Source: Spirodela intermedia (lineage: Eukaryota > Streptophyta > Magnoliopsida > Alismatales > Araceae). Taken from it: DNA of 64,000 bases. Below are positions 1-64,000 of this stretch, piece by piece; position 1 is the stretch's first letter, and each line of letters begins with the position of its first letter. The position numbers were made by a program, and so were the translations under genes. The stretch is taken from contig LR746278.1 in NCBI GenBank assembly GCA_902729315.2, positions 1,685,001-1,749,000 of the forward strand. Direction: 5' to 3'. The notes under the pieces are model-generated. The model worked only from the letters and a program-made list of their open reading frames with translations, ran no database searches and was not told where the DNA came from.

Positions 1-23
1 GCCTAGAAGCACAGACCGAGTAC

Positions 24-3000
24 TTACAGTAGTCGCTGCCTTTTCTTGGCAAGGTTCTCGAATATCCCCTGCACATCAGCGGACGTGATCGGTTTCGACG
101 GATCGAAGGATTCCTGGACAAGAAAGCAAGTAGCCCCCATGAGATCCTGATAAAAAAGACAGGCTTTTCCAGTGGATGCATCACGTCAGAGATACTGGGA
201 AGAATATATAGGAACATTTTCAGATCATCGAGTGACCATTCGGCATGAACTGCAGCAGAACAGAGCAGAGAGAAAATACCATGAAGGACTGGAGCTCATT
301 CTTCATGTCCGTAATGCCATTGAGGATTTCAATCTTCTGGACGTGATTCAGGGTGTTGAGGAAGTTCAACTCGGCTCCCTCTTGCTCCTGCATCTTCTCC
401 TGCCTCTTCCTCTTCGCAATATTCTCATACTCCTCAAGGGAGTCCTCCCTGTCAATAAGATGGCTGATGCCTTTCTTGGCGTAGAACTCACTGCAGGCCC
501 TACATTCGCAGAGGGCATTTCTCCACTTTTTGGACAGAAACATGGGCTTCTTCTCCTCGCTCAGGGACGTCTCATCCAAGTTGACTCCAAGAACACACTC
601 CGTACACGACCCTTTTCCCTCAACACTACCCTTGTCCGGGCCCATTTCCTTTCCCGACTTCTCACCCTGAAAAGCATCATCATTCACCCTTGGCCCATCA
701 CCGTTCACCTCAGATCTCACTGGTGCCTGTACCCTAGACGGTGCCCAGATGGAGGCAGGGTACAGATTCAAGAAAGAACAAGGCACAGAGCAATTCTGGC
801 AGATAAACTCGTCATACAAGGGCTCTCCTTCTTCATCTCTGGGGACCTGCGGGAAAAAAGGAGTTGCCAATTAAAGAAAGCCCGACAAGAGGATGCAAAT
901 GCACACTTGCATGAGCTCAACATAGAAGCAGATCTAATCACGCACACAAAACTCTACAGAAAGGACTTCCATTGATATCTAGCAGGAGCATGGGGTCAAT
1001 TTGAGAGAGTTTCAGAAGTAGCCCTCTCATCATAGAAGCAATTTACGGTACCTACATATATATATATATATATGTATGTGTATAAAAGGAAAATGGCAGG
1101 GTTTCGAGGGAGTGGGAGGAGGAAACCTCTCCTGAAGAGCAGAGACCGAGGTGGTTCTCGTGGAACCAGTCCTCGCAGATGCAGCATTGTATCATTTCAA
1201 CCTGCTCTTCCGCCTCCGGGTCGGGGTAGGGCCGGCCGCATATGCAGTAGGAGCCCTTGAAGTTGTGGTTGTACGAGTTCCCAATGTTCTCTGGGTCCTT
1301 GTTCGGAGAAAGTTTGCAGGAGAAACCCCCAAACTTTGAGTTTCCACAATCACACCTGAAATTCCTCTTCGTCCACAACTCCACGACCTGGTCCAGCCAG
1401 AAGAAGTTCAGGTCAACAACTGGTTTTCAAGTACATATCTTCACAAGGAACACACATGAAAACTAATGAACACAGACTGGGCATAAACCGCGACAAAGAT
1501 ATGGAATCTACGAGTGAAGCAGGCTGAAAAGCTTCTACACGCCAGAAAGTTGAAAATGGCGCCTTGCGTAGACATCCATTCACTGGTTGCAGATAATCTA
1601 AGATAGACCATAGAAATGGTACACCTCATAGGAAAGGAGCCTGGAAGTACTATGCCTTGAAGTTTTCCAAGAGAGAGGGATACGTCCAGCTCACGGGAAA
1701 CCAAAAAGAAAAAAAACTAGCAAGCTTCTAACGCAGAAATAGAGATCAGCCTAAGTTCGATCTACGCATTTGACCATGGGGAATTGGCATTTTCTCTCTT
1801 CACATGAGCACTCCTTCAGCTCCCATATCTGTTTTTTTTGCTTGCTTCTGATACATCAGTTTCTGAATCAACGTCCTTCAATGCACCGTGGTCTGATATA
1901 TCAGTGCCATCACAATAATTGGCATACACAAAAAGGACGCATATATATGACTCACAAAGATGAAGCAACCACAAAATCCTTCCAATTCAGATTTACAAAA
2001 TATCTTTCCGCACACAAACGTGCCTCCAGAAAACCTCTTCGTTCTTTATTTTTACCAATTTTCGATAAAAAGGAGGAAAACTAAAGGTTCAGTAGACAAC
2101 CCTAGTCTACATCTTCTGGCCTGGGCACAAGAATCGCTCTGTCAACATCAGTACTGTTAGCAGAAAACCAGCTGATCCAGTCCTACTTCTTTCCTATCCA
2201 GATCTGTATCCATCCTTTTCTAATGCAATCAAAAACTAGTCAGCCCTGATCATGAAAAAACTGCATGGACTCCGAATGCACTGCATCTAACTCAGAGCAA
2301 GTTCAGTTGGCTGAGGCAGAATGAAGGCTACAACTTTATCGACACGAGTTATTAAATCAGATAAGAGTATTTAGATGAACAACTATGTGGCACGAGAACA
2401 AACCCATATCTAGAATAAATTGATTCCCTGTCAATCGACATCTCCCCCTTCTTCCCAGTCAATTCTTTTTTTTTTTTTAACACAACACACACATGATCAT
2501 TAGCTGAGCCAGAAATCGACAGGTTTGGGGATTAGCATTTGTCATGAGAATCCTGCATATCTGAATAGGAGAAATTAGGATAGGAAGACAAAATAATGCT
2601 CGATTGACCTGCTGCAGAGAGAAAGAAAAAGAAGATATGATTAGGGTCATCAACCCAAGGACCTTGGGCTCGCGGTTCTTCCAGAGATCAGTTCCGTGAG
2701 ATATTTATCGCTGTTTATGTGGCTTCTGATAACCCATACCCCACCAAGATAACCGACTTCCAAGCTCAGAAAGCACAAACCAGATAGTGGTTCAGTTTTC
2801 CTTTTCTTTTTTTCTCCTTCTTTTTCTTCCAAGGTGGAGATGGCATTGTATTTAGCAGACAAGGGAACACAAGAAAATCCTTGGGTACCCCCAATGAAAT
2901 AGACTAGAAGCAACCAAGAAGCTTATCCCAAAGAGAGCAGCCATTGAAGAGGAAAGCATATCACTCCACTGCCCTCATAAAGACCAGTAATCGTATATAC

Positions 3001-3722
3001 GAAACCAAAGAGGTGCCCCGATATGCCAGCTAAATAGGATCGAAGCAGTTTCGGAAGAGCCGACAATATAAAGCAGAAATGCGCCTACACATCTGACAAC
3101 CGGTTGAGTAACATCAAATCGCTCTCCTTTGATTCCATTTCTTCTGCAAATTCTCCTACAAATGGCGACTTTACGTTTCTCTACGATCGAGAACAACGAA
3201 GGCGCTGGGTTAAAAGGAGAATGAGTTCGCCGTTTCTTTCTGGCTTAGTGGGATGTGCTCAGCTCTCCAACGAGGAAAGTTTAAATGGCATCGGTGAAGC
3301 TGTGCTATGGTCGAAATAAGAAACCAGATTCAGGAGGGCAGATGAGGAATAAGAGAAGAACGAGGAGGAATATGGTTTATACCTCGTGGCCGTCATGACA
3401 GGATAGACTACAGGCGGTGCATACGCCGGCGCTGCCGTCGGGAACACACGTCAGGCATGAGAACACTGCTTGCCTCTTCATGTAGCCGTTCGGATAGGTG
3501 CAATCCTTTCCCTCATCCCCTCCGAGAACCAGATCAGCTTCCTTCAATCCCCAACAATCAGAAGTTCAGTTCAGCTAAATTGGGGGAAATCGATAGCAGC
3601 ACATCACCAAATTAAGAACCGGCGGGGCGGATGATGGCTACCAGCTCCTCCGCCTCGAGGCCCTCGATGTACTCATTGATCGTCATCGTCGGCTCCACTT
3701 CGTCCGCGAACGCGTCGGCCAT
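24..3722 (-). CDS. UBR7: UBR7-like E3 ubiquitin ligase (UBR box plus PHD-like finger)
   Basis: Five coding exons on the minus strand: 3722-3642, 3541-3383, 1387-1127, 846-280 and 113-24, all in phase, giving 385 aa. Residues 28-80 form the first part of a UBR-type zinc box with many Cys/His (CLTC, CTACSLSCHDGHE); exon 3 continues it (NFRCDCGNSKFG) and runs into a PHD-like finger (CICGRPYP, CCICEDWFHENH) that ends in exon 4 (FICQNC). Exon 4 also carries an acidic Lys/Glu-rich stretch, and the last exon ends in a basic tail. The family is known as UBR7 (At4g23860 in Arabidopsis), a single-subunit ubiquitin ligase acting in the nucleus; in animals it modifies histone H2B. The start at 3722 matches the family N-terminus; an in-frame ATG at 3821 would add 33 residues of unlike composition. 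Intron 2 is about 2 kb. The acceptor before 3541 has a weak pyrimidine tract. Function rests on homology. Confidence 0.92.
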
Positions 3723-4044
3723 CTCGTGAGATTGAGGGCTCGCGGAGGAAATCAGAGATCGGAGAGGTTCCTCACCTCCTAGGCGCACAATCGGGCTACA
3801 AAAGGAACATAGCGTCCGCAAACATGAACGACAGAGGGAACAAAAACCCTAACCGGCTGATTCATTCCCCCCGCCTTTCCCAAAAGGAGAGGAAAGGTCT
3901 TGAGAATGAGTACCTTTCTGGGCTCCTATGGCGACCAATCGTCGTGTAGAAGATGATGGGGAGGCTTCCTGACCAAGATGACGCCCACGCGAAGCGTCCC
4001 TCTCCGGAAACAAAGTTCTCCGCCCCCGCTGCGCGCATCCACTG

Positions 4045-4076
<32 letters not shown>

Positions 4077-4835
4077 AGAACGCCTTGGTTTTATTTGGGC
4101 CTTTTTGGGGAGGTTTTATTTTCCCGCCAAGTCGCCTGAGGAATGGGGAACGTCGTTGAGGAAAGAATTCGTGGGGGAATTCATCGTGCCGTCTGATATA
4201 GTCACCCCGCTCCCTTTTCCAAATTTTCACATACCCACCGATGTTCATAGTTGGGCTATTTAATTTTGATACAGAGAACTGCTTCCTCCTGCTGGCGTAT
4301 ATCGTCACCACCCCTTCCCCCAATCTCGCAAACAGGCCTACCCGTCTAGTAGGATCAAGCCCATCAAGATCTGATCTGCCGAACCTAAATTCTTGGCTGG
4401 GCCAATTCGATCGATCTGTCCTCCCCGACGACCAACAAGTCGTCTCATGGGTGTGGTTGACGACCACACAATTCAGCCGAGCTTGAGAAGCATTTGAAAT
4501 GCCCAATTCATCAGCCACGATCGGACGATGAGCGTGACGCAGCAGTCAATCCAACTCCTCGGGCCTGACCCATTACTAGCGGATTCAACTGGATTCAGGC
4601 AATCATTGTTAGAATTGGTCAACTGGGCTTCTGAGAAAGTTTGAGAAAGACGAACTCCAGCTGCTAAGCAATATTTACTGGAGGATTCCAGAAACATGTG
4701 GGGGGAATAACACGCGAGAGATGTGGGCAGAGAGTAATACGATGGGGTCTGTTGTGCATAGTAGCACCCCGTGACAAGCAGGGTATGTAAATTTACATAA
4801 GAAGGCAAGGTCCAGCTGGTTGCCTTTTTTGGACC
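3723..4835. other. Intergenic: UBR7 promoter and SDE2 3' flank
   Basis: This gap upstream of UBR7 and downstream of SDE2 contains no supportable gene. It holds a (GA)n microsatellite at 4044-4070 followed by a G run, on the 5' side of UBR7, where such tracts often lie in plant core promoters. Long open frames here match no family and have no splice context. Confidence 0.6.
4044..4070. repeat. (GA)n microsatellite
   Basis: About 13 GA dinucleotides, followed by seven G. It lies about 320 bp upstream of the UBR7 start codon. Plant BBR/BPC proteins bind such tracts; binding here is inference. Confidence 0.95.
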
Positions 4836-7078
4836 TTATTTCGTAGGCTTGGCCAGCAGCTTCTTGGGTAATTTGTCGACGGGGATTGACTTTAGGAGGA
4901 AAAGCCTGGCGGCTCGCTCTTGTAGGGTTCCACCGCACTTCAATCCATGCGCCTGCAGTTCTGATTTCAACCTCTCCATGCCGAGAACCTGCAGACGGCG
5001 CCGGCGATGTTAGCCATGATCTATAGACAATAATAAACCAAAGAGAGTCGAAATAGCGGTAGGAGTGTAGGCCAATACGCGCCAATTTAAATAATTCATC
5101 CACATGGAGGGAGCATCTGGGCAATGAAGTTGATTGAGATTCCAAGGGTGGACCATTGGGTGGGTTTCCGATGTTCCTCCTCCGAAATATAGAGTAGAGG
5201 AGGTGCTGACTAAGATATTCACTCCCATGACAGGCCCACAAAAGAGCTATCGGTGTAGAAGCCATGCTTTGACTCCAATCAAGTAGTCATCATGCACAAA
5301 TTAAAGTTAAGATGTATAAAGAATGTGACCACCTGATCGGATACATCTAGCATCTACAGAGGTTTGAGTGTGATCCGGGTATCCATCCATATGACTTAGC
5401 AGCGCAACCATTCCGTATAATTAGAGAAACCTTGCTTTGGTTAAGGAATGAAAGAGAATAGAATTTTCACAAACATGTTACGAGTGCCACTTGGAGCAAT
5501 GCACTCCAGTTTTTCTGTTTTAGATGCGGCGATAAGCATACATCAATGGGAGTCATGTAAAAAGCCGATCGAGAGATAGAAAACACAAGTATATGTGACG
5601 ATCTGATATATGCCATAAATTGCCGATCAAGCAATGATGGAATTAGGGAACAAACATCAAGGAATAGTTATAGCATCAATCGACGTGCACAAACCTCCAA
5701 TTCTTCTGCAGAGTTAAATTCCTCGAAGTTCAATGGCTCATTTGATTTCTCATCCTCAATCCTCTCTGGGGCAGCTTCTTTCAGAACCACTGAATCTCCT
5801 ATCACAGCACAGGAGACATCTAGAGTTTTCTCAGGGGAGTCAGGCGATACTTCTGGAGACAAACTCATTCTTTCCTCGGCGTCTATTTGCTTTTGGTCCA
5901 CTATTTGATCGCCAACCAACCTCTCCTCTAAATGAACCTTGTCAGAGCCTTGTGATGTCGCTGGGAGAGAAACGTTCTCTGTCTGGTCGCCATATTCTTC
6001 AAAAGATGTCCTCACAGGTTCCGCAGAGTCATCAGAACAAACATTTTCATTTACAGGGCCTTCGCTCACATCCAGGCACTTCTGATTAGGCACACTATCT
6101 TCTTCCTCCAAATTGCTCTTTCCAGAACCTCCATCGGAACCTTCCAGATCTGACTGACTACTGGATGTTGCAAACAAACCTGCATCATCTTCATTCTTGT
6201 TTCCACCATTAAGAACCACAGACTTCTCGGCATCGTCGTCATCCTCTTCGTCGTCCTCACTTTCACTTTCATCCACCTTCTTCTTTCCCATCCTGCATGA
6301 TCGAGACATAATCCATTTAAATGATACAAAGTGAATACGACGGAAACCAATGTTTACGAATAGGAAAAAAGTAAGCATGGGGGGTAAGGAACTGAGCATC
6401 AGAATTAAATCAATGGATCGCAATGGTCCGCAGAAAAATAAATCCAATAGTTTACCATATCTTTAGGCGCTTTAATGCAGGCCCTGATGAAGGCAAAACC
6501 TTCCGTTTCGATTTCTCGTAGAGTTCAAAGGACTGGCGCACAGACTCTTCGACCTCTTCCATGCACCTAGCAGAATCCTCCTTATACTTCTCTATGTATT
6601 TTTCCACGACCGCTGATGAACTCTTCTTAACCTCCTTCGCCTTGCTTTTAAGGAACTGCTCCGCGAGTTTTTCCATCTTCCGATCCTCGGCCTCCGCCTT
6701 CCACTCCTCGAGCTTTTTCTCCGCATTGACATGTCGCAGGCGCCGCCCGCTCATGTCCCTGCACGCATCGAAGTTGTTCGTCTTCTTCTGCCCTGCTTTC
6801 GTTGCCGCGCCCCTGAGGAGGGAACCAAATCCACCTTTCCCGCCGCGGAGGCGGAGGAGAAGGCTGCAGGAAGGAAAAATCCCATCCTCGGATGCTGATA
6901 TCAGGGTTTCATCGCGAATCTCGCGCAATCCAGACACCAATCGCTGAAAGCGGAGGGGGATCCCGGTTTTCGCCAATAGATATTCCTTCAGCGCCTCCCC
7001 GGAGAGCGTAGCGGAAGGAACCGGTAGACAATGGGTCCTACCGTCCAGGAGCTTGACGAAGATCTGGCTCCTCTCCAT
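4836..7078 (-). CDS. SDE2: SDE2 homologue (ubiquitin-like N-terminus, splicing and genome-stability factor)
   Basis: Three exons: 7078-6456, 6292-5695 and 4988-4836, phases consistent, 457 aa. Residues 1-80 form a ubiquitin-like fold ([18 protein letters not shown]) ending in a Gly-Gly-Lys-Gly-Gly motif at about 79-83, the site where family members are cut by deubiquitinating enzymes to release active Sde2 beginning with Lys. The conserved Sde2 core follows ([21 protein letters not shown], then a basic coiled coil). Exon 2 is acidic and low-complexity ([15 protein letters not shown]). The last exon encodes a SAP-like DNA-binding helix pair ([19 protein letters not shown]) and a basic tail. 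Known roles: intron-specific pre-mRNA splicing in fission yeast and replication-stress response in human cells. The plant protein is nuclear by inference. The Arabidopsis homologue, as I recall it, is At4g01000. Confidence 0.93.
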
Positions 7079-8164
7079 GATTCCTCCCCTCTCCCGCAGA
7101 AACCCTAGGAGAGAAAGCTCGTCGGCGACCGTGAAAGCTATTGACCGTAGAGGAGAGGAGCCCCTCGCTTTGCGAATTGGACACTGATAGACAAGCCTGT
7201 TTATAGAGGACCTCGGGTGCGAATCAACTAGGCCTCGGACTCATCAAATATCCGGATATAATTTACGAAATCATTTTCCTGAAAAATAAATTCAAGAAAC
7301 TAAAAATATATATACGCGTCAACTTAGATCGAGAATGTCTATGCATTCTAAATAATTAAAAAATTACAGAATCCTCCGTGACACCCCGTTACAAAATTAG
7401 GTCCGTTTCTTTCTGTTATCCGAAGTATTAACCCTTCATATTTTTGCGAAAAAAAATAAAACTAAAATAGCCATTTCCTACCAACTTTACAGCCCAAAAG
7501 GGTACTATCTTGGCCGATTTTATAATTTCGAATAATTAACATAAATATTAATTACCATAAAATTTAGGGGATTTTATGGTAATTAATATTTATGGTTCAT
7601 GTAATCCCAATAAAAAAATTGGTCTGAAAGTTTAGAGTTAATCGAATAAATCTATCATCTCTCTCTCTCTATCTCTCTCGCTCGTAGATGCAAATTAGGA
7701 AGCTGGGTCAGAGCTGGTCAGGTTTTATATGGGCTCCAGCCCAGAACCCATTTAATGGGGGTCGCCTCGGGCCGGGCCCAGGCTGGGCCGGGTCAGACAA
7801 CATCAAACTTTTGGGCCTTTTGTCCAAGAATCTACAATTGATATCCTCCTTATCTTCAAACGAAAGACAAAACGAAGCAATCTTAGAAGTGAACAACAGC
7901 CTATGCACGGTCAAACCATCAAGCCTCCGGACGGTCGTCCGCCTTCTTCAGCGCCACGGGGAGGAGAGAAAGGGAGCCTGCTAGCACATCTGACGGAGGG
8001 GAAGACGTCAACTCCATCAATTCCTCCCTGCTGTACTTTATCCTCTCATCTATCCCAGAAAAAAAAAAAAAAAAAAACTTTGACTACTCAGATCCCCTGA
8101 GCACCCAGTGAAGCCACATTTTTAACACCCAAAAAAAGAAAAAAAATAAAGAAAAAAGAAGAAG
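7079..8164. other. Intergenic: SDE2 promoter and LRR-gene 3' flank
   Basis: I found no gene here. The stretch is AT-rich near 7260-7660 and holds a perfect 24-bp inverted repeat (reported separately), a short CT-rich tract near 7660-7680 and a poly(A) run near 8050-8067. Confidence 0.6.
7540..7594. repeat. Perfect 24-bp inverted repeat with 7-nt loop
   Basis: The left arm 7540-7563 is the exact reverse complement of the right arm 7571-7594; the spacer is TTAGGGG. The arms are AT-rich. It lies about 460 bp upstream of the SDE2 start. It could be the core of a foldback or MITE-type element, a cruciform, or a small hairpin RNA precursor; the arms are too short for a typical MITE. No target-site duplication was identified. 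Confidence 0.9.
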
Positions 8165-10749
8165 CTAGTCTTCACCTGTGAAGTGGTGGCCTCCCAAGGG
8201 CTCGCATTGGGTAAGATCAGGTTTCAGCTTCGACGAGCCGAGTTTCTGGCTTTGATCCAAATGAAGCATCTGGACGGACTCGTGCTTGACTTTTATTTGA
8301 GGAAAGGCTCCACAGAATGAGGAGATACCGTCCTTGCTGAGGAGCCAGCATCCTCTCAGGTCCAACACCTGCAGCCTCTCCGGAGGCCGAAATGAAAGGA
8401 GCCCGTTGTTGGTCAACACAGCCCCTTGAAATCCGAGGACCCTCAGATCAGGCAGGGACGACATGGTGTGGAAAGAGACATCTGACAGGAAATCGCTCTT
8501 CAGATATAAATGCTTCAATCCCTTCAACAAGCCCAGAGGATGAAGTGAATCATCTCTCACTCGGGTGCCTTCCAGGTTTAAAATCTCCAGGCTATCAAGA
8601 TTCTGCAGCACAGGCAGCGACCATATCTTGGCTAGACGGTCTCCTTCGGCGTAAGTACAACCTGAGGGGCAGAGATGGAAATAAAAATGAATAAGTGCCC
8701 GTCAAAACCAGTATTCTTCCACAGATGAAGCACAATAAACGGGCCCGACGCTCTTTACCTTGAATGCCAGTCTTGCTTAGATCAATGGTCCTTAATGAAG
8801 GCATCAAAGTGAGGTATTGCAGAGATGTGTCGTCAATCATGGACTCAGACAAGGATAATTTTTCCAGATTTGGAACTTTCCCAGCTAAAATGCACATGGA
8901 CTGAGTGGTGATCTTGGTGTTGCTGAGGTTTAAATCTCTCAACTTGAATGCTGTACTTGCAACAGGAGTGATTAGGTAGTCTGTCATCAGGCTAGAACTG
9001 AGATCCAAACGCTCAAGTGAGCGCATTCTGACTAAGAAGTTGAAGTCGGAAATCGCAGAGGAAGACAAGTCCAAGACAGACAGGTGGTCGATATTCAGAT
9101 AAGAGAATGCCTGGTCCACATCAGCGAATGTAGCTCCATGGACTAGAAGTTCTGATAAAGAAGGCTTCACAGGGCCATGCCCTTGAAAAATAGAGTGGAT
9201 AGAACAGTTACTCATGTTCAGATGAATGAGTGAGGGTAGATTTGGCAGACAGTTGACTTCGGTCCAGGCTATGTTGAGGTGAGCCAGCCTTGGGAACCTG
9301 GTAAATAGCAGAGAACCTTCGTTGGTGATCTCACTGCCCCATAAATCCAGGTACTCAAGCTGCACCAGTACCTGAGACAAAGCAGAAGTTACATAGAAGA
9401 CTGAAAACGTTTGTATCCAAGATCAACAACTTCGAAGCGACTAAGATTCAGATGTTTGGGAAAGTACGGTCACTTTCTCTTCAAAAATAAGAAGCAGAAT
9501 TACATGGGCTTGCATTTTTTCTTGGTGCAAGTTCATATCTAGCTCCAGGGACTATAAAAAAGGTTATATGGCAGTGAACTCCACAGAGAAGGTGAAATAA
9601 ACGAGCAGAACATCGAAACTTCCCAAAGGAAAAGAGATACCTTCAACGAGTCAATGGCCTGATCAGTGACAGGCAGCCCTCCCAAATCCAATGAACGTAA
9701 GTTAACAAGGGAAGAGAGCCGGATGATCCCCTTGGAGGTCACTCTAGTTTCTGAAATGCATAGTCTCTCTAAGTTCGAGATGGATAATATGTGCTCAATC
9801 CCAGCATCAGTGATCTTTGAGCACCTTGATATGTCCAAATCCTTCAAACTGACCATTCCTACAAACAAAAACATAAATAGGTATATACGCATCAATCACT
9901 TCAGCTGGCTTTAGCTTACTCCAACGCACTTTGGCACATGCATCAGAGCAGGGTTATTGATCATCCACATTCTCGACAGATCCATTAAGCAATTGCTTCT
10001 CACATTCCCCCCTCAGCCTTTACAAGTGTACTACCCATATTCGGTTCAAGTGGCTGGACAAGGAGAACGTAGAGATAAGTGACAGTAAAGTATTAGAAAA
10101 GAGAAAATCCATGCCTGTAATTGACCAAAGAACAGAGTTGTTGATCCCTCTGCAACCAGCCAAGTTTAAGGCACGCAAGTATCGGAATCCTCCCAGGTAC
10201 GCCATCCATTCTGCATCGATACAATTCTCACCATGAAAGTCAACCTCCTCCAAGCAATACTGGAAGATCCTACACGGAGAAGCCCCCGAGGAAAGAAATC
10301 CATATCAGATAGATGACACGGGACCTATGGATTGAAAAAAGATAAATATTTCAACAACTAAGGGAAAGTGCTCCAAAAATCAATCATTCTTCGTCAGCGG
10401 GTTTCGTCCAAGAAGCTAAAGCCAATGGAAAAAAATTCATCCTAGAAGTTTTTTCTCCTCTCTTCACAGCATGTCAAATCTCCGAAGAAGCAAACGCACA
10501 CGCGGAAAAAATAATAACTCACTCGAGTAGGGAAGGGTAGAGGAGGCGGCGGTGGTGGAGGAGGCGGAACAGCGCGTCGGCCAACTGGGTGGGCAGCCGT
10601 TCAAGGGTCCTGCGTTGCCTACGCCATTTCTCCACGCTCTTCGCGCTCTCGGCTGCTGCTTCGATGCAACGCCGTACCAGCCCTCCCTCTTCCATTCCCT
10701 GGCGAGCGGCACCGATTGAGCAGGCGGATCGAACTCCCTCCTTCGCCAC
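8165..10749 (-). CDS. Leucine-rich-repeat (RNI-like) protein of unknown function
   Basis: Five exons: 10749-10523, 10269-10115, 9858-9641, 9371-8759 and 8661-8165, giving 569 aa in continuous phase. After an Arg/Ala-rich N-terminus of about 75 residues, nearly the whole protein is leucine-rich repeats of the LxxLxLxxTxIxxxG type (for example LKDLDISRCSKITDAGI, LRSLDLGGLPVTDQAI, LRDLNLSNTKITTQSM), like RNase-inhibitor/AMN1-type repeats. No signal peptide, transmembrane segment, kinase or clear F-box is visible, so it is probably an intracellular scaffold; an N-terminal F-box-like degenerate region cannot be excluded. Intron 2 begins with GC rather than GT at 10114-10113: using it joins Ile-Thr-Gly to Met-Val-Ser-Leu exactly in phase. 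The Arabidopsis counterpart may be At4g23840, next to the UBR7 homologue; this is from memory. Confidence 0.86.
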
Positions 10750-11250
10750 TGCCCCTTCCGATCTCTATCACTACGGTCCCGGGAAAAAAGGGAATCGGCG
10801 ATATATTGTCTCGCCCCCAGTCTAACAGAAGGGAATAACAAAATTAATTTTAATTAAAATTAACCCTATAAATAAAATAATCGACGCAACTAACGGAAAG
10901 TTAACCCTTCTGTTCCTTCGAGATGACGTGCTCTACAAGAACCTGGTACCTGTTTTCACGCGTGGACTTTTTCTCATACTTGGACCCCAAATTGTCTTAA
11001 ATTATCAATACGACCTCCTTGAATTATGGGCTCCCGCATCGGTCCATTACCAGGCTCGACGATCTTTTTGGGGATATTTTCATTAAAGCCCTCATTAATT
11101 CAGATTTTCGCCACGACGTGGGAAACAGAGCCGTTGGCTACTGGACTACGAATGGAAAAGCGCCTAAATACAAGGGCATAGACACAAGGGACCATAATGG
11201 GCCTAAAGTGCATGTGCGGGCATTCATGCGTACGTGCGGTCAATCTGAAC
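10750..11250. other. Intergenic, no gene seen
   Basis: This lies between the LRR gene start and the stop of the clade A PP2C. An AT-rich tract near 10840-10880 is the only feature; nothing coding is supported. Confidence 0.5.
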
Positions 11251-13634
11251 CTACGAGCAGCCGCCGCGTGGCGTCGGCCGGGGGCGGCGGAGTTCCACCA
11301 CCACAGCGGTCACGTTGTCGGCGCTTCCGCGGAAGATGGCGAGCTTCACGAGCAGCGCGGCAGCGGCCTCTGCGCCTGGGGCTCGGCCGCTGGCGAGGGA
11401 GCGGCGCGCCACCGCGCAGGCCAGCTCGTTCGGCACGACGTCCCACAGCCCGTCGCTGCCCAGGATGAGGAACTCGTCCGCTTCTGTGCGAGCCGTCACG
11501 GTCACCTCCGGGTCGGGGATCACGTACGGCTTCAAATAATGATCACCTGCACCCATTTGAATAACACAGTTGGAGAAGAAAGACCTTATTCTCTCTCTCT
11601 CTCTCTATTTCTCTCTGTATGGGGTGTGGAGGATTACCGATGGATCTGGAAGTAGCGAGGACGCCGCAAACGCGGAGGCCGCCCCAGTCGAAGACCCTGC
11701 CGCCGGCTGCTTCCACTCGTTCCCTCTCGTCCGGCCTGCCGGGCTGGGTGAAGAAGGAAGCTTGGTTACGGCCATGAAGGAACGCAGAAACATGAGTGTG
11801 AACGAGGAAGAGAGCAAGAAGGGAGCTTTTGGGAAGATCTGTGACGAGGGAGGACGAGAAGACGATAAACCCGGCGGCTAGGAGACGGGCATGCGAAATA
11901 AGTAGAGAAGTCCGCGGCGTGGAAGTCGTAGACCCACAGGGAGGAGATTATTATAACGTGGACGGCTGCATTCATACAGGATTGTCTCCGCTGAGGTGCT
12001 AGCCAACAGAAGAACGTATCCCACATCAAGAGATTATCAGCTAAGCCAAACACATTATAATTCTTCAAGAGAAGTCAACCCATGCATTTCTTCAGTTCAA
12101 TTTCATAGGTCTCTGGAATAATTAGGCAGGAAATAGTTGATAAAGTTTACAGCATGATCGACAGCGTAGGTCAACCCTGAATCTCATTCAAGCGGAACTC
12201 CAAATTCTCCTTGACCGTATGAGAAAGGAAATTTAAAAAAAAAACTAGAGTTGGCCTTGGAATCCTGAGAGATTATCAGATTTTTGGTCAATCGGAGCGC
12301 TGAAAAAAGTCCTTTAGACCTTCCCAAATTGATGAGTGATACGTTGAATTCAAATTTGACTCACGAGACACTTCAAGTCAACAATTGAAGAATGGCCAAG
12401 TCAACAAGCACGATCACATGAACAAGCAGTTGACTAACCCCTCGGAGACCAACTAGATTATTAATCTGTTCATGGGTGCCCACCTTCGTGCATGATGATA
12501 AGTTCTGCCCCCAACCAAACTACAACCACTGGATCCTTCACTGATTAATTTTCTCCGATATCAGACGACCGAATGAGCAGATAAGAAACGAAGGAAGATC
12601 GAGGAAGGCGACGCAACAGAGTAAACTCCAAATGCGAATCGACGATTGTTCATTCCTAAGAAACGGAAGCAATGATGTCGGCAAGCTTCTGGCTTTCTAG
12701 ATTTGTGAATCTTTACTGGACTTCCGGGGGAACAGTCGGAAACTCGCGAAAAAATTCAAGATCGGTCTGATGCAGATGAACCTCCCTGTTTCCTCCATTG
12801 TATTTGTGGAGAACAAGGTAGATTCATCTTGCTGTCGTCGCACAGATTGTTCGTCCGATTCAAGAATGGAGATGGAAATGGCGGCACAGAGAGATGATAC
12901 GTGTCGTCGGGATCCGCCCTTACCTTGTGATCAGAAGAAAGGGGAACAGGCACGCCCCCTCGCGAGAGCACGGCCCTTGAGTCCCCGCAGTTCGCCACCA
13001 TGATGCACGCCACCCCGACCACCGCTACCAGCGCGGTGGAACCCACCATCCTCTCCGAATCCGACCCGGTGATGGCCCGCGCCGTCACCTCCTCGTCCAC
13101 CTTGAGGAAGCAAGTCTCCATCGCCTCTCTCCACTCCATCTCCGACACGACGGACCGAGTCTCCATCTCCCCCGCGAGCAGCGCGTGCAGCCGGTCCCTG
13201 CAGGCGTGGGCCACGCTCGCGCCGCCGTGGCCGTCGAACACGCCAAAGAAATCGTACCGTGGCCCTCCCAGCGACAGGAACGCCGGCGCCAGCGTCACCG
13301 CGTCCTCCATCTCCCTCCTCCTCCCGATGACCGACACCGATCCGTGGGACACGCAGGGGACGGCGTCCCCCGGACCCGCCTCGGCAGCCAGTCGCGTCCG
13401 ATCAGAATCCGACTTCGGCGACGTTGCAGAGGAAGAAGAAAGAGAAGATGAAGACGAAGAAGAAGACCAGGACTCAAACGATGAACCAGGTTCCGTGGCG
13501 GACTCCGAAAAGTCCTCTCCATCTCCTCCATTACCACTCCTCCCTCGTATCGAGAGAGAGCTCACCGCTCTACGTCGGCGAGTGGATCCCGTCGATGGCC
13601 TCGATCTCATGGTGGAGGCGCCTTCCGTCTCCAT
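11251..13634 (-). CDS. Clade A protein phosphatase 2C (ABA co-receptor type)
   Basis: Three exons: 13634-12924, 11743-11638 and 11546-11251, giving 370 aa. Residues 1-90 are a Ser-rich leader. The PP2C domain follows with all Mg/Mn ligands: Asp in RRREMEDAV (104-112), FGVFDGHGG (to 138), [11 protein letters not shown] (about 303-313) and [12 protein letters not shown] near the end. The flap reads [20 protein letters not shown]; its Trp257 aligns with the tryptophan lock of HAB1 (W385) that touches ABA through the receptor, the mark of clade A. In the family these enzymes dephosphorylate SnRK2 kinases and are inhibited by PYR/PYL-ABA. Departures from consensus: PGRPDE for PDRPDE, and ATSRS for AMSRS in the flap. 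Its closest subgroup (PP2CA/HAI or ABI/HAB) cannot be settled by eye. ABRE/CE3-like sites lie 320-480 bp upstream. Confidence 0.93.
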
Positions 13635-14502
13635 CAGAACCTATCCGCTGCCACTCTCTCCGGCCTTCGCCTTGCAGAGCTCTCTAGCTCTCAGCCGGCC
13701 CCGCCATCTACGGCCATGGAGCTCTGCTTTTCTGGGGGGGTTCCCCCGGGGTGGTTGTAACGGGAGATGGAACTAATCCAGACCGTTGGATGCCGCAGGA
13801 ACTTAGATATGCGCCACCTGGACCCGCAAAAGTACGATTCGCATCACGAAGCCGCCCAAAGCTGTCGAGTTGTACGGAGATTTTCTTGCGCCGTCTTGCT
13901 TCCATGCGGCGTCTTCTGGTTCGCAGATGTGTTTGGGCCCACTATAATTTCCCTAGGACGCGTGGAGAAATCGTACACCGCCTCGTTAACTGCGTTCGGT
14001 GAACTGATTGATTACGGAATGTTGACTGACCAGGACGCGTGTCATTTGATAAAAGTTCTGACACAATTCGATGAGAGAGACGTGGGCCCCGGGAGGCGAT
14101 CCTGGGCCACGTAGCCCTGGCAGGCGGCCGAATCACCGAATCAAGATTGGGACGCTCCGTCAGCAGTGCGTGCCCAGGAAGAGCGTCCGCCCTCTGCTTG
14201 GAAGCCAATTTATTGGTCTGGTAGAGAGAGAGAGACAGAGAGAGCCCACGTTCCCACATTCAGACTTCACTTCGCCGATGGGAGAAAGGGGATCTCGACG
14301 TAGATATTTTCATGGGAGAAAGGGGATCCGAAGAACAGGGCAAATCGGAGTCCGCAATTTACAAGATATTACAGCAGAGAGGAGGCTCTGATTTGTTTCG
14401 TCATTAAAATCTGGATGGGGCGAATGAGCGGCGGGGGATCAAACTGGTTCTGCGCATCAAATGTAGTAGGCGGAGGGGAGGAGAGCAGTAGAGCAGAAGA
14501 GG
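13635..14502. other. Intergenic: clade A PP2C promoter region and CNGC 3' flank
   Basis: No gene is supported. The interval holds ABRE and CE3-like motifs (separate entry), two TGGGCC-type elements, and a short GA tract at about 14222-14242. Confidence 0.6.
13958..14114 (-). promoter_or_regulatory. Cluster of ABRE and CE3-like motifs upstream of clade A PP2C
   Basis: Four ACGT/CGCGTG motifs lie within 157 bp: ACGCGTGG at 13958-13965, ACGCGTGTC at 14035-14043 (matches coupling element CE3), ACGTGGGC at 14080-14087 and CCACGTAG at 14107-14114. Their distances from the PP2C start codon are about 320 to 480 bp. ABREs paired with CE3 are the known arrangement for bZIP (ABF/ABI5)-driven ABA induction, and clade A PP2C genes are typically ABA-induced. 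The binding and response are inferred. Confidence 0.6.
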
Positions 14503-15769
14503 CTAACTTTTCTCCTCCGCTGTGAAATCGGGCTCGGCGGGCTTCTGCAGCAGAATCGCGGGCAGCCTCTCCGGCAGGCGGGCTCTTCGGGGGTCGTTGC
14601 GCCGCAGGTTGCGCAGTGCGTTGACGGCGAAGCGCGAGGCGTAGATGGTGGCGGCGAGGCTCGGGGAGCTGCCAGCCTCCTGCGAGATCACCGCCTGCAA
14701 CCTGCCCTCCTTCTCGTGCAGCGCCTCCTCGTCCTTCCTCCGCGTGTAGCGGCGCCAGGCGGCCTGTATGAAGCAGGCGGCCCAGGTCCTCCACTGGTGC
14801 GAGTAGAACCGGAAGGTGTGGCGGAGCTGCTTGCTGTGGAGGCGCCGGAACTGGGAGGCGACGAACTTGAGGTCGTCGGCCACGAGAGCGAAGGCTTCCA
14901 CTTCGGTGAGGGCCTTCACCGTCCTCGTGGAGGAGGGGAGGTTGGAGGACGAGTTAGGGTCAAGGGCCCAGGTGAGGAGCTCCTCTCCGCAGAAGTCACC
15001 CCCCTTGAGAAAGTCCGCGTTGAAGAAGCCGGTCCTCCCGCCGTTGGTCGTCGCGCTCTCCAGCGTCCCCCGCATGATGAACAGCATCTCGTCCACCGGG
15101 TCCCCCTCCCGGACGATGATGCTGGATCCCGTGTACAGGACCGGCTTTAGCCTGTCGCACATCGCGTCCATCAGCTGGTCGTCCATCTTCTCGAACATCG
15201 GCACCTGAAGAAAGTCAACAACAAGATCATCGCGTAAGCTCTCCTCTTCCTCCGCGCTCATGGGGAAGTGTTTCAGAATAAGGGGAGGGGATTCTCACTC
15301 TGGTCAGCAAGGCTAAGCAGAGATGGCGCTTTATTTCCCTCCGAAGGTCCTTGGGGAGGTTCTGAAGCAGGTTTTCTTCGTCAACCCCTCTGGTGACCTG
15401 CCATCTGTACTGCTCGTGGCGGCGTATCCGGTCCCGCAGCTTCTCGGGGAGCAGGCGATGCGACATCCATTGATCGGTGTCCCGCCTCTTGATTCTCATC
15501 TCTTCGATTCTTACGGTGGTCGATTGAAGATAAGTCTGAGAAGAAAAATGCGGCAAATTAGCAAGCTCGCGCCATCCGGGGGCCTGTGGAAGAAAAGGAG
15601 CGACCGGCATTCTTTTCAAGGAATCAAAACGGCAGGTAGGGTGCGGTCCTTGTTCTTGTGATTCTTAACACGCCAAGCTATTTGTGCAGCAGAAGTCAGG
15701 ACTTTCGTGCTCCCTCACTCCCCAGAGATAACTCCACAGCTGCGGTGTTAACGGCTCGGGAGTGCGCAG

Positions 15770-15803
<34 letters not shown>

Positions 15804-18800
15804 ATTATAACCTCCTCTGGATGAAACCCATTCTCTCTCTCGCTCTATCATATGAGTACATGACTTCGGCTACGTTCCTTGCTCCCCTTGGCAGATATGG
15901 TAAAAGCCATGCCGTAAATAGTGTTGAATCAGAGTCAAAAGAGAAACGCTGAAAGCTTTTCGTTGATTGCAACGTTCGAGCGCTAATGAGCTTGATGCAT
16001 GCTCAATGTGATTACGAAATAATCAATATTCGCAAACTTAAATAGGAAGGGTAGGGTCTCAATTTCCGAAACAATATCCCGGTGAACGGAATGATTTTCA
16101 TGCTTACTATGAACGCACAAGTTTTTCCTAGATGTAATTTTAATGCATGGAGAAGCAAAACAAAGTGATTCGTGCAGGCATTTACCTGCATATTCCCGAT
16201 TAAGAGGGAGAACAAGACCAAGCCAGATATGGAAATGACCACAGCAAAGACATTCTCCCAAACGTAGGTGCTTGTTTTCAGATTTTGGCCAAGAGAACTG
16301 CAAGACATAATACATAATAATGAAATTAATGAGCTAAGAAAATACATTCGGTAAAAACTATGTATAATTTTTTTTTTATTTCATTTTTTCCCTAAGCTGA
16401 CAGGAGGCTAATCCCACTCTAACATGTCTCCGAAACAGAAAATCAAGAATGTTCACGGGTAGATCCTCGATGACCACCGAGTTTTCTCAGAATTCAATCT
16501 CAGATCTTATTCTCGTTTGTTCTGGGTCTATCCAACAGGTTTTGCAGCTTAACGCCGCTGAACTTAGCTTCTCTTGACCCTCGGGCCTAGACATTCACCA
16601 GGAACTCATATCCCCCATGGGTTGTCCGCCGCAGAGTATCATGTGATCCGTAGAGTATGTTGAATATGGGAGACAGTGGTCATCTAACCCTAACGGATCT
16701 TCTATCTTTCCTGTGTTTTTCCATTCCCACATGTTCTCCTCAGAAGGGCCTCAGCCAGCAATCGGTTTGACGGTCAAACTACTGAGGCTTAGATTTAAAT
16801 CACATAAAATGTGGACAGTCAAACTATGAAGCTTAGTTCTGACATAAGTAGGCACCCAAATGGTCTTAAAAAATAAAGGAAACAAGATAGAGGAATCGCG
16901 CTCACCTCAGGTTCTGTAGCCCCCACCAAAGGCAGTAAAACAACTTCTCGGCAAAATCTTTCGATTGGACATCATTCTCGAGGCCAGGAAGATAAATGCC
17001 AAAGTCAAAAGCCGACGTGTTGACTGGATTTATGGGACATGAGAGCGTTAAAAAGTCCTTGTTTTCTTGCGGATTCTCCCCGCAGTACAAAGACCGCACG
17101 CAGTCGTGGCCATCTCTACTGCACGCATCTCTCCAGCATGTATCTTGCCGTTCTATTGAAAACAAGTACCAAACAGCTCCCAAAACCTAACCAAAGAGTT
17201 TACAAAAATTGAGTAAAAAATAAAGTTGATTTATTTTAAAAAAAAAATATCAACATCAGAACTTGTATTAGTATGGGTATCATCCACTTTCCTTTTTTAA
17301 AAGTGCATACCTCAGTGTAATAAAGTTTCTGACCATAATGGTCGATGCGATGTACAGCACATGAAAGATCAAAATTTATCATTTTGGATATCTTTCTCTT
17401 TAAAATAATATTTCAAGTATTTTACTCTTCAATAAAACAGCTATCAAGATAGCTACAAGAAACATATTAAGCCAATCGCAAATCTTTGCTGTCACTCTTA
17501 TTGATGCATTCACCATTTTTCTTTTGGAGGTTGGACGCTTTTTTAAGTCAAAGTAAAAGCGGGCAATTTAAATATCAGAGAACTTCATTATCAATCCATG
17601 GTTTCAAAAGTGTTGCCTAGGCAAAGATCCATCAGTGGACAGTTGTGGTCATGAGTGCCGTCCTCACTAACACGGAGCATACGTGTTGCTGTGCATAAAC
17701 ATCTTGCAAGGAGGCTCCTCTTTGAAGAGCATGGGTAAAATTACTATGTTTCTTTTTAAAGCCAAAAATTACACAATGTGCAGGCCTATGATTGGTTTGT
17801 GGGGATTATTCTTTTCAAAATTTCATGTTCTATCTTCTCCTTCTTTTTTCTAGGCAGAAAATAGACAAGGGAAAATCAACATATTAACATATTTGCTTGC
17901 TTTTGTTTCCTCAGTTATCCATGGCCTACTGGCAAAAAGATGAAAACTTCCTCTAAATAGCAGATGAATAAACCCTAAGAATATACTGGTTACTTGCTAA
18001 AATACTGAAAAAAACTCTTAACAGGATAAAAAGAAAAAGAAAAAACTAGCTTTTACATGATGATATTCCATCAGAGTGAAGGAGCATGATATGTGCTTAA
18101 GAGCACATTCTCGTCTACCCTTTCCGTTTCTTTTACTTTATTAAATTCACTTTCACTAACTTGGTCCTCCTTTTCCTCTTGTAACTTTTACGACTGAAGT
18201 CATCCACCTCGCTAGATCTCTAGATTTCGCATTTCCTCCTTACAAAACCTTAACAATAATAATCGAACTATAAGCTACCACTCAAAATTTGAGACAAAAT
18301 TTATAAGACGTGCCTTGTAGTTCATCAGTAGGCAAGTCAGAGATTGTACACACGAAAAACTTCAGAGTTTAAAATAATTTTCACAAACAAATCCTAAAGG
18401 ATATTGGTACTATTTACGTTAATAATCAAATAAACCAGATTACAACGCTTCACCAGCCTAGAAAGAAGAATGAAAGACAATTTTTGGGATTTTTAGAGTG
18501 AGAATAATTAGTTAAGAATCAGGTGGTAATAATTTCATCAAGAAAAATAGTACTTGGATACAACATGCCACAATCGTAAAATAAAAGTTGGAGATAAGTC
18601 AACACTTACATGACTTGCAAGCATGTATAGAATGAGATTGAAAGCAGCCCCTGCCCATGCTGTTTGAGTTATTATGCCCGAAGTTCTTGTCACTTCTCGG
18701 TATAGTGGTATAATCCGAACAAGTCGAGGCAAATATTGGAATATGACAATAAACATCAGCAAGTTTTTTGCATTCACTGTTCTTTCTCCGCTCACTTTGG

Positions 18801-21800
18801 GTATGACAGATAAAATGATCACCTGGATGGACGAAATTATTAACCATTCAATATCGCCTTTCATAAGCCATAACTTAAGAAATAATGATAGTAGATACGG
18901 GTTTTATTGACAGAAGACAAAATACAATTATAGCGTTATAGTGTAAAGAGGAAGTACAACAGCAATACAATTACATCACAAATGCTAAAAGAACTTGTAA
19001 CAAACTGAGAAATCCTCGAGAGCCGTGGTTTTAACATGAAGTCCATGAAAACCGAACTAGATATACCGTTGAGCACAATGCTATGTTCTCTCCATGGGAT
19101 GCATATTTATATAACGTAAAAGCATCAACAAATCAATTGAGCTTTGCTCCAGTAATGAGAATTGCCTTGCTTTTAGAAAACACAACCCCTCATATTCAAC
19201 CAATCTTCTTTCTGGTGTCTCTCAATCTGACATGCAATTTTCGACTTCCTATAGCATGTAACAGAAGACAGAGTCATTTCTTTATTTCAGCCTTTGGACC
19301 CGTTGGTACCACAGAAAGAAAAGTTTCAGTGGTTACGAATGCAATACTATTCGTCCGATTTGAATATAAGGAAGATCTATAATTAACGAACTTGACGATA
19401 GTAACATATTCACAGCAAGGAGACGAATATTTATCATAAACTCTAGCTCTTATAAAAGGAGGAGGAAGTAGAAAATAAATGCAATTTCTCAGGAATTGGA
19501 AAAACGGACTTTTAAGCTGCAATGGTAGACAGAAGTTCAGGTGGAAAGGCCGTCCGAATGGATTTTCCTTTCTTTCCATTTTCTATGTTTCTTTGGTATT
19601 GTATCGGCATTTCTAGGGTTAATATTCCCTATTTCAGGTGGATTGTACCATAAAGTGTATTCACCCAGGATAGTGTTACTGATGGGGCAGTTTTTTTGTT
19701 TTTCAAAAACATCGTCTAGGAAAAGTGGTAATCTCTTGGGCATTTTTACGTCTAGAATCTCCATTGTCACTGTTCCACTTCATCTCATACTTTTACTGGT
19801 TACACTTTAATAACAGTGACGTTCCCATCTTCGGTTCGAAATGCTCTTAATGATTTTCTGCCTTTCTAGACTCAACTTCCCCATAATAATTGGCTGGTGT
19901 CCCAGTTAGACCACATATCAGGCACCTTCCCCATAATTCTAAATCGACTATCTATAAGAAGGCCATTTGCTGATCCCAATCACTCTTTCCTTTACCGTCT
20001 CTTACAGCATCCACATACCGTTCAGGAACAAGTGGCCTTAAAAAAGAGACCCAAAGAGAAATCCAAATTTAATGATAAAAATACATCTAATTATCATACT
20101 TAAATAGTTCAAGAGATAAAAGAAGCAAATACTCCACCCTCAAATCATTCATATGAACACTTGGATAAGGTGTTCAGACATAACCCACATGCTACATCTC
20201 CAAAATTTTATTGCCGGAACCCCCAAAAACAAAAAAAATCATGTACAAAACTGATGAATTATAGTATCTGTCTATTTTATTAGATATTTAAATAACTATT
20301 TGAAAAATTCCAAGTATGTCATTAGTGTTTTAGGAATTTAAACCTCACATGTTATTTTTAATTCGTCAACAGATCATCTGCAGATGTATAAACTTTATCC
20401 ATTTTATAAGCGCTAACCCTACAAGCATAACAGTTCTTTTACTTAATCCCCTTGAATACTGGACAAGATATTCATCAGCTGGAATTTAGAGGATGATGAT
20501 GAACTCCAATTTGAATAAAATACTTCAAGTCAGGAGAGAAAGATGCTCAAACATTTAAACCCAATCAGATCTTTCTTTGGTCAAGCAGACCCAGGTGTTT
20601 ATGAAGTGACCATGATACGGGAACTGCAGCAAAATGAATACATCACAGATGAAGATTGCAGAGCTGCATGGTGAGAAACATCAAAGACTGTCTTACAGCG
20701 TGGTTACCCTTTTTATCTTTAAGATAAATTCAACCTGCAAGTTCATTACACTACACAGAAATGATTTATGCAGTATTAGCTACAAGACAATGCCTTTCGG
20801 TCTGCATTTTCAACATTGTACTATTTAAACAATGTGATGTACAATTAAAGAAACAAATATGAGTATTTTTTGGTCAACTTCTCATCCCAAATTATTTTTC
20901 TGACCAATAACAAGCGTAAACGCGATGCCAAAAATATAAATAAAATGATTTGTTTACCTGTGGTAAAGGAAGAACAGCGAGAACATCCACAATAAAGTAC
21001 GATGACAGGTATCGTCTTGCTATTGCATAAGGATCCTCAACCAAAACACCTCTTCCAAATACTCGAGATGTGGGAGCAATAAAGCCAGTACGAAACTGAA
21101 AAATAATATGCAGAACATAGAACATATCCGTAAAGGAACGCAAGACACTTGCAGTGATTGACAACTTTCTTTCCAGCTCAAGGCATTTTTGACCATCAGG
21201 GATAACTGGGATGTAAAAGAACAATGGATCAATAGCCACAGCAAGTATACATGACAGAACAAAGATCTTATTCCACTTCTGAAGAAATGAACCCTGGGGA
21301 TGAAGTATTTTCTTGTTTGATTGTGATTCATCCACAGATGAATCCCCAGACGGCAGACTAGATCCCAAACTTTTTAAGACACGAGATACCCATCCAAAGA
21401 CCGGTTGAAAAATCTTTGACACTGAATTAACTGTCCTGCTTCTACCAGGTGATACACTATCCAAGCTTGGCGATTTCTCTGAAGTCCAATCTTGAAATCT
21501 GAATCCAGTGGAGTCATACATATTAAAAACCATTACAATGGAGCATGTAAAAACTTAAAGCAGGCCATTTAACTATCTAATTTTATGCTGACAGCGCAAG
21601 CATGTACTTCCCTAGTTTGCATAATAAATCTCATAATACATTAAAGGAAAAAAAGTACTAAGTATCAATGGACGCGATGGGGATATCATTCAATAGCCAC
21701 TTAGTTTGCAAATACCAAAAGTTGTGGTGGACACGCAAATATCTTTTAATAGCATAAATTTTGCATCAAAATTGCACATATTCATATTCCCAAAACAGGG

Positions 21801-22521
21801 GAGTAGAATTGTTTATGAAAATCATATCTTGCGTTACAGTTGACTGGCCAGCAAATCGAAATTTAAAAGGTGAAGAATCAAGTGGGATCATATCGTCTTG
21901 GTAGTGAGCTGGACAGGTTCATTCATATAAGACAATGGGCAAAATTCACTTAATTGATAAGTTTTATGGAAAAAACGTTCAATGTCACTAACCTGAGTCT
22001 TTCTCTCATACGGAATAAATTTTTCACTCCATCGCCAAGTTGTGAAAACTTTTCACTGTGGATCTGATTCTCATCAGGTATAATTTTTTTACTGTGCCAC
22101 TAGTTTGATTCTTTTTCTTATAACGTATAATAATCTTTGAAAATTACGAGGTGGAGAGACTTGACATGCATCCACATATTTTTTTATTAGTGTTGTACGA
22201 CTATAAATATTCACGTTCATTAGCACATGCCTGGCGGGCACTAGACCGCTTCCAATGTATTCCTTGTGTATCAAGAACATGAAAATGACTATATGGACTA
22301 CTTCAGTCTCTGCAATGTACCGCAAATATTCACTCAGACCATACCTCAGAAAACACCGTTAAGAAACTAAAGAACAGAGTTTCTTGCCTGATTCCAACAA
22401 GTTTGTAAGGTGATCTCTCATAGTAACACAATAGAAAAGTGACGAGAAGCCACAATGGAACATAAATGTGCTGAATGGATTATGAAACTAACCGCACAAA
22501 CTTATTTTCGCGGTAATTCAT
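14503..22521 (-). CDS. CNGC1: Cyclic nucleotide-gated channel, CNGC1 group (group I)
   Basis: Seven exons: 22521-22493, 21498-20958, 18822-18610, 17186-16906, 16297-16186, 15535-15299 and 15204-14503, all in phase, 704 aa (Arabidopsis CNGC1 is about 716). The 29-bp first exon encodes MNYRENKFV plus two bases of Arg and joins FQDWTSEKS, the group I start. A six-helix channel core follows (ILHPQGSFLQKWNKIFVLSC; TSRVFGRGVLVEDPY; LYREVTRTSGIITQTAWAGA). The pore filter is GQNL (about 358-361) in NLSSLGQNLKTSTYVWE. The C-linker begins TYLQSTTVRIEEMR. The cyclic-nucleotide-binding domain has the FCGEELLTWALDP cassette (about 542-554), then an IQ motif FIQAAWRRYTRRK (about 606-618) for calmodulin. 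Plasma-membrane Ca/K-permeable channel by family knowledge. Introns hold up to 2.1 kb with no recognised content. Confidence 0.95.
15774..15801. repeat. (GA)n microsatellite in CNGC intron
   Basis: This GA dinucleotide run lies inside the intron between CNGC exons ending at 16186 and starting at 15535. Confidence 0.95.
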
Positions 22522-25466
22522 GACTGAGTTCCCGGCAATGTGGCGTGGAGACGGAGTCAATGTGTTGACCTGTCGATTGAAAAGGATACATCACATTCTT
22601 GATCCAGATTATGAAAAAGGAAAACGCAAGAATGCCTAGACACGGCTTTTGGAATAATAGCAATTTTGCCCACTTTTCTTGATTCAAGTAGAAATAGAAA
22701 CTTTATCAAGACTAAATGAGCTCAACAGAGAAACTCCAATAAGATTTGTGAGAGGAAATAACAGATTTAGTTATATTGCAGAAAAGCACTCCACAGTTCT
22801 TATTTTTTATTTGTTCCTGGTGAAAAAAGTAACACCCTTCTTGGAGACAACATCAAAAACTTGAAATTATTCAAACCCCAGCTAGCCCCAACGCACAAAA
22901 AACCAATCATTCGAGATTGTTTAGCAATAGGAACATCAACGCTCAAACCTTACTCAATAAATAAGGTGTAGATCCGAAAACAATATTACCATCTTTTCTC
23001 TGAGAAACTTCCAACATTCTTGCCCTTTATTCGGCATCTCAGTTTAAGTTCTACACCCTCAAGTCTACGCCATCTCATTGCGCATTGGAATGGAGTTTAG
23101 CTTTGTGTAGGGAGTTAGAATATCAGTTGAAATTTTGAGAGGATTTGAACTTCATTAGAGATGTATGTTTTAATACTAAATGACAAAACGTCTATCTGAT
23201 AGGTAACTTATTTGTGATCCTCCGTTCCTAGTCACCATATAGGATAAACTACATGACATGAACACTTTCTAGGCAACCCTAAGCTGAGGATGGTGAAGTT
23301 TCACAATTTTTTTGCCGTGCACATAAAATCAACGCGAAGTAAATCACTCCGATGCCCCCGCAATACCTAGTATTAGTGATCAAATTAATTGCAACGTGAC
23401 TTCTGTAAAAAAAAATGCCAGAGAAACATTGAATCTTAACGGGGCGGTGGGGGGAATCAACAAGGACGGCATATCCGCAATTAACAGACAAAAAATGAGA
23501 AGATGAAAACTAACAAGTAGCAATAGGAAGTTAAATAGACGGATGCCGCGGAATGCAACGAATTGATTTTACAGCATAAACAGTGAGTAGCTGTTGCTCC
23601 CGGAAATCACCCTATCCAATCGAGAAAAAAAAACCTTATATGTACTGAAATTCGCGCATTCCAGGCCACGACTCGCTGTGTAGACACATGGAACAAACGA
23701 GCGAGAGCTCTCCTTCCCTTCCGATGTCAAGGAGATCGTATTGTTGGCGGAGCCTCGGCGTTCTCAGGTTCCGAGCCCACGTCTCCGATGAAGAGAGTCG
23801 CGAAAAATAACTAGTGAGAAGGTTCTTGGTTGCTTCTTCCTCTCCCCCGCCCGCCTTCTGACCCTGTCTGCTGACTGATCAGAGTCTCCTGGTCCGAAGA
23901 GGCAGGTGAAGGACAAAAAAGGAACACGCTACTGGCGCAGAACGGGCGGAAGTCCACCCCGCGGCGGCCATCTTCGTCCTCGGAGGCTCCGTTTAACCGG
24001 CCCCCTCCCGAGGGACTACCAGACCCTTCTCACTGGCCCACCTATTAACAAGAGGACAAATGCATGGGACCCACCAGACCCGATAGCCCCATCGCTCCAA
24101 CCTGCAGCTCGGTGGCTCCGAGGCTTTTGACAAGACCGTAGGCCACTATCACACCACTGGCTTGAAATACTCGTTAAATATTTTTTTACTCGTCAATAAG
24201 AGAGAAATTATTAAATTTTATGTTATTTCAGATTAAGTTAAAATTAAAACCAAACAAATTCCCGCGCGACATCCAAATAAATGGATTAACTATTTGGCTC
24301 GAGAAATGCAGTTCCCGGGCCCACTTTGGTTATTCAGGAACCATCTGGGCCCGCCGCCGCCAGTTGACCGCAGTGGTCTTGTCTGTCACAGTGCGGGACA
24401 AAAATGACGCGGCACGGAATTTAACCACGACGTGGCAAAAATTTGTGACTGAGATTGAGATCGACGGTCCAGGGTTCCTCTCTGATCTGATTTCTCTAGA
24501 AATGTGCGGCCACGATTGAAGCCCCTCCCCCCCCTCCGGCCAGAGAGAGAGTGATGCTATGAGACTGCCACGTCGTCACCCCCACCCATTTCGTGCCAGC
24601 CAGGAAGAAGCCGACGAAGCGGTTCAGTCACCTCCCACCCTCCCTCGCCCACCTTCTCAACTTTCCTTCCCTTAAAAGCCCCTTCATCCTTCCTACCTAT
24701 GCTATCTCTCTCTTTCTATCTCGATCGACCGAAGGAGCTCTGTTCTAGCTCTCGCCATGTCCTCCCGCGGATGCAGAGCAGTGGCCGTGGTGTGAATGCT
24801 CCGCGACGTTTTCCCTGATTTTTTAAGTGCGTTCTCAGGGTTCCAAACCCGTCCTTATCCGTCGCCGGAGCTGTGGGAGACAGCGGTCGAACGGATTTTG
24901 AATATTCCTTCTCCTGCCTCGTAGCATCAGTGGCATAATTCTATTGAAGGTTCTGGGCATAGGATCCAACTTCCCGAGAGAGCCATTGCCGTCTCTCCTC
25001 TTGCACCTCCCCTCTGTGGAGATCCGATCGTTTCTCTTATTTCGGCGGGTTCTGGGCTAACCTGTTTATCCGACGAGGTTCTTCTTTGAAAGAATTAAGA
25101 GAAAAAAGAACTCATCTGTCGATAAAGTGCATAATATCTTTCTTAACGGATCGGCTGAGATCAATAGGGGACGATATTCTCCCACTCCGCGTCGATCAAT
25201 CTGCTGAATATCCTTATCTCTTCTTAAAATTTCCATCATATCTCTGAAATTTCCCTTCTCTCGTACATAAAGCCCACAGGGAGTTATAAAATTGTCTCCG
25301 TGGCTTGAGCTGCCTTACCCCAGTGGTATCCAGTCGAGGAATTTGATAGATCAAGCAGCTAATCTGAGGTGTTCCTTTTCGGTAGAACGGGGTACTCAAT
25401 AGTTTGCAGAGACATTTGAGCCTAAGGATTGTTCAGTACAATTGCCGCTTCAGGACAGTGGTGACG
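22522..25466. other. Intergenic between divergent CNGC and PP2C; includes the probable PP2C leader
   Basis: The CNGC gene leaves this gap leftward and the PP2C rightward, so it holds both promoters. From 22.5 to 23.6 kb it is AT-rich without a supported gene; from 23.7 to 24.7 kb it is GC-rich. A CT-rich tract at about 24705-24725, following the sequence CTTAAAAG, looks like a transcription start region for the PP2C gene. A pyrimidine-then-CAG acceptor near 25400-25409 suggests a leader intron. No 5' exon can be fixed from sequence alone. Confidence 0.45.
24757..24924 (+). promoter_or_regulatory. Two consecutive candidate upstream ORFs in the PP2C leader
   Basis: An ATG at 24757 opens a 12-codon frame (MSSRGCRAVAVV) that stops at 24793-24795. 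The very next base begins another ATG at 24796, with a 42-codon frame ending at 24922-24924. If transcription starts near 24720 and this part is retained after splicing, both would lie in the 5' leader and could damp translation of the phosphatase. Transcript structure is unknown. Confidence 0.3.
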
Positions 25467-28400
25467 ATGATGATAGATTCGGACTCTGCGACCGAAAAGA
25501 GTTCTGTAATAAAAATGTTGCCCGCAAAAGATCATCTGGAAGATGGTGAATATGCCAGAGGATGTTGGAAAAGGTAAAGATCTTGGAACATCAGAATGTG
25601 ACTCTTTTCTTAAATGATTTTTCATTGATTGATTTTTTCCTCCATCTTGTTACCTGTTTTCTGATTGATCGATACTTGAATTTTTATCTCTATTCAGAGT
25701 TCCTCCATCTTACAGTGTAACATGTAATCGGAGTTAATGAGCCTTGCAGTGAGTCTTTGCGTGTTGTTATCTATTACACACAGAAATTGGTGTTAGTTTT
25801 ATTATAGGAAAGTACATGCAGCATTGCTGCAAATTGTTTCCGTTTTACCAGAAAAAATCTTCCTTTTTGTTAATCTCATGTTATATTTTGAAGTATAAAT
25901 GGCACACTCTGTTGCTAAAAATTTGATTATTACTGCAATATTGTGTCTAGCTTCTGATGAACATTATCAATTATTTTATCAATATATCAATCAGTTGTTT
26001 TGATGAAGCATAAAAGCGTTTTATATTTCCTCTGTATTGGTGCCATGAACGTTGTGATATAAAATTGCCCCTTTCATTTGGCTCCTGTTGAACTCGAAGC
26101 ATGAATCTCTGATGGAGTATTAGTCATACGGTCTGGTCTATTATCATCATGATGTTGCTGCTAGAAAATCTACCTCTCAAATTCACGTTCTGGCTTTGGG
26201 ATCTATCAATAATGAGGTCGACTTTGAATACTAGCAATTTAGGGAACGAAACATACATGGGCTTCTGTGGAAATTTTAAAGAGGAAATATAGAAAATAAT
26301 AAAATATTTTTCTAGTGTGACTGACAAAGTGTGCTAGGAGTGTTAGTGTCACGTTCTGCCCGATCAGATTAGGTATGCTTTTTAGGTGAACCTGGTCTGC
26401 TCCACGTTCTGATTGGACCAGTTAGCAGTCAAGAATCGTCTGACTTATATCATTTGGTATTAATGATGAATGCGGGGACTGTTTCTGATTCTAATTTGTG
26501 CCCATCTTGCGAGGTTTTTTTGAAGCTCATGCAATGGAGGATGACGTTGCAAGTTTTAGATCATGCGATTTTTTATTTCTGATTATAAAGCACTCTTTGT
26601 TCGTCAAAGATATTCCATCATTGACCTTCAGGTTCACAGATTGGTGATAATTATGTAAACATTATTGGTTCCAAGGTCCAATATTGATTACTAAACCTTA
26701 TGGGATCATCTTTCCCTTATGGTGCACTTTTACTTCAGAAACTTCTGACCAGACTATTATTCTGACATTTATTTCTATTGGAAGTCTTTCATTATGATTG
26801 ATATTTTTGACATTGGCAGTGATGATGGTAAACTGAGTTGTGGATATTCAAGCTTTCGGGGAAAGAGAGCTAGCATGGAAGACTTCTTTGATATAAAGAT
26901 GCATGAGGTTGATGGACAAGCGGTTTCTCTGTTTGGAGTCTTTGATGGTCTGTTTTTCTTGTCTACATCAGTCTGTGTTTTATTTTTGTAATAAATCAAG
27001 TCCCTTCTTTATAAACAACTTTTTACCGTAGGGCATGGTGGTGCTTATGCTGCTGAATATTTAAAGGAACACTTGTTCGAGAATCTAGTCAAGCATCCAC
27101 AGTTTATTACGGACACAAAGCTGGCTATAAGTATAAATTAAATTCTTTGCTTTTGTATTCGATCTGTTTGACTAGTTTTTATCTTGCGCTATAATTCAGT
27201 GGCAGGTTAATCCTCTCTCTTATTATTAAAGTCCTAAATCATTTCGTTTCTTAATTGAAAATTGCAGGTGAAACATATCAAAAGACTGATTCTAACTTCT
27301 TGGACTCGGAAAGAAATACTCTCAGAGACGATGGTTCCACAGCTTCAACTGCAGTTTTAGTTGGCAATCATTTGTATGTAGCAAATGTTGGAGATTCACG
27401 TGCTGTGATATCGAAAGCAGGCAAAGGTACTTTCTCCCCCTTTCTCCCCCTCCTCCCCCTCTCCCTGTGTAAATATTTTCATATTTTACTTCTGTTATAT
27501 GTATTTATTGTGCGAACGTATTATATCTTCTCTATTGAAGCAAATTGGATTTCTGGTTTTGGAATGTGTCTGCCTCGAGAGAAAATTGTATTTTTTCCCC
27601 CTGAAAGCTACTTCGAAGAGAGTGTGTATACTAAACCAATAAAAGTTTTTTTTGTCACGGTGGATGATGCTTCACGTAGAGATACAATGAAGATCACAAC
27701 TATTACACTGGATATGGCGATGTCCTTGTCTGTTTTCATCACGTGAGATAAATAAATTAATTGGAACGTACTGATTGAATTCTGGTCTAGAACGAAAACC
27801 TCTATTCAGTTTGAACTCAGTTGTGGGAGAAAACAGGCAGGTACCTTGCTCTGATTTGCCTTCCCTTACATTTGTTGATAATTTGATGAAAGTTGTTTCT
27901 ATTTGAAATTATTATGAGAAGTGTTATTTTCTCTTATACAGTTATCCCAATGCTTAGGAAACTGCTTTCTTTTCTGTCACGAATGTTGGAGTAATACGTT
28001 TGAATCAATATGATTGCTATTTTTGTAGAGTTATCTGAACTGTATGCAGCTTTTCGTACATGGTTATCTGAACTTGGTGAAAAATGTTTTTTCCATGTGT
28101 GACTGTCTCTCCGTTATTTATCTACTTGCTCACTCTTCTCTTTCTTACAGTCTCCTACTGGCTGGAAGGTTTCACTCTAGTTGCGTGTGTACACTTCAGT
28201 TGCACTTTTTCCACCTTTTTAGGATTTGTTGACGACCCTTCTGACTCTCGTGTTTGGCGAGCTGTTTAGCATGAATAAAGTGTAACAAATTTATTATTTC
28301 ACTGTTTTATTCTTTCTTTCTCTTCTTTCATTCCATGCTTCTTCCCCTAGCATTGCATGATTATCGAATTTCAACTAATCTACTTGTCTGGGTTGGCGGA

Positions 28401-31324
28401 CTTAAGCTCAGGTTTGTGAGGGTAAAGGATGAGAAAGCAGTGTGTTTTATTTGCATCGGTCCAACTCATGCGAATTGATAAGTCAGAACCATATATTTCA
28501 CGATTCTTTTTTTTTTTTTAACTCAATGAAAAAGCTTTTAAACGTCCCTAATAATTTTGAAGGGCTTTTCTATTTGATTTTCCACTATCAGTGGTATAGC
28601 GGAATGAGTAAAGAGTTGATGAAGAAAATGAGGACAAAGAAGGAACAGTAGCTCATCAATGGTCATCGCTTTCACTCCACTGTCTGCTATGAATGATGGC
28701 ATGCGTTTGGCATTTTTCCACTATACCTGACCGCTTTACTTCTGACACTGGTCACACATTCGTCCGTCTACACCTGTTCCATCAAGTCGTTCTCTACTTG
28801 TCACTGCGACCATCTTTCTATGAAATAAGGATGGGGGGAGGATTTCCTAAGGAGATAAATGGGAATTCTATTCTTTAACCCCATTTCAGTAGGTTGATTT
28901 TTTATCTACTTTTTCTAATTAATATCTGGATCTCAGCAAATTGTGCACTAAAGCATTATTCACATGCAAGTCAATTTATTTGGATGTTTCTAGTAGCTTT
29001 TGAAGGCATTTTAGTAATTCCAATGTGGGGATTAACGGACTTACATTTCTGACTTTGATTGTGTACCCATGTTCTAACGTAGAAAAAACCATAATCGCTG
29101 ATGGACTTGAAGGTGATGGGAGTAATCCAACAGAATAACGGTTCTGTTTTCATAATTGTGCTTGAAAGTTTGAGGGTTGCGTCAAAACTTCGTAAATTAG
29201 ATGCAATGCATTGGAAAAAGAATATAATGTGCACAAATAAAATAATGGAACAATTTGGTGAAAACTATGGGTCTTCATCCAAGCCTATTTCGTCTAAACA
29301 GTTGAAAAAAAACAAAACGCATAGCTTGTTCCTAATATCGTTTTCCCACTTTGACTAGGGTTCTTTTAAACTCCTCTTATAATGCTTTGGAATAAGCACA
29401 TCTTTGAACTGAAAAAAAGGGGGTCGTCTGACTTGCTGTCGCACATATATGTTATTGTGAAATACTTAGTAATGTTTGCAATTGATGTCTCCTTATCTCG
29501 CTCCCTCGTTTCGTTGAAGCTGATCTCTTCTGTAACTCCGGCACAGTTAGACTGCTCATCATCATTTTTCTTTCATTTTGTGTAGCCTTTCATTTGTTTT
29601 TTTACTAACTGTAGGTGATGCCACTGATTTCTTGCTTTGTTCTGAAGTATTTACTTTTGTTGTCTATTTCTGTATAGCCATAGCTCTTTCTGACGACCAC
29701 AAACCAAACAGAAGTGATGAGCGCAAGAGAATTGAAGATGCTGGTGGAGTTGTCATGTGGGCTGGTAACTCACCATTCGTCCTTCAATCTTCTGGAATTG
29801 TGAGAGTACGCTTGAAACGCTGCTACAGTAAGAATGAGGCAATGTGGGAACAGGAGATCATGGGATTCTCTTGTCCTGGTTGGATTTACAGTATTCAGCT
29901 TATGCGATTGATTGAGAATAGAAAAAGACGTAGAAGTTTAATAATAGCAAATGATAACGAATGAATGAATCAAAAAAACTTTTCAAATGTGCAAGGAAAA
30001 ATTTCTGACTTGGGGAGGAGGGGGGGGGGTTTATTTTAAATTCGGAGAAATTTTAATTTATCCAAGTTAATGTTTCTTTAGTTCGATATTTCTCGCAGGG
30101 AAGAAATTATTTCAGTTTACATTTCATTTTTTTAGGTACATGGAGGGTGGGCGGTGTGTTGGCTATGTCACGTGCATTTGGAAACCGCTTACTGAAACAA
30201 TTCGTCGTGGCAGAGCCCGAGATACAGGTTCTTTATTGATCTTTAGGCTTTTGGGCCCTTTTCATTCGGTTACAGTTAGCAATAGGGCATGCCTGTTTCA
30301 AGAAATCGAGCAGCTTCGTTTTCTTTCTGGCGCTTGCAGCTTTAATAGATGCAAACCTTAGCTACACTGTTTTCTCTGGTGATAACTGCTCACTAGCTTT
30401 TTTTTATGTAGCGCTGTTTAATTAGGATAAACAATGTTTGACCGTATGTGAAATGGCCTTGTCTTTGATATAAATATCAACGATTTAAACATATTCTTAG
30501 TTGCTCGAATGGCCATATTTCAGAAGACAGATGTTATACACCATATCTTTCATGCCTCTGTACCGGATGGCTCATTTTCTGTGCGTCGAGTGTGCGAAAT
30601 GGCGTATGCCGTGGGTTGAAAGTATCCTGATATGATTCCTGGTGACCGAGTATTAGAACATTCAGTCGTACGCAGGGTTGTCTGAGTCAGATTGTGAGGT
30701 TCTTCGTAGCCATCATCCGTAAAGTTCTACAGAGGGCCCTGGCTCGTGATCATAGTCTTTGATTTTTGGAATGTGGGGGTGTGTTCCGCATTGCTCTAAT
30801 CACCTTCGTATGAACTATGGAGACGTTGTGCATTGAGCTTCTGAGAACATACTGGAACTGAACATGAGCCTTATGACCACTTGCCACTCCTCCCCCACTT
30901 TTGGGGGGAGAAAACTGCAAATCTCGCGGTAAACGTCGACATTTGTAGAAAAAAAACGGTAGCACATGCACATGAAGAGCTGATGTTATGGTTAACGGTG
31001 CATCAGGTTTCACATGGTCCCTAATTTTTTAGATGAGCATAATTCTTGAGCTTCAAACTCACTAGCTTCATGTTTATGCCCATTTCCCTTCCATTTTGTT
31101 GTATTTATGTTTTCCGCGGCATCTGTGGTTCCTTTCAGCAAAACTTATCGAACTTTGTTGATAGCTCTAACCATTCTTCTCCTTCTTTTTTTGTCAACAT
31201 AGATCACTCTCTATCTCTGTAATTTCTTTTCTCTTTCTCTCTCTTTCCCTCTCTTATGCAGTCGTTCACTCTTCTAGTTTTGAAGAGCGACAGAGTGCTT
31301 GTGATTAAGCAAAAAAAGTGTGTG

Positions 31325-31356
<32 letters not shown>

Positions 31357-32157
31357 CAAGAATATCATAGAGAAGGGTTTTTGTTGAAAAAAAAAAGAGT
31401 GATAGGGAAGGTTAAAAAATACGAACCAATCGAGCTCCTGTCGAGGGTTTCTCTCTGAACCAGGGCTGGGCGTTCAGCCTCTCTTTTGGTGCCATAAAGA
31501 GAGGGATCTGTTGCTTCTCTCACTCGTGGAAAGCCAATCAAGATTGATTGAATGATGCTCGCAGATAAGGTTGATGATGATGATGATGACGACGACGGCT
31601 TTTTAATGGTTTTCTCCTCTGTTTTTTGCCGTATTTGCTTGCTTGCGTCCGAATACCAGCAAGAGTTTTCAAATTCCTTCCGACACCGAGGAAAAGGAAT
31701 GTTTAGCCATATCATATAACCTGTTTCTGGAACGGGATGAATGACGTGAAGCTTTTACTCTCAGGAGCTGGAGATTATTGATGACCTGGAGTTCCTGGTT
31801 CTCGCTAGCGACGGGTTGTGGGACGTGGTGCCCAATGAGGTCAGTGCTCTTGTTGTAGACCCAGCCTGTCTGTCAGCTAGAGAGAGAGAGAGAGATGGGT
31901 TATTATTTATTTATTATGGGAGATGGGCTCCGGGGTTTTTGTAACGGCGTCTCGACGTGACGTGGGTTTGTCCTCCTTTGGGTTTGTCTCAGGACGCCGT
32001 TTCCGTTGCGAGGGAGGAGGAGGATCCAGAGGCAGCGGCCAGGCGACTCACGGAGACCGCCTTCGCCCGCGGCAGCGCCGACAACATCACCTGCATTGTG
32101 GTCAGATTCTGCCATGACGCGACTTCCGCCGATCCGCCGCCGTCTCCCGTCGAGTAG
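25467..32157 (+). CDS. Protein phosphatase 2C of the At5g53140 (PP2C76) type; 5' end tentative
   Basis: Eight exons: 25467-25573 (tentative), 26820-26947, 27032-27130, 27268-27426, 29678-29764, 30136-30227, 31765-31839 and 31993-32157; 303 aa, every junction in phase. The PP2C domain begins at about residue 38 ([20 protein letters not shown]). Metal-ligand motifs are all present: [36 protein letters not shown] and [13 protein letters not shown]; also [13 protein letters not shown] and [20 protein letters not shown]. The flap [19 protein letters not shown] lacks the clade A lock arrangement, so PYL regulation is not expected. The sequence agrees closely with the Arabidopsis gene lying between CNGC1 and PYL8. 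The first exon is the weak part: it starts at the only nearby ATG in a frame open since 25386, and exon joining (Trp-Lys-Ser-Asp-Asp-Gly-Lys-Leu) resembles homologues, but the real start could lie further upstream. The acidic C-terminal tail of the Arabidopsis protein is missing. Confidence 0.85.
31326..31356. repeat. Compound GATA/GA microsatellite in PP2C intron
   Basis: About four GATA units run into GA repeats inside the 1.5-kb intron before the exon at 31765. Confidence 0.9.
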
Positions 32158-33279
32158 AATCGCCTCTGAACCCCGCTAGTCTCTCTTCTCTTGGGACATT
32201 TATTTATTATTTATTTTTAATATTATGTCGGTGTTCCTGTGAACCTGCGATTATGGCGCTTGGATGAATCCCTCTCTTCCCTTTTATTTCGTTCCTCTCT
32301 CTCTCGCTCTGGGGGCGGATATGTTCCGCCGTTTTCCGGCATGCGTAGCTTTCACCGCGGACTTCTCCGAAGCGACGATTCGCAGGGAGAGAGCGGACAG
32401 AGCTCCGTCCCCCACCCCCCCACCTCCCAAAAGCCCCACACGACGTGCCTACCGCCGTCAGTTGTAGCGTTGGCGTTTTATCCGGACGGCTTGTCGGCGC
32501 TCTGGAGTTCCCCTTCATTTTCGGGTGAGAGAGAAACCCCTCATTTCCAACGTAATTATTTGTGGACCCTCATTTTTTTAATATTATGTAGAAAGTTCTC
32601 GTGAGGGTGGCTAGGTTCCTAGATGGCCGCTGTCTCTCTTTTGCTTTCTGCGTTGTTTATGTACCCCGCCGCCATTATTATTTATCATACGTATCTATCG
32701 ATGGTGGTCACTGCCAGAAAGCCAAATGCGAGAGCTGGTCGACGATAATTGAGTGGCCAACAGCGCCGCTCTTTCTAGGATTTACGATAATGCCCAATCC
32801 AGCTGACCGTTGACCATGATAATATTCGTCGATATCAGGGGATGGTGGCAGTTTCGTGAATATCGAGATCCGTAGAGGTGGATCGTGGGGCTGCGGAGTG
32901 GGGGAAGATGGGAACGCGGGGAGGGGAAGGTGGGGACCTAAGCGGCGAAGGCTGCGGGGGCATATAAGAAAGAAAAATTATGTAATAAAATATGTGGGTC
33001 GATTGGTTGTGGTGGTGGTGGTGGTGTTCGAGGTCCCTGTAAGGAGAGAGGAGGAATCAGTGCGAGGCCAGGCAGTGAGGGGGGGCGGAGGTGAGCTTGC
33101 TGGAGAGGCTTATTCGGCGGAGCTCTTCTCGGGTAGATTTTTGGTTTTGGGGGGAGATCGGAGCTTCTTCTCTGTGCAGCGGCGGAGGCTTGGCGGTGGC
33201 TTCTGGTTGCGAGTGGATGTGGTGGGGGAGTGAGGAGACCAGCGGGATTGGACTTCGGGGCGGCGACCAAGGGAGGGGG
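32158..33279 (+). other. Intergenic and PYL promoter/5' leader
   Basis: The PP2C 3' flank and PYL upstream region. A TATA-like CATATAAG at about 32960-32967 would place the PYL transcript start near 32995 and give a leader of about 285 nt. A short GTG/GGT-rich tract lies at 33010-33027. No other gene is supported. Confidence 0.5.
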
Positions 33280-34580
33280 ATGATGGAGTCGGACCACCTC
33301 CAGAGGCACCACAGACACCAGCCGAGGGAGAACCAGTGCAGCTCCACGCTGTTCAAGCGCATCAAAGCCCCTGTCCACCTGGTATGTTGTTAGTCTCTCC
33401 CCCAGTCAGCCTCCGTCGCTCGCGTCGGCTGCTCGTGCTTGGCGGCGGATAAGAGCTCGTCTTTATTCGCGGCCGTTTTCGCCACGTTTTTGTAGGTGAT
33501 CTGCAAATTTTGGGAGATTATTTATTGCGATACACTTTCCTCGATTCGGCCTGTATTGATATTTGAGTTCGTATCTGTTCTTTCCAAATCTGATTTTCTC
33601 CCTGTCAACCGGATTATTTTTTTCCTTCCGTGTTCTAATCGTAGGAATCTCCTCCCTCCCTCCGGTGAATGCTACGCCGTTTTTCTGGTTCTCGCGTCTC
33701 TGTGTTCTTCATCATTGGATCACCGACGAAGAATCCACAGGCCGTGAAAGCACCGAATCATCTCTTCTCATTGTTGACTGCGGTGCTCTTCGTTCGTTGA
33801 TGTGCTGCGGCAACAGGTGTGGTCTCTGGTGAGGCGATTCGACCAGCCGCAGAGGTACAAGCCCTTCATAAGCCGGTGCGTGGTACAGGGAGACCTCAGG
33901 ATCGGGAGCGTTCGAGAGGTCGACGTGAAATCCGGCCTCCCGGCGACCACCAGCACCGAAAGATTGGAGCTTCTCGACGACAACGAGCACGTCCTCAGCA
34001 TCAAGATCCTCGGCGGCGACCACAGGCTTAGGGTGCGTGAGATTTCTTCTCCCCATCTTCCTCCTCGCAACCGCATCCTCTCCGACCTTCCCTTCTTCTC
34101 CATCACGATTCGATGAGGTTGCCTGCAAAATGGCAACTGCATCCTCTCCGACCTTCAAACGATGGCGGATTGAGCTCCGTTCTGTTCTGGCGGCTCACGT
34201 CAGTACCTCTAAACCGGGGCATCCATATGTTTTGACTGCTGAAAACGTTCGTCTTCTTTCTCGATCTTATGAGCCAGTTTTGTTGGATTCTCCGTGCCCT
34301 TTTTTCATAGCTCGTCGTTCTGATTCATTCTTCTGCATTTTCCTCTGCAGAACTACTCGTCCGTCATCTCGCTCCACCCGGAGGTGATCGACGGGAGGCC
34401 CGGCACGCTGGTTGTGGAGTCCTTCGTGGTGGACGTCCCCGAGGGGAACACCAAGGACGAGACCTGCTTCTTCGTAGAGGCCCTCATCAAGTGCAACCTC
34501 AAGTCCCTGGCCGACGTCTCCGAGCGCCTCTACTTGCAGGACCTCCCCCCGGACAACATCTTCACCCAGGCCGGCATCTG

Positions 34581-34581
<1 letters not shown>
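33280..34581 (+). CDS. PYL8: PYR/PYL/RCAR abscisic acid receptor, PYL8/9 subfamily
   Basis: Three exons: 33280-33381, 33817-34032 and 34351-34581, giving 182 aa, a usual length. Two introns are typical of the PYL7-10 subfamily; most other PYLs have none. The START-like fold is complete: Lys29 in RIKAPVHL (contacts the ABA carboxylate), [17 protein letters not shown], the gate loop SGLPA at 73-77, [12 protein letters not shown], the latch HRL at 103-105, [20 protein letters not shown], and the C-terminal helix [20 protein letters not shown]. With ABA the closed gate docks onto clade A PP2Cs and blocks them, releasing SnRK2 kinases; this subfamily is monomeric and partly active at low ABA. Cytosol and nucleus by family knowledge. 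The start is the first of two adjacent ATGs; an in-frame ATG at 33091 would add 63 unlike residues. The tail [12 protein letters not shown] is unusual. A (TC)n tract follows the stop at once. Confidence 0.97.

Positions 34582-34582
<1 letters not shown>

Positions 34583-34612
<30 letters not shown>
34583..34612. repeat. (TC)n microsatellite directly after the PYL stop codon
   Basis: About 15 TC units start one base after the TGA of the PYL gene, so they lie in its 3' UTR. Confidence 0.95.
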
Positions 34613-34614
<2 letters not shown>

Positions 34615-34896
34615 GCGGTGTCCTGCCTAGAGCTCACCTCTGGAGGGGGGGCAGCCGACAGTCAGATCTCTGTTCTCACCTTTGAAAACCCCATGCTCTG
34701 CAACGCCTGGCGATGGAGGAGAGGGAGGGTTTCATCAGTCTTTCTTCCTCATCGGGGACTGTAAATTACCCGTCCGCGGGACTTTGATCTGTGATTGTCT
34801 GTCTGGGCTTTTTTCATTCTCCCCCTCCACCTCTGCCCGTCCGGCGTTAGATCCGATGATTCCTCCGCCCTCGGGATTAAAAACGGTGACTTGATT

Positions 34897-34920
34897 GGGG
34901 CGGGGGGCGGGGGGCGGGGG
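34897..34920 (+). other. G-quadruplex motif downstream of PYL
   Basis: Four G runs of 4, 6, 6 and 5 are separated by single C on the plus strand. It lies 316 nt past the PYL stop and could be in the 3' UTR, where it would form an RNA quadruplex. Confidence 0.8.
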
Positions 34921-35589
34921 TGAAATGGGTTCGCAAGCTCCTTCCGATCCCTTCAGTCCAGCGATCTTACGCAAAGTGGATGTCTTTTTACGTTGGCTGT
35001 TGTTATTTTCGGAAGGCGCCGTCGGGAGGAACGGGACGACAAAGTTCGGGGCCCAGCGCCGTCGTGTATCGCCGCCGTTTTCTCTCTCTACTGCTGCTGC
35101 TTCGCCGCAGTGTGGTAGCCCTCTCCCTCCGGCAAGGAGACGAATGTGGGCCGGTCGACGACATCGACGTGGGACTGCGATTTCTCCGTTGACCTGTCGT
35201 ATTTGGGAAATATATGCGATAACATAATTGCTCCTCCCCGCAAGAGAGAGATGTGGGTGACAGAAACAGCAATAAACGCTAAAAAGATGTAAATTGTCAC
35301 GTATCTTAAAAGTCGCATATGTTTCATTATTTACTAACGTGAAAAAAATTTTACCAGAGCCCCCTAAGATCGACCGATATTAATGCAGATACCTTCGTTG
35401 GGAGTAATATATACATAGAGATATATATCTAGGAAGATAAGTGGAGGTTGTCCATTTTTGTCTAATAGTGGTTGCTGCAACAAGCCAGTGTGGGGTGAGG
35501 GGGGAGGAACTGGGGTGACTGTCACCGGAGGAGAAGAGGGGCCGGTGTGGGAGAAAGGGCCAGGCCAACTGGTCTCTCAAAGCCCAGGG

Positions 35590-35704
35590 GGGCTATTTAG
35601 GTCCGTCCGTTTTAACCTGTTATCGACTGGCAAAAGCTGCCGCCTGAAATGTCTCCGGGCCAGGCTATTCTGGTCCGTCCGTTTAAACCTATTTATTACC
35701 GACG
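35590..35704. repeat. Imperfect direct repeat, about 72-bp period
   Basis: Two copies of a segment of the form GGCTATT..GGTCCGTCCGTTT.AACCT...T.T...ACCGAC/ATCGAC begin near 35590 and 35662. The origin is unknown. Confidence 0.7.
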
Positions 35705-36187
35705 GGGCAGAGGACGAACTTGGCTATGCTGTTGTTGCTAATGCTTATCCGGTTCCGGGGCAGCTGATGTGATTTGGGGCATCGAAAGAAGGAAATAAAA
35801 ATAATAAATTCCAAATATTTGGGGGTTTTCGTCTTCCGGTAGTTTTCCTTTGTTATTAAAAAATACTTTTTTTATTGGAATTTTTAATCACTTACGTAGA
35901 CATCAGATATCACATCAGACATCAGATTTATACGAACGTATACTCCTTGCCTGCAGGTGATGCGGGAGTTCACTGTTTGATTTGGGAGCTTACCTGTGAT
36001 TGGATATAACGATTTTTGTAACGTCATCACAAAAATATCTCTCTGTAGAAAATTATTATCACTTGATAATTATCGTCATTTGTTAGGCGAGTCTAAACTC
36101 TGTATGAGCCCAACAAACTCTTGCAAGAGTCAAATCTTTTGATGTGGGCTTGAGAAAAAAGCACAGAAAAATATAGAGCTAGAGCGT

Positions 36188-36189
<2 letters not shown>

Positions 36190-36218
<29 letters not shown>
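36190..36218. repeat. (GA)n microsatellite
   Basis: About 14 GA units in the PYL-FTSH11 intergenic stretch. Confidence 0.95.
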
Positions 36219-36221
<3 letters not shown>

Positions 36222-37247
36222 GGAGGACAAATTGCCAGAAGATGAGGAATTGAGGGGCACCCATTTCATAAGAAACAATGGACTTAATGGTTTGATTGGA
36301 CACCACTCGATCAAGATGAGGCCTGTAGGCGGCCAATTTTTCTTCCAAGTCGAGTCAAACCTTTATATTGACGTGAAAACTCAGGGAGACGGGTCACGTC
36401 CGGGCTGGCCCTCAATCATCAGCCCCCTACGTAGAGCATTAATGATGAAGATCCCAATCCCCGTCCCCACTGTCCGCCCTCGGAGATATGACCTCGATTG
36501 GAGTCGCTTCCGAAGACGGCCCGGCCCGAATACGAGAACTCAGCTCCCTCTACTCGTCCCTTTCCGGCTACGGCGGTTGTATCTTCTCACCCCGATTTGC
36601 CGTAAGAAGCAAGGAATGGCTTCATTACTGGATCCTCGATGGTGACGGTGATGCTGAAGTACCCATTTTCTTTGATATAAAAAGATTGTATCTTCACAGA
36701 TGAACACAAACCATCGTCACCCTTATTTTTACTTTTTCCGTTTACAGACGATAGATATGACACTAGAGGAAGTTCTAACACACAATCGCCAACCCCGCTA
36801 ACCCTAAGGAAGGAGGGCCTTCCTACTGCGTGTGGACTGACAGAGTAGCGCAATGAATGTGGCTTTGGCTCATTCAACAGTTCACGGGGAGTAGTAGTAC
36901 TACCATTTTCCCATCTTCCTCACCGATTCTCTCCGGTGCGGACGCCTTCAACTAGTCGTCGCAGTTGGGCCGAGTTCTTCGGGTGAGAGCAACTGGAGTC
37001 GTAGGCCGGTGGAAGCTGCGTCAATGGAGAGATATAAAAGCCATTCAGTGGGACAATGGGCCCAAGCTTTTAAGACGTATGAGTACTAATTTGTCCCAGA
37101 ACAAGTAAGAATAGGAAATCCAAAAGAGGAAAACGGTGGTAGGTGGGGGGGGGAGGGGTATATTTATTACTTTATCTAGGAATAATGTTGGGAAGATAGA
37201 GAGAGGAACCTGCACCAGAAGAGGGTCAACGCAACAAATAACATTCT

Positions 37248-40200
37248 TCAAGTCAACGCGAGATCTTCTTGTTGTTCATAGAGCTGAGCTTCGGCCGCTT
37301 CCTGGTACGGGTTGAGGATGTTCTTTATCTCGTCGGCGGTGAGGGTCTCGTACTCCAGCAGCGCATTGGCCAGAGCGTGCAATGCATTTTCATGCTGTGA
37401 AAATGTAAATAAATGGACCGGGTTAATGTAAATAAATAATGAGTGGCATTTATTTATGTTTATATAAGTTCTAACCAAACATCTAAACCAGGGTGGCCAT
37501 GAACAAGGGGGAAATTGGAGAGCATGAAGCAGCTTCTGAGAATCCCAGGAGTACCCCCCCAATGTGGACAGCCATAGATTCTATAAAATGACACTAGAAC
37601 CGCGATCATCTCTCCATTCTGATCAGTGAAATGAGCAATAGATCAGTCTCTGCTCAATAGATTAGAATCCATGGGAGCAAATCAATTGCTAAAATTAGAA
37701 GATGCTCAGCAGTCCCCAGCACTAAATGAGCCCTCTTTCTCACTCATATGCACTGCAATAAATTTCTGCATAGATGCTCCACAACTTGGGAGAAAGGACA
37801 TGAATCCTAGATCAAAGCTTGAATCTGCCGTACAAAAAAAGGTAATGTCGGATACCAACCTTCTTCAGTAATCTCTTCACTCGATCATAGGCTTCCTTCA
37901 GGAGCTTCACGACCTTCGATTTCCAAGAACACACCCATTAGACGTGAAACAGGTACAGGAGAAGTCAAACTCCAATTCCCATACCTCCGCATCAATCCTT
38001 GCTTGCATCTCTGAACCCGGCCGGTCTTTTATGAATATTGGACCGATTACTTCACTCATCCCGCATGTTGAGACCTGCCACATGCATAAAAATCATGACT
38101 TTAAATAGCAGCTGAAAGACAATTCCTCAGTCAGATAGACCCGAGGATACACACCATGTACTGGGCAAGCTCTGTTGCCGTGTGAAGATCGCTGCTCGCA
38201 CCAGTCGTGATATGATCCCCACCGAAGATGAGCTCTTCAGCGACTCTCCCTCCCATGCAGACATCTAGGCGCGCCAGTAGCTGCTTCTTGTTGATGGATG
38301 TCTCATCCTGAGATGGAAGCTGCGTGACCATCCCCAAGGCTGAGCCACGGGGCATGATTGTGGCCTTGTGAATGGGATGTGCGCCATCAGTCGTGAAGGC
38401 AACGATGGCATGGCCACTTTCATGATATGCGGTAAGCTGAAAAGAATAAAATGTGAGTGAACGACAGGGCTCATAATCTAGCCGCATAGTTGCCTCATAA
38501 TACAGCAGAATACATGGTCTAACGCGAGTGGCTAACCTTCTTTGATTCTTCTGTCAGGAACATTGTCTTGCGCTCTGTGCCCATCAGTATCCTGTCTTTT
38601 GCGAACTCCAACTGTGCAGCGTTTAGGCTCTCGACGCCATCTACTGCAGCCTTTATGGCAGCAATATTTACAAGGTTCGCCAGGTCTGCTTATGAAAATG
38701 TTCTCAGAAGGCTTTTTTGTTTTATACAGCAGAACTTTCTGCTTATAGACATGGACAGGCATTCGTGACAATAAGCACATACTGGGAGTATCATAAGCCT
38801 ATGGTGTCTAGTTCTTGACAGCTTTAGATACCCACTCGATGGCAAGGGAGTTCATGCAACATATGTTGACAAAAAAGGAAATAATTGCCTATAATGCAGA
38901 GCCTCAATAGGATGAAATATGAACTGCCATGGAGAGGATGAAATATGTCTAAGAATAGTCCCATATTGGTATGAACTGGATTGCCGCCCCGTAATTCTAA
39001 CATGGTAACAAAGCAATTTGGATAAGCCATTTGCACTGTCTGCAAGAGAAAAGCCCAAAAGTTGCCCGAGCAATTTGATGGGGTGTATTAAGAACATCCA
39101 TAAAAATAAACCCGAGACAATTAAAATTAGCCTAGTCGACTTAGCCATTCGATTTTTAGTTGGATGTCCCCATCACTCGAAAAAAACGAAAGTTGAACAC
39201 AAACCTGCCCCATTGAAGCCTGGAGTACCACGGGCAATAGCCTTGACATCTACGTCATCAGACAATGGCTTGTCCTGCAGATAGAGCTCCAGAATTTCTT
39301 GTCTGCCACGCACATCAGGGTTTGGAACGACAATCTGGCCCATAACATTATTGTAAAAATGATCAGTAACCACTTCAGAGAACCATAAATGTGTTGAAAG
39401 CAGAAGGTTCTACGCACACTACTATTTAGAAAATAAATCATACACACGATCAGGAAGAAATACAGTATCATGTGAGATGCAGCACGGCCTAAGGCTTTGA
39501 AAATGACAACAATGTGTCCAAGACAGCGTACTAATGTCTTGCAAGAAAATTTTAGAACGGAAGTGCATAAAGGTATAGTGGGACTTACATGCCTGTCAAA
39601 TCTCCCAGGCCTTGTTAATGCCGGGTCAAGAATATCCGGCAGGTTTGTGGCAGCCATCAATATAATACCCTACAGAAGACGACTTAATACATCAGGTCAA
39701 GTGTAGGTGGAATCATCAACACATCAGCCAATGTTTGAAGAGAAAAAAAACCTCGTTCTGCTCAAAACCATCCATCTCAACAAGGAGCTGATGCAATGTC
39801 TTCTTCGTATGCCCCTCCCATTGCTTTCTGGTTGACCCGATTGCGTCTATTTCATCAATAAAGATGATGCATGGTGCCTGTGAGTAAAAAAATAAAAATG
39901 AAAAGGGAGTAAGATGAGATTCAAATATACGTTAGCGTAAACAGAGTAACAAGATCGTAAACCATAAAAAACCAAAGCGTGATGAGGACCGCATTCTCAT
40001 CACCACTAAATAACCTCAGCGATTTCAAAGAGATTGGTGGCATAAACCTTCTTTTAAAAAAATCTGTTCTTCCAAGATATGGCATTGGAAAAAGGACAAT
40101 ATCTTCGTGACTTTTATAACTAAGTAACATGACAGAATTATAAGGCAATCACATGCTAGGTGCCAAGTACTTAAGTTGTCAGCATTCAAAAAATAAAAAA

Positions 40201-43200
40201 AGAACTAAAACCAGGGAAACAGAAACACGAGATTATTGCTCAAGGGTCTCCATGGGTGCTATGTTATATTTATGCGGAGTTATCAGCTTTTGCAGAAACT
40301 AATGTTTCAGAATAGTCTAAAATGACTGGCCAAAGTTAATGTTTAAAAAATAGGGAAAAATACCAACGCTAGTGAGGTCTGATGGTCTGAAAAGATTTTC
40401 ACGTCATCAACAAAAAATGGAGAGTAGTGATGACAGCAATTGACATTATAAAATATTTTAAAACTAGTTAGGACGCCACAAGATCTTAATGAAACGAGAA
40501 TCTGATTATGAGATAAAGGTATTGCAATATTTGCATGACAAATATCATTAGCATAACAAGGATTTCATAGACGACCTTTTTCTTAGCAGCCTGAAACAAG
40601 GACCTTACACGCCGGGCACCCACTCCAACGAACCTGGATAAATGACACATGGTAAGGCATTTGCAGGATTAATAAAAATGTTACTACACAGCTCCTGAAG
40701 TAGATTATTTTACCTAAACGAACTCACATAAAAAGGAAAGAGAAGAAAGCCACTAACAATAAAAAAGGCATGGCAATAGCATCCTTACAATTATGGCTTA
40801 AAATTGGCAGATCACTTTCATTGTCATAGCCTCTCCATAGCAGATACGGGAGAGCATATGGGTACCAGCGGGAAAAATATTTATTTGCTTTAATAGTATG
40901 CACAAGGGTACAATCTTTGGTGGAACGCAAAACATTTCACAATACATGACCATCACACGACAGAAGGCATCAATTTAGAAGATATCTAGACTTTGAAAAG
41001 GCAATGATAGACAAGGCAGCCCATGAAGAAGTGAACTGTGGCTGCAAGTTAGAGGCACCTTTGTTATGTGAAATTTCCAGCCATTTTTTTTTGAGATGGT
41101 AATAACATTCCTTTCTCATATCTGAGGTGGTGGATCTCATCGAACCACCTAATTTCATATATTTAAATCGTCAAAGCTTCTGGGGTGATCTTGTTGTCTT
41201 TTTCCTTACATCGGAAGCGAGACATACGTTACACAGAGCTTTTTATTAATATTTCAGTATATAAACGCTTTCTAAAAAATATTATACACCAAAATACATG
41301 CTCTATTAGGTAAATGTAGCATGTAATTCCTAAAGTGTAATTCAAAGTCTAAAGTGCACTAATATTCATCTCAACTGAGCTTGGACAGTTTCCTCATTAC
41401 TTTCGCAAACATGGAGAACATAAAAAATAGGTGCTGATAGAAGTCTGATATTCATTAACGACATGTGACTTGAGAATTTTGCTAATCTTCATCTAGTTCA
41501 TACAGCTTCAAAGTTTGATTGGCAAAGGGCGAAGGAAGCAAGCCCGATATGTTGTAAATAGAGGAAATGCTTGTTTCTGGTTGGATACATTGATCTCGTA
41601 GTTGGACGAGGGGTTAGCTCTCTCTGGTTCACCTCCCTGGGTATGGAGGTGAACTGTATAATTAAGAGATTGAAGTGAATGATCCGAAGGAGCAGTCACG
41701 GAAATCTCGGAATGTTGTTTCAGTTCTTACAGGTAATGACTTGAGTCATTACATGTTCTTACTTACAGGACTGGAGTCGCAGCAGGAAAAATGATATGTC
41801 ACTTTCAAGTGCATCACAGTACAAGCGAGGAAACGCAAGTTACAAGGGAGTCCTACATTTTAACAGAATAATGAAAGCATTGAGTGGATCAATCGATCGA
41901 AGACTGCGTCCTCACGAGAAAGTTTAGAAATTGAAAATGAAACCATAAATTGAGCATTGGACGAGCGCGTTTTACATGGTGATTATTGAGAGACACTAAA
42001 AGCCATGTTGAGAAGCAGTAACTATTGAGAGACAGAATTACAATGGTTTCACAAACAATACAGAAAAATAGAAGAATGAATGTGAAGATTCTCAAAATCT
42101 TGCTAATCCTCAATGCACAGTATTTATCATTTCATCACAGATGTTTAGCTAGATAGTTAGGAATAAACGTCAGGAATAATCTACAATAAGTATGCAAGAA
42201 TATTTTTTTCCGGGATTATTCTCTGAATAAAACATAGAATGAATGATCATGTATGCCAATCACCACTTCATTCTATTCATATAAAATCCAATAAACATAG
42301 AAGATAAATGAACAAGTAGCCAACATACATTTCTTCAAATTCAGAGCCTGCACGGTAGAAAAATGGCACCCCAGCTTCCCCTGCAATTGCCTGTAGACAA
42401 TCGTTGTAAAGCGTCAAGTGAAGTACGTATCACAAACTCAATGTCATAAGAGCTGGCGGCATTCCAACAATGAATGCCAAGTTAGGTCTGATAAGAACGT
42501 GAAACTTCTGGCGGATTCACAGCATCAGATAAGAAACACATCCCAGAAGAGTACCTTAGCAAGCAAAGTCTTTCCAGTACCGGGCGCTCCTGTCAAGAGA
42601 ATTCCCTACAGGATGAAAAGGTCAGCTCACAAAACAAAAAATTACGATCTCAGGGAGAGGTTGCAACGTACATGGACACGACTGCTAAGTACCATATAAA
42701 TAGGAGAATGAAACAATTGATAGATCTAGAGGCAACCTAGAGGCATGTTTCTCTTGCACACAATTTACATGCTTGCAAGCACAAATGGATGCATAAAAAT
42801 TCGTCAAACCATATAATCGAGAAGATATTCCCCCTGGAATCAACCACAAAAATTTGGGAGGAATGTAACAGCCAGAGAATTTCCCAACACAACATGCAGT
42901 CAATGAATCTTTTTTGGCAATACAAGCAAGAGTAGGGAAGGTATCTGAGGATTGAGGAAAACTTTTGCAGTACATAGCAAGCTGACACTTTGGTTGCCGT
43001 TTTATACAAGATGGGTGCTTTTAAGTCCAGAAATGAATTGAAAAAAAGATGTCCCTGATTATAGCCATACAAATGGCTCAGCAGTGCAAGAAGGATCCTC
43101 CGATGAAAACTAGGACTTTCCCCTGAATGCTTGTGAATCCACAGCAGAGACATTCCAGAGATTCAATGCAAAGCATCATATTGTTCCCCAATACAACTTC

Positions 43201-46200
43201 AAAGAGCTGGTAACACTAGCATCCCAAACGTTTCTGGAAAGAAACATGCAGCAAATTGATTTTGTTTATCCGACACTAAGGAGAATCCTCTAGAACCTCC
43301 AGTGATGGCCTAAACTTAGTTAGAATGGTTGTAAGGTGACTTTGGCTACCCCCTAAAGGTTGCAAGTGCAACTCTAGTGAGCACATCCAAGTCAATTAGC
43401 ACCACCCTGTCAGTCTCAGACTTAAGGGCACAGATATGCCATCAGTGGAAATACAACTAGATGTAAGGAAAATGAATACTACCAAACAGACGTTAAAAGT
43501 TGTCCATAACCTCCAATTCAAAGGTGTGAAGTATTCTTCTGTCGAGCAGTATGAACAGCAAGAAACAGTTCAACACGCTACAAATATGGAACAAGAAGTA
43601 TTACCTCTCTGGACAAGAGAGCTGGGGACAAAAATGAGTAGAAATGTTTATCATTAAATGAGAACCGTCTGGCTTTAAAAAAAATTAATCTTAGAAACAT
43701 CAACGGAAGAACTTGACGTTTCCTTCAGCAATGATTTCGACAGGAACATAAAAATAAACCATGGATCACGAAATTGAAAAGTACCATTTTCTTTCCGAAG
43801 CAAAAACCTACCGAGTCCAATACTAACCGGTGAAACTAAAACTCAAATTAAATCTAATATCCTTCTGTAGATCACGTAAACTCCACAAAGTGGAATGACC
43901 AGAGGAAACTAGAACTGAATTTTTCGGTTGGTTTCAATCCAATTCTGGAGTAGAGACAGAAATTGTGTCAGAAGTTGAGTAAACCTTTAATTGATCTAAC
44001 AAATCCTAACTTGAGACAAACAGGCTTTAATTGATCAGTGAAGAGTGGGTATCACTCACAAGTTTTTCAAGCAATTGCCAGATAGTTTGACTCACACACG
44101 TGAGAGGGGGGGGAACAAGTGACTTGGGAATATGAACACAGACGTCAAAATGGACCATGCCACGTACTTAGGAAGACCTTCCATTTGTTCGGCTGATCAA
44201 CTGAAAACCGTACAGGATCACTGACTCGTACAGGAGCTGGTTGAATTATTTTGAGACGTTATCCAAAGGAAATTTTCATACTACAAGAAAATTAAAAAAA
44301 TAATGTGACCTAAGCTTTATTCATTCTGCTTCAGCCTGTTAGATTTTCACACTTTTCCAAATAATAGCACTATAAACAAAACCATATGACCAAATATCCA
44401 CTGATAATCCGATACAGACACACGACTGTTGCTGTCTCCACAGGTTCATAAGAAATATGACATAGGAAACTACATATAGCAAAGAAAAGATCTCCAGAAA
44501 ATAAAATGAATTCCAACAGTAGCTAAAAAAATTAGACAAACCTTGGGTAACTTTCCACCAAGGCGTGTGAACTTTCCAGGGTTCTTAAGATACTCAACAA
44601 CCTCTTCGAGCTCTTGTTTTGCATCATCACAGCCCTTGACATCCTTAAATGTTTTTAAATTCTGCACAGAAATAGATTAATGAGAAATGTAGAAGGAGTC
44701 AGGTGCAGAACTGGGAGAATATATAATTATCAGGAACATCCAAAGCTGTTACCAAATAATTCAGGTAAAGCTTACTAAGAAACGGGTTAAAACAGGTTAC
44801 ATGATGAGAACCATGTAAAGCTACACAGAGTTAATTTTTTTTAGACAAGCCATTAGAAATAACAAATACCAAAGCTAACTGCAACTAAGTAATTTGTGTT
44901 AAAAAGGCATCCAGATTTGTTCCATATAGCTGAGATAAAAATACGACACAGCTGTGTGCCTATGTTTTATAACACAGAAGCTGGTACCTCTATTTATGAT
45001 AAACTGACTTAGACCACAAATCTTGACCTTCCCGAGATTGAAGGGAAAACACATGAGAATATTGATCTCCTCATTCACAGGAGTGTTCTCTTTTTTCAAT
45101 CAAGATTCAATAAAAGATTTCAGCATTACAAAATTTGTGGCAACCGGAGTGATATTGGAATCCTAAAAGGTGTTTTACTATCCTAGAAAAACAGAAAAAC
45201 TTATTCATAAACTCGCTGATAATAAAAAAATTAAATTGTATCACTAGATGAGGAAACAAAGGATTAATATAATATGAAAAAAAGCAAAATATCCAAAATA
45301 TATAGCCTGTAGTTTCAGCACGAAAAGATAGAACGGATAATAATACCTTCTCCGGCATAATTTCTTTGTTCATCTCTTTAGGAGCATACGTCGCACTTGA
45401 ACCGACACCTGAAGTACCGATTCCACCCAAGCTACCAACATATTTTTGAAGTGCAGCTGCTCCCATTATCCTGTCAATTAGAATCGTGAATAAATGGAAT
45501 AAAGTAGAATCAAGTATTAAAAACAGAGACTTCTAAAAAGGAGACCTTATATTTACTCAAGTTGAGTTCAACAGTGGGGAGGAAGAAACAGAACTAATAA
45601 AGCAAATTGTGCCAGTCTCGAAATCTGATGGGGGGGTAATAAAGAAATGGACCTGATCCCAGCTCAATACTGTTTCTAATTCAGACCCTAACTCAATGTC
45701 CACAAGATAGGGTACATGAAATTTTCAGATCCATTTAAAAGGGTAGGAAGGAAAAATGTGTTTTTAAGCCGACGTAGTCTCAGTTCCGACACAACCAATA
45801 TATGAAAATTATGAGGTTTGATTCCCTAGAACGGTCCCAAAACCAAATAATCAGTTTTGTCAAATTCATACAACTCAACCAACTCTTTTATAAAGGATAT
45901 AGACCTCTGTTCAACTTTGATTCTCTAGAATCGGCATCAACTTTTTTGTTAGAATACATTTCAGCCATGTAACGAGGATTACGTCTTGCTAGAGATAGTA
46001 CAATGTATGTCACGCCAGTGCAACACAGATGGGAGAACCTGCGAAACTATGAAAGCGTAAAGGAAAAATTATACCGATTTTTCACTACATCAGAACCCCA
46101 AAATGTCTGTGTAACCTAATAATTTGCTGGATAATCCAACTTGCAGAAAAAATCTCCTGATAGTAACAATGTCAACAGTAAATTTTAACCAGAGGATCCC

Positions 46201-49200
46201 CCACATTCTCAACGATCATCTTTACACTAGAGGTCCCAAAGAAGTTCCTGAAAGGCACACGAAGTCAGTAAGATGTATCTGAAAGATTTCATATCTCTAG
46301 CAAATCCTCTGACTCTGGAAGAGCCTAGGCAGCAGAATTAAATTATACTACAATTAGGCCTTGCAACCACCTCTGGAAGGCAGGCACGTAAGAAATTTCC
46401 GAGTATTACAAACTCCAGGCCTTATCAACGACTCGTCCCACACATGATGAAAATTTGATTAAGACATTATTTACAGCTTATTCCAACTAGAGTTCCCAAT
46501 CCAATGCAACATTATCGAGCATGCAAACATCTAGTCAACACATTGTTTCCACTCAACTATGAAAGGTCGTCTTTATTCAGACCTTGATGACCTATTTTGG
46601 AGTAGTTTTGAGAATCTTCAGATAAATCGAGTAATTATATAATCAACTCCCAGATGTAATGCTTGTATCTTGTGTTCTAGAAAAAATAAATATATCACAA
46701 GTTAAGGTAAGCCATAACATTTAAGCCCAACGTTTTTCAGGGAAAGAAAAGAACCATTCGGAGAAGTTATACGCATTCGATTATTTACTTAAATTGCAAA
46801 ATAAAACTTGTGGGCGTGTATCAACAAAAAAAAATTCATCTTCCATATTGCACAAATATAACCGTTACCGAGTTTAATTTAAGAATACAAAAGAGAAGTG
46901 CAAACATGACCCCAAAAAAACAATTAAGGGAGAACTATGGCATACCACATTAACCCAATTACAATTGTAAACAACACTGTGGACATAACTTCTTGTGCAA
47001 ACTTTGTAGATCTATTCGAGGATTTAGGGTCAACCTATAAAAGGAAAAAAACATATGTAAGATAAGAGTAAGAACTATAACATAAATAAAGGGTAACAAC
47101 AATGACAATGGTCATTGTTGAAAAAGTTTAAGAGGATATCTTATGTATCATACAGCAAGAAAGCTTTGAGAACTTAGAGGATCAGTTCCATCTTTACCAT
47201 CACTACATGCAACGGTTGCTTATCAGATATGCCCGGATTCAAGAATTGATCATCCACGTTCCCTGATGCACGTTGCTTCAGCTCTTGCAACTACTGACAT
47301 GAAATAATTGCATATAAGGTCAGTGACAAGTACTCAAATAACACCAAGAATCAAATAATGAAAGTAAATAAGGTCTTTTGAATCATACACCAAGAACCTA
47401 GATATCCTCAAGGAAAGAAGCGGATAAGCAACCAGACAAAGGTCAGGCTCCCTATGCAGAAAATATTGGTAATTGTTTCGTACAGTTTTTTTGTCAACAT
47501 GTGATGTTTTGACGCTCAAATTTTCTCCTTCAATTCATCAAAGATCATGCCAAACTGTTTGAATATCATGAGAAATAAGGCAAACTTCTCCCATCGTCAC
47601 GTGCTACATATTAATATTTTTTTATAAGGGTAGGAAATTCCAGATACATAGAGATTTAAGACAAATCATTGCGTGTAAAGGAGCTTTGGGTCATCGAGGT
47701 CAAACAAAGTCTCTCTCCAAGTGTTGGCAATCCCATAGACACCAAAAAAAACATTAATTTGATATGGGGATAACTCTTATGATTTTGGCCACCAACCAAA
47801 TTTTTTTGCAGAACGAGTACTCTACATAGAAGAAAAATTACCAAAAAGAAAGTCTCATATTTAAAATACAAATTACAACACTAGCAGTGAGCTAGAATAT
47901 TTCTAGCAGGGGGATAGAACAAAGAAAGCAATTAGCAAGAACCAAGTCATCTATATTAAGAACTTCGCCTAGTTTATTCTTTTCTCATCCCGAAAACTAT
48001 AAGGCATTCCTGTGATAGCTAATTTGTTTCACCGCCCAACACCCTGGATGAAGTCATAATTTCCATTCGATGATGCAGTCAGAAACTCCCCCTTCATTAG
48101 CGTGGAACCCTCCAACAAATGTGTCAAGAACCATCCCCTTAACACATCCACACACAAATGAGAGATTAGGAAACCCCACTACTGGCAACCTTTTGGAGGA
48201 TTATTTTTATCAAAAGTTGGGTTAAAACCCCTCCTTATCTGTGGTAAATGGAAACACAGGATGAACGACCAATGAGGTTAAAAACCTCAACTGGCGAGAT
48301 CAAGCCCTCCCCCTCACCCCAAAAAAAACTTGTGGCCCAACTCTAAGGAACTATCTTCTTCCTCAATAACCAAAGAATGAAACCAGAAAGACAGAAGATA
48401 CTCTTCTGCATCCCAAATAAAAGCAGCAAACAGAAAATCAAAGTAGAATTTGAGTCCGAAGGGTTCTTTCAAAAGGTTCTTTACACCTCAGATAGGCTCT
48501 CCTGTTTGCAGGAAAAAACCGAACCCCAGAAGAGTATTCCAAAAATCACATTGTTACACACTTCACCAAACTTAACCAATAAGCGCAATACATTCACACT
48601 AGAAAATGATGATCAAACAAAACATGGATCCGGCAGATCAATACGTGCAAATTACTAAGGAAGAACTCCCAATAAAAGACACTGGACATAAAAAATAAAA
48701 TTCAGGCAAAACGACGTTAAAGACTTCAAGCATCAAACCAAATACGAGGCTGCAAAAGCAAAATTGCAAAGAGACAGTAGAGATAAAAGTTATCTTACTA
48801 GCAATGGAAGCCTCGAAGGTCGTCCAGATTGTTCATCAGGTAAGTAGTCAGCCAAAGCATTAGTAATGACAAGGGCACGGATATACTCTGCCACTCCTTT
48901 GCTATCTACTTCATGACTTCTTTGGTCAAAACGTTCTATCACAGAGTCAGGGCTGCCAAAAAGAGGACATCCATTTTCACTCCGTTTTAAATGTGTCTAG
49001 AAAGTGATAACCTTCAAAGTAACAAGCACTCAAAAATCTCATAAGGAAGCTTGAAAGAACCGCAACAGAAAAAATTTGATAAGCTATGACTTCTGATATT
49101 ACACATCATAGTAGAATATGGAATGAAAACTTCATCCATGCAGAGAATAGAAATATCATCAACAACAACAAAAAGAAGAGAAATAGCAAAATTAGAGATG

Positions 49201-51523
49201 TACAGCAATCTTGGATCACAAATGAGATTTTTTAATGAAAGGAAATGAAGCATATCTCAAGAGGATTAGAGCAGTGCAATGTATTATGCCTCTCTAGATT
49301 GAATCAAGCCGAGACAAATTCAAAGTCAAATCAAACAAAAGCATGATAAAAATAGGAGCATCTTTACACTTGGCGAACTGGTAAAGATATTAATCCGTGA
49401 ATCTTCCGTAAGTTTCCCCAAAGGAAAAACGCCACCGAAACAAGGACGTCATGATTAACTTGAAGAGCTTTGGGGACATCCCAATTCAGTTCAGAACTAT
49501 GCAAGGCGCAGTGTAACCTTGGATGATTTCAACTGAATGTATAAGACAGGGAACCAGATTGAGCACGCCAGGTTTCAGCTCCATTCAAATAATCAATGCT
49601 GATAACAGCTGACAAACTGAGGGCTTTGTGTTAACATTCACATGCGCAGCCTTACCTTCTTCCTTCCCCAGTGAACTCTTTAGCACTGCTTCCTTTCCTG
49701 GAGTTTTACACCGAGTTGATTTCTCTGGGATGTGTCCATTTTTACAGATCGCAAATGTCAAATTCCAGCTGATGAAAAAAAGACACCAACAAACTTGAAC
49801 CCTCTTAAACACCTAAAACCACATGGGTGATTGCACGACCTCTCCCATGCAAAATATGTAACCTTGAGGACTCATATTAAAATTGATTTTTTTTTTAATT
49901 GTCGTGAGCACAAAGAATGGCCTCTGACCTGAAGTTTATTTTAACCATATAAACAACGGAGGAATTCTTTTGTATTACAACCAGCTTACTGTACAAAGAG
50001 GAAACTTCCCTGATTCCATGGAAACTGCCGCGTCCTCTGTCATCTCACTGGCACTACTCTTCCTTGACCTCCTTTCAAATGGCTACACAAGACTTATAGA
50101 CAGAGAAATAAGATAGGAAAGCAAGGATTGGCAGGAAAGTTGATCCATATAGTCTGTGCATAACCACAAAGCTCTATCCTCATGTGACCAATAAATAGTT
50201 AATGAAAACTCGCCCTTACCATCAGCACCTTTAGGAAACTCAAGTTCTTAACATTTGCACTGGAACTGCAAATGTGGAGGATCGTAGTCGAGATGGCGAT
50301 ATCAGACTAAAAACAAAAACAATCAACCCAATATCGTCATGGCTTCCTTGGCACCATTCCAAACCACTTTCATTGTCATTGAGCATGCCATGTCGACAGT
50401 TCTTTCCTAGTCCTTCTTTCAGGAACAGAATGAAGTAGTGGACATACATCCCATTGCTTTCCGGTTTACGTTCAAGAAGAAACAAATTTATACAAAATAG
50501 ACCATTCGGTTTAACAGTCTTAAGATTTGTGATGTAGATACCATGGGATCTTTGCGTGTCTGTAACTTGGCATTGGGAACCCTTCGTGATTTCCACACAT
50601 TTGATCCAGTCCGAGTGAAATAGGACAAAATAAAGAGTCCCGACGTTGATTTCCTAGTCAAGAAACCTGGATGATTGGTATTTTTGGCGGATGCTCGAAA
50701 ATGTAATTTCTTCCCTACCACAAGAAGTCTCATTACCATGTGTATCTCATGTGCATGCGTCAAGATATACATGATAGTTATGAAGGCCACTAGAACAGTA
50801 AAGAATACAGAAGATATAAATGATACAATAAACCAATGATAATGCACGAATAACGAAATTACGAAGAAATGGAGGGGCAGGGAATAAAGGAAAACAAACA
50901 AACCTAAACTTGTTGAGTTCAGCAAGCAAGGCACTTTGCTTTGCGGCATCTTTGGGATTAGCGTCGGCGTCAGCAATGAGATGCTCCAACCGCTTTTTAT
51001 GCCGCCACGGCCACCATCTTAACCAATCCACCTCTGGAAGGCCATTAAGCATCCCCCTTAACGTTTCTTGCAACCCCATCAAAAGCAACCCCAGCGACAT
51101 ATCTTTCCGTTCTCCCTGCACCTCTGATGGCTCAGAAGAGCCATTCACAGGTTCACCCTCTTCGACGCCAGCTACAACCTCAGTCGCATTCTCTGTGTCC
51201 TCTATCAGCTCCCTTCTTGAGCTCTCACCGGGTTTTGCCAGCAGAGGCACAGCCCCCTCTGGGTTCCCAAAATCAGAGGTGGAATCCGAGCCATTGGCCG
51301 CGCTTTCGGACGTCGAGCCGGCGTCCCCCGGCGTTAGAGCGTGCGAAACCAGGAAACCCAATCTGTTAGAACCGGGTTTGGAGAGAAGGACGGCAGGGAG
51401 GCATACTCGCCGTGGCGTGAATGCCGCGGCAACATGGGGCCGCTTTGGGAGATGACCCAACGTGGACTTGGTCCGCGAAGGAGAAGGCCTCCACAACAGG
51501 GAGGCCTGGAGAGCAGCGGGCAT
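37248..51523 (-). CDS. FTSH11: FtsH11-type ATP-dependent zinc metalloprotease (organellar)
   Basis: Seventeen exons, all in phase, 810 aa (Arabidopsis FTSH11 806): 51523-50904, 48952-48799, 47290-47198, 47034-46946, 45470-45347, 44661-44542, 42605-42555, 42390-42329, 40633-40576, 39877-39752, 39669-39589, 39334-39205, 38685-38536, 38436-38155, 38074-37985, 37913-37860, 37394-37248. The N-terminus ([19 protein letters not shown]) looks like a transit peptide. A membrane helix is at about 306-326 ([14 protein letters not shown]). AAA motifs: Walker A GAPGTGKT 406-413, Walker B IIFIDEID 461-468, second region of homology [20 protein letters not shown]. The protease zinc site is HESGH at 625-629, with the later Asp in [11 protein letters not shown]. 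FtsH11 degrades membrane proteins in chloroplasts (and mitochondria by some reports) and gives heat tolerance. ATG 51583 is an in-frame alternative start. Introns reach 2 kb. Confidence 0.96.
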
Positions 51524-52464
51524 GGCGAGACAGACAGAAACCAAAGAGTAGTATCTCCTCTCTTCCTCCTCGACCCTGCACACCTTTGCCGAGTGGGCTT
51601 TAGATTCCTGGCCACACGATATGGAGGGGTGAGCGGGGAGGAACGAAGAGGGGGAGAGACCTTATCTCCAATGCTGATTGAAATTGGCGCCTCTTCTCTG
51701 GTCACCCCCCCCCCCCCCCTCTGCGCAGGGAGTCAACCTCTCCTAGTCCAGTCGACTGGGAGACGACGGAGACACGAGAGGGCACCAAGAAGATGAGGGA
51801 GCCCTCGGGATCCAACGGCTCTTGTACCCACCATGACAGCTGGCAGAGAGCCTTTTAGATTATTGGGCCTTCATGGGCCTCATCTCACACACGAAGAATC
51901 TGAATCCATGTCCAATTTTTCTGGGCCTAGTCGAACAATATGAAACTCTGCCTACAGATGGTTGGGCCCTCGGCGTCTTAATAACAGCTGGCAGAGAGCC
52001 TTTGGGTGTTAATGGGCATAAATGGGTCTTGTCTTAGACTTGAAGAGGCTGAATCGAGTTCAATTTTTTTGGGCTCAGTCGAACAAGATGGAACTGTGTA
52101 CCAGTATTTGGGCCTTTAGCCTCTTAATGAAGCCCATTAGGCCATGGGTTTTTGTGCCCACTATGCAGCTGGTAGTAGAGAGCCTTTTGAGAGTTAATGG
52201 GCCTCATCTTCCACTTGAAGAAACTGATCCATGTTCAATTGTTGGACCCATTACAACGAGATGGAACTACATACAGGTGTACAGGTATTTGGGTCTTCGG
52301 CCTCTTAATAAAGCCCATTACCCCAACTATCCCAACGCAGGCTCGGCCCGGCTTGATAACGCCCGCCGGGCCCGGACGATTTCCCGGGTTCTATTTACGG
52401 GCAGGAAGTTCTCTTGTACGTCTACGTTTCAAGGTACCGTATCAGACAGCTCGAGATCACAGTA
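51524..52464. promoter_or_regulatory. Shared divergent promoter of FTSH11 and the hydrolase
   Basis: The start codons of FTSH11 (-) and the hydrolase (+) are 942 bp apart and point away from each other. The interval contains six TGGGCC elements at 51864, 51874, 51922, 51963, 52109 and 52198, plus further TGGGCY variants. Such site II elements are bound by TCP factors and are common in plant genes for organelle and housekeeping proteins. Most of the middle is a tandem repeat (next entry). A 15-C run lies at 51705-51719. Bidirectional activity is inferred. Confidence 0.65.
51825..52340. repeat. Three diverged tandem units carrying TGGGCC elements
   Basis: Units start near 51836, 51984 and 52165 with CAGCTGG..AGAGAGCC. 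Each continues with an ATGGGCCTCAT- or AATGGGC-like block, a GA(A/G)GA.(T/G)CTGA-T block, a TCAATTTTT(T/C)TGGGC-like block and a CTTAAT(A/G)A-GCCCATTA-like end. Spacing is about 148 and 181 bp. Identity is partial, so the duplication is not recent. Confidence 0.75.
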
Positions 52465-54785
52465 ATGGCTTCTTCTTCCCCTCCTCGTCTACCCCACCCC
52501 TCGAAGCGTCGCAAGAAGAAGCAGGACGAAGTGGATGAGACTGTCAGATCTTCTGGAAAGAAGGCGCCCGTCGTAGTTTTTGCGCACGGGGCCGGGGCTC
52601 CGTCCTCATCTGAGTGGATGGTAAGGTATATTTCTGGTTATAATGCAGGAGGATTTTTGCTCCGTCAGACACTAGAACATGAGAAAAACGTGGAGTAGGT
52701 GTAGTTTATCTGCTGTTCTCTAACTTGATGAGTTATTCTTGAGCGTTTTCACGTCAGACTGCGACGCTTGATATTCTCTCTGTTTTGAAACCCCGCCGGA
52801 GCTGGGTTCGAGTTAGACTGAGTATTTCAATACATTTAGGAATTGTAACTTTCTAGTTTGGCTTAAGTAGGGTTTCCTCTCAGGGGGATAACGCTATTTT
52901 CTGTAGAAGGAGAGATAATCAAAACGCTTACTCTTGGGTTTCACTATACGTTTCACTATTTGCTTGCTCAGTAAAAATAAAATTGGTTGCATAAAATGCT
53001 AAGAAAAATCTCCGGTGACTGTCTTGTAGATGGAAGGAAATGCTACAAAAAGGGCTTCATGCCGCTGAAGTAATCGCATTTGATTATCCTTGTAAGTGAG
53101 GCAACGAGAAGCACTAGAGCTCCTTTGTTCTCGTCATTATACTAGTATTTTTCTATTATTAAAGCCTAGTTATCAAGATCACAGGCCGGTAATTTCAATT
53201 TTATTAAACAATAATAGTGTTCTTCACTGCATCTGCACTTTGAAATCTTTTAAAACCTCGTAAGATACTCATGGAATGAGCAATACTGTCAGACATGTCT
53301 GGTGAGAGGCGTAAAGCTCCTCCAAAGGCTGAAAAGTTGGTCGAATGCCACTTGAGTGTCATTAAAGCGGCTGCAGCAAGATACCCTGGGCATCCTCTGG
53401 TTCTGGCGGGGAAGTCCATGGGCTCGAGGTAAGTGGAACATTGTTCTCTGTATTTTTATTTAAAAAGAAACTCAAATTAAGCAGACGAGTTCTGGGTCAA
53501 ATATGGATGTATGTCGTTTAGAGACTCTGTGTATTAGATAGTTCTCTTGAGTAAAGTGTTGGTTGTACGAAAATTCATAGTGCTGCCTAACTTCAGAGAG
53601 TTCCATGGAAGGGCAATATTCTTCACATTTTTTCCTGTTATTATCAACTCTTTGATCCTTTTTGTTCAGGGTGAGTTGCATGGTAGCCAGTGGGGAAGAT
53701 ATCCATGTTGATGCTATAATTTGCTTGGGATATCCTCTAAAGGTTTGTTTTTTTTTTTCTCTTTATTCATTCACCTTCCTTCATTCTACGTTGTCATCTT
53801 CTACCACGCAGAAGATGAGTTGAAACAACCAACTTTCTTATTTTAATTTTCTGGCTGGATATTTTATGCATGATTAAAATTGAGACATCATGAGTTTATG
53901 CTTCAATGCTCTAATATGAGTCATTTCTCCCATGGCTTCTAAACTTGCACCGTAAATGATGTTATCGATTCCGATTTTTCTTTTCATTTTTTAACTTACG
54001 AAGCTCATTCAGTCGATAGGCTTTAACATTTGGATCACCTCTACTTTGATCTTCAATTAATCGGGTGAAAAATCCGATAAAGAGGTTTGAAAAAAATTCG
54101 AATAAACCAAGAGCATTCTCCCCCTCCTTTCCTCACTGAATTCGAAGCTCAAACGCCATTAATATTCGATGGTCCATCTCTGGTTATCTCCAGCTTTCTA
54201 GTCGAGAGGTCTACACGGCTTCAGCAGTTTCGTGGAATCATTTCTTGTCTCGTTTTTCTTGCTCTGCAATACTATACACCTTCAGTTCCTGGCAAGGCAT
54301 ACCGTAATCAACACTGTGTCGATGATATCAACCGTTGGGATGAGAAAATCATGGATTCAATTAAATAATGTCGATATTCATGTTCTCAATTTGCTTCAGG
54401 GTTCGAATGGTGCCACTCGTGAGGAGACTTTACTGCAGCTGACGGTTCCAACAATCTTCGTCCAGGTAGAGAGACCTTGTCCTTCCTCTACACTCTACTT
54501 ATCATCACCCTGTGAGTGATTCAGTGGTAATCCTTTCTTGGCAACTGAGGAGACGATTTATTCATGAAGGGTAGCAAGGATGTCCTATGCCCTCTTGACA
54601 AGCTGGAGGCGACTCTCAAGAAGATGAAGGCCGTTAATGAACTCTATGTCATCGAATACGGGGATCACTCCTTCAAGATCGGGAAAAAACACCTGCAGGC
54701 CAGCGGGCTTAGCCAGACCGAAGCTGAAGAGAAAGCAGTTGCTGCAGTCGCAGACTTTGTCTCAAGATCCACCCAAGAAAAGTAA
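52465..54785 (+). CDS. TEX30/KANL3-like alpha/beta hydrolase
   Basis: Six exons: 52465-52625, 53030-53091, 53293-53428, 53670-53742, 54400-54465 and 54570-54785, giving 237 aa in phase. After a basic Lys/Arg-rich start, the protein has the oxyanion-strand motif VVVFAHGAGAPSSSEWM, the nucleophile elbow AGKSMGSR (Ser116), IICLGYPLKG, an acid residue in GSKDVLCP (Asp170) and the catalytic-type His in YGDHSF (His199). This is a full Ser-Asp-His triad of a small alpha/beta hydrolase like animal TEX30; the substrate is unknown. Exon 1 uses a donor five bases after an earlier GTAAGG; only that choice gives Val-Arg-Trp-Lys and keeps the frame, as in the Arabidopsis homologue. The acceptor at 54569 has a poor pyrimidine tract. 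The basic N-terminus might target the nucleus. It is transcribed away from FTSH11. Confidence 0.88.
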
Positions 54786-55602
54786 AGAAACTGTCACTAG
54801 GAGTAGATGAAGAACGACCTACCGTATTAGTTATCAGGTGCTCTTCTCCTGGCTCTTTTGAACTAAATTTTTGCCTTTTGAAGCACTTGGGGTATGCCCT
54901 CCTACACTCTAATCGATGTTCTCTGTTACGGCACTCACCTTTTGTCTTCGCCCATCAGAAGATACTGATTTTGACTTCTAATCCGCTGGGCAATCGATTT
55001 CTGTTCATCATCTGCACTCAAAATCTCTCTTTCCAAGGGAGCAAATGGAGAGCAGAAGAGCTTGCATGATGTCCAGTTTTTGTTAACTTTTTTTCCCTCT
55101 TGATGAACATTGGTGTGCCTCAAAAATCTGATTCGGGGCAGGCAAATTGTGTTCCAATAATGGAATAATAGCTTAAAAGTATAAAATTTTCGAGGAATAT
55201 TTCTTTATTATTTACCAGGCATTGCAGTACTGGGTATAGTACATGTGCAGCAGCAGCAGCGGCAGTCCTCGCTCCCGAAGAGGGATGCTGGGTAGTACTA
55301 CGTCTTCCCCAACGTGAGGACGTGGAGGGACTGAGGGCGATTGCCCCGAAAAAGGGTTGAGCGGAGCATCACAGCCGCAGAAGGAGGGAGCGGGGATTTG
55401 AACGTGATCCACAATTCCCACGTGGCGAGGTGTCATTTGTGGGAGATCGATTCATCTCCCACCAGGTGGCCATCAGCTGCTTGGCCTCTCCTTACCCTCT
55501 TGCTCACATCCTGCTTCGAGACCCCCCCCCCCCCCCGGAGGATTGGCAGGACTGCTGCGGGCGGCGGTTCTTCCGAAGCGGAGATCGGGTGAGATTCGTC
55601 CA
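54786..55602. other. Intergenic: hydrolase 3' flank and TROL promoter
   Basis: No gene is supported. A CAG/CTG-like short tract lies at 55243-55260, and a 15-C run at 55522-55536 is 67 bp before the TROL start, probably in its leader. Confidence 0.55.
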
Positions 55603-58600
55603 ATGGAGGTCCTCAATGCAGCACGAGTGAGCCCTGTCTCGCTCCACAAGCCTCCGGTCTCGGCTCCCGAGAGGAGGCTGGAGCCGAAGAAGATTCTTCC
55701 GTTCAAATTACCTCACAGGGTTTTGTTCTCGGAATTGGAGTCTTCTGTTGCAAGTAAGGCTATCGGCGGAGGTTTGGGGCTGATGAGCTCCGTTCTTAGC
55801 AGCGTGGGGTCCGCGAGGGGCCTGACGTACGAAGAAGCTCTGGGACAGTCGGTCCGGTCCCCCAGCTTCGGGGATGTTCCCGACGTTGACATCGGCAAGA
55901 TCCTCGATGGAATCATCAGCTTTGGATCCGAGAATCCCCTGCTCCTCGGCGGGGGAGCACTTGCCCTAGCAGTTCCTTTGGTTTTGTCCCAAGTTTTCAA
56001 GTCGAGCCCGAAGGCATGGGGCGTTGACAGTGCGAGGTCTGCGTTCTCGAAACTATCAGAAGATGCTGGTGCTCAGTTGCTTGACATAAGGGGAGCCAAA
56101 GATTTCAAGGAGGTGGGAGCCCCGGATATCCGGAGCCTCAAGAAGAAGGCGGTCTCAATCGTATACACAGGTGATGACAAGCCAAGCTTCTTGAAGAAGC
56201 TGTCCCTAAAATTCAAGGACCCTGAGAACACTACATTGTTCATTCTTGACAAGTAAGTCTCTGGGCATGCTTTTTTCTTTTGCATGTATTTTAGAGAATA
56301 TTTGCTTGCATTAAATCTAGTTATTTTGTGATTTTGGAATATGTTCTTATCCTCATAGGTCGGATCATGTTTCTACTACAGACATAATACAAATTATAGT
56401 TTATGTTGTTTCCCCAGCTTCACTCATATGAACTTAGATTAATTTGGGTTTCTAAGTGCCCTATTTGAATGATAGTGCTCCAAATTCTTCAGCGAAATTA
56501 ATCAATAAGATGAATACTTAAAGACGATTGGGGAATGCCAGTTCCAACATTTACCTTTTGATATTTTGTATTATTCTTATGCTAGAGGCAGATGAATTTG
56601 CCCGGAGTAAACAGGCTGAAAATCTGATGGGGCAGGCAGATGCCATAAGCACATGCACCGAAAAAGTGTCAACAGAAAATATTTTCTGGGATATGCAGCT
56701 GCTCTAAGCATAAGAATTTAAAGTTTGTCCGGCACATAGAAACAACGTTCCTTTTTCTCATTTAGAATGCATTTTTTTGTTCTTGTACATTCTTCTGTAA
56801 TCTTGAATCTGCAAATTAGTTGACTTTTATAATTAACGGCGCTGAATACTTTCAAAAGTCAGATTTGATGGCAACTCCGAATTTGTCGCGGAATTGGTTA
56901 CAGCCAATGGCTTTAAGGCTGCTTTTGCTATAAAAGATGGTGCTGAAGGTCCTCGAGGATGGGTGGTCTGTGACTTTTCATGGATTGCGCATTTATTCAT
57001 TCTTTACAATATCATTTATCAACGGAAAATCTTAGTTGTGGATATTTTTTATGAATTGCAGAAAAGTGGACTTCCGTGGTTGGCACCCAGTAAAAGTGTT
57101 GATTTTGGCGATTTGAAGGAAGCAATTAGCAGTGCACTTGGGGTATGACATTATCTCTTTTTTAGCCGATTTTTTTCATACTTAAAAGTTGCAACACCTG
57201 AGTCGCGTCAGAACTGGATCATGCATACATTGAAATGGAGAGGAAGCGAGGAATTATTTTTAAGCAGAAACATGTGTGATAATATTTTTTTGGAATATTC
57301 TCCGACTTTACTAGATAAAATTGGGAAGTAGATATCATCTCCAGTCTAATGATTCACGGAGCATATAGAATAAATCAACTTCGTTTTCTCCTAAGGTTTC
57401 CAAGGCATGATTTTAGTCTCATGCGAGCTAGTGGGTTTGTTCCCTAGAAAAGTTATGAGACTCTTTTAAATTTATGAGTAACTTACTCTTTCAGTGTTTG
57501 AGTTGATCATAAGTTTATATCCGATGATATGAGGGTCTTCTTACATTTGATTTCGTGTTGTTTTGTAATTGTGAAGAGGGGGAGAGGCCTGCGCACATTG
57601 GAATTTTATAGATTCAAGTTCTTCTTTATTAGATAGGACTCAAAATGTCAGAATTTCACCATAAAAAAGAATCACCTCTGCTCTGAGGCGGCATGTGTTC
57701 GTCTAGCTGGCAAGAATGATTGCTAGGAATCTCTGAACAGTAGAACACCAATGGTTTGGAAATAAAATCAGCCCCCTTTCTTTTAGGATGTGAGTCAAGT
57801 CAAATTTCACATGCTACTATAACATGAGACAGAAAGCCTCCAACATCATTATCCAAGTCATAATTCGTTCGATGTTCAGAAGCATTTGGTAATTTAATCG
57901 TAACAACTATATGCAGGACAGCGCTGAAGGGTTACCTGTTACTCTTGGATTAGCTGCTGCCACTGGCTTAGGATTTTTGGCTTTTTCAGAGGTGGGTTTG
58001 TTGTGATTTTATTTAAATATATTTTACTTTTGAAAAATACGTTTTTGCAACTTGAAATGTATTGACCCTGTACATTTGACCTTCCAGATAGAGACAGTTC
58101 TCCAGCTTCTGGGTTCTGCTGCGCTTATTCAGTTCACCACAAAGAAGCTCTTATTTGCAGAAGTTAGTGTTTCTTCCATATAAAAAATTCCCACTCTGTT
58201 TATAACTATTTGCAGGTGTAATTTCTCATTTTCTTTGTTTACTATCTGACAGGATCGGAAGGTTACCCTTCAGCAAATTGACGAGTTCTTGAACACCAAA
58301 GTAGCTCCCAAAGAGCTTGTTGATGAGATAAAGGTACACTCAAATTCTAGCAAACGATATTCACATTTTTTTTTTAAAGCAGAAATGTATAAAACAAAAA
58401 GGTAGTCTGAATTGTTTATTCGATACTGAGTAATTTCAATAATCCGTAGATGAGCACTTTAGTGAATCAAAACCGAATGAACTAGTCTGAATGATTGCCC
58501 TCAGAGAACTAGTGCACTAGTTTTCCACCATATTGAATCCATTATATAAATAAGTTTGTTGGTAGGGAATGCCACAGGGTCCCAAATACCTGTCACAGGA

Positions 58601-59654
58601 AGCTTAAAAGGGATATGAATGAAAACCTTCACCTTGCCTAACGTGAAAACCGCGAACTTGATCGAAAGCATATGCTTCTGAAAGGTCCGTGCTTTTCTTT
58701 TTTTGACGGAACTAAACCAAGTACGTGCTATCTCAACAATAGAATGCTTCATGCATTTTCTCTATCCATTCTTCTCATCGCTCTTTTGTTTACTCCAAAA
58801 TTGGCCAAAACAAGCAATCCCCTGTAAGCCTGTGGTTTCTATCGATGCCCATTATTTCTCTAATTGTCACCCGAGGTAGTAAGACGAGGAGCTGGTCATG
58901 GGTTGTAGTCTTAAAGCAAATCAAGTAGAGGAAGGGCACCAACCCCATCAACGTGGTCACACGTTTAATATTTTTGCTTGCATTTAATAATTTCGGATTG
59001 TATTTTTCTGGTTCCCTGTGATGCCATTTTTCCAGCTATCTTGAATGAATTGGATCCTTTCATTCGTTTTTCTTTCGCCTTTCTTCAACTTAGACTAAGA
59101 TGAAGTCTTGAAGCCGTTCATTGGAATCTCAGATGATTGGGAAGGCTCTTCTTCCGGCCTCAACAGCTGCAAGAGCTAGTTTGCCTGCTCCGGTGCAGCC
59201 CAGCACAGATACTCCACCTGCTCCCTCTGCAGAAAAGGTTGAGAGTGTTCCTGAAGCGCCACCCAAAGAACCCGAAGCAACTGTTCTGAAGGCAGAGACA
59301 GCTGCTGAGCCTCCCCAAGAAGTCAACTCTGTTCCTGACGCGGAAGTCAAAGCAGAATCAGTGTCTGGGCTTACTAGATCACTCTCTCCCTATCCATACG
59401 TGAGTCTTGATCCTTATCATCCTTCTTTTGTCCTCAGCATTCACATTTTCACTCTCTCTCTTAACCATATATGGTACTTAATTTCATCTCTTATTTATCC
59501 CTCATATCTTCCAAATCATGTGGGAATTTTGTAATGGAAATACTTCCCTGTTCGCTCTTTGCGCATTGCATGCTCATTTTTTGTTCTCCTTCTCTCGTTT
59601 TTGCAGTATCCAGACTTCAAGCCTCCATCCTCACCTTGCCCTTCGCAACCATAG
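55603..59654 (+). CDS. TROL: Thylakoid rhodanese-like protein TROL (STR4), FNR anchor
   Basis: Eight exons: 55603-56252, 56863-56962, 57062-57142, 57917-57991, 58088-58162, 58253-58333, 59133-59399 and 59607-59654; 458 aa (Arabidopsis TROL 466). Order of parts: Ser-rich chloroplast transit peptide; [10 protein letters not shown]; a first membrane helix ([18 protein letters not shown]); a rhodanese domain ([16 protein letters not shown] to DGAEGPRGW); a second helix ([15 protein letters not shown]); [13 protein letters not shown]; a Pro-rich hinge; and the C-terminal tail [19 protein letters not shown], the segment that binds ferredoxin-NADP reductase. The rhodanese loop reads ILDKFDGNSE, with no catalytic Cys, as in the Arabidopsis protein, so it is a sensor or ligand-binding fold rather than a sulfurtransferase. 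Family role: docks FNR at thylakoids and tunes electron flow. ATG 55543 is an in-frame alternative adding 20 residues; the family start favours 55603. Confidence 0.95.
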
Positions 59655-60175
59655 ATGGTTCTCGCACTGTGTAAAGTCCCTGGACTTGGCTTTTCTTTGC
59701 TGGTTTGTCCGAGAGAAGTGTCTCAGGATCCCATCACCAAAACCCTCAAGAAGCATCGCATCTTAGAACGAAGGAAGAAAAGGGCGCAGCTTTCTTTCCT
59801 GCTTATGACTCTTCACAAGGCTTCAACCTGTAGAGATGGCAGTGGATCGTTCCCTTTTCTGCACACGTCCGATAGAATGTCTGCTCTCTTGCTGGTAAGA
59901 AATTCCCACGTCACCTTCTCAATTAGTTGTGCCCCAAAATATTATTAAAAAAAAAAAACTTATGGCGTTGTTCTTGGCAGAACTCGTGTGTCGTGTCTCT
60001 TCATGCCATTGTGAGCTCAGAGCGTAGAAATCTGGGATCTATGGTCCGAGCTCTGACCCAGAGCTCATTCTTTTGGCAATTATGTACTTAACTCATAAAA
60101 ATGGAGGAGCCCTGAATAATGCCCGCGTTCGGCGGGAACAGGTCACAAACAGCCACGTGTCCAGCAGCGGTGGTC

Positions 60176-61885
60176 TTGACCGGGCTCTTTGTCTGTGGGG
60201 CGCTGACTCTAGCTCTTAGTCTGACCCAGTCTACCCTCCCCTGTCCGGCCATGATGAGAGCCAGAGGTGGGACCGGAAACTGTTTGAGTGATAACTTAAT
60301 GAGCCTAAACTTAGCGCCAATTATGAACCCATTTGTCTGACTTTTGACTGACCGTACGCAGGGGGTTTTGACCGTTTGTTTACTTTCCAAGTACCCGAGG
60401 TACAGGGGACGCGTGAATAGACGTCCCGTTGGGGGGTATCAATAGGGCGGCCCAAACTGAGAAGCCAGGCCACGCGCTTTTGGGGGGTCAAAAAAGAGAA
60501 TGGCCCCACCATCCACAGTCCCTTGTCTCGAGGGCTCGAGCTTTCAACCAGTCGTTCTACGGTACCCCTCCAAGTCACTTCGTACGTTTTGACACGTACC
60601 GAATCCGTCGACCTACTCAGATACCTGAAGACCTCCCCCAAACATTCAGATATCGTATGTGACGCGATGCACGCACACATCCACACAAACATTAATTGAT
60701 AGAGAAAAAAGCCTTTTTTTTATAATAGAAATCGGGTCGGTTCTGGTTCGGCTGAAGGCTTACTGGGCCCATTGACAGGGAGGATTTTGTACCGCTGGGG
60801 GTATTTATACGATAAATATTTTTTTGACCGAGTAATATAATAATCTCTCTCTCCTCGCTTTAGAACAGGTCAAACCCATATACCGTTTTCCACACGGCGG
60901 TCCGACCCCCACAGCTGTCATTTTCCGCGCCCCTTCTCTTGGTCTCTCTCCGTGTTGACCGAGAGAGTGACTGCCGTGTTCGATAATCACATGATAACAA
61001 AGAGGGCCCATCGATGAACACTCGTGGAGGAGCTCGGTTGAGCTCGTTGGGCGACCCACCTCACCGGGAATTTCGCAGGTGCGGATATTTCACTAGCCTA
61101 ACTGAAGCTTAGGGCGATTGCCCTGTTGACGTCGGATAAAGGTTGAGAAAAAACTGACGTCAGAGATCTACCCACAGAAGACGCTGTCCAAAAGAGGACC
61201 CTTTTTCTGAGGTCGTGATTCACATCTTCCCCGATCATTAACGGTTTCAATGTCTAAATTCAGCAAAAGCCTCATTTTTCACAAGAGAAATTATCCACAA
61301 GCAATATAAAAATAGAAAACTCTCTTGATTTCTTTAACCACGAATTACTGATTTTCGTGATTTTATCTCATAGTAGGGAGAATACCTCGTCAGTCCTCTC
61401 TCTCTCTATATGCCCATATATGCAGGAGAAATGTGTGACGAATATATATATACATATATTATAGTATAATATAGTCATGCGGATGTTTGACTAGAAAGTT
61501 CGACTGATAAAACGAGGCTCTGAAAACGTCGGTCGATATTGTTCCATGGAAATTATCAGAATATCCGGATTACATGGTAGAACTATATAACGTGATGGAT
61601 CCATTAGAACAGTTGCGGGTGAAAGGGAGGAGGATGACGGAGAGTGAGCCGCAATAGCAGTAAAAGATAAGAAAACTTGCCTTCGGCAGCTTCCAGAGAC
61701 TGAGGATTGACCATATGACATCGATGTTTGATTTTCTGAAGTGAGTAATATCTACTAAGTATCTTTGTTGGCATCTGCATCGAATTTAATGCACGGGAAT
61801 TTTTACAATCTTGTGAGCCTCTTTTCATTAGGTCAAGGCCTCACCATTTCAGATAACGTAAGTGGTATCTTCTTCCGCTAACGTC

Positions 61886-61924
<39 letters not shown>

Positions 61925-62152
61925 TCTCTCTAGAGTCGAGCCGATATCCAGACGGACTTACAGCTAACGCGGAAGCAGGCCAGAAGATTCTTAGTGGGTT
62001 GCTTCGTGCCTCACCTGACCTCACCTTCTGGAAGGAGAGAGAGAGAGGGGAAGAAGACTACGTCAGAGGACTCTAGCTCATCCCATCGCTTCGACCCTCC
62101 TTCATGGAACTGAGAACGCGACCATCTTTCTATGCGTCTCTTTCTCGGTCAA
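60176..62152 (+). promoter_or_regulatory. W-box cluster upstream of the WRKY gene
   Basis: TTGACC/TTGACT occurs on the plus strand at 60176, 60344, 60368, 60824, 60955, 61487 and 61707, and as GGTCAA on the minus strand at 60868, 61831 and 62147. Ten W-boxes in 2 kb is several times more than the two expected by chance at equal base use. WRKY genes are known to be auto- and cross-regulated through W-boxes. Confidence 0.65.
61889..61932. repeat. (TC)n microsatellite
   Basis: About 21 TC units with one interruption, 500 bp upstream of the WRKY start codon. Confidence 0.95.
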
Positions 62153-62226
62153 ACCTCCGTCTCCCTACAGTGGGCAACCCCACTCCAGGCCGCTTCGTCT
62201 CCACCCTTCCTCTTCCTCGGGCCGCG

Positions 62227-62236
62227 CTTTATATCC
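62227..62236 (+). promoter_or_regulatory. TATA box of the WRKY gene
   Basis: The sequence CTTTATATCC would place transcription start near 62260, giving a leader of about 175 nt without an upstream ATG overlapping the WRKY frame from 62104. Confidence 0.5.
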
Positions 62237-62435
62237 CCATAACCATGGTCCCTGCAACTCCACGCCTTCATATCTCCCCCGGAGCCTCTTCCTCCTCCCG
62301 TCGTCTTCACAGCTCGGTGAAGAGAAGGATAACAACGGGGGAAAGGAAGAGGAAGCTGGAGACCTCTTTGTTTTCTGCACCGAGAGCTCGGAGACCGGCC
62401 GCCGCCATTCCCTCTGGTTCGCAAGCGCCCCGGCT

Positions 62436-63502
62436 ATGGAGAACGGCGTCGCCTGGGACCCCAGCCGGCTCATCAGAGAGCTGACGGACGGGCAGGAGCT
62501 GACGAGGCAGCTCGAGACCCACCTCGACCAGTCCCCACCCGAATACTGCAAGTCGTTGTTGCAGAGCATCCAGTCTGTCCTGCACAGGGCCACCTCGCTG
62601 GCCAAATCCTTGGCCGACTACGATGGCGGAGACTCCCCGCGCTCCGCCAGCGGCAGCGACGATTCCCGCCGCCCCGTCGCCTTCGGGGATCAGGACCCCC
62701 GGGAGATCTCCAAGAAGAGGTAGACCCTGTTCACAGCGCCGCCCATCCGCCGCCACTGCCGCTAGATTTCCGGGGGGAGAACTCACCGTCTTCGTCGTCT
62801 TCGTTGCAGGAAGATGTTGCCGCGGTGGAAGAAGCAGGTGAGGGCGAACCCGGGGACGAGCCTAGAAGGCCCGCCGGAGGACGGCTTCAGCTGGAGGAAG
62901 TACGGGCAGAAGGATATCCTCGGGGCCGCCCATCCGAGGTGAGCTTCCCGGCCGCCCTCCTCCTCCTCCGGCGACGGCGAAACCTCCACCTAATCCCGGC
63001 GAGCCGACTTTAAATCTGCAGGGGTTACTACCGCTGCACCCACCGGAACACGCAGGGCTGCCCGGCGACGAAGCAGGTGCAGCGGGCCGACGGCGACTCT
63101 TCCGTCTTCAACGTCTTGTACAAGGGGGAGCACGTCTGCACCCAGAGAGCGAACTCCTCGCCGATGCCGGTGCTGGAGCAGGGGCACAGCTTCGTCGTCG
63201 ACGGCAGACCAGGCCTGACTGTGATAACCCAGGAGCTGCCGCTGGCTTCTCCCTCATCCTTCTCCTCCATTCCATCGCCGGCGAGCCGCATCTTCTCCTC
63301 GCCGGCGACCCGCTTCTCGTCGCCGTTTGTCTCTCCCTCCACCGCCGGGAAAACCCACTTCGGGGAGGGGTTCCCCGGAGGCTGCCATGGCCGAGCTCTG
63401 GAAGAACTGGGGGAGATACTCTCAGCGTCCAACACCAGCTCACCGGCCATGGACCTGGAGTTCCTGGTGGACGTCGACTTCGACAACAGCTTCTTCACCT
63501 GA
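62436..63502 (+). CDS. Group III WRKY transcription factor (WRKY41/53 type)
   Basis: Three exons: 62436-62719, 62810-62938 and 63022-63502, giving 297 aa. The N-terminus (RLIRELTDGQELTRQLETHL, then a second helix) is the leucine-rich helical region of group III. A basic nuclear signal KKRKMLPRWKKQV precedes the WRKY domain: WRKYGQK at about 123-129, then a zinc finger with spacing C-x7-C-x23-H-x-C (CTHRNTQGC ... GEHVC), which is diagnostic of group III. The intron splitting the domain after the codon for Pro (within the Arg of HPRGYYR) is the conserved group III site. The C-terminal part is Ser/Pro-rich and ends acidic (LEFLVDVDFDNSF), a likely activation region. Group III members act in senescence, salicylate and drought or pathogen responses. 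The gene's upstream region is rich in W-boxes. It may correspond to WRKY53 or WRKY41; which one cannot be settled here. Confidence 0.95.
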
Positions 63503-64000
63503 GATTCCCGCAGAGGCCCTCACCTTCCTCCCTCAATTAGGTCACCAGACTCCCCCCACAAAAGCTCGGATCTTCAGGTTCCTGCCAGAAACTTACCTAT
63601 TTTTCCTCCCACCCCTGAAATAATAACCGGGCTGTGACATTTTTTCTGCTCATCTTAGATTAATAATACTGTATATCATACCGGAGCTTGAACTGAGACC
63701 ACCTGCAAATATGCCAGAGAGACCGGGCAACCGTCAAATCAATCTCTAAGATTTTTACACCAATAGCACCCACAGGGTGAAGAGGATAGCTCGGAAGCTT
63801 CTCCGAAGGAGATTCCCATAAACAGATAGCTTCTGCTCTGGAACAGCCTCTACCAGCTTTTGTTGCCTTCCCCCCCCCCCCCCCCCCCTGAAGAATCAAG
63901 AAAACACAGTGAAAAGAAGAATATATGCATGTATATTTGCTCAACATAATATTAAGAAACTGCAAAAAAAAAAAGCTAGAACATATTTCTAGAATTCCTT
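63503..64000. other. WRKY 3' flank
   Basis: No gene is supported. It contains a 19-C run at 63870-63888 and poly(A) at about 63964-63974. Confidence 0.5.

What the first reader, a model, noticed from the sequence alone, without database searches (positions are those of the whole stretch)
24..63502. Three separate Arabidopsis neighbourhoods are united in one interval: a likely ancestral gene order
Read from sequence, the order is UBR7, SDE2, LRR, clade A PP2C, CNGC1, PP2C, PYL8/9, FTSH11, hydrolase, TROL, WRKY-III. From memory of Arabidopsis loci, CNGC1-PP2C-PYL8-FTSH11 sit at At5g53130-53170, SDE2-CNGC13-PYL7-TROL at At4g01000-01050, and WRKY53-LRR-UBR7 at At4g23810-23860. The sets share CNGC and PYL paralogues, so they look like products of one duplicated block that lost different genes. 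Here the block appears whole, suggesting a lineage with few duplications or slow fractionation, such as an early-diverging angiosperm or monocot.
Basis: partly seen in the sequence, partly recalled or inferred. Interest (0 to 1): 0.75.

Follow-up and report, generated by a model that had tools for sequence, protein, structure and literature searches.

The report
Ancient flowering-plant gene block in duckweed
A short stretch of a duckweed chromosome still carries, side by side, eleven genes whose relatives lie scattered over several chromosomes in thale cress, so it is probably a well-kept piece of gene order from before monocots and other flowering plants parted; useful as a reference, but of a known kind.

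Summary
In detail: all 11 genes are present in the order given. The genome is the duckweed Spirodela intermedia, a monocot. Ancestral linkage is supported. In grape, the three genes listed as AtPYL7-10 orthologues lie 6-14 gene numbers from a group III WRKY. Of 50 species with at least two of PYL, UBR7 and TROL among the listed hits, 15 (this duckweed included) have two on one contig; control 0 of 18,927. Arabidopsis holds more than three pieces: SPA1-WRKY46-CNGC3/11/12 and WRKY41-SPA2 seem to belong too, and a SPA gene follows the WRKY 5 kb outside the window. The cause given, few duplications or slow fractionation, is not supported: a sister block on C17 has only PYL and WRKY of the 11, same order and orientation (dS 0.86 and 0.69). 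So this looks like the well-kept copy of a duplicated block. Amborella was not tested, and the full order was read in no second species. New member of a known kind.

The parts
27..3722 (-). UBR7 (UBR box + PHD-like E3 ligase), 5 exon blocks
   Evidence: one of 3 zf-UBR hits in the genome, the other two not classified
5671..7078 (-). SDE2 (ubiquitin fold + SDE2 domain)
   Evidence: PF22782 E 7e-26; the only match in the genome
8168..10304 (-). LRR protein (approximate limits)
   Evidence: LRR_4/LRR_8; exons
11254..13634 (-). PP2C, probably clade A
   Evidence: PF00481; best PDB matches are plant ABA PP2Cs at 7e-33 to 8e-23, human PP2Cs at 1e-12 and weaker
14506..21533 (-). CNGC, CNGC1-like, long introns
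26785..32154 (+). second PP2C (At5g53140-like by position)
   Evidence: PF00481; limits approximate
33280..34581 (+). PYL8/9-type ABA receptor; exons 33280-33381, 33817-34032, 34351-34581
   Evidence: splice model; 100% identical to S. intermedia P0002; PDB rice RCAR3 and AtPYL9
37251..51523 (-). FTSH11-type AAA/M41 protease
   Evidence: M41 E 7e-41, AAA lid below cut-off, exons; the FTSH11 subtype is recalled from its N-terminal exon
52465..54785 (+). alpha/beta hydrolase (Abhydrolase_11, TEX30-like by recall)
   Evidence: PF20408 in 3 exons, one above cut-off; the only match in the genome
55603..59399 (+). TROL (thylakoid rhodanese-like); may extend further
   Evidence: first 217 residues find no other copy, only a 31% match on C8
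62436..63502 (+). WRKY group III, zinc finger C-X7-C-X23-H-X-C
   Evidence: PF03106 in 2 exons; spacing

Best explanation
The window is a well-preserved copy of a gene block that was already assembled before monocots and eudicots separated. Later genome duplications copied the block in each lineage and each copy lost different genes, so the genes look dispersed in Arabidopsis. In Spirodela intermedia the block was duplicated too: one copy (C15, this window) has all eleven genes plus a following SPA gene; the other (C17:1.475-1.484 Mb) has only PYL and WRKY-III. Shown: gene content; the within-genome pair of segments; pairwise linkages in grape, rice and other species. Inferred: that the eleven stood together in one ancestor, that the C15/C17 pair comes from a whole-genome duplication, and that uneven gene loss rather than slow loss explains the intact copy.
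For: (1) Sister segment: of the open frames (30 aa or more) of C15:1675001-1769000 compared with C17:1400001-1550000 at E 1e-6, only those of PYL and WRKY-III match, collinear and in the same orientation (for the window at E 1e-4); dS 0.861 over 171 codons and 0.686 over 117 codons of three chosen conserved stretches; chance that a PYL lies within 10 kb of any of 36 WRKYs about 0.5% (36 SiWRKYs from PMC12741084). (2) Grape: the three genes that the passages of PMC5723141 list as AtPYL7-10 orthologues lie 6, 9 and 14 gene numbers from the WRKY-III genes of chr 2, 15 and 16 in PMC4563840, and PMC5968127 puts RCAR3, RCAR1 and RCAR2 on chr 2, 15 and 16; rough chance 3.5e-7 (gene total recalled). 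(3) Shared contigs (S. intermedia counted): PYL+UBR7 7 of 24 species, PYL+TROL 4 of 20, UBR7+TROL 7 of 26; equal lengths between different species 0 of 18,927. Tightest: Kingdonia PYL GIB67_006400 and UBR7 GIB67_006401 (903 kb), Tetracentron PYL and TROL five tags apart, Phoenix 812 kb, Ananas 560 kb; UBR7 and TROL 47 tags apart in Aristolochia fimbriata, a lineage without its own genome duplication. (4) Arabidopsis SPA1 At2g46340 - WRKY46 At2g46400 - CNGC3/11/12 At2g46430-50, and WRKY41 At4g11070 - SPA2 At4g11110 - AP2 gene At4g11140, against WRKY then SPA on C15 and WRKY with an AP2 gene on C17. (5) Rice OsSPA1 Os05g49590 and OsWRKY19 Os05g49620.
Against: 35 of the 50 species show no two of the three genes on one contig, although only the best 120 hits per gene were listed and many contigs are short. 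Several same-contig cases are whole chromosomes and weak one by one (Elaeis, Magnolia, Asparagus, Coptis, Dioscorea). Each cross-species link is pairwise; the full order was read in no second species. In rice the pieces are split (CNGC1-3 on Os02 and Os06, SPA-WRKY on Os05). No cross-species linkage was obtained for SDE2, LRR, the clade A PP2C, FTSH11 or the hydrolase. In grape, PYL chromosomes come from a second paper through an inferred match of gene names, that gene numbers follow position is recalled, and a further receptor, RCAR4 on chr 10, was not classified. The PYL tree pairs C15 and C17 only at 90/81; putting the window copy with Colocasia is not rejected (p-AU 0.254). CNGC copy number in this genome could not be searched.
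Confidence: 0.85

Rival explanations
1. Partly ancestral block: a core (UBR7, CNGC, PP2C, PYL, TROL, WRKY-III, SPA) is ancestral, while one or more of the clade A PP2C, LRR, SDE2 and hydrolase genes joined in the duckweed or monocot lineage.
For: None of the nine clade A PP2C loci listed for Arabidopsis lies in its fragments named here (the nearest is AHG1 At5g51760, on the chromosome of At5g53130 but well over a hundred gene numbers away); no cross-species linkage was obtained for LRR, SDE2, hydrolase or clade A PP2C.
Against: SDE2, LRR and hydrolase have plausible Arabidopsis neighbours by recall (At4g01000, At4g23840, At5g41850), which no call checked.
Confidence: 0.35
2. The genes came to this order by chance or by later rearrangement in Spirodela, and the union is not ancestral.
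For: Rice has the WRKY-SPA piece on another chromosome than its CNGC1-3 genes; 35 of 50 species show no shared contig.
Against: Repeated linkages in grape, Phoenix, Iris, Ananas, Kingdonia, Tetracentron, Nelumbo and Aristolochia.
Confidence: 0.03
3. Functional clustering: the block stays together because ABA receptor, clade A PP2C, CNGC and WRKY-III act in one stress pathway.
For: PYL and a probable clade A PP2C, known receptor partners, lie 20 kb apart.
Against: The C17 segment has PYL and WRKY but no match for the PP2C or CNGC; UBR7, SDE2, FTSH11 and TROL have no ABA role that I recall; Arabidopsis tolerates the dispersal.
Confidence: 0.04

Closest known systems
Conserved microsynteny of WRKY III regions (PMC4563840; passages and section 5 read)
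   Same: Uses WRKY III genes as anchors, including those of grape chr 2, 15, 16 and At2g46400, At4g11070, At4g23810.
   Different: [quoted passage not shown] Here a monocot, Spirodela, has WRKY-III in the PYL/CNGC/SPA context that grape and Arabidopsis show in part.
Arabidopsis CNGC-PYL paralogous segments (At5g53130/53160, At4g01010/01026, At1g01340/01360)
   Same: Same pair of families, neighbouring, in three copies.
Aristolochia fimbriata genome as an unduplicated angiosperm reference (PMC8445822; passages read)
   Same: UBR7 and TROL on one scaffold, 47 tags apart.
   Different: PYL, CNGC and WRKY positions there were not available.

Membership tests
Ancestral angiosperm syntenic block | Same genes linked in distant lineages | tested here: met
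   Grape: three listed PYL7-10 orthologues, each near a WRKY-III; 15 of 50 species with two of three markers on one contig, S. intermedia counted
Ancestral angiosperm syntenic block | Whole order conserved in a genome without lineage-specific duplication | tested here: inconclusive
   Only UBR7-TROL could be seen in Aristolochia fimbriata; no Amborella PYL or TROL among the listed hits
Ancestral angiosperm syntenic block | One-to-many relation to Arabidopsis | tested here: met
   CNGC, PYL, WRKY and SPA locus numbers; other numbers recalled
Duplicated (ohnologous) pair C15/C17 | Two or more genes in the same order and orientation | tested here: met
   PYL and WRKY-III
Duplicated (ohnologous) pair C15/C17 | Copies are sisters within the duckweed lineage | tested here: inconclusive
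   Support 90/81; alternatives not rejected, p-AU 0.254 and 0.463
WRKY group III | C-X7-C-X23-H-X-C zinc finger and WRKYGQK | tested here: met
   (the group III rule is recalled)
PYL8/9-type ABA receptor | Best matches in the PYL8-10 class, with intron-split gene | tested here: met
CNGC1-type (group I) CNGC | Closer to CNGC1 than to CNGC5/15 | tested here: met
   958 against 794 and 730 bits
Clade A PP2C (gene 4) | Falls in clade A on a tree | tested here: inconclusive
   No tree; only PDB ranking; the second PP2C also ranks ABA PP2Cs first, by a smaller margin

The most novel reading that the evidence does not exclude
The block is held together in one duckweed copy by selection on the cluster itself: an ABA receptor, a clade A PP2C partner, a CNGC channel and a WRKY-III factor forming a co-regulated stress locus, rather than by uneven gene loss alone.
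Probability: 0.04. Interest if true: 0.6.

Novelty: new member of a known kind. Interest (0 to 1): 0.33.

Why it matters
It gives a compact monocot anchor that may tie six separate Arabidopsis segments to one ancestral region, and puts the WRKY41/46/53 group, the PYL7-9 receptors and the CNGC1 group in one genomic context. That makes monocot-eudicot orthology of WRKY-III genes testable by position where trees are weak, and qualifies a printed finding of little or no such context between rice and dicots. The C17 segment, which lacks 9 of the 11 genes, would be a clean example of uneven gene loss. The phenomenon itself is well known.

Tried and rejected
Rejected: 'few duplications or slow fractionation' as the cause, because of the C17 segment. 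Rejected as proof: the PDB best hit alone for calling clade A, since the second PP2C behaves alike. Ion_trans hits were considered as CNGC paralogues; the window CNGC peptide gave no tblastn match at 1e-5 to loci L001-L008, so they were dropped, and CNGC copy number in this genome stays unknown. The first PYL tree (C15/C17 pair 92/90) had a wrong outgroup row (L010, wrong frame) and was replaced. A UBC-like reading on C17 got no Pfam hit and is not used. Paper searches that gave nothing; one search gave two papers not bearing on this; one search gave one, looked at. PMC3990689 and PMC12707978 held none of the terms sought. Novelty: searches are the only searches made for a description of this block; they found none, in open-licence papers only. 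Duckweed genome duplications: the paper wanted is not held, so they are recalled.
Full report
What is there. The window is G000:C15:1685001-1749000 of a 136.5 Mb genome in 32 contigs. The PYL protein is identical to Spirodela intermedia P0002 over the query's whole length, and the extra N-terminal residues of P0002 are in the window too. Genome size (136.5 against 136.6 Mb) and largest contig seen (C9, 13.40 Mb, against Si09, 13.4 Mb) fit S. intermedia clone 8410 (PMC7645714: outline, first part of Results and passages read); the contig lengths listed for the S. intermedia PYL proteins (5.278 and 5.229 Mb) are close to but not equal to C15 (5.275 Mb). It is a monocot, Alismatales, Araceae.

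Genes. Reading the open frames (the output was cut in the middle) and scanning 20 exon pieces (5 of 20 without a family) gives, left to right: UBR7 (-), SDE2 (-), LRR (-), PP2C probably clade A (-), CNGC (-), PP2C (+), PYL8/9 type (+), FTSH11 type (-), Abhydrolase_11 (+), TROL (+), WRKY group III (+). The PYL exons were solved. UBR7 and TROL exons agree with homologues from S. intermedia, Colocasia and Wolffia. The CNGC scores 958 bits with AtCNGC1, 794 with CNGC5. SDE2 and the hydrolase have one match each in the genome; the first 217 residues of TROL find only themselves and a 31% match on C8; there are 3 zf-UBR hits, of which one is this UBR7 and two were not classified.

Flanks. About 5 kb to the right starts a gene with COP1-type WD40 repeats and a kinase-like N-terminal part, read as a SPA gene (best PDB match COP1, 9e-69; SPA rather than COP1 rests on the N-terminal part and is recalled). 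Then comes a DUF1221 kinase. To the left is an F-box gene.

Within-genome copy. The other PYL locus with exons at 69-77% identity is C17:1,482,722-1,483,374 and the first exon beyond it (the remaining loci match at 49-58%). Comparing open frames of C15:1675001-1769000 with C17:1400001-1550000 gives matches for PYL and WRKY-III only (14 rows at E 1e-6), for the window alone at E 1e-4, adds a second WRKY at C17:1,403-1,405 kb that matches in the WRKY domain only. The two genes have the same order and relative orientation, 6.5 kb apart on C17 and about 28 kb apart here. dS is 0.861 (PYL, 171 codons) and 0.686 (WRKY, 117 codons of three chosen stretches). A PYL tree of 22 rows pairs the two at 90/81; pairing the window copy with Colocasia is not rejected (p-AU 0.254), nor is a trio with Colocasia (0.463). 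So the block was duplicated, probably in the duckweed lineage, and the other copy lacks nine of the eleven genes in the 150 kb examined. On C17 a DYW-type PPR gene lies between WRKY and PYL, and an AP2 gene beyond the WRKY.

Is the union ancestral? Grape: PYL genes GSVIVT01019517001, 01027078001 and 01028704001, given as AtPYL7-10 orthologues in PMC5723141 (passages), against WRKY-III genes 01019511001 (chr 2), 01027069001 (chr 15) and 01028718001 (chr 16) in PMC4563840 (section 5): each PYL is 6, 9 or 14 numbers from a WRKY-III. PMC5968127 (passages) has RCAR3, RCAR1 and RCAR2 on chr 2, 15 and 16, which fits; that these are the same three genes is inferred, and RCAR4 on chr 10 was not classified. 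The other three of six grape WRKY-III genes are on chr 8 and 13. That chr 2, 15 and 16 are related by the ancient hexaploidy, and that gene numbers follow position, is recalled.

Other plants. The homologue tables (best 120 of 1457, 1111 and 552) give the longest contig and often a locus tag. Two genes share a contig in 15 of 50 species that appear in at least two lists (14 of 49 without S. intermedia); by pair 7 of 24, 4 of 20 and 7 of 26; equal lengths between different species occur in 0 of 18,927 comparisons. The 15 are Phoenix, Elaeis, Iris, Ananas, Asparagus, Dioscorea, Wolffia and S. intermedia (monocots), Kingdonia, Coptis, Nelumbo and Tetracentron (basal eudicots), and Magnolia and two Aristolochia species (magnoliids). 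Chromosome-length contigs are weak evidence one by one; short ones are strong (Kingdonia 903 kb with consecutive tags, Phoenix 812 kb, Ananas 560 kb, Iris 2.8 Mb, Nelumbo 4.4 Mb). The other 35 show none, which with truncated lists and several paralogues per species is weak counter-evidence, told here in full.

Arabidopsis and rice. CNGC loci are from PMC5533464 (accession passage; also PMC6195792), PYL loci from PMC4839062 (table passage), PP2C At5g53140 from PMC2612031 (passage), WRKY-III loci from PMC4563840, SPA loci from PMC4091655 (passages), At4g11140 as an AP2 gene from PMC3485569 (passages). They give CNGC-PYL pairs at At5g53130/53160, At4g01010/01026 and At1g01340/01360, SPA1-WRKY46-CNGC3/11/12 at At2g46340-46450, and WRKY41-SPA2-AP2 at At4g11070-11140, besides WRKY53 at At4g23810: six segments, not three. 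In rice OsSPA1 (Os05g49590) and OsWRKY19 (Os05g49620) are neighbours, while OsCNGC1-3 (group I by recall) are on Os02 and Os06: the block is split there. Locus numbers of FTSH11, TROL, SDE2, UBR7, the LRR gene and the hydrolase are recalled.

Mechanism. The most likely history is: block formed before the monocot-eudicot split; copied by each lineage's genome duplications; different losses per copy. Shown are the copies and the pairwise linkages; the single ancestral order and the timing are inferred. The clade A PP2C is the least secure member of the ancestral set: none of nine Arabidopsis clade A loci lies in these segments, and its clade was judged only from PDB ranking.

Known and new. Conserved blocks of this kind are common knowledge in plant genomics. 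PMC4563840 reports little or no microsynteny of WRKY III regions between rice and dicots and none for VvWRKY52; the gene numbers compared here put VvWRKY52 near a PYL gene, as in Spirodela. No description of this particular block turned up, which cover open-licence papers only.

Noticed in passing
C15:1753423-1761652 (L036:4423 to L038:2652), right of the window: SPA-type gene (kinase-like part, COP1-type WD40) follows the WRKY; may extend the ancestral block.
   Followed up: yes
C17:1469249-1483802 (L025-L027): Sister segment: AP2 gene (CRF-like by recall), WRKY-III, DYW PPR, PYL8/9; the PPR beside PYL recalls At4g01030 beside PYL7 (recall).
   Followed up: partly
window 11254-13634 and 33280-34581: A probable clade A PP2C and a PYL8/9 ABA receptor, partner families, lie 20 kb apart.
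   Followed up: partly
window 14506-21533 and 37251-51523: CNGC and FTSH11 genes span 7 and 14 kb, with long introns in AT-rich sequence.
   Followed up: no
L038:3405-5519: Long single-frame DUF1221 protein kinase right of the SPA gene.
   Followed up: no
L038:8808-9374: Plastid-division PDV-like start of a gene, by eye only (no Pfam hit).
   Followed up: no
UBR7 hits: Grass UBR7 tags lie on Setaria chr 4, Paspalum chr 10 and Zizania chr 6, which by recall match rice chr 6, where OsCNGC2/3 lie.
   Followed up: no
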